Positions 1 through 55,083 of a DNA stretch of 55,083 nt are shown in pieces. Origin of the DNA: an uncultured Lachnospiraceae bacterium (GTDB taxonomy: Bacteria > Bacillota > Clostridia > Lachnospirales > Lachnospiraceae); the NCBI GenBank assembly GCA_947564645.1, contig CANOCU010000022.1, positions 1-55,083 on the forward strand. The letters are read 5' to 3'. How positions within the stretch are numbered: position 1 is the stretch's first letter; each line of letters opens with the position of its first letter. The notes beneath the pieces were generated by a model. The model made no database searches, was not told where the DNA came from, and saw only the letters and a list, made by a program, of their open reading frames with translations. Position numbers and translations under genes: made by a program.

Positions 1-332
1 ACATTTTATCATACATTATCTGGAAATACTTGAATTAATCAGTGTTTCCCTAGAACTTCTAGTAATCCCATTTTTAAGTTTCTCCTCTTGATATTTCATT
101 TCATAATATCATACTACACCTAATTGTATATTTCAATGTGTGGATAATAGCAATCGAAATTATTATTGATTGTTTGATAATGGTGCTTAAAGAGACCTCT
201 TGACAAGCTTAAAAATAAACTTTCACTTTGAAATTTATTGAATATCAAAATAATTGATAAGTATTTCTATACATTTGAGATACATATTTATAAGCTTTTG
301 ATGGGAGCACAATCCAGAAAAGGCAATTTGTT
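1..332. other. AT-rich stretch, no gene seen
   Basis: Very AT-rich sequence with stops in all frames. I see no convincing coding region, RNA gene or repeat. It lies downstream of the minus-strand gene that ends at 333, so it may hold its terminator or the promoter of a gene outside the window. Confidence 0.5.
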
Positions 333-1247
333 TTATTCAAAAGAAATATTATTCTGCTTTAAAAGGCTTTGCAAATAATCAATTTGTGAGGAAAGCAGTT
401 TGTTGGATACAGCCAACTGTTTATTAGCATCAGCCAATTCATTGATCTTGGGCAGATAGTATTCCTCGGATTCTCTGCGGGTATTCTCGATAATCTCTGC
501 AGAACTTGTACCAAACAGATTCAAAAGTCCTTCACATACCATGTGGGATCCTCCTTTCGGCTTGAGGTTGGCGGTCGTCAGTTGATGCATATATCTATTG
601 TATAAACTTTGATTTTGATGTTGGTGCTCTGTGTAATCGTCTGCAAGGCGGTTAATCAGCGCCGAATCCTGCAGGTGATCGGTCAGGCAGCGCAGATAAA
701 GATTCTCATCCGGCGGCAGTTCACGTGTGACGATAATTTGTATTTTAAATGTCTCTTTACTGATATAATAAATCCCCTTCCACTTTTTTGCAACTGTTAT
801 TTTTCGTTCGTCCTTGAGATGCCTTATCAGCTTTCTGGGGTAGTGGAAGGCGAGGAAGGTAATGCTGACATCAAGCCCGGTTATGGGCGTTTGCGCACTG
901 ATCTGGTCGATGAAAAGTCCGGCATACCCGATTGTTTTATAGTATGTGGCGGTAGAGACAGAAGAATGGATGCCCTTGACTTCGAACAGGTTGTAGGTTC
1001 TGAAGATCCGGGCGATCTTTTTAGGGATTTCCTGTCCGGACAGCTTCCGGATGACGAGCAGGTCGATCCGGTAACTGTTCTTGCCAAGGATATACTCTGT
1101 CAGGAATTGCAGCAGCGAGGCATAGTCACGTGGTTCGATCTCTATGGCACATGCGGCAGCCTCGTGCCAGTTGACATGACGAACTGATGGTGGAGAAGAA
1201 TTTCGCGGGACAGAAGATGTGTTTTTTGTAGATGTCATAGGTGCCAT
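333..1247 (-). CDS. PD-(D/E)XK-like protein of a Lachnospiraceae paralog family
   Basis: A 304-residue protein of unknown function. Residues 30-100 carry a pattern like the PD-(D/E)XK nuclease core: an acidic residue in YRIDLLVI (Asp62) followed by FEVKG (Glu89, Lys91). The middle has a TYYKTIGYAGLFID segment and the last 50 residues (EYYLPKINELADANKQL onward) look like a coiled coil. I recall similar proteins as multicopy, often misannotated families in Lachnospiraceae, but could not search for them. The chosen ATG has GAAAGG about 8 nt upstream; the first 23 residues are low-complexity and a later start is possible. The Rpn-type nuclease at 43558-44481 has a comparable layout. No partner gene is apparent, and nuclease activity is inference from the motif only. 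Confidence 0.6.
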   Translation of the reverse strand: MAPMTSTKNTSSVPRNSSPPSVRHVNWHEAAACAIEIEPRDYASLLQFLTEYILGKNSYRIDLLVIRKLSGQEIPKKIARIFRTYNLFEVKGIHSSVSTATYYKTIGYAGLFIDQISAQTPITGLDVSITFLAFHYPRKLIRHLKDERKITVAKKWKGIYYISKETFKIQIIVTRELPPDENLYLRCLTDHLQDSALINRLADDYTEHQHQNQSLYNRYMHQLTTANLKPKGGSHMVCEGLLNLFGTSSAEIIENTRRESEEYYLPKINELADANKQLAVSNKLLSSQIDYLQSLLKQNNISFE

Positions 1248-1527
1248 AGACGTGCCTTTCGTCAGATGAAACAGCAGGAAGGCTGCTTCGCAGTGTAAGA
1301 TGTTAAGGAACTAAGATATGTCGTGTATTGCGATGAACCTATAACAGATATACCATAAACGAGGAGGCTGTACAAATCTTTTATGAAAAACCGATGTAGA
1401 AAAATAGAAACGGAATAACGTCAATCAAAGACAAAATAACAAGATATAGTGACAAAGGGGCAATCCTGAACAGGTGACCTCAAAATATTGTATTGTGCAA
1501 TTTGCCCCGCGGGCAGAGAGCAGGGTA

Positions 1528-2781
1528 TCAGAAATAATCCGAGAAATACGCTTTCTCGACCGGGATCAGGCGTTCCAGCCATGTCAGCATATAATACTCG
1601 GTCTTGATCTTCTCATGTTCATAGAGATAGGATGGCCTCTTATAGCCCATCAGCATGGCGGTCAGGGTATTTACAGATAGTTCCACTACATTGATGGACT
1701 GATTGTTCCCGACTTGTTCGCAGATGGTCTTACCGTCATGCCAGGAGAGCATATAGTCCCCTTCGTTCCAGGGCGCCATCTCGTCGTGCACGAGAAAATG
1801 CAGCTTTAAATCTTCCGGCTGAATCTGGAACGGATATTCGGCAAGGAACTCTCTGACATCGATGATCCGCGCCATGATGTAGGGAGAGATGGTTTCCGTG
1901 ATCTCGCTGTCCTCGAACAGATAGGCCATCGGCTCACCGGAATAGTTGTCGCCCTGTACCTGAGTGATCATGGAGAAATGGGCGCTGATATAATTCCAGA
2001 GTCCATAATTGGCCTCGATATTGAGGTAGACCATTTCCTTGATATGAAAAATCTCGTTGGCGATATAATAGACTACGTAACCAAGCGGCTTGTGTTCCTT
2101 ACTGTAATAGACTGCGGCGATCATGTCGTCATTGTCCCAGCGCCAGTACTCTTCCCAGGAAAGCGCATCACGAATGAGGGCTCCGTGCCGCTGCAGGGCG
2201 AAGTAGGAATGCACATTGTGATAATCTTCGGAATCGAGGCTGACACGCTCCACCATACCGTCCACCGGACGCATCTTGGGAAGTTGTGTGTCCTTGACGG
2301 TAAATGAGAGTTTATCCGATACGATCTCCCAACCCATCTTGCGGTAAAAGGGGATTGAATAGGGGTAGAGGAAGGAGAGAAGCATCCCGTTGTGGTGTAT
2401 GTAGTCCAGGGCGTGCCGCATCAGAGCATGGATCAGTCCTCGGCCGGTATACTCGGGATAAGTGGCCACGCCGGTGATGCCGCCCATATCCATGATTGTA
2501 TCGTGAACGTTGACTTTCATGGAATAGACAACGATCATGGATGCCAGTCTGTCCTGATAGAACCAGCCCAGTACATAGGCTTCTTCCAGAATAGGACGTT
2601 TGGCGTATTTGATCTCGTCCTGTTCCCATCCGGTCTGGAACAGATCATAGGAAGTGACCTGAAACGCATACTGTAACAGAGCGTTAAACTGTTCCAGATC
2701 GCGTTTGTCAAGTTCGCGCATCTTAAATTCTCCGTTGGTTTCCAGATAAGTATAACCTGGCTGTTGTTCATCCATGCTCAT
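1528..2781 (-). CDS. Eis-type GNAT N-acetyltransferase
   Basis: A 417-residue acetyltransferase of the Eis family, which uses acetyl-CoA to acetylate amino groups of small molecules or proteins. The N-terminal GNAT domain shows the acetyl-CoA loop as GVATYPEYTGRGLIHALM (about residues 104-121), followed by FYRKMGWE typical of GNAT motif B. A second degenerate GNAT domain and a C-terminal sterol-carrier-like domain would fill residues 180-410, which fits the usual Eis length of about 400. Translation may begin at Met3 (2775), which is better spaced from the GAGG upstream. It follows the DegV gene by 17 nt and is probably cotranscribed with it. Its physiological substrate cannot be read from sequence; aminoglycoside acetylation is known for mycobacterial Eis but is not implied here. 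Confidence 0.85.
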   Translation of the reverse strand: MSMDEQQPGYTYLETNGEFKMRELDKRDLEQFNALLQYAFQVTSYDLFQTGWEQDEIKYAKRPILEEAYVLGWFYQDRLASMIVVYSMKVNVHDTIMDMGGITGVATYPEYTGRGLIHALMRHALDYIHHNGMLLSFLYPYSIPFYRKMGWEIVSDKLSFTVKDTQLPKMRPVDGMVERVSLDSEDYHNVHSYFALQRHGALIRDALSWEEYWRWDNDDMIAAVYYSKEHKPLGYVVYYIANEIFHIKEMVYLNIEANYGLWNYISAHFSMITQVQGDNYSGEPMAYLFEDSEITETISPYIMARIIDVREFLAEYPFQIQPEDLKLHFLVHDEMAPWNEGDYMLSWHDGKTICEQVGNNQSINVVELSVNTLTAMLMGYKRPSYLYEHEKIKTEYYMLTWLERLIPVEKAYFSDYF

Positions 2782-2798
2782 TGCCTCTTGATTTCCGT

Positions 2799-3683
2799 TT
2801 ATGCAAAATATTTACCGTATTTACCGTCATCCGCGTCGAAGAAGCAGAAGCCTACAAGACCGCGTCCGGTATGTGCGCCGATGGCGCAGCCGACGACGGA
2901 GATCAGGGTATCTTTCGGGTGAAAAGTCTCCTGTACCATTGAGTTTACAAATTCCAGGGATTCCCGATCTTCTCCATGACAGAGGGCAACGGTCTGGTCT
3001 TCCAGACGATAACCGTTCTCCCGGGCGTACTCGATCAGATAGCGCAGTGATTTCTTGCGGCCGCGCACGGTCTTGATGACCGCCAGGGCGCCGCTTTCGT
3101 TTACTACCAGAACAGGTTTCATGTCAAGGGTTTCTGCCAGAGTGCCCTTGAATTTGGTCAGACGACCGCCCTTGATCAGGTAAGCCAGGGTCTGTACCGT
3201 GAAAACATGGCGGATATGTGAGATATAATAATCTGCGGCTTCGATCAGTTCCTCTCTGGAAGCTCCTTTTTCCAACATGGTGACCAGTTTACTCACGAGC
3301 AGACCGAAGCCGATGGAGGCACATCTGGAATCAATGATGGTCAGATCAAAATCGGGATAGTCCTCACGGATTCCGGTAAGGGCGATGTTTGCCGCGTTGT
3401 AGGTTCCGGCGATTCCGGTAGAGAAGCACAGATAAATAATGCTGTCTCCACTCTGCGCATAAGGCAGGAAAGCGTCGGTAAACATCGCCGGGTTGATATG
3501 GTATGTCTTAACATCCCGCCTGATATCGTCCAGTATATGATAAAATTCTTCTGTCTGAATGGTCTTACCGTCCAGATAATCCACATCGTCGATCACAACA
3601 GGGGTCGGGATCACATGCAAATGATGCTGCTCAATGTAGTTTTTGGGCAGATCGCTTGCTGAATCTGTAATAATGCGAAGCAT
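2799..3683 (-). CDS. DegV family fatty-acid-binding protein
   Basis: A DegV-family protein of 294 residues. The family binds fatty acids, and some members (FakB) present them to the kinase FakA for phosphorylation at the membrane. Visible hallmarks are ITDSASDLP at the N-terminus, the STGIAGTYNAA loop, and IDSRCASIGFGL. I place the start at 3683 because GGAGGAG lies 6 nt before that ATG; an upstream in-frame ATG would put the ribosome site inside the coding region. A clear promoter lies at 3713-3741. No fakA homolog is present in the window, so a role in fatty-acid uptake is family knowledge rather than local evidence. Confidence 0.9.
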   Translation of the reverse strand: MLRIITDSASDLPKNYIEQHHLHVIPTPVVIDDVDYLDGKTIQTEEFYHILDDIRRDVKTYHINPAMFTDAFLPYAQSGDSIIYLCFSTGIAGTYNAANIALTGIREDYPDFDLTIIDSRCASIGFGLLVSKLVTMLEKGASREELIEAADYYISHIRHVFTVQTLAYLIKGGRLTKFKGTLAETLDMKPVLVVNESGALAVIKTVRGRKKSLRYLIEYARENGYRLEDQTVALCHGEDRESLEFVNSMVQETFHPKDTLISVVGCAIGAHTGRGLVGFCFFDADDGKYGKYFA

Positions 3684-3712
3684 ATGCATCTCCTCCGTTT
3701 CTCTCACGGATT

Positions 3713-3741
3713 ATTATAATGCAACGGAAAAGACTTTTCAA
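3713..3741 (-). promoter_or_regulatory. Sigma-A-type promoter for the DegV gene
   Basis: On the minus strand, TTGAAA (3736-3741) and TATAAT (3713-3718) are separated by 17 bp, about 30 bp upstream of the chosen DegV start. The consensus -10 and ideal spacing make this convincing. Confidence 0.75.
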
Positions 3742-3815
3742 GTAAACTTCCACGCGCAGAACCTGCCGCTTGACAGGCAGCATGGTCATCCATGCTATCT
3801 ATGAAAGTCTTTGTA

Positions 3816-5270
3816 TCATCCCTGATTCATCTGGTCTAACAGTTTAATCTTAATATCATATAATTTGGCGGACAGATCCACATACACTTTATGGGGATTT
3901 ACCAGTCTGCGCGTCTCATCCCAGAGGGTGCTCTGTTCTTTCTGGCAGTAATCGCGGATATCCATGACCTTCGGCGAGGTGTAGCAGCATTCGCCGCCCC
4001 GGAATACCGGTATCATAAGCTCGCGGAGGGTATAACTGCCGCCGGGCAGCTTCGTTTTCTTCCAGGGCTCGTTAGGGTCAAAAAGAAGCAAAGGTTCGCC
4101 TTCGTCGAAAGTTTCTTCCACCAGGCAGATCAGGTCTGCCTTTACCTTGCCGGTCTCCTTCTCGTATACGCGGTAAATTGTCTTGTTACCAGGATTAGTC
4201 ACCTTCTCCGAATTTTCGGATAACTTGATCTTCGGAATGAATCTGCCGTCTTCCCCCATAATGGCCGCCAGCTTATATACGCCGCCGAAGGACGGGCAGT
4301 CCTTGGAAGTGATCAGGTGGGTGCCCACGCCCCAGGAAGTGATAGCAGCGCCCTGTTCTTTCAGGCTCTGGATGAGAAATTCGTCCAGGTCGTTGGAGGC
4401 GGAGATGACTGCGTCCGGAAAGCCTGCATCGTCTAACATCCTGCGGGCCTTCTTGGACAGATAGGCAAGGTCACCGCTGTCTAAGCGAATGCCGTAGAAG
4501 GTCAGGGGAATGCCGGACTCGCGCATCTGACGAAAGACGCGGATGGCATTGGGTACGCCGGATTTTAAGGTGTCGTAAGTGTCTACCAGGAGGATGCAGG
4601 CGGAAGGATACATATCCGCATAAGTCTTGAAAGCAGTATACTCGTCAGGGAAACTCATGATCCAGCTGTGAGCATGGGTGCCTTTTACCGGCACGTCAAA
4701 AAGCTGCCCGCACAGGACGTTGGAGGTGCCGATACAGCCGCCGATGACAGCAGCTCTGGCGCCATAAGTGCCGGCATCCGGCCCCTGCGCCCGGCGCAGG
4801 CCGAATTCCATGATGCCGTCGCCGTGGGCGGCATAGCAGACTCTGGCGGCCTTGGTGGCGATCAGACTCTGATGATTGATGATATTTAAGATAGCCGTCT
4901 CCACAAGCTGTGCCTGCATGATCGGCGCGATCACTTTGACTAAAGGCTCCCGCGGAAAGACCACTGTGCCTTCCGGGATGGCATAGATATCGCCGGTGAA
5001 CTTGAAATCTTTCAGATAATCCAGGAAGTCCTGGTCAAAAATACCGAGGCCTGCCAGATAGGCGATGTCGTCTTCGCTAAAGTGCAGTTCCTTGATATAC
5101 TGGATCAGCTGCTCTAAGCCTGCCGCGATGGCGAAGCCGCCGTCACAGGGGTTACTGCGGTAGAAAGCATCGAAGATCACGGTCTCGTTGCGGTCCTTGT
5201 GTTTGAAGTAACCCTGCATCATGGTCAACTCATATAAATCCGTAAGCAGGGTCAGGTTTTGTCTGTCCAT
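3816..5270 (-). CDS. pncB: Nicotinate phosphoribosyltransferase
   Basis: A 484-residue enzyme that joins nicotinate to PRPP to make nicotinate mononucleotide in NAD salvage. The N-terminus LTDLYELTMMQGYF is characteristic, as are the central EFGLRRAQGPDAG loop (about residue 160), LVDTYDTLKSGV and LDSGDLAYLS, which line the phosphoribosyl site. Length matches the bacterial long form. Start chosen at 5270 because TGGAGG lies 7 nt upstream; an in-frame ATG at 5291 lacks a site. It is a single gene, with two small hairpins in the 3760-3810 region downstream. Confidence 0.95.
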   Translation of the reverse strand: MDRQNLTLLTDLYELTMMQGYFKHKDRNETVIFDAFYRSNPCDGGFAIAAGLEQLIQYIKELHFSEDDIAYLAGLGIFDQDFLDYLKDFKFTGDIYAIPEGTVVFPREPLVKVIAPIMQAQLVETAILNIINHQSLIATKAARVCYAAHGDGIMEFGLRRAQGPDAGTYGARAAVIGGCIGTSNVLCGQLFDVPVKGTHAHSWIMSFPDEYTAFKTYADMYPSACILLVDTYDTLKSGVPNAIRVFRQMRESGIPLTFYGIRLDSGDLAYLSKKARRMLDDAGFPDAVISASNDLDEFLIQSLKEQGAAITSWGVGTHLITSKDCPSFGGVYKLAAIMGEDGRFIPKIKLSENSEKVTNPGNKTIYRVYEKETGKVKADLICLVEETFDEGEPLLLFDPNEPWKKTKLPGGSYTLRELMIPVFRGGECCYTSPKVMDIRDYCQKEQSTLWDETRRLVNPHKVYVDLSAKLYDIKIKLLDQMNQG

Positions 5271-5376
5271 TTTCTTTCCTCCATCCGTCACTGTTTTTGT
5301 GGGAAATTATGCCAGGCATCCTGTGCGTTGCCTGCTTATAGCATTTTACACCAAATGGACTAAATAGGGAAGCGTT

Positions 5377-6204
5377 TTATCCCTTCACGGCGCCGGCCAT
5401 CATGCCTTTGATCAGCTTATCCTGCCCAAATGCGAAGGCAATGGCCATGGGAAGGACTGACAATACCAAAACCGCAAAAAGCATAGGCACATTACTTCCG
5501 TACTGGCTCTTATAATTCCAGAGGGCGAGCGGCAGCGTTCGCGTATTGGGTGATTGTGTGAGCACCAGTGCGAAGCCAAATTCATTCCACATCGATATCA
5601 TGTCATAGATTGCCACGGTGATGATACCGGCTTTGGAGAGAGGCGTGACGATGGACAGGAAGAATCTGAAGTGTCCGCAGCCGTCGATCCAGGCAGATTC
5701 CTCGAGTTCGATCGGGATTTCTTTCATAAAGTTTGTCAGAATGAAGATTGTGATCGGCAGATTAAAGGCGACATAGGGACCGACAAGAGCTGCGATCGTA
5801 TCGTACAGGCCGATCTTCCTTGTCAGGAGATAGATCGGGATGAGCGCTACGTGGATGGAGATCGCCATACTAGCGACTACCAGCATAAAGAGTAATTGCA
5901 CCCACCGCAGGCGGATACGGGAAAAGGCATAGGAAGCGCACAGGGCGATGCCGAGCAGGATGAGCAGTGAAACGACGGCTACGACGATACTGTTCTTAAA
6001 ATAGCTGAAGATGCCGTCCGTGACTACTTTCACGTAATTGGAGATCTTAAATTCTTCCGGGATGGTAAAAAACCCGTTTCTCCCATAATCCTGTGAGGAT
6101 TTCAGAGAATTAATGATCATCATGTAGAAAGGCAGCAGAGAGAGCGCCAGAAAAAGGGCGGCGTAGACTCCGATTAAGATTTTGACAGTGTACTTTTTGA
6201 GCAT
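5377..6204 (-). CDS. Carbohydrate ABC transporter permease (MalG/UgpE type)
   Basis: A 275-residue inner-membrane subunit of a sugar ABC importer with about six transmembrane helices. The EAA loop that docks the ATPase reads ESAWIDGCGHFRFF near residue 185. The C-terminus ends in KGMMAGAVKG, typical of MalG-type permeases. It starts 6 nt after the preceding permease gene and is the last gene of a leftward operon with the glycyl radical enzyme. No ATP-binding subunit is encoded nearby, so a shared MsmX-type ATPase elsewhere is expected. The matching binding protein is probably the divergent lipoprotein gene at 10619. Confidence 0.9.
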   Translation of the reverse strand: MLKKYTVKILIGVYAALFLALSLLPFYMMIINSLKSSQDYGRNGFFTIPEEFKISNYVKVVTDGIFSYFKNSIVVAVVSLLILLGIALCASYAFSRIRLRWVQLLFMLVVASMAISIHVALIPIYLLTRKIGLYDTIAALVGPYVAFNLPITIFILTNFMKEIPIELEESAWIDGCGHFRFFLSIVTPLSKAGIITVAIYDMISMWNEFGFALVLTQSPNTRTLPLALWNYKSQYGSNVPMLFAVLVLSVLPMAIAFAFGQDKLIKGMMAGAVKG

Positions 6205-6210
6205 GATCAG

Positions 6211-7095
6211 TTATTCCTCCTTTGCGTCGCGGTTGATCAGATATTGGAATAGATAGGTGAAAGTGGTAATGATTAAAAACATGCCTACGGCGACCGTGGC
6301 GCCGTATCCCATCTGCCTGGACTTGAAGGTCAGACGGTACATATAAGTAGCCATCAGATCGGACGAGTAATTGGGTCCGCCCTCTGTCATGATGTAGACC
6401 AGGTCGAAGTATTTCAATGAACCGATCAGAGACAGCGTGCAGGCAGTCTTGATGGAATTTTTCAGTAAGGGCAGCGCAATGCTGAAAAAGTACTGTCTCA
6501 GATTGGCGCTGTCAATCACTGCAGCCTCGTAAAGCTCCTGGGGCAGTCCGCTGAATGCAGCCAGGTAAAATACCATATAATACGGAACGGCAGTCCAGCA
6601 GATCACAGAGAACACGGCCAGAAGGGATGTGTGCGGATTCCCCAGTACATCTACGGTTCCGCCGCCAAACAGTCTGGAGACCGTTGTAAAGATGCCGTTT
6701 CGCGGCGTATAGAGGAAGGAGAACAATAAACCAACGGCGGTGGTGGAAAACAGGCTGGGCAGATAGTAGATTACCTTGAGAATGCCGGATTTTCTGCCCA
6801 TGCGGTCAAGCATAAAGGCCAATGTGACGGCCAGAGGCATCTGTACAATAATAGAAAGAACCGCGATCAATATGTTATGCAGGGCAGCGGTAAAGAAGTA
6901 CTTATCATGAAGCAGGGTTTTCCAGTTCTGAAGACCGACGTTAATTTTGTTGGGACTGATCCCGTTCCAATCCAGCGTACTTAAATGAAAAACATCTACA
7001 ACAGGATAGAAAATATAAACGATTATAAAAAAGAATGCGGGCATTAGGAAGAGCGCCGCAGTCATATTCAGTTTCGGGTTTCCTCTTTTTTGCAT
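6211..7095 (-). CDS. Sugar ABC transporter permease (MalF/UgpA type)
   Basis: The partner membrane subunit of the same importer, 294 residues, with six predicted helices and an EAA loop EAAVIDSANLRQYF near residue 205. Two adjacent ATG codons (ATGATG) overlap the stop of the activase gene. AGGAGG is 3 nt from the first and 6 nt from the second, so I chose the second. The overlap implies translational coupling with the activase. The protein ends with NRDAKEE, an ordinary cytoplasmic tail. Substrate cannot be read from the permease; the catabolic genes point to a sugar, sugar acid or deoxysugar derivative. Confidence 0.9.
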   Translation of the reverse strand: MQKRGNPKLNMTAALFLMPAFFFIIVYIFYPVVDVFHLSTLDWNGISPNKINVGLQNWKTLLHDKYFFTAALHNILIAVLSIIVQMPLAVTLAFMLDRMGRKSGILKVIYYLPSLFSTTAVGLLFSFLYTPRNGIFTTVSRLFGGGTVDVLGNPHTSLLAVFSVICWTAVPYYMVFYLAAFSGLPQELYEAAVIDSANLRQYFFSIALPLLKNSIKTACTLSLIGSLKYFDLVYIMTEGGPNYSSDLMATYMYRLTFKSRQMGYGATVAVGMFLIITTFTYLFQYLINRDAKEE

Positions 7096-8033
7096 CATAT
7101 ACCTCCTGATAGGGTGACGGTTCTTGAACCGTCACGGAATAACACTTTGACAGTATCAAAACAGGCTGCAAGCCGGATCAGGCTTTCCCGGGTCGGCGGA
7201 TGAAGGGCGTCAAGCGCCGCATGTTCTCTGGACAGACTGTCGTATTTCTTAAGGCCATATTCATGATAGGGCATAAGTTCCAGATACAGCGGATGTAAGA
7301 TGCCGCTGATCCGGGTATTCAGCATGTGCATTACCGCTTCGCTGTCATTTACACCGGGAATGACCGGGACTCTGATCACGTATGGAAGGCCGCTTTGTTC
7401 CAGGATCCTGAAATTTTGAAGGATCAGTTCGTTGGAGACACCGGTTGCCGCTTTGTGCATTTCGGGATCCGGGTGCTTAATGTCTGCCAGAATTAGATCC
7501 GTAACGGGCAGTACGGTACTCAGAGATTCCCAAGGTACGTTCAGCGCAGTCTCAATGGCGGTGTGGATCCTCTGTTCCTGCAGGATCGTAAAGAACCGAT
7601 GTACAAAGGCAGGCTGCAGCAGAGGTTCGCCTCCGGAGACGGTGACGCCGCCTCCGGAATGCATAAAGAACGCTCTGTCGCGGAGGACAATTCCGGCAAG
7701 TTCTTCGGGGGTTATGCTTTCTCCGGTCCTGACCAGACTGCCGGAAGGGCAGTTTAGCGCGCATTTGCCGCATTTCGTGCACGGAGCGCGGTGAAAATCA
7801 TGCGTGCGGCTGTCAGGGTCTATTCTGTGACAATGCCGGTCACAGACTTCCTGACATCTGCCGCATAGAATGCAGCGGTCAACGAAAAACTGAATCTCCG
7901 GTTCTGGCAAAAGAGATTCCGGATTATGGCACCAGAAGCAGTGCATACTGCAGCCCTTGAAAAACACGGTAGTGCGGATGCCCGGGCCGTCATGCAGCGA
8001 CATCCGTTGTATATCAAAAATCGTTCCGGTCAT
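7095..8033 (-). CDS. Glycyl-radical enzyme activase (radical SAM)
   Basis: A 312-residue PflA-type activase. It reductively cleaves S-adenosylmethionine and abstracts hydrogen from the glycyl residue of its partner enzyme. The radical SAM cluster motif is CSMHCFWC near residue 29. It is followed by a two-cluster ferredoxin insert with CILCGRCQEVC and CTKCGKCALNC, a layout common to activases of non-pyruvate-formate-lyase glycyl radical enzymes. SGGEPLLQ (residues about 133-140) is the SAM-binding GGE motif. It lies 51 nt downstream of the glycyl radical enzyme gene, its obvious substrate, and overlaps the next permease gene. Start supported by GGAGG, although the spacing (about 13 nt) is long. 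Confidence 0.95.
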   Translation of the reverse strand: MTGTIFDIQRMSLHDGPGIRTTVFFKGCSMHCFWCHNPESLLPEPEIQFFVDRCILCGRCQEVCDRHCHRIDPDSRTHDFHRAPCTKCGKCALNCPSGSLVRTGESITPEELAGIVLRDRAFFMHSGGGVTVSGGEPLLQPAFVHRFFTILQEQRIHTAIETALNVPWESLSTVLPVTDLILADIKHPDPEMHKAATGVSNELILQNFRILEQSGLPYVIRVPVIPGVNDSEAVMHMLNTRISGILHPLYLELMPYHEYGLKKYDSLSREHAALDALHPPTRESLIRLAACFDTVKVLFRDGSRTVTLSGGI

Positions 8034-8084
8034 AATTATGTCTGTACCTCCATGCCGCCAATACCTGTAAAAAGGGGTGGCGCG

Positions 8085-10298
8085 TTATTTTGCCGTGTGA
8101 CGGCATCTGCTTATGATGTCATCCTGTACGCTCCTGTCCAGATCGACAAAATGAGCGGAAAAGCCGCCGACTCTGACGATCAGGTGCAGATAATCATTGG
8201 GCCGCTCCTGGGCTTTTACCAGTGTCTGTGGATCGATGGAGGAATTGCCCTGGAACATTTGTCCGCCCAGCGCGAGGAAGGTGCTAATGAAATTTTTCAT
8301 CAGTTCCTCGTTGATCCAGCTTTCGTCGAAATCCCACATGGAACTGCCGCCTCCGGTGAAGCGGTGCATCGGCATTTTGCAGTTGGAGAGGATCGCGGCG
8401 GTGGCGCCTTTTGTCATGGAACTTCCTGCCGGTGTGGTGCCATGGGAGGCCGGTGTGTGGGCATGACACCCGTCTGCGGTGGCGCCCAGATGCTGTGCGC
8501 AGAGGCCGGCCCATACGAAGGTAAAAATAACCGGCTTCACACAGCCGCCGAGATGATTTTCGTAACTTTCATAAATGCCGCAGATATCATGGAAAAATCC
8601 GGCGGCAAAAGCGTCCGCTTCGTCATGATCCTGTCCGTACTTCGGATAAGCTCTCAGCTGTAGCCGTAAGGCTTCCTGATCCTGATAGTCGCTTTTTAAA
8701 GCCCGGACCAATTCCCCGGCCGAACAGATCTTATCATCGAAAACAGCCTTCTTGACGGCGAACAGGGAATCCGCAGCCATCCCAAGGCCTACCGGAGCGG
8801 TTCCGTAGTCGTGATAACGGGTTCCGCCTTCATGCATGTTTTTCCCGCGGATCATACAGTCGTTGAGCAGACTGGAAGCATAATAGGTGGGACGATATTT
8901 TGCGCTGGCCTTGCTCCACCGGTCGATACAGTCGAAGTACTGGTGCAGGATCCGTCCGGTCTCGGAAAGAAAATCCGCATAATACGCTTCAAAGGAGCTG
9001 AAATTCTCCAGGCCCTGATAATGGACTGTGTCGTAGGTTTTATGGTTTACGAGGCAGTAATTGTGAGTGATGCTGAGTTCCACAAACTTGGGTATATTGT
9101 GCCAGCCGGAGAGAAGCATATCGCTGTTGGCCTGTGAGTTGGAAACTTCCATGCAGCCGTTGGTGGTGTAAGATAACGCTTCCTCATAAGGTACGCCCCG
9201 GTATTCCAGGGAAGCGGCAATGGCCCTGTCGTTCAGGATCTGGCCTCTGTTTTTGCCTGCCATAAGGTAATGAGCCGCAAATTCAATATATTCCTGCGGC
9301 GGATTGGCGGGCATTTTCAGATAGACCAACAGGCAGGTGATATCAAGCTGCAGCGCCGCCTGTGCAAACAGGTAAGTCAGGGGAGAGACGGCAGGTTCTC
9401 CGTTGGGATGACTTCCTCCCAGACATACGGTATCATTCATTTCTTCGTTCAGGCGGATCCTGCGATCCATCTGCAGAAGCAGATGTCCGCACAGATCAAA
9501 AGCTTCCTGCATGGTGATCTTCTGCTCTTTCAGATCTTTCTCCAGATAAGGCCATAAATAATAGTCGAGCCATCCCGGCCCGTAGGTGCCGCTGGCTTCC
9601 TGTGTAACGGTCATATACACCATATTGACGGATTGCACTGCTTCGCGAAAACTTTCGGTAGGATAGCGGGGGACCTTGCGACAGATTTCGGCAAGATCTG
9701 TCATACCCTTACGCTCCAGTTCCTGCACATAGCGCTCGTTGTATCTGATCAGGGAGTCGATCACGATGTTGAGTCCCTGATAGAACTGACGCTTCTTCTC
9801 ATCCTTCGTGCGGGAAAGCATTCGGGTGGACAGGTCACGGATCCCCTGCCAGCCGAGGCGAAGCACTTTCTGGAAACTGTGGGATTCGTGGCCGTTCCAG
9901 AAAGCGTCTCCATGCAGGCCGGCCTCCAGGAAATCACCTCTGACTTCCGGACAGGTATCATGGATCGACTCCAACAGTTCCTGGTAAGCCAGATGATATA
10001 GATAGGAAGGATCTTCCAGAGTCTTTCTTGGATGCTGCCCCCGATCCCCGTCCGGATCGAAGACGCGAAGGTTGTATCGTCCGATCACCACATCGTCATC
10101 GTCCACTTCGACTACCTGATGATCAAATACATAAGCGGTAGTTCTGGCGGTTCTTTCCCATAAGGGAAGATCTGTGTATAGTTCTTCATATGCGTACCTG
10201 CCGTTTGTAAACAGTGTCTGTGCGGTTTCCTTTTCACATTGCAGCCGAATACTCTGTTCCTTTTGCAGGACATGTTCTGACAGTTTCCTGTTGGTCAT
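8085..10298 (-). CDS. Glycyl radical enzyme, dehydratase/lyase type, substrate unknown
   Basis: A 737-residue glycyl radical enzyme. The radical-bearing loop is RVGGFSAHFVDL with Gly712, and the catalytic thiyl cysteine is Cys382 in TTNGCMEVSN. Only a single cysteine is present there, unlike the adjacent pair of pyruvate formate-lyase, and it is followed by Glu384 as in the Cys-x-Glu of diol dehydratases, choline lyase and relatives. These usually read GCVE; Met in the middle is unusual. No microcompartment shell genes or encapsulation extension are seen, and the protein is shorter than BMC-linked homologs. It heads the leftward operon (enzyme, activase, two permeases) and is divergent from the dehydratase/aldolase operon, suggesting shared regulation. 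Possible reactions include dehydration of a diol such as 1,2-propanediol or cleavage of a sugar-derived ether or diol; sequence alone does not decide. Confidence 0.9.
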   Translation of the reverse strand: MTNRKLSEHVLQKEQSIRLQCEKETAQTLFTNGRYAYEELYTDLPLWERTARTTAYVFDHQVVEVDDDDVVIGRYNLRVFDPDGDRGQHPRKTLEDPSYLYHLAYQELLESIHDTCPEVRGDFLEAGLHGDAFWNGHESHSFQKVLRLGWQGIRDLSTRMLSRTKDEKKRQFYQGLNIVIDSLIRYNERYVQELERKGMTDLAEICRKVPRYPTESFREAVQSVNMVYMTVTQEASGTYGPGWLDYYLWPYLEKDLKEQKITMQEAFDLCGHLLLQMDRRIRLNEEMNDTVCLGGSHPNGEPAVSPLTYLFAQAALQLDITCLLVYLKMPANPPQEYIEFAAHYLMAGKNRGQILNDRAIAASLEYRGVPYEEALSYTTNGCMEVSNSQANSDMLLSGWHNIPKFVELSITHNYCLVNHKTYDTVHYQGLENFSSFEAYYADFLSETGRILHQYFDCIDRWSKASAKYRPTYYASSLLNDCMIRGKNMHEGGTRYHDYGTAPVGLGMAADSLFAVKKAVFDDKICSAGELVRALKSDYQDQEALRLQLRAYPKYGQDHDEADAFAAGFFHDICGIYESYENHLGGCVKPVIFTFVWAGLCAQHLGATADGCHAHTPASHGTTPAGSSMTKGATAAILSNCKMPMHRFTGGGSSMWDFDESWINEELMKNFISTFLALGGQMFQGNSSIDPQTLVKAQERPNDYLHLIVRVGGFSAHFVDLDRSVQDDIISRCRHTAK

Positions 10299-10338
10299 TG
10301 GTTTTCCTCCTCGCTTTGTCTTGTTAACTTTGCTTTTG

Positions 10339-10348
10339 TGATATATCA
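10339..10348. promoter_or_regulatory. Perfect 10-bp palindrome, candidate GntR operator
   Basis: TGATATATCA is a perfect palindrome placed just downstream of the -10 box of the leftward promoter, between the promoter and the glycyl radical enzyme start. Near-identical copies sit at 10503, 10536 and 12118, all at promoters of this regulon. A repressor bound here would block transcription of the leftward operon. The local GntR/FCD regulator (12184) is the natural candidate. Confidence 0.5.
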
Positions 10349-10361
10349 GAATATGTATTAA

Positions 10362-10390
10362 AATATACCATACGGAAAATAAAAAAGCAA
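10362..10390 (-). promoter_or_regulatory. Promoter of the glycyl radical enzyme operon
   Basis: On the minus strand TTGCTT (10385-10390) and TATATT (10362-10367) are spaced by 17 bp, about 65 bp upstream of the glycyl radical enzyme start. The region is AT-rich, so chance matches are more likely than elsewhere, but position and nearby palindrome agree. Confidence 0.5.
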
Positions 10391-10502
10391 CAATGTTTTT
10401 ATGAATGTGATATGTAAAATGGAAAATAATGTGAAAATACTGGAAAATATGGAAAAATTTATATCATAATCAGGAGAAGAAGATGTGGTTTGAATGTATT
10501 TG

Positions 10503-10545
10503 TGATATATTATAAAATAAAAAATATGTTGATAGTGATATATTA
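10503..10545. promoter_or_regulatory. Two operator-like TGATATATTA copies
   Basis: TGATATATTA occurs at 10503-10512 and again at 10536-10545, 33 bp apart start to start (about three helical turns). The second copy lies inside the spacer of the predicted rightward promoter, an ideal position for repression. Each differs from the perfect palindrome at 10339 by one base. Confidence 0.5.
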
Positions 10546-10557
10546 ATGTGTTATGAA
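10529..10557 (+). promoter_or_regulatory. Promoter of the binding-protein gene
   Basis: TTGATA (10529-10534) and TATGAA (10552-10557) are spaced by 17 bp, about 60 bp upstream of the lipoprotein start. An operator-like TGATATATTA fills the spacer. Confidence 0.5.
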
Positions 10558-10618
10558 TAGAAGCATAACAATTCAATTTGGGCCTGAGAGACGGCCAACT
10601 TAAGAAAAGGAGAGGAAT

Positions 10619-11983
10619 ATGGAAAAAGGCAAAGTACAAAAAATTATTGCAGGGTTACTTGGCGGGTTGATGGCAATCTCACTCGTGGGATGCGGATCGG
10701 GAGGAGGAAGCGCCGGCGCTGAGAGTACAGATGCGGGAGCGGTACAGAATACCCCGGAAGGCCAGGAAGAAGAACGCAGCGGCGCTGCGGAAGAGGAAGT
10801 AAAGGAGATTACGCTGTGGGAGATCCAGACGGAAGAACCCATGAGAGAGATATTTGCCGATAGTATTGCCAGATTCGAGGCGGATCATCCGGGTTATAAG
10901 ATTAATGATGTCTGCATGGGCAGTGAAGATTATAAGCAGAAGATCGCGATCGCCCTTGGCTCCAATACGGCGCCGGATATTTTTGTTACATGGACCGGAG
11001 GCGGCATGAAGGAATATATTGAAGCCGGCTGCATTACCGATCTGACAGACTTTATGAATCAGGATGATTATAAGGATTATTTCATGGATGCGGCTGTTGC
11101 ACAGACGGTGGAGGACGGGAAGATGTGGGCGGTGCCGGTGGAGAACTGTTCGATCGCGGCGATCTTCTATAATAAGGCATTGTTCGAGCGCTATAATATT
11201 GCGGTACCGAAGACTCTGGAGGAGCTTGAGAAAGTCTGCGATACCTTCCTGGAGAATGGCATTTCACCTTTTGCCCTGCCGAATAAGACCAAGTATTTCG
11301 CGTCCATGTACTATATGTACCTGGTAGACCGTCAGGCGGGTCCGGAACTTTTTGAGAGTGCGGCAAACGGTGGTGACAGGACGTTTGAGGACGAAGTGTT
11401 TACCTGGGCGGATAACAAGATGCAGGAGTGGGCACAGAAGGGGTATTTCGGAGAAGGATATAACGGTCTTGACGGAGAGACCGGCATTCACCGCACCATG
11501 TTCTATAACGAGGAATGTGCGATGCTTCTGGACGGCAGCTGGTGCGTATCCACATTTTATAATGATCAGCCTGACATTCTCGGCGATATCGGTGTGTTCC
11601 CGTTCCCGTCTGTCGAAGGCGGTAAAGGGGATCCCGGCAACCTGGTAGGCACGCTGGGAGATACGTTCTACTGTATCAGTTCCGAGGCGGAGGACAAGGA
11701 GATCTGTTTCGAGGCGATCAAATATCTGATCGATGATACGGCTGTGGCAAAGAGGATCGCAGCGGGCAGAATCCCACCTACGAAGAACGCGACGGCAGAG
11801 AACGAGATCAGTGAAGAACTTATGAAGCTTTTGCAGGAAGCGAAGAGCATCCAGCTCTGGTACGATCAGTATCTTCCCAGCGATGCCGCAGAGATTCATA
11901 AGGACAGTATGCAGGCTCTTGTAGGGCTTTCCATGACGCCGGAAGAATATAATAAAGCGATGATTGATGCGGTAAATAAATAG
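10619..11983 (+). CDS. Sugar ABC transporter substrate-binding lipoprotein
   Basis: A 454-residue family 1 extracellular solute-binding protein. The N-terminus is a lipoprotein signal with lipobox LVGC (Cys about 25), followed by a Gly/Ser/Ala-rich and acidic linker. The mature part opens with KEITLWEIQTEEPM, the first strand of this fold, and has ALGSNTAPDIFVTW and ECAMLLDGSWCVS segments typical of CUT1 sugar-binding proteins. AGGAGAGG lies just before the ATG. It is the first gene of the rightward operon and would deliver ligand to the permeases at 5377-7095 on the opposite strand. The hairpin after it probably reduces read-through into the catabolic genes. Confidence 0.95.
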   Translation: MEKGKVQKIIAGLLGGLMAISLVGCGSGGGSAGAESTDAGAVQNTPEGQEEERSGAAEEEVKEITLWEIQTEEPMREIFADSIARFEADHPGYKINDVCMGSEDYKQKIAIALGSNTAPDIFVTWTGGGMKEYIEAGCITDLTDFMNQDDYKDYFMDAAVAQTVEDGKMWAVPVENCSIAAIFYNKALFERYNIAVPKTLEELEKVCDTFLENGISPFALPNKTKYFASMYYMYLVDRQAGPELFESAANGGDRTFEDEVFTWADNKMQEWAQKGYFGEGYNGLDGETGIHRTMFYNEECAMLLDGSWCVSTFYNDQPDILGDIGVFPFPSVEGGKGDPGNLVGTLGDTFYCISSEAEDKEICFEAIKYLIDDTAVAKRIAAGRIPPTKNATAENEISEELMKLLQEAKSIQLWYDQYLPSDAAEIHKDSMQALVGLSMTPEEYNKAMIDAVNK

Positions 11984-12016
11984 AAGATAGACTTAGTTGT
12001 AATTGTATTAATATAT

Positions 12017-12054
12017 CAGGGCGGTGTAAAGTACTGCCGCCCTGTTGGCCTTTT
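12017..12054 (+). terminator. Hairpin after the binding-protein gene
   Basis: CAGGGCGG (12017-12024) pairs with CCGCCCTG (12037-12044) around a 12-nt loop, followed by a moderately T-rich TTGGCCTTTT. It lies 33 nt after the stop. Such structures behind binding-protein genes often let that gene be expressed more strongly than the downstream genes. Confidence 0.6.
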
Positions 12055-12117
12055 CGTTGTAAATGCGGTCTTTTTATAACATGACAGCATAATACTTTCC
12101 AAATGACATGGATAATA

Positions 12118-12127
12118 TGATATATTA
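12118..12127. promoter_or_regulatory. Operator-like TGATATATTA before the GntR gene
   Basis: A fourth copy of the operator-like 10-mer, about 57 bp upstream of the GntR-type regulator start and overlapping a plausible -10 region. It is consistent with autoregulation of the regulator and control of the downstream catabolic genes. Confidence 0.45.
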
Positions 12128-12183
12128 AAAACAAAATGCTGTAAGATAAAAAATATCACAAAACGCTATGAGGAGGCAGAAGC

Positions 12184-12831
12184 ATGAAACAACAGAAGGA
12201 AAGCTTAAAGGAGATCATTTACAGGGATTTAAAGGAAAAGATCATTTTCTGCGAGTATCTTCCGGGTACGCCGATTTCGGAGGAGGAGATCGGCAGGGAG
12301 TATAATGTGAGCAGAACGCCGGTGCGGGAGGCGATCCTGCAGTTGGCACGGGAAGATTATATTACGATTGCGGCAAGGAAATCGACCAGAGTTTCCAAGA
12401 TCTCTTATCAGGAAATGAATGAGATCATTGAGGCCCGGCTGTTGACGGAACCCTATATTTTGCGGTGTCAGGAGAAACCGTTAACGGACGATGTGAAGGA
12501 GAAGCTTGAAATATTAAGGGTGGGCTTTGAAGAGGTTTCCCTGTGTGACGAGAAGAGCCTGAAGCAGTTTTTGAAGATGGATTATGAGTTTCACAGCCTG
12601 TTGGTAAATCTGAGCCATAACCACCTGCTCATTCAGTTCTGTCAGGATATTCTGGAGAGATCGACCAGACAGTGGTATCTGATGTGTATCAGAATGGAAG
12701 GCCGCCTGTCTGTGGCGAAGGATGAGCATAAGCAGATCATTGATCATCTTTTACAAGGTGATTACGGTAACGCATCGAAGAACCTTGAACAGCACATCAA
12801 AGCGTTTTACGATCTGGTCTATTTCAATTAA
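12184..12831 (+). CDS. GntR family regulator, FadR/FCD subfamily
   Basis: A 215-residue regulator. Residues 8-70 form the GntR winged helix (LKEKIIFCEYLPGTPISEEE followed by YNVSRTPVREAILQL). Residues 80-210 form the all-helical FCD effector domain; DYEFHSLLV and DEHKQIIDHL carry the acidic and His residues that in FCD proteins bind a metal and organic-acid ligands. Such regulators usually sense the pathway substrate or an intermediate such as a sugar acid. It has AGGAGG upstream, an operator-like palindrome in its leader, and sits 24 nt before the esterase-dehydratase gene, so it is the likely local regulator. Confidence 0.9.
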   Translation: MKQQKESLKEIIYRDLKEKIIFCEYLPGTPISEEEIGREYNVSRTPVREAILQLAREDYITIAARKSTRVSKISYQEMNEIIEARLLTEPYILRCQEKPLTDDVKEKLEILRVGFEEVSLCDEKSLKQFLKMDYEFHSLLVNLSHNHLLIQFCQDILERSTRQWYLMCIRMEGRLSVAKDEHKQIIDHLLQGDYGNASKNLEQHIKAFYDLVYFN

Positions 12832-12855
12832 CTGCCGGCAGAGAGGACGGACTGC

Positions 12856-15435
12856 ATGAATCTTTTTACAATTAACGTTATGTCGAATGCCTTACATAAG
12901 CGGACGACGGTTAATGTCTTATGTCCGCAGGAGGCGGCCAGGGGCGTGGAATTGCCGACACTGACGCTGCTTCACGGGATGACCGATGATCAGAGCGGAT
13001 GGATCCGTCATACGCTGGCGGAGGAATATGCCGGGGAGACAGGTACGTGTCTGGTGATTCCGAATGCGGACTTGAGCTTTTATACCGATATGGCATATGG
13101 CGGAGCATATCTTATATTTTTGGCGGAAGAGCTGCCCTGTTTCCTGCGAAATTATTTTCCGATTGCCGAAGGAAAACAGCGTAATTATGTGGCGGGAAAT
13201 TCCATGGGAGGATATGGCGCATTTCTGCTCGCCATGCGCTATCCGCAGCAGTATCGGGCAGCATTTTCTCTCTCTGGTCCGATGAAGATAGCGTGGATCC
13301 ATCGCATATTGGCAGATGAAAGTCTGGCCAGGCTCTATGAAGCAGGTGAGGAAGACAGCCTGAGGGCATATGTGGAACGACTTGGCAGGCAGGAGCAGAT
13401 TCCGTCAAAACTGGTGTACAGCCTGTTGGAGTCCGGGGATCTTACGAGGATCTTCCGGGGTATGTTTGGCGAGGAAGGCATTATTCTGGACGGAAGTGAT
13501 GTGGATCTGATGGATCTGGTTCGGCGCAGGGCTTTTCGGGAAAGTGCTGTGGAACTGTATGCATACTGCGGAGAGCAGGATTACCATTACGAGAGTAACC
13601 GGTTGTTTGAAGATATGGCAGCCGCAATGGGGATATCGTACAGATTGCAGACCGGGGCGGGAGGTCATGACTGGAAATATTGGAATCGTCAGCTGCCACA
13701 GGTTTTTGACATTATTGCGGGGAGACAGAGATACCGGGATGGGAAGGGTGAGAAGATGAGACGAAGTGAAGAGATTCTGAAACGTCCGGAGTTCAATTTC
13801 AACAGGGCTGTCTACAAATCGATGGGGTTTTCGGATACGGATCTGGCGAAACCGATCATCGGCATTGCCAATACCTGGAGTGAGCTATGCCCGGGGAGCT
13901 ATAATCTGCGACAGTTGGCCGAACATGTGAAATACGGGATATATGCGGCAGGGGGAACGCCCGTGGAATTCGGGGTGACCGGAGCCTGTGACGGAACGGC
14001 GCAGGGAAACGAGGGGATGAAATATATTCTGCCTTCCAGAGAACTGATCGCGAATGACGTGGAGGTGATGGTACAGGCTCATCGGCTGGATGCGGTGGTT
14101 TTGATGGGTTCCTGCGATAAGATTGTGCCGGGATTGTTGATGGCGGCAGCAAGATTGAAGATTCCGGCGATCCTGCTGCCGGGCGGCCCCATGCTTGGCG
14201 GCAGTAAGTTCGACGGGCGAAGTTCGGATCTGACTTCTCTCTCAGAGGGAAACGGAATGCTGAAGGCGGGAAAAATTACGGAAGAAGAGTTGGAGAGCCT
14301 GGAAGATACATGCGGTCCCACGTGCGGTTCCTGCTCTTTCTATGGAACGGCCAATACCATGTGCGCACTGTCTGAGGCGTTGGGGATGACGCTTCCCGGG
14401 GGTGCTTTGATTCCGGCCGTATATGCGCAGAGAACAAGAATCGCTTATCGGACGGGAGAGAAGATCGTGGAACTGGTCAGAAAGAATATTACTGCCCGGG
14501 AGATCATAACTTCCGACGCTCTGGATAACGCGATCCGTGTTCTGAATGCCACCGGAGGGTCTACCAATGGGGCGCTGCACCTGCCGGCGATCGCGAGGGA
14601 GAACGGTATCTGTGGAAACGTGATGACGGATAAGCTTAAGAGGATCGGGATGACTACACCCCTGATCGTGAAAGTGAATCCGGCGTCACCCTACAATATG
14701 GAAGATTTCTACTTTGCAGGGGGAATCCCCCAGGTAATGCGGGAATTGAGACCTTTGCTCCATGGGGAGGCGATGACCGTTACCGGGAAGACGGTGGCGG
14801 AAAATATAGAGGAATATAAGGAAAAAGATGTGAACCGGAAGATCATCAGGACGTTGGAGGATCCCTTTTTGCAATTCGGCGGGATTGCGATCCTGGAAGG
14901 AAATCTCGCGCCTGACGGCTGTATTACCAAACCGTCTGCCATTGTGCCCGAAATGCATGTGTTTACGGGCAGGGCGAAGGTGTATGACGGCGAGGAGAGA
15001 GCGGAGACGGCGATCCTTGGGGGCGAGATCGTAGCCGGAGATGTAGTGGTGATCCGCTACGAGGGGCCGAAAGGCGGACCGGGGATGCGGGAGATGTTCA
15101 AAGCCATGAAGTATCTTTACGGAGTCGGGCTGGGAACTTCCACGGCGCTGATCACGGACGGACGCTTTTCCGGAACCAACAACGGCTGCTTCGTAGGGCA
15201 TATTTCGCCGGAGGCTGCACAAGGCGGTCCGATCGCACTTATCGAGAACGGCGACAGCATTACGATCGATATTCCGGCCGGAAAGATCACGCTGCATGTG
15301 GATGAGGAGACTCTGCACAGGAGGAGAGAAGCGCTGATCCTGCCGCCGCCGGTCGTGCGGGAGGGCTATCTGGGGCTGTATGCGCGATTTGCCTTGTCAG
15401 CGAGCGAGGGAGCGGTGATCGACTGGAACCAATAA
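12856..15435 (+). CDS. Esterase/lactonase-like domain fused to IlvD/Edd-type dehydratase
   Basis: An 859-residue two-domain protein. Residues 1-290 form an alpha/beta-hydrolase of the EstA/S-formylglutathione hydrolase type, with GNSMGG (Ser116) and plausible Asp242 and His271 (GGHDW) completing the triad, and LLHGMTDD as oxyanion region. From Met301 a complete IlvD/Edd dehydratase of 559 residues follows, with iron-sulfur ligand motifs GACDGT, GSCDKIVPG and TCGSCSFYGTANTM and the catalytic TDGRFSG serine loop. IlvD/Edd enzymes remove water from 2,3-dihydroxy acids to give 2-oxo-3-deoxy acids. There is no stop between the domains; a weak internal ribosome site (AGGGTGAG) precedes Met301, so a free dehydratase could also be made. 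Fusion to a hydrolase suggests consecutive steps, such as opening a sugar lactone and then dehydrating the aldonate. Valine biosynthesis is unlikely given the neighbours. Confidence 0.9.
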   Translation: MNLFTINVMSNALHKRTTVNVLCPQEAARGVELPTLTLLHGMTDDQSGWIRHTLAEEYAGETGTCLVIPNADLSFYTDMAYGGAYLIFLAEELPCFLRNYFPIAEGKQRNYVAGNSMGGYGAFLLAMRYPQQYRAAFSLSGPMKIAWIHRILADESLARLYEAGEEDSLRAYVERLGRQEQIPSKLVYSLLESGDLTRIFRGMFGEEGIILDGSDVDLMDLVRRRAFRESAVELYAYCGEQDYHYESNRLFEDMAAAMGISYRLQTGAGGHDWKYWNRQLPQVFDIIAGRQRYRDGKGEKMRRSEEILKRPEFNFNRAVYKSMGFSDTDLAKPIIGIANTWSELCPGSYNLRQLAEHVKYGIYAAGGTPVEFGVTGACDGTAQGNEGMKYILPSRELIANDVEVMVQAHRLDAVVLMGSCDKIVPGLLMAAARLKIPAILLPGGPMLGGSKFDGRSSDLTSLSEGNGMLKAGKITEEELESLEDTCGPTCGSCSFYGTANTMCALSEALGMTLPGGALIPAVYAQRTRIAYRTGEKIVELVRKNITAREIITSDALDNAIRVLNATGGSTNGALHLPAIARENGICGNVMTDKLKRIGMTTPLIVKVNPASPYNMEDFYFAGGIPQVMRELRPLLHGEAMTVTGKTVAENIEEYKEKDVNRKIIRTLEDPFLQFGGIAILEGNLAPDGCITKPSAIVPEMHVFTGRAKVYDGEERAETAILGGEIVAGDVVVIRYEGPKGGPGMREMFKAMKYLYGVGLGTSTALITDGRFSGTNNGCFVGHISPEAAQGGPIALIENGDSITIDIPAGKITLHVDEETLHRRREALILPPPVVREGYLGLYARFALSASEGAVIDWNQ

Positions 15436-15477
15436 CAAATAATCAAGGAAAAGAAAGAGATAAGGAGTTACATAGAT

Positions 15478-16278
15478 ATGGCATTTGATTTTACTGGTAA
15501 GACGGTTGGGGTCACGGGCGCAGCCGGAATTAATGGAATTGGTTTTGCAATCGCCAGGAAGTTTCTGCAGTACGGCGCAGCGGTGTTTATCTGTGATCTG
15601 GACGAGAAAGCACTTTCTGAGGCGGAGACAAAACTGCGGGAATACGGAACGGTAAAGGCATACAAGGTGGATGTATCAAACGGGCAGGCAGTATCCGGTC
15701 TGTTTAAAGAGGCGGTAAGGGACTTTGGGTACATTGATGTTTTCATCAGCAACGCGGGAATCTATCCGCAGATCATGGTATGCGATATGGCAGAGGAACA
15801 ATGGGATACGGTTATGGCTGTTAATCTGAAATCCGTCTTTCTCTGTGCCAGGGAATGCCGCAGGGTGATGGACAGGGGCGGCGTATTGATCAATGCATCT
15901 TCCTTTGCCGCTCTGCTTGGGTCTGCAGGCAGCGGCGCCTATGCGGCAAGCAAGGCGGCTGTCTATAATCTGACCAAAACGCTGGCGGCAGAGCTTGCGC
16001 CTTACCAAATTCGCACGGTCGGATATATTCCGGGCGTTATTGAGACGGGTATGACAAAGGAGGTGATCGAGAGCAGGGAGAAAGAGCTGACGGAGGCGAT
16101 CGCGCTTAAGCGGCTGGGTAAGTCGGATGACGTGGCGGATGCGGTGTGCTTCCTGGCATCCGATCAGGCGGCGTATATGACGGGCACCTTCCTTGAGATC
16201 AGCGGCGGTAAGCTTTGCGTACAGAATCCGGATTATGCCTGGAATCAGTATGGAAAGAACGCCTGCGGTACGGCCTAA
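15478..16278 (+). CDS. SDR family NAD(P)-dependent dehydrogenase
   Basis: A 266-residue classical short-chain dehydrogenase. The cofactor motif is [10 protein letters not shown] near residue 13, the structural motif SNAG near 90, and the active site has the SS pair and YAASK (Tyr and Lys). Asp40 in CDLDEKA suggests NAD(H) preference. Proteins of this type oxidise sugar hydroxyls, for example at C1 of fucose or rhamnose to give the lactone, or act on 2-oxo-3-deoxy acids. AAGGAG precedes the start. It lies between the dehydratase fusion and the aldehyde dehydrogenase in one operon, so it probably performs one oxidation of the same substrate. Its C-terminus ([15 protein letters not shown]) is longer than usual. 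Confidence 0.92.
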
Positions 16279-16310
16279 TGGCAGAACAAATGAGAAATAG
16301 GGGGATAAAA

Positions 16311-17216
16311 ATGGCGAAAATTGATGTTGCGATCATTGGGCCGGGCAATATCGGGTCTGATCTGATGTATAAGGTGATGCGCAGTTCATGCCTGAACATG
16401 AAGCTAATGACAGGTATCGTTTTGTCCGAAGGGATCAAACGCGCGGCGAAAATGGGAATTGAGACCAGCATAAACGGAATCGAAGCCGTTCTCGCGCAGG
16501 ATGATATCCGGATCGTTTTCGATGCGACGGGCGCAAAAGCGCATTTGGAACATGCGCCGCTTCTGCAAAAAGCGGGAAAAATTGCGATTGATATGACACC
16601 TGCCGCCGTGGGACCGTATGTGGTGCCCTGCGTCAACCTGGATGCCCTGTCACAGGAGATGAATTTCAATATGGTGACTTGCGGCGGGCAGGCGACCGTG
16701 CCGATCGCCTATGCGGTCAACCGTGTTGCAGACAGTTCCTATACGGAGATTGTTTCCTGTATCTCATCCAAAAGCGCCGGCCCCGGTACCAGGGCGAATA
16801 TCGATGAGTTTACGGAAACCACGGCCAAAGCGTTAGAGACGGTGGCGGGCGCCGACCGGGGAAAAGCGGTCATTATTTTGAATCCTGCCAATCCGCCTCT
16901 TTTGATGACAAACACGATCTATTCTATTGTCAAAAATCCCGATCAGGAGAGGATCAACAGGTCGGTCAGGGAGATGGTGGAAGAGGTTCAAAAGTATGTT
17001 CCGGGGTACAGACTCAGAACGCCGCCGATCTTTGACGGCAATAAGGTGACTGTTATTGTGGAAGTGGAGGGGGCGGGCGATTTCCTGCCGAAATATTCCG
17101 GGAATCTGGATATTATCAATGCGGCGGCCGTTCGGGTCGCGGAGAAGCTGGCGGTCGAAAGACTGATGAAGGAAAAAGGTTCGGACGCGATGTCTGCGGA
17201 GAAGGAGAAGGGATAA
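16311..17216 (+). CDS. dmpF: Acylating acetaldehyde/propanal dehydrogenase (DmpF type)
   Basis: A 301-residue CoA-acylating aldehyde dehydrogenase of the DmpF/BphJ/MhpF family. It converts acetaldehyde (or propanal) plus CoA and NAD to acyl-CoA. The N-terminus [11 protein letters not shown] is the NAD site, and the nucleophile is Cys124 in [30 protein letters not shown] and [12 protein letters not shown] are conserved family blocks. Family enzymes form a complex with a DmpG-type aldolase and receive the aldehyde through a tunnel, and the aldolase gene follows 11 nt downstream. Start chosen at 16311 because AGGGGGA lies just upstream; a 32-residue in-frame extension has no site and overlaps the SDR gene. 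Confidence 0.95.
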
Positions 17217-17227
17217 GAGGTAAGAGG

Positions 17228-18247
17228 ATGAAAAGGAGGATCAAACTGGTAGATGTGACCCTGCGCGACGGCAGTCATGCGGTGGGGCACAGCTTTACGA
17301 AGGAGCAGGTGATGCGTATCGCGGGAGAACTGGACAGATCAGGCGTGGAGATCATAGAAGTGACACACGGTGACGGTCTGGGAGGCTCTTCAGTCAATTA
17401 CGGGTTTTCTGCGGTAAGTGACATGGATTTGATCGAGGCTGCGGCGGGTGTGATCAGGGAGGCGAAGCTGGGTGCACTCCTGCTGCCGGGGATCGGTACG
17501 ATCAGAGATCTGGAAGAAGCGTATGAGCGGGGTGTACGTGTGCTTCGTGTGGCGACCCATGTCACGGAGGCCGATGTCGGGATCCAGCACATTCAGGCCG
17601 CCAAAAGAAAAGGCATGTGTGCAGTCGGGTTTCTGATGATGATCCATATGGCACGGCCGGAGAAAATCTTAGAACAGGCAAGGATCTTCGCGGATGCCGG
17701 AGCAGACTATATCAATCTGGCCGATTCGGCAGGTCACCTGGTGCCTGATGAGGTGCGGGAGCGGGTCTTAATCCTGACGGAACATTTAAATATTCCGGTA
17801 GGGTTTCATGCGCACAATAATCTGGGTCTGGCGGTGGCCAATTCCATAGCGGCCATAGAGGAGGGTGCCGTCTATATTGACGGCTCCTTAGGCGGATTGG
17901 GAGCCGGGGCAGGGAATACACAGATCGAGGTATTGCAGGCCGTGATACAGCGCTATGGATGGGAGAGCGGTGCGGACCTTGGATGTCTGCTTGAGGCGGA
18001 GAAAGAGGTAGTTCCTGTGATGCAGCGTCCGCAGGTGATCGATCCGGATTCGCTGATGCTTGGGTATTCGGGAGTATATTCCAGTTTTCTGCTTCATGCG
18101 AAGCGGGCTTCGCAGAAATTCGACGTCGATACAAAGGATATCCTGGTAGAATTGGGAAAACGTGGAATGGTAGGCGGACAGGAAGACATGATCGTGGATG
18201 TGGCCTACGAATTATCAAAAAGAAAAGGAGCAAGGAGATCAATATGA
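17228..18247 (+). CDS. dmpG: 4-hydroxy-2-oxovalerate aldolase-like enzyme (DmpG type)
   Basis: A 339-residue metal-dependent aldolase of the HMG-CoA lyase-like superfamily. It cleaves 4-hydroxy-2-oxo acids to pyruvate and an aldehyde. The catalytic loop is TLRDGSHAVGH (Arg13, Asp14, His17), the metal ligands are in GFHAHNN, and GDGLGGSS, LADSAG, DGSLGGLGAGAGN and the C-terminal GMVGGQEDMI dimer region with DmpF are all preserved. It follows DmpF closely and overlaps the alcohol dehydrogenase gene by four bases (ATGA). These genes are best known from aromatic meta-cleavage, yet no ring-cleavage genes are present. Here the substrate is more plausibly the 2-oxo-3-deoxy acid made by the neighbouring dehydratase. 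Confidence 0.93.
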   Translation: MKRRIKLVDVTLRDGSHAVGHSFTKEQVMRIAGELDRSGVEIIEVTHGDGLGGSSVNYGFSAVSDMDLIEAAAGVIREAKLGALLLPGIGTIRDLEEAYERGVRVLRVATHVTEADVGIQHIQAAKRKGMCAVGFLMMIHMARPEKILEQARIFADAGADYINLADSAGHLVPDEVRERVLILTEHLNIPVGFHAHNNLGLAVANSIAAIEEGAVYIDGSLGGLGAGAGNTQIEVLQAVIQRYGWESGADLGCLLEAEKEVVPVMQRPQVIDPDSLMLGYSGVYSSFLLHAKRASQKFDVDTKDILVELGKRGMVGGQEDMIVDVAYELSKRKGARRSI

Positions 18248-19425
18248 ATAATTTTACTTTTTACAGTCCGACTTATTTTGTATTTGGAAAAGAAGAAGAG
18301 AAGCGGGCGGGACATTATGTGAAGCGGTTTGGTGGAACGAAAGCGCTGGTGCATTACGGCGGTGGCAGCGTAGTGCGCTCCGGACTACTGGACCGGGTAA
18401 AAAAGTCGTTGGAAGATAGCGGGATTTCCTATGTAGAGCTGGGAGGAGTGAAACCGAATCCCAGAAGCGGGCTTGTTTATGAGGGGATTGATCTTTGCAG
18501 GAAAGAAAACGTAGATTTTGTGCTGGCAGTGGGTGGCGGCAGTGTCATCGACTCTTCCAAGGCGATCGCTGCCGGAACGGTATATGACGGAGATTTCTGG
18601 GATTTCTATCAGGGAAAGTCTGTGGAGAAAGCGCTTCCGGTGGGCACGATCCTTACCATTGCGGCGGCAGGCAGCGAGGGATCGCCGGATTCCGTTATCA
18701 CCAATGAGAACGGTATGTTTAAGAGAGGAGCCAGTGGGGAAGGATTCAGACCGACGTTCTCTGTTTTGAATCCGGAATTGACGCAGACACTTCCGGCTTA
18801 TCAGACGGCCTGTGGCATTACCGATATTATGGCGCATCTGTTTGAAAGGTATTTTACGACGACACAGGAGGTGGAAGTAACCGATCGCATGATCGAGGGG
18901 CTTCTGATGGCTATGGTACATGAAGGACCTCGTGTGATCGCCGATCCGGACAATTATGAGGCCAGGGCAAATATCATGTGGGCCGGCATGATGGCGCACA
19001 ATAATTCCTGTGGCGTCGGAAGAGTACAGGATTGGGCAAGCCATGATATAGAGCATGAATTATCGGCGCTCTATGATTGTGCCCACGGAGCAGGACTGGC
19101 GGTTGTGTTCCCGGCCTGGATGCGGTATGTTTATCGGAAAGACGTGATGCGGTTTGCGCAGGTGGCAGCAAGAGTCTGGGGGTGCCCGATGGACTTTGCC
19201 AATCCGGAGAATACGGCGCTTGCAGGGATCGATATGTTCCGGAAGTTCTTGCGGTCTATCGGTATGCCGACAACGCTTGGCGAGCTGGGGGCGAAGGAAG
19301 AGGATATCCGGCAGATGGCACATACGGCCTGCTTCGGGGATGCAAGGCAGGGAAGCATAGGAGGTTTTGTCAGACTGGAAGAGAAGGATGTGGCGGCGAT
19401 CCTGAAACTGGCGGCAGAAGGATGA
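18244..19425 (+). CDS. Iron-containing alcohol dehydrogenase (YqhD/BdhA type)
   Basis: A 393-residue group III metal-dependent alcohol dehydrogenase. GGGSVIDSSKAIA is the cofactor loop, and GGGSVVRSG near residue 40 is the NADPH-type signature of YqhD/BdhA aldehyde reductases. Metal ligands are visible in GITDIMAHLFE (Asp, His) and in SHDIEHELSALYDCAHGAG (two His). Such enzymes reduce short aldehydes, including acetaldehyde, propanal and lactaldehyde, to alcohols. As the last gene of the operon it would recycle reduced cofactor by reducing the aldehyde that the aldolase or the glycyl radical enzyme releases. A long hairpin follows. Confidence 0.93.
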   Translation: MNNFTFYSPTYFVFGKEEEKRAGHYVKRFGGTKALVHYGGGSVVRSGLLDRVKKSLEDSGISYVELGGVKPNPRSGLVYEGIDLCRKENVDFVLAVGGGSVIDSSKAIAAGTVYDGDFWDFYQGKSVEKALPVGTILTIAAAGSEGSPDSVITNENGMFKRGASGEGFRPTFSVLNPELTQTLPAYQTACGITDIMAHLFERYFTTTQEVEVTDRMIEGLLMAMVHEGPRVIADPDNYEARANIMWAGMMAHNNSCGVGRVQDWASHDIEHELSALYDCAHGAGLAVVFPAWMRYVYRKDVMRFAQVAARVWGCPMDFANPENTALAGIDMFRKFLRSIGMPTTLGELGAKEEDIRQMAHTACFGDARQGSIGGFVRLEEKDVAAILKLAAEG

Positions 19426-19443
19426 TCTTAGTAACTGAATACT

Positions 19444-19484
19444 GGTTCCTGTCAAAGCTTTCCTAGATAGCTTTGACAGGAACC
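19444..19484. terminator. 16-bp perfect hairpin between convergent genes
   Basis: GGTTCCTGTCAAAGCT (19444-19459) is followed after 9 nt by its exact complement (19469-19484). An outer GAATAC/GTATTC pair extends the dyad. It sits between the end of the alcohol dehydrogenase operon and the convergent MerR gene and may stop transcription from both sides, although no T-run follows. Confidence 0.5.
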
Positions 19485-19498
19485 GGAAGTAACTGTAT

Positions 19499-20356
19499 TC
19501 ACCTGAAATAGCGTATAAGCAGCCACCAGAGATACGGCCCGATCATCGCAAGCACCAGGAAAGCCCACAGAAAACTGCGGCGGCTGATCGCCATGATGAG
19601 GAACAGTACCAGCAGGAAGAACCAGGGGCCGTGTATAAATTTATAGACCAGTCTGCGGGCGGGAGCGATATCTTTAAGCCCGGCTTCCAGTTCCTCCGGA
19701 TGTGTCAGGGAGCAGTGTATCGTTGCACCGAAGCGGTCAAAGATGCGCTCGGCTTTGTATTCCATACCGTCAATTCTGAAAACAGGATACATCCCCTCCT
19801 TTGTGATGACGAGGTTTAGCTGGTTTTCTTCGGCGTACTGCAGCAGCGCCTCCGTAAATTCCCCGGCATTCATCACCATGGTATCCGGTTTGAATGAAAA
19901 ACCTCTTAAATGTTCTGCCTCGGCAAATCTCTTATAATCCTGAACGATCGACATAAATTTCCCTCCATTCCTTTCCATTTCATCCATTTTCCGGAGCGTC
20001 TCGTCTACATGCAGGAGTGCCAGCTGCGTTTCGCCGGATCTGGTCTTGTTTACCAACTCTTTACAGACATCGATGCAGGCGTTCAGTTCCTGCTGCTTCT
20101 CCTGCAGCGTCTTCAGATGCTGTGCAAGCGTATCACCTAAGGGCGCTTCCTCCTGCAGGATCCTGCGGATGTCTTCCAGAGACAGATCGAGTTTGCGCAG
20201 AAGCTTGATCGTCTTGAGCCGCATAAGGTCATCCTGCGTATATTCCCGATAGTTGTTCTCGGAATTTCTGGCAGGATGAAGCAGCTCTTTCTTTTCATAG
20301 AAGCGTATGTTCTGCTTCGTGATCCCTGTGAGACGTTCCAGTTCATTGATGTTCAT
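19499..20356 (-). CDS. MerR family regulator with C-terminal membrane segment
   Basis: A 285-residue regulator. Residues 1-70 are a MerR winged helix (NINELERLTGITKQNIRFYE, then REYTQDDLMRLKTI). A coiled-coil dimerisation helix with a poly-acidic/Gln stretch follows to about 125, then a central domain of unknown ligand to about 235. The last 45 residues hold two hydrophobic helices (FFLLVLFLIMAI and FLWAFLVLAMIGPYLWWLL), so the protein may be tethered to the membrane. The ribosome site AAAGGAGG precedes the ATG. Its own promoter has the 19-bp spacer typical of MerR control, so autoregulation is likely. Ligand is unknown; no cysteine pattern suggests a metal. Confidence 0.88.
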   Translation of the reverse strand: MNINELERLTGITKQNIRFYEKKELLHPARNSENNYREYTQDDLMRLKTIKLLRKLDLSLEDIRRILQEEAPLGDTLAQHLKTLQEKQQELNACIDVCKELVNKTRSGETQLALLHVDETLRKMDEMERNGGKFMSIVQDYKRFAEAEHLRGFSFKPDTMVMNAGEFTEALLQYAEENQLNLVITKEGMYPVFRIDGMEYKAERIFDRFGATIHCSLTHPEELEAGLKDIAPARRLVYKFIHGPWFFLLVLFLIMAISRRSFLWAFLVLAMIGPYLWWLLIRYFR

Positions 20357-20394
20357 GGGATAAGACCTCCTTTCATGTGTCCCTCTGTAAGCCG

Positions 20395-20425
20395 AATATA
20401 AGGGATATAGTTAGTATAAGGTCAA
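20395..20425 (-). promoter_or_regulatory. MerR-type promoter with 19-bp spacer
   Basis: On the minus strand TTGACC (20420-20425) and TATATT (20395-20400) are separated by 19 bp, the stretched spacing that MerR activators correct by twisting DNA. It is about 40 bp upstream of the MerR gene. Confidence 0.6.
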
Positions 20426-20452
20426 GGAAATATGAGAAATTTTTTAAAATTT

Positions 20453-20872
20453 TTATTTGTGCCTGCGGATTGCAATAAGACGGAACAAATCGCGGTACAG
20501 ATCGTCTGCATCTTCCAGGTCGATCATAAGCCATCTTTGCCCGTTTCCTTCGGCGGTCTGCTCATAGACAGTCTGCAGTGTGGCAGTGCAGTCTGGAAGG
20601 AGAGCTTCGACGGCTTCCTTTTCTTTTGGTCCGACCACGACCATAACGGTGAAAAAGGACTCTCTGGGGTATATGGTACACAGCGTCCTGCCGGCCTTCC
20701 GGAATTTGACATTCCAGCCCTTTTCCATGCTGCAGGCGCTGAACTCTATTTTTTCGGTGCAGTCGTACCGGGTCTTTACCTCGGCACAGAATTTGGAGAA
20801 AACAGGATTATTGACATGTTCTCCGATTTCCGACAGCGTGGGACAATAAGTTTTATCCTGTAGATCGATCAT
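20453..20872 (-). CDS. DUF3788 family protein
   Basis: A 139-residue protein resembling the DUF3788 family: PTLSEIGEHVNNPVFSKFC at the N-terminus, then EFSACSMEKGWNVKFRKAG and LCTIYPRESFF, ending with DADDLYRDLFRLIAIRR. The family is common in Clostridia and has no established function. Its start overlaps the stop of the upstream HAD phosphatase gene by four bases, so the two are translationally coupled. No membrane segment or signal is present. Confidence 0.75.
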   Translation of the reverse strand: MIDLQDKTYCPTLSEIGEHVNNPVFSKFCAEVKTRYDCTEKIEFSACSMEKGWNVKFRKAGRTLCTIYPRESFFTVMVVVGPKEKEAVEALLPDCTATLQTVYEQTAEGNGQRWLMIDLEDADDLYRDLFRLIAIRRHK

Positions 20873-21717
20873 TTTACCAATCCTCCTTTATGATGTGATA
20901 CGTACATAGGCTGGTGATGGGCCGCCAGCCACTTCGCGACGCCGTCCTCGTTGTTGCCGCCGATGACGGCTGTGGCCTTTTCTTTCAATGTGGCATCGGC
21001 ATTGTCCACGGCATAGGATTCATCGGCGCTGTCAAACAGATCCAGATCGTTTCTGCCGTCTCCGAATGCGATCAGACGGTCGCAGCCCAGATATTGTTTG
21101 AGCCGGGCGGCGGCGCCAGACTTGGAAGCAGCGCTTGGCATGATCTCCAGCCACTGCTCCTTTGTATAGATATCCTCCTGATAGACACAGTGGAAGGCGT
21201 CCTTATATTTCACATATAGGGGTTCCAGAATATCGGGTTTGTCAATGCAGGTGATATAGAAGCAGTCGCCCTGCGTCAGTTCTTCGGGCGTAGTGACGGG
21301 GTGCGTCCGCACATCTCCTTTGCGGCTTTCCAGAAATGATCTCATGCCGGGTGTACATTTTTCTTCAATATAAGAAAATTTCTCGACGCCATCGATATAG
21401 GCGTACACAATCGGATATACGTGGCGGCAAAAAAGATCTTCGAAGACCTCCCGCACATCTTCGCCAAAAAAGTTGGAGAGCAGGATCTCTCCGGTCAAAT
21501 GGTCCATAACAAAAGCCCCGTTATAAACAATAACGGGGATATGGGCGTTCAGTCCGGCGGTCACTTTCCGGGCGGTGACCAGGGATCTGGCCGTAGCGTA
21601 GGAGAACAGCATTCCCTGCCCGGTCAGGGTGTTGATCGTGCGGCTTGTATAGTCTGAGATGGTCTCGTCGCTTCTAAGGAGCGTGCCGTCCAAGTCGGAT
21701 ACGTATAATGTTTTCAT
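20869..21717 (-). CDS. Cof-type HAD hydrolase
   Basis: A 282-residue haloacid dehalogenase-like phosphatase of the Cof/YbiV type, which dephosphorylates sugar phosphates and similar metabolites. Motif I is SDLDGTLLRSD at residues 6-16, motif II is in YATARS, and motif III/IV is AFGDGRNDLDLF near residue 223. The C2-type cap lies between. GGAGG is placed 6 nt before the ATG at 21717; a longer in-frame reading to 21831 lacks a ribosome site and overlaps the neighbouring GNAT gene. Downstream it overlaps the DUF3788 gene by 4 nt. Confidence 0.92.
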   Translation of the reverse strand: MKTLYVSDLDGTLLRSDETISDYTSRTINTLTGQGMLFSYATARSLVTARKVTAGLNAHIPVIVYNGAFVMDHLTGEILLSNFFGEDVREVFEDLFCRHVYPIVYAYIDGVEKFSYIEEKCTPGMRSFLESRKGDVRTHPVTTPEELTQGDCFYITCIDKPDILEPLYVKYKDAFHCVYQEDIYTKEQWLEIMPSAASKSGAAARLKQYLGCDRLIAFGDGRNDLDLFDSADESYAVDNADATLKEKATAVIGGNNEDGVAKWLAAHHQPMYVSHHKGGLVK

Positions 21718-21742
21718 AGAAATCCTCCTTGCCTGTGCGTCA

Positions 21743-22201
21743 TCACTGCTGCTTTCGGACATACATCCTTGACAGATCCGGTTCGCCGTCTCCCTGTACC
21801 ATGCAGAGAAATTCCCAGCCATAGCGCTCATAGAAAGAGGTGTGGTCGGTCAGAAGGTACAGCGTGTCAATGCCCTGCCTGTTCATATCGGTGCAGACAT
21901 AATCTAACAATGCACCTGCAATGCCCTGGCAGCGCCGGTCTGTCTCGGTGTAGACGGCGCAGACATTGGGCGTCAGGTCCTTTCTGTTGTGGAAGTCGTT
22001 CTCGATCACGCCTAGCCCGCCGACGATCCGGCCCTGCTCCATCGCCAGATACCATTGGGGTACCGGACGCTTACCGGTAAGGCACTCCTGCATACTCTCC
22101 TGATAAGCCGTAAGCGGGACGCCCCATTTCTCATGGAACCATTTCGCTGCGGTCTGCAGCAGTTCGGGTTTGTCGGTTAAACGTATTATCTCGTATTTCA
22201 T
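21743..22201 (-). CDS. GNAT family N-acetyltransferase
   Basis: A 152-residue acetyltransferase. The acetyl-CoA loop appears as RRCQGIAGALLDYV (about residues 88-101), and TSFYERYGWEFL near the C-terminus is the usual motif B. Start chosen at 22201 because GGAGG lies 5 nt before it. It precedes the HAD gene by 25 nt and probably forms an operon with HAD and DUF3788. The acceptor is unknown. Confidence 0.88.
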   Translation of the reverse strand: MKYEIIRLTDKPELLQTAAKWFHEKWGVPLTAYQESMQECLTGKRPVPQWYLAMEQGRIVGGLGVIENDFHNRKDLTPNVCAVYTETDRRCQGIAGALLDYVCTDMNRQGIDTLYLLTDHTSFYERYGWEFLCMVQGDGEPDLSRMYVRKQQ

Positions 22202-22257
22202 GCGAACCTCCGTTCCTGTCGCAAGCTTTGCCTGCGATACTGCTTCCATTATCCTCC

Positions 22258-22280
22258 GGGATTCCGGTTAGCGGAATCCC
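22258..22280. terminator. Perfect 9-bp hairpin
   Basis: GGGATTCCG (22258-22266) and CGGAATCCC (22272-22280) pair around a 5-nt loop, between the end of the broken sensor kinase gene and the GNAT gene. No T-run follows on either strand, so terminator function is uncertain. Confidence 0.4.
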
Positions 22281-22317
22281 AAATCAGTTTCCATTATGTA
22301 AGATTTGCCCGGATCTG

Positions 22318-23960
22318 TCAATTCGAAACCAGTTTGGACAGACGTAAGACCGCACAGGTGCCGGAGCCGGGAGTGGAGCGGTACTGCAGGCCGCATCCTT
22401 CACCGTAGTAAAGCCGTATCCTCCGGTGGACATTCTGCACGCCGTAGCCCTTGCTGTCAGCGGAAAGGATCGACTGGCAGTTGCTCTCGGACATACCGCA
22501 TCCGTTGTCGATCACCTGGAAGAGAATGGTCTCCTCCTCCAGACGGCAGGAGATCGTCAGCATTCCTTTACCGGGGGCCTGCCTGTGATCCAGGCCATGC
22601 AGGATGGCGTTCTCCGCCAGCGGCTGGATGATCAGATTCAGCACGGAAAAAGGCAGGGTACGTTCGTCGATATCATAAGTCACATCGAAGGACCAGGAGT
22701 GCATGATCTGTTGGATCGATACATAGGCCTTCGTGTTTTCCAATTCGTCCCGGATGGTCGTTATGCTCTTGCCCTTGTTTAACATGGTGCGGTAGAAGGT
22801 GGACAGGAGCTGGGACATCTGGCTGATGCCTGTCTGCCCGGCCATGATCGCCTGCACGTTGATCAGGGACAGGGAATTATAGAGAAAATGCGGGTTGATC
22901 TGGGACTGCAGGACACGAAGCTCGTATTTCTGCTGTTCGATCTGGGCGATCAGCACCTCATTGATCAGATGATTCAGCTGGATCACCATGGCGCGGAAGG
23001 CGCGTTGGAGCTGTCCCACCTCGTCCGAGCGCCCGCTGTCGTCCTCGTGGCTGCCGGCTGTCTCGTAGTGTCCCTGCTCCACCAGCAGCAGGTCGGCGGA
23101 GAGCTTTTCCAGCGGACGGGCCATGATCCGGGACAGATAAGAGGCTACCAGAAAGGAAATGGCGATGCACAGGACCGTCAGCAGAACCGCTGTCAGCTGA
23201 AAATACCGATACGTGATAAGCTGTTCGCGGGAAGGCCGGTAGAGCCACGCGGTCCAGTCCCCGTTATTGAGCCGGTACTGGGTGCAGATATAGGCGGAGG
23301 AAATGTTTCCCGTCAGAAGCTCCTGCGCGGTAAGCGGGTGCAGGGAGGAGCTTTCCGGGAATGGGCAAACAGCGCATCCGTATCGACCGTAATACAGGCT
23401 AAAGAGACCGGAGCCGGATAGGAATAATACATCCGGCATACCAGATACAACTTCTTACCGTCCGCTGACACCTGATAAAAAGGGCGGGTGGCGATCAGCG
23501 CCTGATCGTACCAGGGCATGTCCCGGGCAGATTCCATTCTGAGCACATTATCGCCGTGAGGATGGAGACCGGGCGCCTCTGTGTAAATCGTAACGGTACT
23601 GATGCCCGTATTGAGGGAGCGGATGGTGAGGAACAGAGAATCCACTTCCTCTTTATAAAACATATACTGCTCATAGTTTGTGTCATAGGTCTTCAGAAGG
23701 CCGGTCTTTAGAGTATCGCTCCAGAGGACCATGTTCAGGGCATCCAGGTAGGAATTCAGCTTGAAATCGATGGAATCCGCGGATTGGCGCAGAATCTCCT
23801 GCAGTGCGGCCTCCTCCCGCCGGAGCATCTGCCGGCTGATCTGGATGTAACTGACGATGCCGAACAGGAGCATGGGGATCAGACTGACGAAGATACAGAT
23901 CGAGAGTATCTTGCGTCGAAACGGTAAATTTTTGAAAAACTGAAAGGGATGGGCAAGCAT
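22318..23960 (-). pseudogene. YesM-type sensor histidine kinase, frameshifted
   Basis: The N-terminal part (from 23960) encodes a transmembrane helix (ILSICIFVSLIPMLLFGIVS) and an extracellular sensor domain. The C-terminal part (to 22318) encodes the second helix, HAMP, the phospho-acceptor INPHFLYNSLSLIN and the HATPase N-box LAENAILHG. The two lie in different frames that meet around 23345-23360: reading passes from TDALFAH in one frame to FPESSSLHPL in the other. Loss of a single base, for example one T in the ATTCCC run, restores a continuous kinase of about 545 residues. It follows the regulator gene by 12 nt, the usual YesN-YesM order. As written the kinase is inactive, unless this is a sequencing error or a -1 frameshift. 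Confidence 0.85.
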
Positions 23961-23972
23961 CGGTATTCCTCC

Positions 23973-25136
23973 TCACATCATATTCTCGGGGTCAGCTTCC
24001 GTCTGTCCGGTATCCTGCGGGGCGAGCGCGCCGGCCCGGTAAGCGCTGGGGGTGACGCCGTACATCTGCTGAAAAGTCTTGATAAAATAGGAAGGCGTGG
24101 GATATCCTACCGCCTTGCAGATATCTACGATCTTCATATTGCTGCCGATCAGAAACTCCTGGGCTTTTTTCATGCGGAACTGTTTCAGGTATTTGTGCAG
24201 GGAACAGCCGGTTACCTTGGTGAACATATTGCTCAGATAGTTGGGACTTAAGTAGACCTGTTCCGCCAGCAGATTCAGCGTCAGTTCTTCATGAAAATGT
24301 TCGGCGATATACTGTTTTACCAGGAAAACGGAGTAGTTGGCACCGTCCACCTCCTGATGGAGCGCATCGGTGAGACATTTTACATAGTGCAGGACTGTCT
24401 CCTGGATATCCGAAAAATGCCGGAACGTATAGACCTCCTCGGCCACGGCTTCGAAATCGGAGTCTGTGAGAGAAGGGGTGGCGGTCATGATAAGCTGCAG
24501 CAGGGTGATGGCGGTATGTCGTATGTAAATGGGCGAATGGGAAGTGGAATCGGAGCAGCGCAGCAGCAGTTCCTCCACCAGGGCCGTGACCTGGTCCGGC
24601 CGTTTCAGGGAAATGGCCAGGGAGATATCGTCCATCAGCTTCTGGTCGGTCCAGGAAGTGCTTTCCCTGCCGGTATCCGGGCCTGCCTGCTCGTCCGGTA
24701 CAGGGTGGTCGTAGAAGCTTTCATTATAATAGGTAACGGACTTTTTGAAGGTGATGATCCTGGAGTCCAGCTGATTCAGGATATCGTTGATGATCTGCTG
24801 GAATTCTTCCGGATTGACAGGCTTCAGGATATAGTTGACGGCCCGCAGCAGCAGTGCGTTCCGCACATATTCGAAGTCGTCGAAGCCGCTGAAGAACAGG
24901 ATCTCCATGTCCGGAGCAAGCATACGGGCCTCCTACGCAAGCTCTATGCCGCTTTTAAAAGGCATCTGTACATCGGTCAGAAGGATATCGATCTTCTCCT
25001 GGCGGATGATCGCCAGCGCCTCCTCTCCCTGGGAAGCCTCCAGGATCAGGAATTTACCCGCAAAATCCCGGGTCAGCAGGAAACGGATCAGGTCTCGTTC
25101 CAGTTTCTCATCGTCTGCCACCAACACAGTATACAT
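23973..25136 (-). pseudogene. YesN-type AraC response regulator, internal TAG stop
   Basis: The receiver begins MYTVLVADDEKLERDL and has the phospho-acceptor Asp in LLTDVQMPFKSG. At 24930-24932 an in-frame TAG interrupts the reading just after GIELA; the same frame then continues EARMLAPDMEILFFSGFDDFEYV, the rest of the receiver, and ends with an AraC DNA-binding domain (YLSPNYLSNMFTKVTG, FLIGSNMKIVDICKAVGY). Only one codon separates this from an intact protein of about 387 residues. The mutated stretch TAGGAGG happens to form a Shine-Dalgarno site 5 nt before an ATG at 24923, so the C-terminal two thirds could be made on its own. It would normally control the divergent sugar importer genes. 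Confidence 0.88.
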
Positions 25137-25168
25137 TGTTCTGTCTCCTTTCAGGAATGTACAAAAGG

Positions 25169-25197
25169 ATTATAGCATTCAGAGAATATGCGAACAA
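25169..25197 (-). promoter_or_regulatory. Promoter of the regulator-kinase pair
   Basis: On the minus strand TTGTTC (25192-25197) and TATAAT (25169-25174) are spaced by 17 bp, 33 bp upstream of the regulator start. Confidence 0.6.
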
Positions 25198-25249
25198 CAT
25201 GCACAAACCAATATCTGTAAAATGTTTTATAAAGCAGAAAAACGTTGCA

Positions 25250-25279
25250 TTTACAGAAACGGAACCGGACTCCTATAAT
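25250..25279 (+). promoter_or_regulatory. Promoter of the binding-protein/permease genes
   Basis: TTTACA (25250-25255) and TATAAT (25274-25279) are spaced by 18 bp, about 70 bp before the lipoprotein start. It diverges from the regulator promoter. Confidence 0.6.
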
Positions 25280-25351
25280 AAATTTAACAAAACACAGACA
25301 GGCGAACGGAAAAAATAAACCCTGTAAAAGGCAAGGAGGAGGTAATGAGAA

Positions 25352-26694
25352 ATGAAGAAGAATTTTGTTAAGTCAGCGGCGGTAATGATCGCGATGGCGA
25401 CTGTGGTATCGGTCACGGCCTGCGGCGGCAACGGAGGCGGCAGTGGCAGCAGCGGCAGCAGTGAACCGGCGGCGCCCGATGAGAGGGATACGGTGACGAT
25501 CACTATGGGACGGCAGACGACGGCGAATCCTAAATTTCCGGAGGGAGATAATTATGAGGATAACGCCTATATCCGTATGGTGGAGCAGGAGCTGAACGTG
25601 GATATCGTGGATCAGTTCGAGGCCAACAACGGCGATGATTATAACAGGCAGGTTTCTCTGGCGCTCTCTGCCGGCAGTCTTCCGGATATCATGAAGGTGG
25701 CTTCCAAGGATGAACTGACAGAGCTGAATGAGAATGAACTGATCGCAGACCTGACGGACGTATACGAAACGTATGCCAGTGACTATGTCAAGAGCCTTTA
25801 TGATTCCTTTGACGGCAGAGCGCTTGACGACGTGACGTATGACGGTATGCTGATGGCGCTTCCGGCAACGGCATCGGACGCAGGACCGGGTATGTTCTGG
25901 ATCCGCAGCGACTGGGCGGAAACGCTGGGGATTACCGTGGATGCGGACGGAGACCGCTGTGTGACGCTGGATGAGGTCAAGGAAGTGGCGAAAGCCTTTA
26001 TTGAGGGAAATCCGGAGAACGTGGATAAGATGGTGGGCATGAGCTTCGATCCGGCGCTGACGGCGACAAGCTCCGACAATGCCAATCAACCGGAGAGTAT
26101 GTGGTGGTGAGCGCTGCCTTTGCACATCCGGAGATTGCGATCCAAATCCTGAACCTGATCTATGATGATATGATGACTTCGGCTGAGCTTCTGGAAAAGT
26201 ACCCGGAGGTGGACAGCTACCTGAAGGAAGGCGTTGACGGAACGGCGCGCCCTTACAACATCGAAGTGAAATCCAGTACATATCTGCTGGAGGAATATAA
26301 GGAATTGAAGGCGGCCCTTGACGGGGAAGCAACGAAGGAAGAGATCAGCAGCGCAGAAGAGCGTACCAATTATGATGCGATCATGGCTTACCGGGAGGGA
26401 AGCGGCGATGTGACAGGGTGGTGTAAGACCCACTCCCGCTGTAAAGGTGTGGAAATGCTGACTTATCTGAACGATAAGGATCTGTATCACTGGATCACGC
26501 CGGTTTATCCGCAGACCACGATGACCATGAAGACCAACTGGGCGAATCTGCAGACGCTGGAAGAAGAGAGCTTTATCAAGATCGTGACCGGCACGGAGGA
26601 TCTGGACGAGAGCTTTAGTACCTTTGTGAGCAACTGGAAATCCCAGGGCGGCGATACGATCCTCTCGGAGATCAGGGAGCAGATTGGCGAATAA
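25352..26694 (+). pseudogene. Sugar-binding lipoprotein (YtcQ/LipO type) with internal deletion
   Basis: The first part has a lipoprotein signal ending in TACGG and the N-terminal lobe (VTITMGRQTTANPKFPEGDN, SAGSLPDIMKV) to about 26085, then runs into a TGA at 26110. The second part resumes in another frame around 26092 with GEYVVVSAAFAHPEIAIQIL, the typical late segment of this family, and continues to a normal C-terminus. Together they give about 449 residues, whereas family members are usually near 540, so roughly 90-100 codons with an out-of-frame junction appear deleted between TSSDNANQ and GEYVVV. The first product would be a truncated lipoprotein. The permease genes downstream remain intact. 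Confidence 0.85.
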
Positions 26695-26769
26695 GCACAA
26701 AGCAGAACAAGAACTGATATAGGCATAAAGCAGGCATACCGGCAGGTGTGTCTGCTTTGGAAAGGAAGC

Positions 26770-27690
26770 ATGATGAAAGCAAAGAAATCATCCATCACAT
26801 CGACAAGAAACAGGAGCTCCCTGCAGTATCACGCAATGGTGCTGCCGGGAATGATATTTCTGATCATTTTCGGTTATCTGCCCATGCTGGGCCTGATCAT
26901 GGCCTTTCAGGATTTCGTTCCGGCCAAAGGACTCTTCGGTTCGGAGTTTGTGGGATTGAAGCACTTCGTCTATATGGTCAATCTTCCCGATATCGGCAGA
27001 GTGATCAGCAACACGCTGATTATCGCCCTGGGAAAGATCATACTGGGCATGATCCTGTCCATCGCCTTTTCCATTCTGCTGAACGAGATACGGATGAAAT
27101 TCCTGAAAAAAAGCGTTCAGACCATCGTTTATCTGCCGCATTTCCTTTCCTGGGTCGTACTGGCGGCGGTCGCGATGAACCTGTTCAACATCGACGGTTC
27201 CGTGAACCAGATCATTGCCGCTCTGGGAATGGAAAAGATCAATTTCCTGGGCAGCAACAACGTGTTCCGCAAGCTGCTGATCGGGATGGACGTATGGAAG
27301 GAATTCGGTTACAATTCGGTGGTCTATCTGGCAGCCATCACGGGCATCGATGCGGGCCTTCATGAAGCTGCGGCCATCGACGGCGCATCCTGGTGGAAGC
27401 GGGTATGGCACATTACCATTCCGGGGATGCTGCCCATTATCCTGCTGATGACGGCTATGAACCTGACCAATGTTCTCAGTGCGGGGTTCGACCAGATCTA
27501 CAATCTGTATTCTCCGATCGTGTATGAGGTCAGCGATGTGCTGGATACCTATATCTACCGTATCGGTTTGGTGGGAAGACAGTACAGCTTCGGCGCGGCG
27601 GTAGGTCTGTGCCGTTCCATCGTAGCGCTGATCATGCTGGTAGGCGCGAACAAGATCACGGAAAAGCTGACCAATCAGCGGATCTATTAA
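26770..27690 (+). CDS. Sugar ABC permease (LplB type)
   Basis: A 306-residue membrane permease with six predicted helices and the EAA loop HEAAAIDGASWWKRVW near residue 205. FGYLPMLGLIMAFQDF near the N-terminus is typical of LplB. Start set at 26770 where AAAGGAAG precedes; an upstream in-frame reading has no site. It is paired with the LplC-type gene 18 nt downstream. The cognate binding protein and two-component regulator are broken, so this permease may be unused or may work with a binding protein encoded elsewhere. Confidence 0.9.
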   Translation: MMKAKKSSITSTRNRSSLQYHAMVLPGMIFLIIFGYLPMLGLIMAFQDFVPAKGLFGSEFVGLKHFVYMVNLPDIGRVISNTLIIALGKIILGMILSIAFSILLNEIRMKFLKKSVQTIVYLPHFLSWVVLAAVAMNLFNIDGSVNQIIAALGMEKINFLGSNNVFRKLLIGMDVWKEFGYNSVVYLAAITGIDAGLHEAAAIDGASWWKRVWHITIPGMLPIILLMTAMNLTNVLSAGFDQIYNLYSPIVYEVSDVLDTYIYRIGLVGRQYSFGAAVGLCRSIVALIMLVGANKITEKLTNQRIY

Positions 27691-27708
27691 GAGCAGGAGG
27701 GGCGAAAA

Positions 27709-28602
27709 ATGCTGGATAATAAAAGCACGAGTTCAAAAATACGAAATGTTGTCATTCATGTGATCGTCATCGGACTGGCGCTGATCTGCCTGCTTCCCAT
27801 GATCAATATCGTGGCCATATCCTTAAGCGGCAGTGCGGCGGTTGCCGCAAACCGGGTGGGACTGCTTCCGGTAGACTTTACATCCTCCGCCTACAAGCGG
27901 ATCGTGGAAGACGCCCAGTTCTGGCATTCCTTCGGGATCTCGGTGGTGCGCGTGGCGCTGACGCTGGTGTTAAACCTGGTGATCACGGTGCCGATGGCAT
28001 ATGCCATGACCAGATCCAAAGGAGAATTCGGGGCGAGAAATCTTTACATGAATCTTCTGGTCTTTGCCATGCTCTTCAACGGTGGTATGATCCCCACTTA
28101 TATCGTGGTGAAGAACCTGCATCTGTTAAATACCATCTGGGCTTTGATTCTGCCGGGTGCGGTGCCGGTGTTCAGTGTGATCCTGCTGATGAATTTCTTC
28201 AAAGGCGTGCCGAAAGCACTGGAAGAGGCGGCCATCATTGACGGAGCAAGCCAGTTCCAGGTGCTCTTGCAGATCATGGTGCCCTGCGCAAAGCCTTCGA
28301 TCGCAACGGTGTCGCTGTTCAGTATCGTGGGAAGTTGGAACGATTTCTTCGGTGGACTGATCTACATGCAGAGGGTGGAAGACTATCCGATCATGACCTA
28401 CATACAGTCTCTGAACATCGATCTGCAGGAGCTGGTAAAAAACGCGGCCAACAGCGCTGCGTTGGAAAATGTGGCGGAGCTTTCCAACAGGAATCTGAAT
28501 GTGGCTAAGATCGTGGTAGCAGTGATCCCGCTGCTCCTGATCTATCCGTTCCTGCAAAGATATCTGATCAGCGGATTGGTGATGGGATCCGTGAAAGAAT
28601 AA
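27709..28602 (+). CDS. Carbohydrate ABC permease (LplC type)
   Basis: A 297-residue permease, partner of the preceding one, with six predicted helices and the EAA loop LEEAAIIDGASQFQVL near residue 185. LFNGGMIPTYIVVKNL and the C-terminal YLISGLVMGSVKE are family hallmarks. AGGAGGGG precedes the start. No ATPase gene follows, as usual for this class. The reading frame is fully open despite decay of its neighbours. Confidence 0.92.
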   Translation: MLDNKSTSSKIRNVVIHVIVIGLALICLLPMINIVAISLSGSAAVAANRVGLLPVDFTSSAYKRIVEDAQFWHSFGISVVRVALTLVLNLVITVPMAYAMTRSKGEFGARNLYMNLLVFAMLFNGGMIPTYIVVKNLHLLNTIWALILPGAVPVFSVILLMNFFKGVPKALEEAAIIDGASQFQVLLQIMVPCAKPSIATVSLFSIVGSWNDFFGGLIYMQRVEDYPIMTYIQSLNIDLQELVKNAANSAALENVAELSNRNLNVAKIVVAVIPLLLIYPFLQRYLISGLVMGSVKE

Positions 28603-28611
28603 CAAAACGGG

Positions 28612-28665
28612 TATCGCCGGTACTGATTCCTTCACTTTTTCAGGGAAAGAAGCGTACCGGCGATA
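28612..28665. terminator. 12-bp perfect hairpin after the permease operon
   Basis: TATCGCCGGTAC (28612-28623) pairs perfectly with GTACCGGCGATA (28654-28665), with a 30-nt loop. It follows the LplC stop by 9 nt and its right arm lies in the 3' end of the convergent small ORF, so it may act on both transcripts. No strong T-run. Confidence 0.45.
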
Positions 28666-28817
28666 TTGCCGCACAGGCTAAGGAGCGCCAGGCCGGTCCA
28701 GAAATAAATGACGGTCAGACTGCCGATATCATGCACGAAGATCTCAATACCGAGTGCGATCACGCATACGAGGAACAGGAACGCACATGCAATGCGGAAT
28801 AAGAATAAACGGCTCAT
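28632..28817 (-). CDS. Small two-helix membrane protein
   Basis: A 61-residue protein made almost entirely of two hydrophobic helices (LFRIACAFLFLVCVIALGI and VIYFWTGLALLSLCGNIAG) joined by a short loop. Its start overlaps the stop of ybaK by four bases (ATGA type), which supports it as a real, translationally coupled gene. I do not recognise a family. Confidence 0.6.
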   Translation of the reverse strand: MSRLFLFRIACAFLFLVCVIALGIEIFVHDIGSLTVIYFWTGLALLSLCGNIAGTLLSLKK

Positions 28818-29332
28818 AAGGCGCCTCCGTTCTGTGCAGTTTCCCGATCCGGCTGCACCGTAAGGTCGTCAAGCGCAAATTTTACAACTTTCCTTAGTTC
28901 CTCCAGAGAGGTCTCTACCTGATATCCAATCTTTCCGGCGCTGAAAAGGATGGTGTCAAAATCTGCGGCAGAGACATCGATCACGGTTGGGAACTGCTTC
29001 TTCATACCGATGGGGGAGCAGCCGCCGTGGATATAACCGGTCAACGGCAGCAGGTCTTTTGACTTGATCATGGCGATATTCTTTTCCCCCACTGCTTTGG
29101 CAGCCTTTTTCAGATCCAGTTCCCGGTGCACGGGGAGCAGGAATACGTAATGGCCGCCGGAATTGCCGATCGTTACCAGTGTCTTAAATACCCGATGTGG
29201 GTCCTGGCCCAGGACAGTGGCTACATCGATTCCGCTGATGACGCCGCTGTCCAGATAGCAGTAAGTCCCGTAAGGGATCTTTTTCTGATCCAGGATCCGC
29301 ATGACGTTTGTTTTCTCTGTGTTCTTTTTCAT
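28814..29332 (-). CDS. ybaK: Cys-tRNA(Pro) deacylase, YbaK type
   Basis: A 172-residue YbaK/EbsC-family editing enzyme, which hydrolyses cysteine wrongly attached to tRNA-Pro by prolyl-tRNA synthetase. The family is recognised from KTLVTIGNSGGHYVFLLPVHRELDLKKAAKA and LTGYIHGGCSPIGMKKQFP, with the conserved Lys and the GGCSPIG loop at the active site. AAAAGG lies before the ATG. It is followed by the small membrane ORF with a 4-nt overlap. Confidence 0.93.
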   Translation of the reverse strand: MKKNTEKTNVMRILDQKKIPYGTYCYLDSGVISGIDVATVLGQDPHRVFKTLVTIGNSGGHYVFLLPVHRELDLKKAAKAVGEKNIAMIKSKDLLPLTGYIHGGCSPIGMKKQFPTVIDVSAADFDTILFSAGKIGYQVETSLEELRKVVKFALDDLTVQPDRETAQNGGAL

Positions 29333-29497
29333 GGTTGTTTACCTTTTGGATAGATTTAAGGTGGCCGCCAGCTGCATGGCTGTCCCTTCGCTGTCAATAT
29401 TTCATGGGTAGCGTAAAGCTGCCTGCGAAACTCACATCGTACAAATAGTATTTTAGTATTTTATCATAGTCCTTCGCGCAATTCCAGTAAAATCAGA

Positions 29498-29534
29498 TTG
29501 CTTCTTTGTTTTTCATATGGTATGATTAATCATA
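29498..29534 (+). promoter_or_regulatory. Promoter with 14-bp palindromic operator
   Basis: TTGCTT (29498-29503) and TATGAT (29521-29526) are spaced by 17 bp. The -10 box is the left half of a perfect 14-bp palindrome TATGATTAATCATA (29521-29534). It lies just upstream of the AbrB-like gene, suggesting autoregulation. Confidence 0.6.
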
Positions 29535-29579
29535 CTTAAGCTACTGATCATATAAAAGAGGGGAGTGGAAGAAAGCACT

Positions 29580-29798
29580 ATGGAATGCTCTGACGGAAAA
29601 TATGCGTGGATGGTCAAGATCGGTGAAAAGGGGCAATTCGTTATCCCGAAGGAGGCAAGGGAGATGTTTGATCTTCGGCCGGGAAGTGAAATACTGGTGC
29701 TTGGCGACAGAAAACGCGGGATTGCCATACTCCCGAGGGAAATGCAGAGTGAGTATATTACCAGGATTTTCTCCGGACTGGAGGATGGAAAGGAGTGA
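29580..29798 (+). CDS. AbrB/SpoVT-type DNA-binding protein
   Basis: A 72-residue swapped-hairpin AbrB-family protein. KIGEKGQFVIPKEARE followed by LRPGSEILVLGDRKRGIAIL is the classical fold signature, as in SpoVT and MazE. The start is either ATG 29580 or an in-frame GTG at 29565; neither has a perfect ribosome site. The gene ends 9 nt before the glycosyltransferase gene, and its terminal AAAGGAG serves as that gene's ribosome site, so the two form an operon. It probably represses its own promoter through the 14-bp palindrome. Confidence 0.88.
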   Translation: MECSDGKYAWMVKIGEKGQFVIPKEAREMFDLRPGSEILVLGDRKRGIAILPREMQSEYITRIFSGLEDGKE

Positions 29799-29807
29799 TA
29801 TCGTAAT

Positions 29808-30986
29808 ATGGCCAAAATTGTCTTTTTCTGTATTCCGGCGCATGGGCATACGAATCCTACGCTGGGCGTAGTGCGTGAGTTGACCGCCAGAGGAAATCAG
29901 GTATGGTATTATTCCTATGATCTTATGCGAGAGAAGATCGAGTCTGCCGGGGCAGTCTTTGTCTCCTGCGACGATTATGACATGGAGCAGAGGCTGACAC
30001 CGAAGGATGCTGTCCGTCTGGGAAAAGATATGGCCTTTTCGATCCGGATCCTGGTGGACACGACGCTGGCGCTCGACGATAAGGTATGCGCCGCCGTGGA
30101 GCGACTTAGGCCGGACTGTATCGTTGCGGATTCCATGGCGGTATGGGGAAAGGCGGTGGCGATGAAGCTTGGCATTCCCTTTGTCTCTTCCACCACAACA
30201 TTTGCCTTCAACCGGTATTCCGCAAGGATCATGAAGCAGAGCGCGGGCAGTATGGCTGGAATGCTCTTGTCGATACCGAAGATCCATAAGGAGATCAGAC
30301 GCCTGCAGAAGAAAGGATATCCGGTCAGAAGCTTTCTCGACCTGATTCAGAATGACGATCATACGCATACCATTGTCTATACCTCTCCGGCATTTCAGCC
30401 CTGTGCGGATACCTTTTCGGATATGTATGCCTTTGTGGGGCCGTCGATCCGGCCGGCGTCCGGCGAGATCGTGAAGATAAGAGAGAAGCTCATTTATATC
30501 TCGATGGGAACGGTCAACAATGATATGCTGCCTCTGTACAGACGGTGCATCGCCGCGCTTGCCCGGACCGGGCATCAGGTGATCCTGTCGGTGGGCGCCC
30601 TGGTACCCACGGATGCTTTCGGGGATCTGCCGGCACATATAGAAGTATTTCCGCAGGTCGATCAGATCGCGGTGCTGCAGAAAGCGGATGTGTTTCTTTC
30701 CCACTGTGGGATGAACAGTGTCAGCGAGAGCCTGTATTATGGCGTGCCGCTGATCATGCTGCCGCAGACGAAGGAGCAGGAGGGGGTGGCGGAACGTGTC
30801 AGTCAGCTGGGAGCCGGGATCCGGTTAAAGAGAAGCGATGAGGCTGCGATCCTGGAGGCGGTACAGGCGGTGCTTGCGGATGACGCTTTCCGAAAGAGCG
30901 CGGCCGCGATCGCCGACGGGTTCCGGCGCTGTCCGGGCGCAGGAGGAGCCGCGGATAAGATCCTGCAGGTCTGCAGGAAGGCATAG
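29808..30986 (+). CDS. MGT/YjiC-type glycosyltransferase
   Basis: A 392-residue GT1 glycosyltransferase of the macrolide/flavonoid type (GT-B fold). The N-terminal acceptor domain starts with IVFFCIPAHGHTNPTLG, including the catalytic-type His. The C-terminal donor domain has YISMGTV and the nucleotide-sugar signature HCGMNSVSESLYYGVP with LPQTKEQEGVAERV. Enzymes of this group attach glucose or related sugars to small hydrophobic acceptors, including antibiotics. It is transcribed with the AbrB-like regulator; no biosynthetic genes surround it, which favours a detoxification role over natural-product synthesis, but this is inference. Confidence 0.9.
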   Translation: MAKIVFFCIPAHGHTNPTLGVVRELTARGNQVWYYSYDLMREKIESAGAVFVSCDDYDMEQRLTPKDAVRLGKDMAFSIRILVDTTLALDDKVCAAVERLRPDCIVADSMAVWGKAVAMKLGIPFVSSTTTFAFNRYSARIMKQSAGSMAGMLLSIPKIHKEIRRLQKKGYPVRSFLDLIQNDDHTHTIVYTSPAFQPCADTFSDMYAFVGPSIRPASGEIVKIREKLIYISMGTVNNDMLPLYRRCIAALARTGHQVILSVGALVPTDAFGDLPAHIEVFPQVDQIAVLQKADVFLSHCGMNSVSESLYYGVPLIMLPQTKEQEGVAERVSQLGAGIRLKRSDEAAILEAVQAVLADDAFRKSAAAIADGFRRCPGAGGAADKILQVCRKA

Positions 30987-30998
30987 GAACGTGTGATG

Positions 30999-31172
30999 TT
31001 ACTTTTCATGGATCAGGATGTACTGGTAACAGTTCAGCTCAGGACTTTGCACTTGCTGCAAAGTCCGTGAAAATAAGTAAATTGAGCCAGGGGAATCTGC
31101 CCCTCGCCGAAGGCGACTTGGAATGGGCAGATTCCGTAACAGGGAAGCCGAAGGCTGAACTGTTACATGTAC
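30999..31172. repeat. Structured intergenic repeat, copy A
   Basis: An outer inverted pair, 31020-31038 against 31154-31172 (core GTAACAGTTCAGC / GCTGAACTGTTAC), encloses two strong hairpins: GGACTTTGCA/TGCAAAGTCC (31042-31066) and GGAATCTGCCC/GGGCAGATTCC (31092-31135, with a CGCC/GGCG tip). It begins with TTACTTTTCATGGATCAGGA, 18 of 20 bases of which recur at 41318. The block from GTAACAGGGAAGC to CTGTTAC (31136-31166) recurs in similar form at 52403. It therefore looks like a dispersed, RNA- or DNA-structured repeat. Confidence 0.65.
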
Positions 31173-31195
31173 TGATGTTAAATTGTAATTTAATC

Positions 31196-31224
31196 TTGAC
31201 AAATGTGTCGGAAGGTGCTATAAA
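31196..31224 (+). promoter_or_regulatory. Strong promoter of the ATP-grasp operon
   Basis: TTGACA (31196-31201) and TATAAA (31219-31224) are spaced by 17 bp. The transcript would have an untranslated leader of about 190 nt before the ATP-grasp start at 31421, including a terminator-like hairpin. Confidence 0.75.
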
Positions 31225-31324
31225 ATGAATTGCAGTAAACGACATAATAAATTTCTGTTTCCGGCTCCGGCCAAAGTAAATTTCTAATGCCGTTAACAAT
31301 AACAAAATGAATAATGCAGAAAAC

Positions 31325-31365
31325 AAAGGTGTTTGGAGAATATTCCGAGCGCCTTTCTTTTTTTT
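31325..31365 (+). terminator. Leader terminator upstream of the ATP-grasp gene
   Basis: A 13-bp stem with three G-U pairs (31325-31337 with 31344-31356) is followed by T8 at 31358-31365. Because the promoter lies upstream and the gene start downstream, this is an attenuator rather than an end-of-gene terminator. A direct repeat TAAATTTCT lies earlier in the leader. Confidence 0.7.
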
Positions 31366-31420
31366 GCATGTGTCCGGGAATTTTCCGGATTCGTATGTTG
31401 AACAGGAATGGGAGAATACT

Positions 31421-32740
31421 ATGCAGGAATTAAAACTGACTAAGCAGGCCGAAACGGTAAATGAACTGTTGGCAAGGTATGGAGTCAAATTCGGGATTTA
31501 TAAGAATAATACCTTTCAGGAGCAGTTGTTTCCTTTTGACACGATCCCCCGCGTGATCGGAAAGGCGGACTTTGCATATCTGGAGCGGGGGCTGAAGCAG
31601 AGGGTGACAGCGCTGAACTGCTTTATCAAGGATATTTATGGTGAGAAGAAGATCATCAGAGACCGGGTAGTTCCGGAAGAGTTTGTCTATATTTCGTCAG
31701 GCTTTCTGGCTCCCTGTGACGGTGTCGTGCCGCCGAAGGGCATTTACGCTCATATCGCAGGCATCGATCTGGTACAGGGCAAAGATGGGGAATGGTATGT
31801 GTTGGAAGACAACCTGCGGGTTCCTTCAGGGGCGTCTTATCCGATGATCGCCAGAGAGTTATGTAGGCGGAGCAGCCCGGAGACGTTTGAAGCGAATCAT
31901 GTGGAGGATAACCGGGATTATACGCGGCTTTTGCGCAGGACGATGGATCATGCAAACACAGGGGGACATACCGTGATCCTCACACCGGGCAGGTACAATG
32001 CCGCTTACTTTGAGCATTCATATCTTGCAGAAAAGACCGGTGCGCATCTGGTGACAGGCAATGAACTAATGGTGGAGAATGACTATCTGTATTTCGTCGA
32101 CTATTCGGGGAAAAAAGAGAAGGTGGGGGTTATTTACAGACGGATATCCGATGAATATCTGGATCCCATGACATTTCGTGAAGAGTCGATGATCGGCATT
32201 CCACATATTTTTGACGTGTATCGCAAAGGACATGTGGCACTGATCAATGCGCCGGGCAATGGTGTGGCGGATGATAAGGGCATCTATTATTTTGTGCCGA
32301 AGATGATCCGCTATTATCTGGATGAGGAGCCGGTTCTGCAGAATGCGCCGACTTATCTGCCTTTTTATGAAGAGGATATGAAATATGTGCTGGCACATTT
32401 CGACGATCTGGTACTGAAGGATGTGGCGGAAGCAGGCGGGTATGGTGTTGTGTTCGCCAATAAGATGACGGCGCAGGAGAAAGAGGATTTTATCGCGCTG
32501 CTGAAGAAGGAGCCGAGAAGGTTTATCGCCCAGGAGGTCATCGATTTTATGGATATCGATATTCTGGAAGGTGGTGTGCGGACACCGAGGAAGGCGGATC
32601 TGCGGGCATTTGTGCTGATGGCAGATGAACCGCTTGTCTGGAAGAGCGGTCTGACCCGTTTCTCCAGGAATCCGGATTCTTTTATTGTCAATTCATCACA
32701 GGGAGGAGGATTTAAGGACACATGGGTATTATCTCAATAG
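31421..32740 (+). CDS. Circularly permuted ATP-grasp protein (COG2308 type)
   Basis: A 439-residue circularly permuted type 2 ATP-grasp protein. Family segments include VLEDNLRVPSGASYPM (about residues 130-145), LTPGRYNAAYFEH, GVIYRRISDEYLDP and the late VLKDVAEAGGYGV with FIAQEVIDF. ATP-grasp ligases join a carboxylate to an amine using ATP; comparative genomics has predicted this family to make peptide or amide modifications together with alpha-E and transglutaminase proteins, and both follow here. Start at 31421 has GGGAG upstream; an in-frame reading from 31307 passes through the leader terminator and is probably not translated. Overlaps the alpha-E gene by 19 nt. Confidence 0.9.
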   Translation: MQELKLTKQAETVNELLARYGVKFGIYKNNTFQEQLFPFDTIPRVIGKADFAYLERGLKQRVTALNCFIKDIYGEKKIIRDRVVPEEFVYISSGFLAPCDGVVPPKGIYAHIAGIDLVQGKDGEWYVLEDNLRVPSGASYPMIARELCRRSSPETFEANHVEDNRDYTRLLRRTMDHANTGGHTVILTPGRYNAAYFEHSYLAEKTGAHLVTGNELMVENDYLYFVDYSGKKEKVGVIYRRISDEYLDPMTFREESMIGIPHIFDVYRKGHVALINAPGNGVADDKGIYYFVPKMIRYYLDEEPVLQNAPTYLPFYEEDMKYVLAHFDDLVLKDVAEAGGYGVVFANKMTAQEKEDFIALLKKEPRRFIAQEVIDFMDIDILEGGVRTPRKADLRAFVLMADEPLVWKSGLTRFSRNPDSFIVNSSQGGGFKDTWVLSQ

Positions 32741-33390
32741 AAAATTTAGACAGACTGTACTGGCTTGGCAGGTATTCGGAGCGGGTCTATACATCTGCAA
32801 GACTGTTTGCCACCAGTTTTGACAGGATGATCGATATGAATCTGGACGATTATGCGCAGTTTTGCGCGTTGTTGGATATTCCGAATATTTATCGCTCACG
32901 GGAAGAGTTCTGCGGGCGGTATATCGTAGACGAACAGGATCCCAATTCCATCTATTCCAATCTTATGCGCGCTTATGATAACGCAGTGGAATTACGGAAT
33001 GAGATTGGCAGTGAACCGATTACGTACATACAGCTTTCCGTGTATGATATGAAGAAAAGCAAGCTGCTGAGCGCGCCGATTGTAGGACTGCAGAAGGTGA
33101 TCGATAATATACTGGCTTTCTGGGGAATCGTGGATGATATGATCGAGAGCGAGAATGTGCGCAATATCATTAAGACCGGGAAGAGGATCGAACGTCTGGA
33201 TCTGTATGGACGTCTGCAGGTGGATCGGACTTCGATTGCCAGAGAGGTACATCGGCTTGCGGGCAGGATTCAGCGGACGAACCTGCATTATGACAGGGAA
33301 AAGATTGAGGAACTTAATCGTCTTGTGGAAGAGGATGAGATTGATTATGACAGGATTGTGGAACTGGCGGATGGCGTACGCACGGATTAA
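32722..33390 (+). CDS. Alpha-E domain protein (DUF403)
   Basis: A 222-residue all-helical protein of the alpha-E family. The opening IISIENLDRLYWLGRYSERVYTSARLF carries the conserved N-terminal pattern with Arg and Glu side chains, and NARL-type helices follow with FWGIVDDMI. The usual length is near 300, so this is a short version. GGAGGAGG lies upstream within the end of the ATP-grasp gene, showing translational coupling. The family almost always accompanies COG2308 ATP-grasp proteins and is thought to assist the ligase; its biochemical role is not established. Confidence 0.88.
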   Translation: MGIISIENLDRLYWLGRYSERVYTSARLFATSFDRMIDMNLDDYAQFCALLDIPNIYRSREEFCGRYIVDEQDPNSIYSNLMRAYDNAVELRNEIGSEPITYIQLSVYDMKKSKLLSAPIVGLQKVIDNILAFWGIVDDMIESENVRNIIKTGKRIERLDLYGRLQVDRTSIAREVHRLAGRIQRTNLHYDREKIEELNRLVEEDEIDYDRIVELADGVRTD

Positions 33391-33447
33391 AGGAAGAACC
33401 GTACTTTTCGTGGGAATTTGTGTCAGAGATGACATGGAGGTGCAGGT

Positions 33448-34254
33448 ATGAGTATGCTGCGTTTTCACTATCATATGGAGATAGCATTTTCCGAGCCGGT
33501 ATGGGATCATGTCTACACGTTGAAATGTCTGCCGAAGACGTCGGAGCATCAGGAAATTCTGGAATGCTCGTACACCATTTCGCCGGCCAATAAAATTCAG
33601 GAGGGAATGGATTCTTTCGGCAATCGGATGCTCTATGGAACAGCGGAGGAGAGGCAGAGCCTGTTTCTGGTAGACGTGACGGGACGAGCCAAGATGAGAG
33701 AAGGGGATTCCGGATATGGAAACGAGGATATTTCTCTGTATCGTTACCATACATCCCTGACAAGACCGGAAGAGCGGATTCTGGAACTGCTAGCTGATTG
33801 CCGGGAGAGGACGGCGCAGATCCCGAAGGCCAGGGTGTATGACAGAGCATGCGTCTATATGGGCATTGTGCGGGAGAGTCTTGCGTATCAGAAGGGAATC
33901 ACTACAATCAACACTACGGCGGAAGAAGCGCTGGCGCTTCGGGGTGGTGTCTGTCAGGACTATGCACAGCTTTTGATCGCATTGTGCAGGGAAGATAAGA
34001 TACCGGCAAGATATGTAGTCGGTATGCTGAAGGGAGAGGGAGAGAGTCATGCGTGGACAGAAGTATACGACAATGGAAGATGGGTTGGACTGGACCCGAC
34101 AAACAATGTGGTGGTGGAGCAATCTCATATCAAGATTTCCCATGGAAGGGATTACCGTGACTGTTCCATTAACAGAGGTGTTTTCAGAGGGCAGGCGGAT
34201 CAGAGACAGCGTATCCGGGTGGAAGTGGCGGAAGAAGCGGTGAGAATCTTGTAA
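33448..34254 (+). CDS. Transglutaminase-like cysteine protein
   Basis: A 268-residue protein with an N-terminal bacterial transglutaminase-associated beta domain (to about residue 120) and a transglutaminase/papain-like core. The catalytic triad is visible as Cys169 (GGVCQDYAQ), His201 (ESHAWTEVY) and Asp216 (LDPTNN). No signal peptide is seen, so it acts in the cytoplasm. It may cleave or transfer an amide or peptide bond on the product of the upstream ligase. AGGTGCAGGT precedes the start and it lies 57 nt after the alpha-E gene. Confidence 0.92.
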   Translation: MSMLRFHYHMEIAFSEPVWDHVYTLKCLPKTSEHQEILECSYTISPANKIQEGMDSFGNRMLYGTAEERQSLFLVDVTGRAKMREGDSGYGNEDISLYRYHTSLTRPEERILELLADCRERTAQIPKARVYDRACVYMGIVRESLAYQKGITTINTTAEEALALRGGVCQDYAQLLIALCREDKIPARYVVGMLKGEGESHAWTEVYDNGRWVGLDPTNNVVVEQSHIKISHGRDYRDCSINRGVFRGQADQRQRIRVEVAEEAVRIL

Positions 34255-34268
34255 GAATGGAGATTACT

Positions 34269-35198
34269 ATGATAACAACAGTCGTGAAAGCCGATCTGCC
34301 GGTGGATGAATCACTGGTCATCCGTAAAATGCGGCTGGCGCCGGCACAGGGCGGCGGGAGCAAAAGGATCAGCATCGTTACGGGGATACACGGGGATGAA
34401 TTGGAGGGACAGTATGTTTGCTACAGGCTGTCCGGCTATTTACAGGAGCATGCGCAGAATCTGCAAGGAACGGTAGACATTTACCCGGCGCTCAACCCTT
34501 TTGGAATTGATTCGATCACGCGTGGGATTCCGGCTTTTGATCTGGATATGAACCGCATTTTTCCGGGGAATACGGAGGGGGATATGAATGAGTATCTTGC
34601 CGCGGAGATCCTGAAAGACATAATCGGATCGGATCTGGTGTTTGATATTCATGCCAGTAATATTTTCCTGACGGAGGTGCCGCAGATCCGGATCAATGAA
34701 CTGCATGAGGCGAAGCTGGTTCCGTTTGCCAGGGAAGCGAATGTGGATTTTATCTGGATACACGGGGCAAATACCGTATTGGAATCAACGTTCGCCTATA
34801 GTCTGAATGCCGTTGGGACGCCGACCCTGGTGGTAGAAATGGGCGTAGGGATGCGCATCACGCAGGCATACGGAGAGCAGTTGTTCCGGGGAATCCTGCA
34901 TTTGATGAAGCAGATGGGGATCTGGACGGGAGAGGACTACGTGGTGAAAAAGCCGGTGATCTCTTCGAAACCGGAAGACGTCTGCTTTCTGAACGCTTCT
35001 GCTTCCGGTATTTTTCTCAAAAACAGGGAGCATGGAGAGCATCTGGAGCACGGAGACCTGATCGGCAGGATCGTCAATCCGCTGACGGGGATGATAATCA
35101 ACGAGATTAAGGCGCCGGTGTCCGGATGGCTTTTTACGATACGGGAATACCCGGTGGTAAATGAGGGGTCTCTGATCGGCAGGATTTTACGCTGCTAA
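34269..35198 (+). CDS. Aspartoacylase/succinylglutamate desuccinylase-like zinc enzyme
   Basis: A 309-residue AspA/AstE-type member of the M14 carboxypeptidase clan, which hydrolyses N-acyl amino acids or peptide-like amides with one zinc. Metal ligands appear intact: His41 and Glu44 in TGIHGDELEG and His128 in FDIHAS. DMNRIFPG holds the substrate-binding Arg, and Glu190 in VVEMG is the likely general base. The C-terminus is a small beta domain. Start at 34269 because GGAG lies 6 nt upstream; an ATG at 34257 is also in frame. Placed right after the transglutaminase, it is the probable hydrolase arm of the system. Confidence 0.85.
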   Translation: MITTVVKADLPVDESLVIRKMRLAPAQGGGSKRISIVTGIHGDELEGQYVCYRLSGYLQEHAQNLQGTVDIYPALNPFGIDSITRGIPAFDLDMNRIFPGNTEGDMNEYLAAEILKDIIGSDLVFDIHASNIFLTEVPQIRINELHEAKLVPFAREANVDFIWIHGANTVLESTFAYSLNAVGTPTLVVEMGVGMRITQAYGEQLFRGILHLMKQMGIWTGEDYVVKKPVISSKPEDVCFLNASASGIFLKNREHGEHLEHGDLIGRIVNPLTGMIINEIKAPVSGWLFTIREYPVVNEGSLIGRILRC

Positions 35199-35223
35199 AC
35201 GAGGGGACCCTGATGGAGGCAGT

Positions 35224-36162
35224 ATGGAAAGAAAAACAATATTTCAGATCAGGGCACTATACCGCGATGATTTCCGGGTGACCGGATTTTCTTTTGGGCA
35301 TGGGGAGAGAGCGGTCTGTATCGTGGGCAGCATGCGGGGGAATGAAAATCAGCAGCTATATTGCTGTGCCGAATTGGTAAGGAAGCTGAAAGCATTAGAA
35401 GAGAAGGGGTGTATCAGGGAAGGCAGGGAGATCCTCGTGATTCCCTGTGTGAATCCCTATTCCATGAATATCAAGAAGCGATTCTGGAGTATCGATAACA
35501 CAGATATCAACCGGATGTTTCCGGGGTACAGCGAAGGCGAGACCACGCAGAGAATAGCCGGAGGGGTATTTGAGGCGATCAAGGATTATACTTATGGTTT
35601 GCAGTTTGCGTCCTTTTATATGCCGGGACGGTTTGTGCCTCACATCCGTATTATGAAGACGGGCTTTGAGGATGTGGAACTGGCGAAAAAGTTTGGCTTT
35701 CCTTATGTCGTCCTGCATACACCCCGGCCTTTTGATACGGCGACGCTGAATTATAACTGGCAGATCTGGGAGACCAGGGCGTTCTCTGTCTATACCACGA
35801 CCACGGAACGGATTGACAGAGTCAGCGCCAGACAGGCAGTGGAGGCTGTCCTGAGCTTTCTGCAGAAGCAGGGGATCGTGGATTACAGCGGATTTGAGGG
35901 ATATGTTTCGAAGGTGGTGTCCACCGAGGAGATGGTGTCGGTGCGCAACAGGAGGGCGGGCTTTTTTGAAGGGAAAGCAAACGCCGGAGAGTATGTGCGC
36001 AAGGGGCAGCTTCTGGCCTGCATCGTGGATTGTTATGAGGGTATGGTCGTAGATCAGATTTATGCTCCGCTTGAGGGGACGCTGCTCTTTAGCCATGCGG
36101 AGCCGAAGGTGTACGAGAATACGGCTGTGTATAAGATCATTCCGGAGACAGAGGACTGGTAG
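35224..36162 (+). CDS. Aspartoacylase-like pseudoenzyme
   Basis: A 312-residue homolog of the preceding protein with the same overall order of motifs, including NRMFPGYSEG. The key residues are replaced: the HGDE ligand motif reads MRGNE (His to Arg38), the second His is Phe128 in LQFASF, and the general-base Glu is Tyr190 in FSVYTTTT. It is therefore unlikely to bind zinc in the normal way or to hydrolyse amides. GGAGG precedes the start 25 nt after the active paralog, so the two may form a heterodimer in which this one is structural or substrate-binding. I do not know a named family for the degenerate member. Confidence 0.8.
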   Translation: MERKTIFQIRALYRDDFRVTGFSFGHGERAVCIVGSMRGNENQQLYCCAELVRKLKALEEKGCIREGREILVIPCVNPYSMNIKKRFWSIDNTDINRMFPGYSEGETTQRIAGGVFEAIKDYTYGLQFASFYMPGRFVPHIRIMKTGFEDVELAKKFGFPYVVLHTPRPFDTATLNYNWQIWETRAFSVYTTTTERIDRVSARQAVEAVLSFLQKQGIVDYSGFEGYVSKVVSTEEMVSVRNRRAGFFEGKANAGEYVRKGQLLACIVDCYEGMVVDQIYAPLEGTLLFSHAEPKVYENTAVYKIIPETEDW

Positions 36163-36196
36163 TCAGGCATTTAAGAAAACTTTAAGCAAAAAGGCA

Positions 36197-36226
36197 TTGG
36201 TAAGACAGGGGGGAGTATGATATACT
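36197..36226 (+). promoter_or_regulatory. Promoter of the AI-2E family gene
   Basis: TTGGTA (36197-36202) and TATACT (36221-36226) are spaced by 18 bp. This places transcription start downstream of an in-frame ATG at 36217, so the true protein start must be later. Confidence 0.55.
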
Positions 36227-36318
36227 ATCCAGAAAGTTGGGGCTTCAAAAGCAGGCAGGGCGGTCAGGACGGAAAGGATCCTGTTCCGGCGGGCAGACCT
36301 GCGGGCCGCAGGAAAGGC

Positions 36319-37536
36319 ATGGATAGCAACATGGAATTAAAATGGAAAAGTTGTCTTCGGATCGGTGTGACGGTGATGGTATTGTTTCTGCTGACACATT
36401 ACTGGACGGCATGTATGGATGCAGCAGGTATTGCGCTGGGGGCCGCAATGCCTTTGTTTTTAGGCTGTGTGATCGCCTATATCGTGAATATCCCCATGAC
36501 CTTTATTGAGAAAGGGCTGCGTAAGGCCGGCAGAGATGACCGGAACGGGCAGGAAGAATCGAACAGCCGGGCAGGCAGGAAGAACGTAAAGCATAAGCGA
36601 CCGGCAAAGAACGGTGTTCCTGCCCTGCAGAAGTTTGTCCGGCCCGTCAGTCTGGTACTGGCGCTGATCAGTATTGTCCTGTTGGTCTTCCTGATCGTCC
36701 GGATGATCGTTCCGGAGCTTCTAAGCTGTATGCAGCTGCTGTTTCGGGAATTGCCGGGAGTGCTGCAGGATGCCATGCAGTGGCTGGAGGATAATCTGCA
36801 GATCAGTTCCTGGCTGGAAGGAGACAACGGACTTTGGTCGATGGATCCGAATAGTCTGGGAGACTGGCAGGAGTGGGTGACGAAGCTGTCCTCTTTCCTG
36901 TGGAGCGGTCTGGGCGGCGCGATGCTTACGGCTGCCGGGATCGTATCGTCCGTCTTTTCCACGACGGTCACGGTGGTGGTCGGGTTTATCTTTGCCCTCT
37001 ATCTGCTAGCCGGGAAGGAGAAGATCGGCGGGCAGATGACGACGCTGCTTCGCAAATATCTGCCGGTTAAGCTGATAGATAAGATCTTCTATGTCCTGCA
37101 TGTCTTTGACGGTTCTTTTCATAGTTTCATCGTCGGGCAGTGTACGGAGGCGGTGGTACTGGGGCTGTTGTGCATCATCGGTATGCTCCTGCTGCGGCTG
37201 CCTTACGCCGCCATGATCGGCTGTCTGGTCGGTTTCACGGCGCTGATCCCGGTGGCAGGCGCGTATATCGGCGCGGTGGTGGGCGCCGTTATGATTTTTA
37301 CGGTGTCGCCTGTCAAGGCAGTGATCTTTATCGTATTTCTGGTTGTCTTGCAGCAGCTGGAGGGCAACCTGATCTACCCGAAGGTAGTGGGGTCGTCCAT
37401 TGGCCTGCCGGGTATCTGGGTGCTGGCGGCAGTGACGGTCGGCGGCGGTGTGATGGGGGTCGGCGGTATGCTTCTTGGCGTGCCGACAGCGGCAGCGCTT
37501 TACCGCCTTCTGCAGAATGACGTGAGGAAGAAATAA
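36319..37536 (+). CDS. AI-2E family (PerM-like) membrane transporter
   Basis: A polytopic protein of about 405 residues with seven or eight helices, of the AI-2E/PerM family, whose members export small molecules or ions. It has the conserved late segments GCLVGFTALIPVAGAYIGAV and PKVVGSSIGLPGIWVLAAVT. A basic, low-complexity cytoplasmic insert lies at residues 70-100 (RNGQEESNSRAGRKN). Start is ATG 36319 or 36331; AGGAAAGG is close to the first and better spaced for the second. The export of autoinducer-2 is a family name, not a conclusion for this protein. Confidence 0.85.
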   Translation: MDSNMELKWKSCLRIGVTVMVLFLLTHYWTACMDAAGIALGAAMPLFLGCVIAYIVNIPMTFIEKGLRKAGRDDRNGQEESNSRAGRKNVKHKRPAKNGVPALQKFVRPVSLVLALISIVLLVFLIVRMIVPELLSCMQLLFRELPGVLQDAMQWLEDNLQISSWLEGDNGLWSMDPNSLGDWQEWVTKLSSFLWSGLGGAMLTAAGIVSSVFSTTVTVVVGFIFALYLLAGKEKIGGQMTTLLRKYLPVKLIDKIFYVLHVFDGSFHSFIVGQCTEAVVLGLLCIIGMLLLRLPYAAMIGCLVGFTALIPVAGAYIGAVVGAVMIFTVSPVKAVIFIVFLVVLQQLEGNLIYPKVVGSSIGLPGIWVLAAVTVGGGVMGVGGMLLGVPTAAALYRLLQNDVRKK

Positions 37537-37550
37537 GAGTGCCTGATAAA

Positions 37551-37587
37551 GATACGCCCGTGCAAAGTGTCTGCATGGGCGTATTTT
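37551..37587. terminator. Bidirectional intrinsic terminator
   Basis: GATACGCCCGTGCA pairs with TGCATGGGCGTATT around a short loop and is followed by T residues. It lies between the convergent AI-2E and MFS genes and, read on the minus strand, also ends in a short T-run. Confidence 0.8.
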
Positions 37588-37593
37588 CTCGAT

Positions 37594-38745
37594 TTACCAG
37601 TGAGAGAAAAGAATGCCGGCCAGGGGCGACAGTACGATCATGATCATGGAAAAGGTAAAGGATTCCATGGAAATCAATGTCGCACGCTGTTCTGACGGGA
37701 ACATATCCTGCAGGATCGTATTCGTCCTTACCTGCAGCGCGTCATCGCCAAATGCGGAGAGAAAGCCGCCTGCCGCCATGAGCGGACAGATTCCGGTATG
37801 TTCTATAAGTACGCCGCCGGTCACGAACAGCGCGGTGAGCAGGAATACACTTCGGTAGCGAAGCTTTTGCCATCTCAGTATGAGCCTGGCGCCGAGGATG
37901 CCGCCCATCTCCATGAAGAACAGGGAGAGGCCGAGCGTGAAACCGGACAATCCGGCTTCCGGCAGCTTTGCCTGCAGGAAGAACAACAGCAGGATGTCGG
38001 CGGCTCCGACCAGGGAATTGCAGAACATGAAGAGGACTGCCCTTCTTGCCGTTTTCAGAAAAGAAAGACTCGCAAGAAAGCAGTCGGCCAGTTCTCTTCG
38101 TATGGCATGAAAAGCCGTGCGGAATCTGCCTGCCCGCACGAGGGAAGGGGATATGGCAGAGAATGCCTGCCGGTCCTTAGTACCTTGCGGCATGTGTGCT
38201 TCCCACAGGGTGCAAAGGATCCCGATCTGTATCATCCCGATCACGATATCTATGCCGTAGGCCGCCCGATGCCCGATCAAAAGCGCAAAACCGGCGCATA
38301 GGGTAGAGAGGCCGCCGCAGAACCGGCAGATGCTCAGCTGGACGGAGGCATATTTCCCATAATAATCTTCGCGGGCATGCATTTTCAGGGAATCGTAGGC
38401 GAGTGCGTCTCCCGACCCCGATGCAAAGTTATAGCCTGCTGCCTGGAAGACCATCGATGCGCATATCGTCCATAGGCTGCAGGAGCATATCATAATGATA
38501 TTGCCGATCATGGTCATGACGCTGCTGACGATAAGCATATTCTTCCGCCCGAAAACATCGGCGAGAACGCCTGACGGAATTTCCAGGATCAGACTTGTGA
38601 TGTGAAAAACGGTCTCGGCAAAGCCGATTTCCACCAGGCTGTATCCCCGCGCCGCCAGGATTGCCACCCAGGCTCCGGTCAGGGACAGGTTGCCGAGAAT
38701 GGAGGATAAGTATAATCTCGATATTTGTTTTTTGATAGGTAACAT
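37594..38745 (-). CDS. MFS efflux transporter under leader attenuation
   Basis: A 383-residue major facilitator with about 12 predicted helices. The loop between helices 2 and 3 reads GVLADVFGRKNML, the MFS signature. The N-terminus IKKQISRLYLSSILGNLSLTG is short and basic. AAGGAG lies 6 nt before the ATG inside one arm of a perfect 10-bp inverted repeat. Further upstream are a consensus promoter, a 29-codon leader ORF and a terminator hairpin. This architecture is well known for resistance genes induced by ribosome-targeting antibiotics, so I infer that this pump exports such a drug. The sequence alone does not show which compound. Confidence 0.85.
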   Translation of the reverse strand: MLPIKKQISRLYLSSILGNLSLTGAWVAILAARGYSLVEIGFAETVFHITSLILEIPSGVLADVFGRKNMLIVSSVMTMIGNIIMICSCSLWTICASMVFQAAGYNFASGSGDALAYDSLKMHAREDYYGKYASVQLSICRFCGGLSTLCAGFALLIGHRAAYGIDIVIGMIQIGILCTLWEAHMPQGTKDRQAFSAISPSLVRAGRFRTAFHAIRRELADCFLASLSFLKTARRAVLFMFCNSLVGAADILLLFFLQAKLPEAGLSGFTLGLSLFFMEMGGILGARLILRWQKLRYRSVFLLTALFVTGGVLIEHTGICPLMAAGGFLSAFGDDALQVRTNTILQDMFPSEQRATLISMESFTFSMIMIVLSPLAGILFSHW

Positions 38746-38750
38746 AAAAA

Positions 38751-38785
38751 ATCTCCTTAACTTTGATTTTGGTCGTTAAGGAGAT
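38751..38785 (-). promoter_or_regulatory. SD-sequestering inverted repeat
   Basis: ATCTCCTTAA (38751-38760) and TTAAGGAGAT (38776-38785) are perfect complements with a 15-nt loop. On the mRNA the second-transcribed arm holds the AAGGAG ribosome site of the MFS gene. The first-transcribed arm is preceded by CACTATC, which can instead pair with GGATAGTG inside the leader ORF, giving an alternative fold that frees the site. Confidence 0.75.
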
Positions 38786-38817
38786 AGTGTACCGGTTCTG
38801 TAAGATTCACCGCATGA

Positions 38818-38907
38818 TTAAATCTTCTTAAAAAAAGGCGCACTATCCCCGTAAAACGGAGAAATGCTTCCTTTTTGAAGTTGAAGGTTTATCATTTTCC
38901 AGATCAT
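38818..38907 (-). CDS. Leader peptide of the MFS gene (29 aa)
   Basis: A 29-codon ORF reading MIWKMINLQLQK at the start and GDSAPFFKKI at the end. AAAGG lies 8 nt before its ATG. It sits between the promoter (38936-38964) and the MFS gene, and its coding sequence contains the arms of a terminator-like hairpin (38830-38876, ending in T7). A ribosome stalled on it would change folding of the downstream RNA. The MFS start follows 72 nt after its stop. The peptide is presumably regulatory rather than functional on its own. Confidence 0.7.
   Translation of the reverse strand: MIWKMINLQLQKGSISPFYGDSAPFFKKI
38830..38876 (-). terminator. Attenuator hairpin in the MFS leader
   Basis: On the minus strand AAAAAGG-GC pairs with GC-CCTTTTT, enclosing an inner CTCCG/CGGGG stem, and the T7 run lies at 38830-38836. 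The hairpin overlaps the leader ORF, so translation would interfere with its formation. Confidence 0.6.
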
Positions 38908-38935
38908 ATATGCGGCCTTTCGTTTACTCTAACAT

Positions 38936-38964
38936 AGCATAGCACGGATAGTACCGGGTGTCAA
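38936..38964 (-). promoter_or_regulatory. Consensus promoter of the MFS leader transcript
   Basis: On the minus strand TTGACA (38959-38964) and TATGCT (38936-38941) are spaced by exactly 17 bp, about 30 bp upstream of the leader ORF start. Confidence 0.75.
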
Positions 38965-38995
38965 ACCAAAAGATTCTGGTTCAGATCCGTTACAC

Positions 38996-39352
38996 TTATT
39001 GATAAATCCCTAAAAAAGATGTTATTTTCCCATGTGGATAGTCTCCTTCAATGAGACCAAATTCGGGATCGTAATATTTATGATCGAACAGCAGCGTCCA
39101 ATGCGTGTATCCCGCGGTGGTATGTACCGTTAAAATGGAATATTCATGCGGCACAGGATTCTTTTTGGAGATGCGTGTATTTCTTTCCGCATGTTTTATG
39201 CCGTAGAAGTCCAGTATTTCGATCAGCTGTCCGATGCTCGTGGGACTGCTTGTTTTCATGTCTTTTATTACTTCGTCGATCTTCCTGCCTGTAATCATGG
39301 CGATGCACGCCTGTCCGCAGGTTTCAGAGGTTGGCTGTAGTACCAGTTCCAT
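38996..39352 (-). CDS. Stand-alone C39-like cysteine peptidase domain
   Basis: A 118-residue protein that looks like a lone peptidase C39 / papain-like domain. The catalytic Cys is in LQPTSETCGQACIAM (Cys12), the His in GYTHWTLLF and the Asp in YYDPEFG. C39 domains normally sit at the N-terminus of bacteriocin-exporting ABC transporters and cut double-glycine leaders; here no transporter or bacteriocin gene is adjacent. No signal peptide is visible, so it would be cytoplasmic. Its function is unknown. GGAGA lies just upstream of the ATG. Confidence 0.75.
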   Translation of the reverse strand: MELVLQPTSETCGQACIAMITGRKIDEVIKDMKTSSPTSIGQLIEILDFYGIKHAERNTRISKKNPVPHEYSILTVHTTAGYTHWTLLFDHKYYDPEFGLIEGDYPHGKITSFLGIYQ

Positions 39353-39409
39353 ATCGATTCTCCTTTCTGATCTGGGTCTTGATTCCTGATAGTGAGTGTA
39401 GCCTGCTTT

Positions 39410-41170
39410 TTATCCTGCTGCCTTTATGGCTTCCCGGATCGCCTGGTTGACCTTATCGCGGAGGCCGAGCAGATGAGCTTCTTCCCGTGGATAATCATCA
39501 AAAATAACCTTCTTTGTATCGATCAGTGACAGTACCGTCTCCCGATCCGTCAGCTTTTCAAGGGCTATGAGGGCACAATAGTCCGTCATGGCCTCGTCCA
39601 TCAGCATCAGACGGATGGAACCCTCCGGCCGGCCGTCTTTTCCGGGATATACCAGGAAAGCGTCTCCGGACGGGAAGGCGCTGCCGGCATCCGTGCACCG
39701 GTACGGATCGATGGGGTAACGGGAAAGCTGCGCGTTGTAGAAATTATAGCCCCAGTGCAGGAAACCGTCCAACCGGTATTTGTACAGCTGTACACCGAGT
39801 ATGCGGGTACGATATCCCGGCAGCACGATAAAACGGTTTGACACGGCAACGCATTGTCCCGTACAATAGTAGCCCCACAGGTGCTCGGGCCGTTTTTGCA
39901 GGAAGGGTTCTATGTGATCCAGAGCACAGACCGGCTGCTGCACCAGTCCTTCCTTATAAAAGGCATAATCCGACAGGGCGTCGATCACCTTGCAGCCCTG
40001 GAGATCCTGGGATACACCGGCCCAGGCGCTGCGGAAGCTTTCCATCTGATCCCTGTGCGGTTCGTCCGATATGTGAAAATAAGTGCGGTCTGTGATCTCC
40101 AGAACCTGCAGCTCCTGTTTCAGAGCCGTCAGAAACCGGTGCAGAAATTCCCGGTACGTTGCTCCGGCGGAGTCCGTGTCCCAGCCGAAGATCTGCTGAT
40201 AACTTCCGTCCTTGTATGCCATGATCTTGGGAGCTGCCGCCGCGCCCCACTGGCTGAACAGATGGGAGATCTCAAAGTATTCGATCCCGCAGGATCGGGC
40301 CATCTTAACCCACCTGTGAAAGCGATCAAACCCAAAACGGTACCGGTCACCCTCGACCGTAACGTCCACGAGCTGAACGGTCAGGCGTTCACCGCCCACT
40401 ACCGTGTCGAGCGGCGGCGTAAAGACAGGAGTCAACAACATATTGCATTTATGCTTCACGGCCTCCTGTACGAAGGCTTCCACGATCTCCCAGTATCTCT
40501 CGGAGAAAACTTCTACGCCATAATACTGAGCCAGACAGTCGCTGTGGAACCATTCGGTATGTGGGATCGGCAGCTTCGGGAGCGCCAGATCCAGAACCTC
40601 GTAGCGGATTTCGGTTTCAGAGAGGAGCTCGGTTTCGCAGCGGATTCTCTCTTCGCAAGGGGTTTCGGTTTCGCAGCGGATTCTCTCTTCGCAAGAGGTT
40701 TCGGTTTCGCAGCGGATTCCCTCTTCGCAGGGGACGTCCTGTTTCCTTCGCAAGACGAAATGGATGGGATATTCTCCGGCTTCCAGAGATTCCGTCAATG
40801 CAATGTCGATCCACAGACTCCGCCACTGCCCAGGCACTAGCGGAAATCCCCACTTCGGGATCATGCTCAGCCTGTCGGGATACATACCCGGCTCGATGGC
40901 CAGATAGTCATCGTCTCGTCTGCTGTTGCAGGGATATTCACATGGCACCAGATTAACCATACGGATGCGGACATGATCCCGGAGGCAGGGGGGAGTGATC
41001 GCCGTCACGCAGCCTTGCTGCGTGTCTTCGCCGTTTAGGCGGTAGGCGATCTGGAACGACAGTGTCTCGCCCTTTAGGCCGGTTAGCCGTCTGTCGGTCA
41101 GTTCCTGGAGTTTCCTGCCGTCAGGAAATACCTTGCACAGAGAGGAAACCGGTATTGATTGAAAAGACAT
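39410..41170 (-). CDS. DUF4091 / GH123-like glycoside hydrolase family protein
   Basis: A 586-residue cytoplasmic-looking protein (no signal peptide). Residues 1-190 form a beta-sandwich-like region, including a variable stretch of repeated RCETET-CEERI units. From about 210 a TIM-barrel-like region follows, with YFHISDEPH near residue 360; the adjacent Asp-Glu resembles the catalytic pair of GH123 N-acetyl-beta-galactosaminidases, to which DUF4091 is related. HWGYNFYNAQLS and the SIRLMLMDEAMTDYCALIALE segment are typical. AGGAGG precedes the start. Substrate is unknown; it may act on amino-sugar glycans after uptake. Confidence 0.8.
   Translation of the reverse strand: MSFQSIPVSSLCKVFPDGRKLQELTDRRLTGLKGETLSFQIAYRLNGEDTQQGCVTAITPPCLRDHVRIRMVNLVPCEYPCNSRRDDDYLAIEPGMYPDRLSMIPKWGFPLVPGQWRSLWIDIALTESLEAGEYPIHFVLRRKQDVPCEEGIRCETETSCEERIRCETETPCEERIRCETELLSETEIRYEVLDLALPKLPIPHTEWFHSDCLAQYYGVEVFSERYWEIVEAFVQEAVKHKCNMLLTPVFTPPLDTVVGGERLTVQLVDVTVEGDRYRFGFDRFHRWVKMARSCGIEYFEISHLFSQWGAAAAPKIMAYKDGSYQQIFGWDTDSAGATYREFLHRFLTALKQELQVLEITDRTYFHISDEPHRDQMESFRSAWAGVSQDLQGCKVIDALSDYAFYKEGLVQQPVCALDHIEPFLQKRPEHLWGYYCTGQCVAVSNRFIVLPGYRTRILGVQLYKYRLDGFLHWGYNFYNAQLSRYPIDPYRCTDAGSAFPSGDAFLVYPGKDGRPEGSIRLMLMDEAMTDYCALIALEKLTDRETVLSLIDTKKVIFDDYPREEAHLLGLRDKVNQAIREAIKAAG
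40631..40731. repeat. In-frame 36-bp tandem repeat, about 2.8 copies
   Basis: Units start at 40631, 40667 and 40703, each opening with GGTTTCGCAGCGGATT; the third is partial. A degenerate piece lies just before. The unit is 12 codons long (RCETETPCEERI in the minus-strand protein), so copy-number change would keep the DUF4091 frame open. Confidence 0.9.
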
Positions 41171-41317
41171 GGGGAGCCTCCTTTTTCAGTGAAATTTGTT
41201 ATGCCGCTACTATAATGCTGCAGGTGAGTTGGCAGATCATGCTGCATACTATCAGTCTACCACAGAGTCCCACGGTTTGTCGCTATGGAAAGAATATTTT
41301 CTGACAGGAATGTATTA

Positions 41318-41359
41318 TTACTTTTCACGGGTCAGGAATGCGCACTGGCTGCGCATTCC
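41318..41359. repeat. Structured intergenic repeat, copy B
   Basis: TTACTTTTCACGGGTCAGGA (41318-41337) matches the head of the element at 30999 in 18 of 20 positions. It runs into the hairpin GGAATGCGC/GCGCATTCC (41335-41343 with 41351-41359), followed by GTGAGAA, comparable to GTGAAAA after the first hairpin of copy A. Confidence 0.55.
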
Positions 41360-41398
41360 GTGAGAACATGATTCAGGTGTGAGGGGCGTTCGATCTTC

Positions 41399-41427
41399 TT
41401 GTAAAACAGTTGTGATTCGGCTATAAT
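41399..41427 (+). promoter_or_regulatory. Promoter of mutM
   Basis: TTGTAA (41399-41404) and TATAAT (41422-41427) are spaced by 17 bp, about 95 bp upstream of mutM. Confidence 0.7.
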
Positions 41428-41522
41428 GAAGGAACGAGTGATGGTAAATGAAAAATGCCTGATGTCGTTTAAGTAGACAATATAACGATAGATAACAGGA
41501 AACAGAAAGGACAGAAGAGAAA

Positions 41523-42380
41523 ATGCCTGAATTGCCGGAAGTGGAAACGATCAGGAGAGTGATAGAGCCGCAGATTAAGGGACTTGTGATCACGGAGGTG
41601 TCGGTAAGGCGCCCGGAAGTCATATCCTATCCGGAGGCAGGCGAATTCTGCCGCCGCCTGACCGGACAGACGATTTCCCATATGACACGCAAGGGGAAAT
41701 TTCTTGCCATCCATTTGGAAAATAAGGAACGTGTTATCCTGCATTTACGTATGACGGGCTGCCTGCTGGTCGCTCCGTCGAGCTGCCCGGAAGAAAAGTA
41801 TACACATGTTGTCTTTGCATTCAACAATGGCCGGGAGCTGCGGTTTTCCGATATGCGCCGTTTTGGGCGTTTCTGGCTTGTTCGGGAGGGGGAGACCGAT
41901 ACCTACAGTGGAGCAGCTAAATTGGGCATAGATCCGCTGTCTCCGGAATGTAACGCGGAGTATCTGAGTGCGCATTTGCATAAACGCCGTAAGGCGATCA
42001 AGGAATGTCTGCTGGAGCAGACGATCGTGGCCGGAATCGGCAATATCTATTCGGATGAGATTCTGTTTGCGGCGGGAATTTATCCGGCGCGTCCGGCCAA
42101 CAGCCTGGCGCATACGGAATGGGAACGCCTCGCGGAAGTGATTCCGGAACGGATTTCCTATTTTATCAAAAAAAATGGGATCACGCCGGAGGAATATCTG
42201 GAGTCAAAAGGGAAAGACTACCGCAACACGCCGTTTTTGCAGGTTTACGGTCAGGCGGGCAGACCCTGTCCCAAATGTGGGGAGACGCTTTGCCGTATGG
42301 TGATCGGCGGCAGGAGCAGTGTATACTGTCCGGTGTGTCAGAAGAATGAACCAGAGACTTTAGAAACCTCTCTTTGCTAA
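41523..42380 (+). CDS. mutM: Formamidopyrimidine-DNA glycosylase
   Basis: A 285-residue Fpg/MutM enzyme that removes oxidised purines such as 8-oxoguanine and cuts the abasic site. The N-terminus MPELPEVETIRR supplies the catalytic Pro and Glu. The helix-two-turn-helix has VAGIGNIYSDEILF, and the C-terminal zinc finger shows CPKCGETL and YCPVCQ. Length is normal. AGAAGAGAAA precedes the start. Its last 21 nt overlap the convergent Nudix gene. Confidence 0.97.
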   Translation: MPELPEVETIRRVIEPQIKGLVITEVSVRRPEVISYPEAGEFCRRLTGQTISHMTRKGKFLAIHLENKERVILHLRMTGCLLVAPSSCPEEKYTHVVFAFNNGRELRFSDMRRFGRFWLVREGETDTYSGAAKLGIDPLSPECNAEYLSAHLHKRRKAIKECLLEQTIVAGIGNIYSDEILFAAGIYPARPANSLAHTEWERLAEVIPERISYFIKKNGITPEEYLESKGKDYRNTPFLQVYGQAGRPCPKCGETLCRMVIGGRSSVYCPVCQKNEPETLETSLC

Positions 42381-42794
42381 TGCGCTCAGCAGGTGTGGCT
42401 GGATCAGTGGATAAGTCCAGTTTTCTACCAGAGTATCGGTGATCAGGATCTGCTCGATCTCACTGTGCAGTTCTTTTTCAAAGGAAGTGATATCTGCAGT
42501 GTACAGCATACCGAAGGTCTCAGTGTCTTCACTTTCGTTTACATGCGTTTTTCCTCTTACAGAGTAAACGCAGACAGGACTCAGTGTATACTCAATGGCG
42601 CCGGTTTCTTCCTGCAATTCTCTTCTTGCCGTTTCCAGTATTGTTTCGCCGGCCTCCCTGTGGCCGCCCGGGAATTCATAGGTGTCCCGTTCTCTGTGCT
42701 TGCAGAAGACCCATTTGCCGTCGGTTTTTGCGATGATGACAGCAAATTTCAGGAGGTCGTCTTCAATTTGTTCATAGAAATTGACTTTGATCAT
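42360..42794 (-). CDS. Nudix hydrolase
   Basis: A 144-residue Nudix hydrolase. The Nudix box runs GGHREAGE ... RELQEETG (about residues 43-65), fitting GX5EX7REUXEEXGU. Such enzymes hydrolyse nucleoside diphosphate derivatives; proximity to mutM might suggest a mutT-like sanitising role, but the genes are convergent, so that is weak. GGGAG lies 8 nt before the ATG. Confidence 0.92.
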   Translation of the reverse strand: MIKVNFYEQIEDDLLKFAVIIAKTDGKWVFCKHRERDTYEFPGGHREAGETILETARRELQEETGAIEYTLSPVCVYSVRGKTHVNESEDTETFGMLYTADITSFEKELHSEIEQILITDTLVENWTYPLIQPHLLSALAKRGF

Positions 42795-42839
42795 GTCTAT
42801 AACTCCCGCTATCTTAAGATGCTCTGTGAGGGTTTGCCG

Positions 42840-43475
42840 TTATTTGGCGTATGCTTTCAATTCTTCTAGAAATTCCTCATAGTCGGCATCGGACCAGTAG
42901 AATGTCAGATCTTCTTCTGTAAAATCTTCCGGCTTGTCACGCATAAATTGATCCCCGATATCGTATGAAAATCTTCGCAGCACGGCTTCAGCAAATTCTC
43001 TGAAAAACATTCCGACAGCCGTTATGACATTCCCGTCTTCCACAACACCTTTGTGTGTGAAGTTGTCTTTTTCCACGAACTCAAAAGCATCTGCCATCTG
43101 CATAAAATAACCCGCAGTAAACTTTCTGCCCTTGAGGATCCCGGCCTTGGAAAGCAGAATCGGAGCGGAGGAAATCGCAGCAAAAACAACGTTTGAATGA
43201 ATACCGCCCTTAAGGAAATCGATCAATGCCTCATCAAACAGTGCAGGTAACGGATTGATCGTTCCCGGCAGGATCACACAATCGTAATCCGTTATCTTTA
43301 CTTCTTCTGTTGTTTTGGCAGGGAGGATACGAAAACCTTCCTCGCTTAAATATTCTTTGTTTTCGCTTGCGATCAGATCGATCTTCTCACCGAACCAGAT
43401 TGTCAGTGCGGATGTAAGACAGGTTATCTCCTGCAGAGAGAAGTCCGGATATAATAAGACGGCGAATTTACTCAT
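42840..43475 (-). CDS. DJ-1/PfpI family protein with Ser at the nucleophile position
   Basis: A 211-residue class I glutamine amidotransferase-like protein of the DJ-1/PfpI family, opening with KFAVLLYPDFSLQE. The elbow that usually carries the nucleophilic Cys reads AAISSAPILLSKAG, so Cys is replaced by Ser. The Glu of the opening region (SLQEITCL) is present. Catalytic chaperone or protease activity is therefore doubtful. Start at 43475 has GAGGAG 9 nt upstream; an in-frame extension to 43541 is less likely. It lies between the Nudix gene and the Rpn-like gene, all on the minus strand. Confidence 0.88.
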   Translation of the reverse strand: MSKFAVLLYPDFSLQEITCLTSALTIWFGEKIDLIASENKEYLSEEGFRILPAKTTEEVKITDYDCVILPGTINPLPALFDEALIDFLKGGIHSNVVFAAISSAPILLSKAGILKGRKFTAGYFMQMADAFEFVEKDNFTHKGVVEDGNVITAVGMFFREFAEAVLRRFSYDIGDQFMRDKPEDFTEEDLTFYWSDADYEEFLEELKAYAK

Positions 43476-43557
43476 TTCATTTGTCTCCTCGTATGATATC
43501 TCAAAATATAATTTGTTGACGGCGATCAGCAGCGGAAGCATAACAAGGAGAGCACAC

Positions 43558-44481
43558 TCAGGAGTCTTGTCCCTGTAAAGGCAGCTGCTTACGGAGCCTT
43601 TCTACTTCGGCAGTTAAAGACTGAACTTTCGTTGAGAGAGATTCTTTCTCGGTGGTTAGAGATTGAACTTTTGTCGAGAGACAATCCTTCTCAGTAGCCA
43701 GGACTTCAATTTGATCAGCCTGGCTGCTTAGCATGTTCTGCCATCCGAGTTGCGTTCGGTAATAGTCTTCACGCGCTTCGCATTCCATGCGGATTCGTTC
43801 TTCCTGTGTGAGCTGGTATATAGTCGTTGCAGCTTCCGTTAGAACTTCATTGTCGTGTGCAAGCATATGAATCTCCTCCCAAGTTGTGGCTTTGAAGAAT
43901 TTGGCCCAGCAGTCGAGTTGATAGGCTCTATCGTTCTCGGTGGCTAAATCTATCTGTGTTAAGTTTAACACAGAAATCTGCAGTTTGTCACTATATAAGG
44001 AATGATTTTTCACATTTAACAACTTATAAGTGGCATAAAATTCCGGATACGAGGGAAACAGAGTAAAGTTTAGGAGACCGATCTGTATGGTTGGTTTGGT
44101 ATTCTGGTAATCCCCGCCTTTTGCCAGCGTATCAAAATTCCGGCAGAGGTAGCTTAAAGAGCGGTCTACCCAATTATGCTCGTTAATAACCTGCAGTTCA
44201 AGATCGATGGCGGCGAAATTGTTCAGGCTGACTTTGATGTCCAGAATAAACGTCTTGTCAGTGATCGAGGAGCCGAGTTCGATAGGATTGACAATCTCTA
44301 CAGTGTGTACTTGATTAGGTTCGAGGTGGAGCAGGGAACAGATCAGACCTTTGAGGACTTGGTTATTCTGCTGAAGAAGCGCACGGAATAGATAGTCGTT
44401 GGTCATGGGGACGGCAAGAGGACCGTGGGAGGGGAATGACAAGGAGGAAAGTGATTGATTAGATGCTTTGATCTGTATCAT
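43558..44481 (-). CDS. Rpn family nuclease / transposase-like (PD-(D/E)XK)
   Basis: A 307-residue Rpn-type protein. Residues 28-120 contain NDYLFRALLQQ and FILDIKVSLNNFAAIDLELQV, the D-ExQ core of the PDDEXK_2 recombination-promoting nucleases; ETTWEEIHML-like and AREDYYRTQ segments follow. The last 60 residues are a coiled coil with two 14-residue repeats (EK-CLSTKVQSLTT then EKESLSTKVQSLTA), followed by EVERLRKQL. Family members promote RecA-independent recombination and occur in many diverged copies, often with variable C-termini. No inverted repeats or target duplication are visible around it. Confidence 0.85.
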   Translation of the reverse strand: MIQIKASNQSLSSLSFPSHGPLAVPMTNDYLFRALLQQNNQVLKGLICSLLHLEPNQVHTVEIVNPIELGSSITDKTFILDIKVSLNNFAAIDLELQVINEHNWVDRSLSYLCRNFDTLAKGGDYQNTKPTIQIGLLNFTLFPSYPEFYATYKLLNVKNHSLYSDKLQISVLNLTQIDLATENDRAYQLDCWAKFFKATTWEEIHMLAHDNEVLTEAATTIYQLTQEERIRMECEAREDYYRTQLGWQNMLSSQADQIEVLATEKDCLSTKVQSLTTEKESLSTKVQSLTAEVERLRKQLPLQGQDS

Positions 44482-44996
44482 AGAAGTGTCCTTTCTTTGG
44501 TTCAGAATTGTTCGGAACTGTTATATTACAGTCCGAAGTAAACGAAGTTACATAGATATAATAGAATTGTGCCGTTCTGGCCAAACTATATGATAAAAAT
44601 AGTTTATATTACAGAAATGATAATAGCAATAGGAAATCAATAAGGGTAACGTAGAAAATATATATTTGAATCCGGAAGAGGATGCTTGTTGGATACAAGA
44701 TATTGTATGAGCAATGTTTGTCATGTGGATAAAGCACAAGATAATGTACTGTACATTTTGCCGGTCCGAAAGAGCATATTTTTTGCTCTTTCTATCTGTA
44801 AAAATTACTCTTTTTAGATAGCTTCGATTTCATGGCATTATGCAGGTATTTACAGGGGCTTGACGATGCTTGAAAGAAACTGGTATGGTGAAGGGGAGAC
44901 TGAGCTTTACATTGAAGGAGATAATGCCGGGATAAGGAAGCTCCGGCTGTCTGAGAAATGGAGAATAAGAAACGAAAGCAGGAAAGGAACTAGTCT
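44482..44996. other. 515-bp intergenic region with hairpins and a promoter
   Basis: AT-rich region between the Rpn gene and the kinase gene. It holds a perfect hairpin GAAAGAGC/GCTCTTTC (44768-44792), an adjoining CTATCT/AGATAG pair (44792-44821) and the kinase promoter. No coding region longer than about 60 codons is convincing. Confidence 0.5.
44860..44889 (+). promoter_or_regulatory. Promoter of the FGGY kinase gene
   Basis: TTGACG (44860-44865) and TATGGT (44884-44889) are spaced by 18 bp, about 105 bp before the kinase start. Confidence 0.55.
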
Positions 44997-46307
44997 ATGA
45001 GAGCGATCGGCATTGACATCGGCACGACCAGCATCTGTTTGTGCGTATATGAGGAGGAGACGGGGCGGTTGTTGTATGTGCGGCAGGAGAAAAATCATTT
45101 TCTGGCAGGTACTTTCCTGCAGGACCCCGACAGAATCTTCACTACAGTAAAAGAGATGCTGGAAGATCTTCTGCAAAGCAGTGAGGGTGACAGCGGGGAG
45201 GAAATTTCCGCGATCGGCATTTCCAGCCAGATGCACGGTATCCTTTATGTGGATCGGGAGGGGCGGGCGGTTTCTCCTTACTATACCTGGAAAGTGGAAG
45301 TGGGAAATGAGGATTTCGGGGAGGAAACCTATGCTTCTTATCTGTCCCGGGTGACGGGGTATGAATTGTACACCGGTTATGGGAGCGTGACGCATTTCTA
45401 TCTGCAGCAGACAGGGCAGCTTCCGGCAGAGGCGGTATATTTTGTCAATATCGGAGATTATATAGCCATGCGGCTGTGTGCACAGCGGGAGTCGGCGATG
45501 AGTCCTTCCATTGCAGCCAGTATGGGCGGCTTTTCTTTGAAGGGGCAGTGTTTTGACCTGGACGCTTTAGAGAAGGCCGGTGTGGCAGTATTTTATTATC
45601 CACAGGTGAGAACCGACGGGTTTATATTGGGCGCCTATCAGGGGATTCCGGTAACCTGCGCCAAGGGGGATAATCAGGCAAGCTTTTATGCGGCCATAGG
45701 AGAGAAGGAGGAGGCCCTTGGAGTCAATGTGGGAACCGGTTCCCAGGTTTCTCTGTTTCACAGGGATCTGATCGTTGGAACAGGAGCGGAGATACGTCCT
45801 TTTACGGACAAAGGATTCCTGTATGTGCAGGCATCGCTCAACGGCGGTAAAGTCTACGAACGGTTGGCGGAGTTTGTCAAAGGCACGGTGCTTGCCGTGA
45901 CGGGAATCGAGACGGACGTCTACGAACAGCTGGCGGAGGCAGGCGGGCGTGTACCGGTGACGGATCTGCGGATAGCGCCGTCACTTTACGGCAGTCGGAA
46001 AGGGGCGGCGCCGGGAGGGCGCGTGGAGGGGATTACGCCTGAGAATTTTACGCTTGGTGATATGGTCAGGGCTTATGTGACTGGGATGGCGCTTGAACTT
46101 TTCCGGATGTACGAACAGCTTCCCGATGCGCTCCGGCAAGGGAAAAAGGAGATTGTCGCCAGCGGAAACGGTATCCGGCGAAACGGGCTGCTTAAGCAGG
46201 AGGTGGAGCGGCTGTTCGGTCTTCCGGTCAGATTCCGGGATATCGAGGAAGAGGCGGCAGCAGGCGTGGCCATGTGGGCCCTGGCGGAGGTAAGAAGTCA
46301 GAAGTAA
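44997..46307 (+). CDS. FGGY carbohydrate kinase, sedoheptulokinase-like
   Basis: A 436-residue sugar kinase. AIGIDIGTTSICLCVYE is the phosphate-1 loop; AIGISSQMHGILYVD resembles the sedoheptulokinase subgroup. GVNVGTGSQVSLF and ASGNGIRRNGLLKQEVE supply the second phosphate loop and the adenosine site. The protein is shorter than xylulokinases (about 490). AGGAAAGG precedes the start. It stands alone, so the substrate (sedoheptulose or another ketose) is uncertain. Confidence 0.85.
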   Translation: MRAIGIDIGTTSICLCVYEEETGRLLYVRQEKNHFLAGTFLQDPDRIFTTVKEMLEDLLQSSEGDSGEEISAIGISSQMHGILYVDREGRAVSPYYTWKVEVGNEDFGEETYASYLSRVTGYELYTGYGSVTHFYLQQTGQLPAEAVYFVNIGDYIAMRLCAQRESAMSPSIAASMGGFSLKGQCFDLDALEKAGVAVFYYPQVRTDGFILGAYQGIPVTCAKGDNQASFYAAIGEKEEALGVNVGTGSQVSLFHRDLIVGTGAEIRPFTDKGFLYVQASLNGGKVYERLAEFVKGTVLAVTGIETDVYEQLAEAGGRVPVTDLRIAPSLYGSRKGAAPGGRVEGITPENFTLGDMVRAYVTGMALELFRMYEQLPDALRQGKKEIVASGNGIRRNGLLKQEVERLFGLPVRFRDIEEEAAAGVAMWALAEVRSQK

Positions 46308-46312
46308 GTTAA

Positions 46313-46394
46313 GTCCGGGACTTTGCATTCGTGGAAGATTCCTTTGACGGATCCTTGACGAGGCGTAGCGGGGAAGCGGGAGTGATTCCCGGAC
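46313..46394. repeat. Long-range inverted pair in an intergenic gap
   Basis: GTCCGGGA (46313-46320) and TCCCGGAC (46387-46394) enclose 66 nt, and the interior includes GGACTTTGCA, a 10-mer also found in the repeat at 31042. It may be a diverged member of the same structured repeat or the terminator region of the kinase gene. Confidence 0.35.
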
Positions 46395-46454
46395 GGCGGG
46401 ACATAGGCCATAGCAAAGGTGGGCATTAAGATTGGCATGGAGGTATGGGCAGAT

Positions 46455-48209
46455 ATGGAAGGAATCTTTTTGGATGTACTGAACAGGAGCATTGCGGCTG
46501 GGTGGCTGATCCTGGCGGTTCTTGCGGTACGGCTTGTTTTGAAGAAGGCGCCAAGGCAGCTGGTCTGCGTGCTGTGGGTGATCGTGGCCGCGCGGCTTGT
46601 GTGCCCGTTTGCGATAGAAAGTGTCCTCAGCCTGATACCAAGCAGGGAGACGATCACTTTGGACGAGGTCAGATTTGCGCAAAGTCCGGCCATTGACAGC
46701 GGTATTCCGGTCTTGAATGAGGCGCTGAATCCGGCGCTTGGCGAGCACTTTTCGCCGGAACCGGGGGTAAGCGTGAATCCGCTCGATGTCTGGACGGTGG
46801 CAGCCGGTATTGTCTGGATCGTGGGCATGTTGATCATGGCGGGCTATGCGCTTTGCGGCAGCCTGCGGATACGTGCCGCAGTGCGGGAGGCCGTACCGTT
46901 TAAGGGGTGCGATGCAGCGGAGGAAACATTGCTGTCAAAGAGGCGTGGCACAGTAGGGGAAACCGCGCCGACAGGCAGGGGCAGCGCAGCGCAGGCAAAT
47001 GTGCTGCCGCAGGATAACGTGTGGCTGTGCGACAGGGTAAGATCTCCCTTTATCCTGGGATCGATCAGGCCGCGTATCTATCTGCCCTCCGGTATCGCCA
47101 GGGAGCATCTGCCCTATGTCCTTGCCCACGAACAGGTGCACATAAAGCGTCTGGATCACTGTGCCAAACCTTTCGGATGGCTGCTCCTGTCAGTCTACTG
47201 GTTTCATCCGCTTGTGTGGGCGGCCTATGCGCTTTTTTGCAGGGATCTGGAGCTTGCCTGTGATGAGAAGGTGGCGGACGGCATGGATCCGGACGGAAGG
47301 AAAGCCTATTCGGGCGCGCTGCTCGCCTGCAGTCTGCAGAGAAAAATGGTGTTTTCTTATCCGCTGGCCTTTGGCGAAGTGGGGGTCAGGGAAAGAGTGA
47401 AGCATATTCTGCATTACAGAAAGCCGGCCGCATGGATTACGGTGGCGGCGATTCTGACAGGTATCGTGTTGACGGTGTGCTTTCTGACAGACCCGAAGAA
47501 GGAAGTGGATGACGAAAAGATACGTTATCATGATCAGTGGTATAGCCGAAGCGATCTGTCCGAGGATACGATAGCGTGGCTGGAGTGGTATAACGGCCTG
47601 CCGGAGGAAGAGCAGCTGGCGGTCAGTTCCGTGCCCCACGACCTGTATGACCTGGCGGGATATGGCAGCGAATCGGCTGAGACGGTGGATGCGGAAATGG
47701 ATAGGGCAGTTGCCGCTGGCGGGACAGGAGAAAGGCCTGCAGATCTGGCGGAGGCAGAGAATGCTGATACGAAGACACCTGCCGATACCGCGCAATTGTT
47801 TGATGATTTCGGTATTCGGCTGCATCTGCCGGACAACGACAACTGGATCTGCGTCGAAGAGTACAGGCAGCCGAAAGAGAATACGGTGGAAGTGTATTAT
47901 CAGGACCTCATTGCGGAGGCGGACTGTAAGCTGACGGCAGTCCGGGACGGCGAATTGAACCTGTCTGAGTCAGCTGCGGTCATAGACATGGGGCGGGATG
48001 AGACATGGCAGGGCAGCACCGACTCCGGCCGGATCGTGTATATTCAAGTGCAATGTTCCGGCGACGGAAAGCAGGTGCTGGCCACCTGGGAATATGACAA
48101 TGGAGCGGATCTGTACCGGTTCGCCATTCAGGCAGAAATGTCCACGGAAGATGCGGATTTTGCTTCCATTCCCAAGGCAGCGATCTCGACGATCTCTTAT
48201 CTGGAGTAA
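46455..48209 (+). CDS. M56 (BlaR1-like) membrane metallopeptidase
   Basis: A 584-residue membrane protein beginning MEGIFLDVLNRSIAAGWLILAVL, with transmembrane helices around residues 10-30, 35-55, 105-125 and 310-330. The zinc peptidase motif AHEQVHIKRLDH (HExxH) lies in the cytoplasmic loop, followed by LELACDEKVADG, which holds the third ligand. The C-terminal 250 residues are extracellular and acidic and do not resemble a penicillin-binding sensor domain. Usually such genes follow a BlaI/MecI repressor, but none is present here. Start is ATG 46455 (GGAGG 11 nt upstream); in-frame starts at 46437 or GTG 46419 are possible. Confidence 0.85.
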   Translation: MEGIFLDVLNRSIAAGWLILAVLAVRLVLKKAPRQLVCVLWVIVAARLVCPFAIESVLSLIPSRETITLDEVRFAQSPAIDSGIPVLNEALNPALGEHFSPEPGVSVNPLDVWTVAAGIVWIVGMLIMAGYALCGSLRIRAAVREAVPFKGCDAAEETLLSKRRGTVGETAPTGRGSAAQANVLPQDNVWLCDRVRSPFILGSIRPRIYLPSGIAREHLPYVLAHEQVHIKRLDHCAKPFGWLLLSVYWFHPLVWAAYALFCRDLELACDEKVADGMDPDGRKAYSGALLACSLQRKMVFSYPLAFGEVGVRERVKHILHYRKPAAWITVAAILTGIVLTVCFLTDPKKEVDDEKIRYHDQWYSRSDLSEDTIAWLEWYNGLPEEEQLAVSSVPHDLYDLAGYGSESAETVDAEMDRAVAAGGTGERPADLAEAENADTKTPADTAQLFDDFGIRLHLPDNDNWICVEEYRQPKENTVEVYYQDLIAEADCKLTAVRDGELNLSESAAVIDMGRDETWQGSTDSGRIVYIQVQCSGDGKQVLATWEYDNGADLYRFAIQAEMSTEDADFASIPKAAISTISYLE

Positions 48210-48222
48210 AAATTTTATTTTT

Positions 48223-50796
48223 TTATACTTTCCATGCGCAAAGCTGCATCATAACCTGTAGCATCCTGGGGATGTCCACCGGCTTGGCCAGATGTTCATT
48301 CATTCCGGCGGCTTTTGCCAGCGCGATATCCTCATCGAATGCGTTTGCTGACAACGCTATGATAGGCACGGTTCCGGCATCCGCCCGGTCCAGGCCGCGA
48401 ATCGTCCGGGCAGCCTCATAGCCGCTCATGACCGGCATCATCAAGTCCATGAGTATGCAGTCAAAGCTTCCCGGCTCGGATGCCGTAAAGGTATCCACAG
48501 CAGTTTTGCCGTTGTTGGCAGTCACTACCTCGGCCCCCTCATCCTGAAGAATGTACTGTATGATCTCACAGTTGAGTTCATTGTCCTCTACCAGAAGGAC
48601 ATGCATACCGGTGATATTGACGGGCACATTTTCTTCTTCGCCTGCAGCCTGTTCATGCCATGCCTCATCAACCTGAAGGGGCAGGTCGATCCTGACTATG
48701 CTTCCCCTGTCGATCTGGCTGCTTATCTCGACGCTTCCCTTAAGCTGATCGACCAGCTTCTTTACGATGGACATGCCGAGTCCGACACCGTTATAGTTGG
48801 TGCGGGCAGTCTGGTGTTCCTGGGTAAAAGGTTCAAAAATATGTTCCTTGAAATCTTCCCCGATGCCGATCCCGGTATCTTCGATCACAAAACGACAGTC
48901 TGCGATTCCGTTCTGGCAGGCAGTTTCCGTGGCCTGCACAAACACGGAACCGTGAGGCCGGTTGTATTTGAGCGCGTTATCGATAACATTCATCAGGATC
49001 TGCCGCAGGTAAAGCGGGTTGCCGATCAGCCTTCTGTGCCGCAGTCCGTCTGCTTCCAGTGACAGACGGATTCCCTGCTCTTCTGCCTGGGGAGACAGGA
49101 TCGTAATGCAGTCTTCCAGGGTATTGGAAAGGTCAAAGGGTTCCTCCACCTCCACGGATCCGCCGCTGTCGAGTTTGCTGACCTGAAGGACATCATTGAC
49201 CAGGGAAAGCAGATGCTGTGTCGACACACGGATCTTCTTCCGACAGTCTTTCTGCCGCATGGGATTGTCCTGACTTTTCTCCAGGATGGCCAGCATTTCC
49301 AGGATTCCGTTGATGGGGGTGCGCAGGTCGTGGGACATGCGGGAAAGAAACTCGCTTTTTGCCGAATTTGCCTGCCGCACCCGCTCCAACAGTTCCATGA
49401 TGGACTGCTCCTGTTTCTTCCGCGTCACCATAGTCTCGGTAATATCCTGATGATATCCGTGCAGGCAGGCGCCCGGCTTCCTGAACGTTCTGTCCGGTAC
49501 GCCGCCGCAGCGGACATAGATCCTTCCAAGCGTCGGGTGATTCCAGGGATAGATCACCTCGGAACGGCCGGTTTCCAGTATTTCCTGTACCGCTTCCTGC
49601 ACCATATCTACGTAATCGGATTCGATATGTTCAAACCAGTGCCGGTAGCATTCTTCCGGATCCACATCCTCCGATACGCCCAGAAGGATCCGCATGGTCC
49701 GGTCCGGATACATCCTCGGCCGGCAGCCCTCCTCCAGTTCGATCGTCCAGATACCGGTCCTGGCGCCTTCCAGAATATCCTCCAGGCTCTGTCTTGCTTC
49801 CAGTTTGTTCTTTTCTTCCTGCTCCACCACGGCGTTGATATCCCGCAGGGCAAAGATCGCACAGTGGGCCGGTAATGCTGACAGGGCCGTGGCAGAGAAA
49901 TGAAACTCCAGGTGTTTCATTCCGTAGGAATTGTTTTTCACCTGATAGCGTACGGAGAACTTCTGCCTGGTCTTCAGCTGATCGAGCACATAGTCCCTGT
50001 GTGTTACGGTTCGCAGCCTCTTCTGGTCCCGGGGAATCACATACTCGGAAATGTACCGTTCCATGGCCGGCTGATAGCCTTCGGCAAAAAAGACGGACCA
50101 GTCCATCCCGATCTGTTCGCTGTTCCGGTAGACCTCGCATTCGCCCGTGTCGAAGTTGACCTGATAGATACCGAGATAATCTACGCTGAGAGCGTGGAGA
50201 ACGTTGTAGCTGCGCTTCTGAAGTTCACGGACCAGGTTGCGCCGTTTCAGGGAAGAAACGATAAAATATGCGGCAGTCTGGAGCATATTGGAGGCATATT
50301 CCAACGACTTTACGGGCGGGTTGTCCACGCCGTAGAAGCCGATGATCTTCCGGCCGTTATAAAGGGGAACCACCACGAGAGAGTGGACGTTTTGTTGTTT
50401 CAGGTTCTCATATTGAAGCGGATCGGTCTGGCGGATATCCTCCAGGTTTTCGATAACGATATGCTTGCCGATGCTGAAATTTCGATACCAGCTTGCGCAT
50501 ACCTCGGGAGGAACGTTCTGCAGGTTCTCCTTTTCCGGCGTCACGCCGTCGGCTGCCCACTCATACGTATTGTCATCACAGCCGGATTCGTTCTGTTCAA
50601 ATATGTAGGTCCGTTCCCCGCACAGCGCCTTTCCCAGATGTTCAAGCAGCACCTGCAGAGACTGGTCGGGCGTCTCTTCCAACAGAGCGACGCGAAGTCC
50701 CTCGTTGATGACGGATTCCAGATTCTGAACGCTCCTCACGCCGCCCTGCTGACTGCGGTCCTCACTACCCGTTATTAATGTCCCTGCATGATCCAT
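48223..50796 (-). CDS. Hybrid sensor histidine kinase (GAF-PAS-HisKA-HATPase-REC)
   Basis: An 857-residue soluble hybrid kinase without membrane segments. Residues 20-190 resemble a GAF domain, followed by two PAS-like regions to about 460. The HisKA helix has the phospho-acceptor FLSRMSHDLRTPINGI near residue 490. The HATPase shows NVIDNALKYN, IEDTGIGIG and GVGLGMSIVKKL. The C-terminal receiver has the acceptor Asp in CILMDLMMPVMSG and Lys in HLAKPVD. No paired regulator is adjacent; an unlinked histidine phosphotransfer protein or self-contained signalling is likely. GAGAGGAC precedes the start. Confidence 0.92.
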   Translation of the reverse strand: MDHAGTLITGSEDRSQQGGVRSVQNLESVINEGLRVALLEETPDQSLQVLLEHLGKALCGERTYIFEQNESGCDDNTYEWAADGVTPEKENLQNVPPEVCASWYRNFSIGKHIVIENLEDIRQTDPLQYENLKQQNVHSLVVVPLYNGRKIIGFYGVDNPPVKSLEYASNMLQTAAYFIVSSLKRRNLVRELQKRSYNVLHALSVDYLGIYQVNFDTGECEVYRNSEQIGMDWSVFFAEGYQPAMERYISEYVIPRDQKRLRTVTHRDYVLDQLKTRQKFSVRYQVKNNSYGMKHLEFHFSATALSALPAHCAIFALRDINAVVEQEEKNKLEARQSLEDILEGARTGIWTIELEEGCRPRMYPDRTMRILLGVSEDVDPEECYRHWFEHIESDYVDMVQEAVQEILETGRSEVIYPWNHPTLGRIYVRCGGVPDRTFRKPGACLHGYHQDITETMVTRKKQEQSIMELLERVRQANSAKSEFLSRMSHDLRTPINGILEMLAILEKSQDNPMRQKDCRKKIRVSTQHLLSLVNDVLQVSKLDSGGSVEVEEPFDLSNTLEDCITILSPQAEEQGIRLSLEADGLRHRRLIGNPLYLRQILMNVIDNALKYNRPHGSVFVQATETACQNGIADCRFVIEDTGIGIGEDFKEHIFEPFTQEHQTARTNYNGVGLGMSIVKKLVDQLKGSVEISSQIDRGSIVRIDLPLQVDEAWHEQAAGEEENVPVNITGMHVLLVEDNELNCEIIQYILQDEGAEVVTANNGKTAVDTFTASEPGSFDCILMDLMMPVMSGYEAARTIRGLDRADAGTVPIIALSANAFDEDIALAKAAGMNEHLAKPVDIPRMLQVMMQLCAWKV

Positions 50797-50911
50797 ATGC
50801 CTGTCCTCTCTATAGACCGAAATTTATACTTACAGTTGATGAAATCTGCCGTGCGTATCCCGTTGTGCTGAGTGGCAGATTGATCTGACGCTCAGTATAA
50901 AAGCTTGTGTC

Positions 50912-50940
50912 ATGATATCATATGCCCCCGGCTGCGTCAA
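50912..50940 (-). promoter_or_regulatory. Promoter of the hybrid kinase
   Basis: On the minus strand TTGACG (50935-50940) and TATCAT (50912-50917) are spaced by 17 bp, about 115 bp upstream of the kinase start. Confidence 0.55.
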
Positions 50941-50963
50941 TATGGAAGAGGATTCCTGTCGTT

Positions 50964-51491
50964 TTACGGTCTGCCTGCGTTATATTTTTTACATTCTTCT
51001 TCCAACTTCGGAAAATTCAGACACCGGCTGCGACACAATAATGGTTCGCCAGAAAGATACTTTTTATAAAGGACAGATGCCTTGTTGATAATGTCATAAT
51101 GATGAATACGGCACCAACTGATCTCCTTTTGACAAAGTTTCTTGTAGCCTTTTAGGGCAGGAGAATCACTTTCGTTTATCTGTATATCGATTGGAATGAG
51201 TTGTGATTCATTTACTGGAATCATATTGTTGAAATTGAGCGCAGCAATAGCTTTTTCTCCATCGTAGATCTTGGTAAAGTCAATCTTATCCCGGATATTT
51301 AAATATTTTTATTTGATGGAAGTCAGAGGAATACAATATTCTTGCTTTCCACAGACAGTAATGATGCCAACAAAGGTTCGGTTATTTTTACTGATCTGAG
51401 GAGAAACTGACATAACATGGTCATCTATTCTATGTAGATTACGAATGTATTTTATGTCGATCTGGTAGAGGTTAAGACGTTGGTTCTTCAT
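50964..51491 (-). pseudogene. toxN: ToxN/AbiQ-type III toxin with internal stop
   Basis: The frame from ATG 51491 to 50964 would encode 175 residues, the normal length of type III endoribonuclease toxins. It opens NQRLNLYQIDIKYIRNLHRID and has RTFVGIITVCGKQEYCIPLTS, matching the ToxN pattern of a short strand followed by PLSS. A TAA at 51309-51311 interrupts it after PLTSIK. The same frame then resumes KYLNIRDKIDFTKIYDGEKAIAALNFNNMIPV, the conserved ToxN segment, and runs to a normal end. A single base change (for example AAA or CAA to TAA) explains it. AAAGGAGC precedes the start. Upstream lie a terminator and a ToxI-like repeat, so the locus is a recognisable type III system with an inactivated toxin. 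Confidence 0.85.
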
Positions 51492-51545
51492 AGATGCTCC
51501 TTTGACGTGTTGTATCTTAGATTTGAAGCAAAGATTATATATAGA

Positions 51546-51575
51546 ACAAAAAGGCCATGCAATAAGCACAGCCTT
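51546..51575 (-). terminator. Terminator between antitoxin RNA and toxin
   Basis: On the minus strand AAGGCTGTGC pairs with GCATGGCCTT (two G-U pairs) around TTATT and is followed by five T residues. Type III systems place exactly such a partial terminator between antitoxin repeats and toxin to set their ratio. Confidence 0.8.
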
Positions 51576-51645
51576 ATGCCATATCTCCATCGACTGGGAT
51601 GGTCATATGCTCTTATCGGTTCCACTTAACAGGTAGGACTCACCT
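51571..51645 (-). ncRNA. toxI: ToxI-like antitoxin RNA, one clear repeat and one degenerate
   Basis: The unit at 51645-51609 begins AGGTGAGTCCTACCT and continues TTAAGTGGAACC. From memory, this resembles the ToxI repeat of Pectobacterium (AGGTGA, then TACCT, then TTAAGTG), including the AGGT/ACCT stem of the pseudoknot. A second 38-nt unit (51608-51571) keeps only scattered matches (TGA, TCC, TGGA, ATAAG-GC). Known type III antitoxins usually have two or more near-identical repeats. Promoter and terminator flank it correctly. Confidence 0.7.
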
Positions 51646-51653
51646 TAAATAGT

Positions 51654-51682
51654 ATTTTAACATGGATATAAGAGTCAATCAA
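51654..51682 (-). promoter_or_regulatory. Promoter of the type III TA locus
   Basis: On the minus strand TTGATT (51677-51682) and TAAAAT (51654-51659) are spaced by 17 bp; transcription would begin just before the ToxI-like repeat at 51645. Confidence 0.7.
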
Positions 51683-51708
51683 GAAAAATAAAAAACAAAA
51701 TCATAAGA

Positions 51709-52203
51709 TTATGAAAAATAGGATAGTTCCCGTTCCATCAGGATATATTCCCCTTCTCTGACAATCAGGAATCCGTTTTTCTGCCAGAAGGCATTGCTTT
51801 GAGGATTGCCTCGATCCACACCGAGACGGATCTTCCGGCAGCCTTGTGTCTTTAAGTATGCGATGCACTCCCGGATGATCCCGGAGCCTGCGCCCTTGCC
51901 CTGCCGGGCGGCATTCATCATGAAAAAGCCGATAAAGTCCGTTCCTTTTTCGGGATAATCGAGGATCAGATCCAGGACGGCGACCAGCGTTCCGGTATCG
52001 AAAAAGCCGACATAGAATTTATCGGAAGCGTCCTTGCCGGGCGGAAGCGCCTCCATATCCCGCAGGATACTGTTCCTTGTGACGAAGGGAGGGTGGTATT
52101 GGTAGAAGAGCCTGTTGTCCGCGCATAAGCCGTAGATGCGGTCGATATCGTTTTTGTCCAGTTTGCGGACGGTAAATGTGTTGGAGAGAGACGCTATGTT
52201 CAT
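51709..52203 (-). CDS. GNAT family N-acetyltransferase
   Basis: A 164-residue acetyltransferase. The acetyl-CoA loop reads RQGKGAGSGIIRECIAYL near residue 95-112, and the late GNPQSNAFWQKNGF is the usual motif B. It resembles the RimI/YjaB-like soluble GNATs, but the substrate is unknown. It is a single minus-strand gene between the TA remnant and the ileS leader. Confidence 0.88.
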   Translation of the reverse strand: MNIASLSNTFTVRKLDKNDIDRIYGLCADNRLFYQYHPPFVTRNSILRDMEALPPGKDASDKFYVGFFDTGTLVAVLDLILDYPEKGTDFIGFFMMNAARQGKGAGSGIIRECIAYLKTQGCRKIRLGVDRGNPQSNAFWQKNGFLIVREGEYILMERELSYFS

Positions 52204-52353
52204 GGAGGTTTCCTCTTCTATATTTTATATGCCGGTTACGATAGGGCGTAGGTCGTACGGGCCGGTGCCGGTGACAAAGAACAGTTTCCCTTAGAGTATA
52301 ATCCGGAAATCCCGGTTTGCAAACCTTTTTTTAGCTCATTGTCCCGGAACACC

Positions 52354-52383
52354 TTGACAACAGCGGGGAAAATATACTATATA
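52354..52383 (+). promoter_or_regulatory. Promoter of the ileS T-box transcript
   Basis: TTGACA (52354-52359) and TATATA (52378-52383) are spaced by 18 bp, upstream of the T-box leader. Confidence 0.6.
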
Positions 52384-52402
52384 TTATAAGTAGTAAGAAA
52401 AC

Positions 52403-52432
52403 GTAACAGGAAGCGTTGAGGCGGACTGTTAC
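52403..52432. repeat. Short related block, possible repeat copy C
   Basis: GTAACAGGAAGC followed by GGACTGTTAC (with 8 nt between) resembles the right part of the element at 31136-31166 (GTAACAGGGAAGC ... CTGTTAC). GTAACAG and CTGTTAC can pair. It lies at the start of the ileS transcript. Confidence 0.35.
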
Positions 52433-52440
52433 AAATAGGT

Positions 52441-52797
52441 GCTGATAAATACAGACGTTGAAGAAGACAGTATCCGTTCTCTCAAAGGTACAGCGAGCCG
52501 GCGGCGGTGGAAGGCCGGTGCGAGTAGGGGAGCGGGGAAGATCACTTCCGAGTCTCATACTGAACTTTTCTGTCCACGGAAGCACTTAGAGCTGCCGCAG
52601 GGTTTCCTTTCCTGTCACGGATGTGCAGGTGAGTATTTAGAGGGGAAACAGGAAACCGGAGGACAGGAATCAGTAGGGAATGACGGCATCCCGCCGTTAC
52701 CGGGAACCGTATAGCCATTTGTCTGGAATGGCGGTACGTCGTAACAGGTGGTTAGCGAGAACTTGGACCTCGTCCTTTTACGGGACGGGGTCTTTCT
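52441..52797 (+). promoter_or_regulatory. Isoleucine T-box leader of ileS
   Basis: A tRNA-sensing leader. Stem I features include GAAGACAGTA, ACAGCGAGCCGGCGG and GGAAGGCCGG. The presumed specifier is ATC at 52541-52543, in GGAAGATCACTTCC, which matches isoleucine. The T-box core is AGGTGGTTAGCG at 52746-52757, a divergent form of AGGGTGGTACCGCG, containing the TGGT that pairs with the tRNA ACCA end. The terminator GACCTCGTCC/GGGACGGGGTC with T-run is at 52766-52797. Uncharged tRNA-Ile would favour the antiterminator and ileS expression. Confidence 0.85.
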
Positions 52798-52835
52798 GAT
52801 TGGAAAGCAATTTACTTTTAAGAGAGGAGCACAAC

Positions 52836-55083
<2,248 letters not shown>

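Follow-up and report, generated by a model that had tools for sequence, protein, structure and literature searches.

Glycyl radical enzyme (GRE) eliminases allow anaerobes to use compounds by radical cleavage of C-O, C-N or C-S bonds, and many GRE sequences have, to our knowledge, no known function. According to PMC7077986, a CXE motif marks the eliminase class. The GREs YbiW and PflD convert anhydrohexitol phosphates to 1-deoxyfructose-6-phosphate, a methyl ketone (PMC12441222; PDB titles). In the open-access PMC literature searched, no paper described the gene combination reported here. It occurs in the window (the whole stretch of 55,083 nt from an uncultured Lachnospiraceae gut bacterium), where two ABC permeases, a GRE activase and a GRE on the minus strand diverge from plus-strand genes for a binding protein, a GntR regulator, a joined esterase-IlvD frame, an SDR, DmpF, DmpG and an Fe-containing alcohol dehydrogenase (Fe-ADH), the last sharing 4 bases with the end of DmpG. 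Pfam and NCBIfam profile scans recovered in place every gene named in the initial annotation (positions 5377-19425; Table 1). Neither an ABC ATPase, kinase or glycosidase nor a ring-cleavage enzyme was detected among the locus proteins scanned, and no extradiol dioxygenase or FAA-type hydrolase among 20 window proteins (336-24923) scanned against Pfam. For the scanned proteins this agrees with the reported lack of a sugar kinase and of an aromatic ring-cleavage gene; an FGGY kinase lies about 25 kb away (44997-46307).

Table 1. Features of the divergent GRE locus, with positions in the window.
Feature	Position	Strand	Supporting match
ABC sugar permease, MalG-like, CUT1 type	5377..6204	-	BPD_transp_1 PF00528, E 4.5e-15
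ABC sugar permease, UgpA/MalF-like	6211..7098	-	BPD_transp_1 PF00528, E 1.1e-15
GRE activase (radical SAM type, ferredoxin-like insert, motif CSMHCFWC)	7095..8033	-	TIGR02494 (GRE activase model), 310.9 bits (cut-off 174.35 bits)
Glycyl radical enzyme (GRE), new subfamily	8085..10298	-	PF02901, E 1.4e-96; PF01228, E 6.3e-14
Divergent promoter, three GTGATATATYA sites, candidate operators	10299..10618	.	Motif search
Sugar-binding lipoprotein, SBP_bac_1	10619..11983	+	PF01547, E 1.4e-33
GntR/FCD regulator	12184..12831	+	PF00392 and PF07729
Joined ORF: esterase (residues ~1-290), IlvD/EDD dehydratase (~299-859)	12856..15435	+	PF00756, PF00920, PF24877
SDR oxidoreductase	15478..16278	+	PF13561, E 4.1e-61
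DmpF, acylating acetaldehyde dehydrogenase	16311..17216 (ATG at 16311)	+	TIGR03215, 451.3 bits (cut-off 282.25 bits)
DmpG, 4-hydroxy-2-oxovalerate aldolase	17228..18247	+	TIGR03217, 486 bits (cut-off 286 bits)
Fe-containing alcohol dehydrogenase, BdhA/YqhD group	18244..19425	+	PF00465, E 9.1e-41

The GRE consists of 737 amino acid residues, being shorter than known GRE eliminases, and combines a PFL-like domain with a glycyl radical domain bearing an RV-G-[GY] loop. Its Cys loop (GCME at 381) contains the CXE motif of the eliminase class, and its Gly loop reads RVGG (709); His137, Cys382 and Glu384 are retained, and G381, C382 and E384 are invariant in alignment A1. The dedicated radical SAM activase, scoring above the model cut-off, adjoins the GRE and is also present in the colinear sister locus (L025) and in three operons of Treponema MAGs (L026-L028), while the sequence of a second Treponema copy (L029) ends inside the GRE. 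Of the 11 NCBIfam families matching the window GRE, none does so above its cut-off. In the phylogenetic tree its subfamily, found here in five genomes of two phyla, forms its own clade (100/100) on a long stem, outside the glycerol/propanediol dehydratases and HypD; glycerol dehydratase (1r8w), propanediol dehydratase (9rco) and L020 form a separate group (100/99). Judged by these sequence relationships, the window GRE represents a new, rare subfamily of the oxygen-sensitive GRE eliminases.

The AlphaFold2 model of the GRE (pLDDT 84.2) matches solved GRE eliminases with query TM-scores of 0.80-0.88. Among the 50 structural matches listed, identities range from 17 to 25% and the enzyme is about equally distant from all, so that homology does not reveal its substrate; moreover, sequence blocks near its catalytic residues are absent from the 16 other GREs aligned. 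The best matches in both fold and sequence searches are propanediol/glycerol dehydratases, with other GRE eliminases scoring nearly equal. An Asp of these dehydratases (1r8w, 9rco, 5i2a), which we take to be position 447 of glycerol dehydratase and functionally important, is replaced by Leu396 in the window GRE and by Leu in all members of the subfamily (6/6), and Ser282 of glycerol dehydratase (numbering partly assumed) corresponds to Thr238. Assignment as a glycerol/1,2-propanediol dehydratase is disfavored by clade position and by Leu396, in a comparison covering these three solved enzymes. The BMC shell gene PF00936 was detected in none of the five genomes, all drafts (0/5; the control search did detect it in E. 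coli and Synechococcus), a weak argument because a clostridial glycerol dehydratase works without a microcompartment. Assignment as HypD (trans-4-hydroxy-L-proline dehydratase) does not fit either: two Asp residues that PMC7077986 describes as strictly conserved in that enzyme, Asp278 and Asp339, have no Asp counterpart, the former aligning with Gly237 or a gap depending on the alignment and the latter with a gap in both, and the NF043068 score is 231.7 bits against a cut-off of 1100.

The divergent promoter contains three GTGATATATYA sites (10338-10348, 10502-10512 and 10535-10545) against 0.03 expected, out of a genome total of five, the other two lying elsewhere. The equivalent promoter region of the sister locus also carries three, and the GntR/FCD regulators of the two loci are 97% identical. 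This conserved shared motif supports the view that both arms belong to one regulon, in agreement with the divergent regulon first proposed; rather than the consistently unlinked arms named as counter-evidence at that time, GRE, IlvD and SDR share one operon in Treponema.

The three Treponema operons bring together GRE, activase, IlvD, SDR, permeases and two copies each of the binding protein. Between the two phyla, no enzyme of the locus is better conserved than the GRE (62-65% identity between window and Treponema, against 43-57% for IlvD, SDR, activase and esterase); the SDR, directly 3' of IlvD, is 43-47% identical in L026-L029. The MalG-like permease is 94% identical in the sister locus and 57-61% in L026-L028, and the UgpA/MalF-like permease is conserved in all four. 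That the core stays together in another phylum places the gene grouping beyond chance. DmpFG, Fe-ADH and any diol-forming reductase are absent from L026-L028, no dehydrogenase besides the SDR occurs in the Treponema operon, and L029, with adjacent genes in the order IlvD-SDR-GRE, also lacks DmpFG and Fe-ADH in its operon. The conserved core is therefore GRE-IlvD-SDR-transporter, usually accompanied by the esterase, and DmpFG is a local exit module. In L027, an adjoining cluster encodes a barrel protein resembling xylose isomerase, together with a zinc-type dehydrogenase. The operon copies are the only IlvD matches in the three MAGs reached through L026-L028, hence IlvD in these genomes is no surplus copy of an amino-acid biosynthesis enzyme. 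DmpG does not universally accompany the GRE, since one genome (G100) has GRE and IlvD and no DmpG above cut-off, and its co-occurrence in Treponema (2/3) may reflect an aromatic pathway, as DmpFG adjoins an FAA hydrolase in G101.

The esterase-IlvD fusion of the initial annotation is a real joined ORF in the window. However, the two are separate ORFs in the sister locus, divided by a stop codon and some 120 bp, and separate genes in L027 and L028; the joined frame still holds the IlvD ATG and a GA-rich stretch resembling a ribosome site, and the fusion is either local or an effect of assembly or stop loss. IlvD of the window, L025 and L027 passes the dihydroxy-acid dehydratase model TIGR00110 (652.5, 653.3 and 653.9, respectively; cut-off 618.15), whereas the window enzyme falls far short of the curated pentonate models, with 454 for L-arabinonate (cut-off 882) and 263 for D-xylonate dehydratase (cut-off 808), and equally of that for phosphogluconate dehydratase, with 266 (cut-off 708). 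These scores would suit a short acid with fewer hydroxyls, for instance 5-deoxypentonate, an argument weakened by the ability of dihydroxy-acid dehydratases to accept sugar acids. The solved relatives of the esterase are carboxyl esterases, which makes a lactonase role a guess.

Both DmpF and DmpG pass equivalog cut-offs, and DmpG has in common with 1nvm the segments LLLPGIG and GYxGVYSSFL, presumably of the active-site region, which makes 4-hydroxy-2-oxovalerate the natural guess for its substrate. An FAA hydrolase neighbors DmpFG in 16 of 20 other loci fetched, as in meta-cleavage clusters; three of four further DmpFG neighbors scanned are catechol 2,3-dioxygenase-like, the fourth being ROK-like. 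The kinase-free, aldolase-ending layout envisaged earlier is supported, and so is the presence of equivalog-level DmpFG outside an aromatic locus. The alcohol dehydrogenase, annotated as YqhD-type, does fall in the BdhA/YqhD group, but its best PDB match is the NADH-dependent butanol dehydrogenase 1vlj (343.9 bits), ahead of YqhD (1oj7, 243.1 bits). The best PDB relatives of the binding protein are 4g68 and 3vxb, which we take to be xylo-oligosaccharide-type binders, and 3zkk, labelled as an XOS binding protein, followed by chitin-oligosaccharide binders; this kinship appears to point to xylo-oligosaccharides and not deoxyhexoses.

Our best explanation, to which as a whole we assign a probability of about 0.35, is that the locus forms a catabolic regulon which is induced by its substrate, works anaerobically and contains no kinase, and in which the GRE takes the hydroxyl off C5 of a pentose derivative of plant origin ahead of the aldolase, leading to 4-hydroxy-2-oxovalerate for DmpFG. 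Gene identities, the conserved core, the shared promoter motif and the novelty of the GRE subfamily are what the analysis shows; the substrate, position of attack and step order are what we infer. Most likely, a plant pentose or its acylated, lactone or aldonate form would be taken up. The GRE thiyl radical would abstract hydrogen from the carbinol adjoining the terminal carbon, with departure of the C5 oxygen, to give a 5-deoxy-4-oxo acid or sugar, whose ketone would be reduced by the SDR (or the alcohol dehydrogenase). The esterase would open a lactone or remove an acyl group, IlvD would dehydrate the 2,3-diol of 5-deoxypentonate to 4-hydroxy-2-oxovalerate, DmpG and DmpF would convert this to pyruvate and acetyl-CoA, and Fe-ADH would dispose of acetaldehyde as ethanol. 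The joint presence of GRE, IlvD and SDR in Treponema without DmpFG or Fe-ADH favors consecutive early steps over a late diol dehydratase, and by analogy an aldopentopyranose would offer the same ring CH2-O beside CHOH as the YbiW/PflD substrates. On the other hand, a free pentose requires both an oxidation and a reduction, yet there is one SDR; in the window the ADH could be the second enzyme. It is a tentative proposal that the GRE acts specifically at C5 of an unphosphorylated pentose, pentonolactone or pentonate, deoxygenating it through radical C-O elimination and thereby supplying DmpFG.

It is somewhat doubtful, though nothing specific speaks against this residual class of readings, that the GRE instead has as its substrate a different cyclic or acylated plant compound (an anhydro-pentitol, glycoside, uronate-derived or branched sugar), which it would open or deoxygenate, with an unforeseen path to IlvD and DmpFG acting on another 4-hydroxy-2-oxo acid, e.g., 4-hydroxy-2-oxohexanoate; its near-equal distance from the structural matches listed and its private motif blocks are consistent with this. 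A Dahms route with a radical tail appears unlikely. Here a plain pentose would be converted by SDR and esterase to pentonate, by IlvD to 2-keto-3-deoxypentonate and by DmpG to pyruvate and glycolaldehyde, which the ADH would reduce to ethylene glycol for dehydration by the GRE to acetaldehyde and conversion by DmpF to acetyl-CoA. Every window gene takes its textbook role, the net stoichiometry equals that of the preferred model, the binding-protein relatives indicate xylo-oligosaccharides, the ADH belongs to the group of YqhD, which reduces glycolaldehyde, and the GRE finds its best PDB matches in diol dehydratases. Against it stand the clade position and Leu396 of the GRE, the IlvD scores far under the pentonate dehydratase cut-offs, the Treponema operons without aldolase or Fe-ADH and, weakly, the missing BMC shell gene; in addition, DmpFG channels the aldehyde straight to DmpF, so the reductase would be bypassed. 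Conversion of a ready-made 5-deoxypentose (such as 5-deoxyribose) to 4-hydroxy-2-oxovalerate beside an unrelated GRE, the second model of the initial annotation, is improbable: it gives DmpG its native substrate, in line with the equivalog scores of DmpFG and the dihydroxy-acid dehydratase type of IlvD, but omits the enzyme best conserved between the phyla, whose Treponema gene stands in the same operon as those for IlvD and SDR. Least probable is its first model, in which fucose or rhamnose yields pyruvate and lactaldehyde, the latter passing through 1,2-propanediol and GRE-formed propanal to propionyl-CoA: it uses all genes, the top-ranking PDB matches to the GRE include propanediol dehydratases, and the promoter region and motif are common to the GRE and IlvD arms, but the GRE lies outside the dehydratase clade with Leu for Asp, and travels in Treponema with IlvD and SDR in operons without aldolase or Fe-ADH, a BMC shell gene was detected in 0/5 genomes (a weak point), the SDR scores 155 against the L-rhamnose dehydrogenase cut-off of 400, and the binding-protein relatives indicate xylo-oligosaccharides, leaving of the earlier interpretation the single regulon and its kinase-free, aldolase-ending layout.

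Gene order in two phyla links the GRE with a dehydratase, a reductase and a sugar transporter, so that its substrate can be sought within a small, testable set; it may strip a hydroxyl from a plant sugar to permit cleavage without prior phosphorylation. If C5-deoxygenation is true, pentose uptake would be linked without kinases to an aldolase pair familiar from the breakdown of aromatics, in an anaerobic, ATP-free route of hemicellulose pentoses to pyruvate and acetyl-CoA.

With known GRE eliminases (glycerol/1,2-propanediol dehydratases, HypD, CutC, IseG/IslA and HPSG) the window GRE shares the fold, the CXE Cys loop, a His in register, the C-terminal Gly loop and a neighboring activase, but it is 20-25% identical to them (structural matches), under each matched NCBIfam cut-off and in its own clade. 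The Dahms/Weimberg pentose pathways similarly combine an SDR, an IlvD-type dehydratase and a pyruvate aldolase without a kinase; the window core differs in its radical enzyme and in an IlvD that is not of the xylonate/arabinonate type, and their aldolase is DHDPS-type, replaced here by DmpG. DmpF and DmpG match those of aromatic meta-cleavage at the equivalog level, in a locus without FAA hydrolase or extradiol dioxygenase. YbiW/PflD act after the PTS on phosphorylated polyols, whereas the present locus imports through an ABC transporter, lacks a kinase and leads out by way of IlvD, SDR and aldolase, and identity to the window GRE is about 20-22%; nevertheless, they too are GREs of carbohydrate catabolism, and form a 1-deoxy keto sugar (PMC12441222), the chemistry proposed here.

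Open reading frames and domain profiles of the locus bear out the gene list of the initial annotation. The genes for the glycyl radical enzyme (GRE), its activase and two permeases run leftward from 10298, and those for a binding protein, a GntR regulator, a joined esterase and IlvD frame, an SDR, DmpF, DmpG and an alcohol dehydrogenase (Fe-ADH) run rightward from 10619. Purine-rich ribosome sites precede most genes of the locus, and the spacing between them is mostly short, with overlaps between the DmpG stop and the ADH start and between the activase gene and the next permease gene; no ABC ATPase, kinase, glycosidase or ring-cleavage enzyme was found among the scanned proteins. Gene order across the whole locus is colinear with that of its sister L025 (77–97% protein identity), apparently from G051, a genome of the same genus (G051 and G098, with the same contig number and positions, seem to be one genome). 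In L025, esterase and IlvD are two ORFs separated by a stop and about 120 bp, and the Treponema loci that have an esterase encode it in a gene of its own on the opposite strand, so the esterase-IlvD fusion reported in the initial annotation is not a conserved feature and was dropped as a functional clue. Within the joined frame, the IlvD start codon and the GA-rich stretch before it are still present; an assembly or stop-loss effect may lie behind the fusion. The window genome is a 4.15-Mb draft of 140 contigs, and the genomes that carry the GRE are drafts or metagenome-assembled genomes (MAGs). Elsewhere in the window, the binding protein (SBP) of a second transporter set looks split into a 252-aa ORF that weakly matches SBP and a second ORF after it, a cluster at 31307-36162 forms a putative peptide-modifying set, and tRNA and Rfam scans gave no matches.

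Coordinates of features in the window and in the compared loci
Sequence	Position	Strand	Feature
Window	8085-10298	-	GRE
Window	12856-15435	+	Esterase and IlvD, joined frame
Window	16311-17216	+	DmpF
Window	17228-18247	+	DmpG
Window	18244-19425	+	Fe-ADH
Window	25352-28602		Second SBP and two-permease transporter set
Window	31307-36162		Circularly permuted ATP-grasp, Alpha-E protein, transglutaminase, two AstE/AspA-like deacylases
Window	39410-41170		GH123 family glycoside hydrolase (PF13320)
L026	12211-14622		Aconitase-family gene
L109	2-2275		Aconitase-family gene
L111	909-3500		Aconitase-family gene
L027	1453-6336		Binding protein, permease pair, zinc-type dehydrogenase, xylose-isomerase-like barrel protein
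L029 (G099)	6733-11731		IlvD-SDR-GRE behind an IclR-type gene
L050 (G099)	5040-8543		DmpFG, FGGY carbohydrate kinase, Bmp-type ABC transporter

All three GTGATATATYA sites of the window (0.03 expected) lie inside the 320-bp divergent promoter, and the same promoter region of L025 also has three. The motif was picked from this very promoter, so that its count alone overstates the case, and a binomial figure calculated after that choice was set aside; the retention of all three sites in the sister, across a promoter alignment with 84% mean column identity, is the better argument for one regulon. The motif is a candidate GntR operator. Genome-wide, exact copies number five in the window genome (G000) and six in the sister, three of each in this promoter, and a control pattern, the motif read backwards, matched three times in G000 and five times in G098; each genome is therefore expected to hold a few copies by chance, and those outside the promoter are at chance level. 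The copy on contig C32 of G000, upstream of a trigger-factor-like gene and a tRNA synthetase gene, and one on C30 of G098, upstream of ORFs similar in length to those at C32, are probably due to chance. Nothing emerged from the other sites, and genomic copies were dropped as extra regulon members. A consensus scan of the window gave 25 promoter sites (15.8 in shuffles) and 17 terminator sites (11.7 in shuffles) and was set aside.

The GRE carries the CXE motif as GCME and the Gly loop as RVGG, and its His137 aligns with the His of other eliminases, the equivalent of which is essential in HypD (H160; PMC7077986). Its scores against the 11 NCBIfam families matched all lie under the respective cut-offs (264 against 678 for the subfamily model, 238 against 1000 for the best equivalog), and a Treponema member likewise falls below those of the families it matches. 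The AlphaFold2 model (mean pLDDT 84.2) matched solved GRE eliminases at 20–25% identity and a query TM of 0.80–0.88, with decarboxylases and succinate synthases ranking after them (17–20% identity). A tree was built from six members (window, L025 and the Treponema copies L026-L029), four solved GREs and a further 15 taken from genomes. The six members form one group (100/100) with a long stem, and the glycerol and propanediol dehydratases cluster elsewhere (100/99). The placement of one long row, L017, at the base of the group is unreliable, and L021, one of 16 distant GREs first aligned, is absent from alignment A1 and the tree. The Asp common to three solved glycerol/propanediol dehydratases (GWHD) is replaced by Leu in 6/6 members. 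The HypD residues Asp278 and Asp339 (PMC7077986) have no Asp counterpart in the GRE, the former falling on Gly237 or a gap and the latter on a gap. By these sequence criteria, the GRE is assigned to a new, uncharacterised subfamily. Sequence motifs of the subfamily are AFWNGHExH, QEASGT[YW]GPGW and NGCMExS, and the alignment points to Arg469, Trp399 and Thr238 as candidate side chains of a pocket that would bind a carboxylate or lactone.

This subfamily is rare. At E 1e-40, 11 of 98 relatives give a GRE match of some kind; among them, members of the subfamily occur only in the window genome and G051, whose GRE is 92% identical to that of the window (other matches, 25–31%). Only the window genome matches at 1e-90 in a class sample of 391 genomes drawn, and three genomes match at 1e-100 in a Treponema-order sample of 390 drawn; a scan of genome contigs with exact 8-residue peptides, which reaches close kin only, found five loci. 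In total, six copies of the subfamily are known, in five genomes (G051/G098 counted once). Each of 115 plasmid records with a GRE match is below 60% identity to the window GRE, the best-ranked at 28%.

The three Treponema MAGs share, on one strand, the order permease-permease-binding protein-GRE-permease-permease-IlvD-SDR-binding protein-activase (L026 begins within the first permease gene), with identities to the window of 62–65% for GRE, 56–57% for IlvD, 43–47% for SDR and 47–48% for the activase; an esterase gene adjoins in 2/3 MAGs. The retention of this core indicates that GRE, IlvD, SDR and transporter belong together. The initial annotation had proposed that the two divergent arms form one unit, and they are not consistently unlinked in homologous loci: GRE, IlvD and SDR sit in one Treponema operon. 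No DmpFG or Fe-ADH was found in the Treponema GRE operons (L026-L029). DmpFG and the ADH are an exit module of the Lachnospiraceae version, and the weight of the finding moves from DmpFG to the GRE. KDPG aldolase was considered as the Treponema exit and proved uninformative, PF01081 being present in 5/5 genomes. The second copy in MAG G099 (L029) adjoins clpP-clpX-lon, and its contig ends inside the GRE gene. An aconitase-family gene in opposite orientation adjoins the operon in the three MAGs; a further gene set lies 5' of the operon in L027, a region cut by contig ends in the other two loci. The locus is thus a real, conserved and rare regulon with an uncharacterised GRE subfamily at its centre, and no paper describing this gene combination was found in the open-access PMC literature.

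DmpF and DmpG of the window score above equivalog cut-offs. DmpG passes its cut-off in 4/98 relatives, namely both GRE carriers and two with DmpFG beside an FAA hydrolase; since DmpG and GRE share one locus in one genus, their co-occurrence in relatives counts as one event, and a Fisher figure for it was set aside on that ground. In the Treponema order, DmpG occurs in 22/380 genomes, and an FAA hydrolase neighbours 14 of 18 fetched DmpG loci (16/20 with two Lachnospirales loci added). L082 and L084, two of the four loci that lack this neighbour, are short contigs. The loci of G276 and G365 lie outside the fetched set. A number of DmpFG loci in this order, including L087, L090, L091 and L099, are meta-cleavage-like clusters with FAA hydrolase and DmpFG and, where scanned, genes for an alpha/beta hydrolase and a catechol 2,3-dioxygenase-like protein; four further DmpFG neighbours scanned as dioxygenase candidates were three catechol 2,3-dioxygenase-like proteins and one ROK-like protein. 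DmpG is present in 2/3 GRE-bearing Treponema MAGs, and in one of the two (L051) it also lies beside an FAA hydrolase. With most Treponema DmpG loci FAA-flanked, L051 among them, this co-occurrence (2/3 against 22/380) is confounded and was not relied on. In the other (L050), DmpFG adjoins a carbohydrate kinase and an ABC transporter, and no FAA hydrolase was found among eight neighbours scanned; it is possibly a second non-aromatic DmpFG context. For the DmpFG loci L094 and L085, the scanned proteins gave no sign of a parallel sugar locus. A search on the substrate range of DmpG/BphI contributed nothing to the reading.

Substrate clues come from the binding protein, whose best solved relatives are 4g68, 3vxb and 3zkk; 3zkk is labelled as an XOS binding protein, and the first two are xylo-oligosaccharide binders. 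Chitin-oligosaccharide binders rank next. By NCBIfam scores and PDB ranking, IlvD is of the dihydroxy-acid dehydratase type: it clears that cut-off in the window as well as in both relatives tested, and is far from the pentonate and phosphogluconate dehydratase types; in the three Treponema MAGs, IlvD matches are the operon copies only. The SDR, among the best 25 of 229 families, barely passes the broad "glucose 1-dehydrogenase" subfamily (222.3 against 215), and the Treponema SDR fails it (199.4), so that the SDR is uninformative on substrate. The esterase, with carboxyl esterases as PDB relatives, retains GNSMG, GEQD and GGHDW segments, presumably an intact triad.

From the conserved core and these clues combined, we infer that the GRE acts before the aldolase, on a pentose derivative. 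Gene identities, conservation of the core, the promoter motif and the novelty of the subfamily are shown by the data; the substrate, where it is attacked and the sequence of reactions are proposed on that basis. Chief among the rivals is a Dahms-like route of the same net balance, in which the GRE would serve as ethylene glycol dehydratase; this route needs the GRE to belong among the small-diol dehydratases, against which both clade and residues speak, and it explains the Treponema operons poorly. Substrates outside those foreseen here are unlikely, yet deserve real weight. The fucose/rhamnose route of the initial annotation, a C6 version of the Dahms-like route, is disfavoured on the same two counts: its kinase-free idea is plausible, but the role it gave the GRE, 1,2-propanediol dehydratase, is rejected or at least weakened by the clade and residue tests. 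The alternative from a 5-deoxypentose omits the GRE.

In the preferred reading, GRE action before the aldolase, a pentose, its lactone or a pentonate would present C4 as the carbinol and lose the C5 oxygen, giving a 5-deoxy-4-oxo compound. The SDR would reduce this compound and IlvD would then dehydrate the product to 4-hydroxy-2-oxovalerate, from which pyruvate and acetyl-CoA would be formed, the whole route costing zero ATP for phosphorylation. Most GRE eliminases work through a ketyl radical, formed when the CXE Glu takes the proton from a hydroxyl of the substrate, and a neighbouring group then departs (PMC7077986); YbiW and PflD form methyl ketones from ring ethers by GRE chemistry (PMC12441222).
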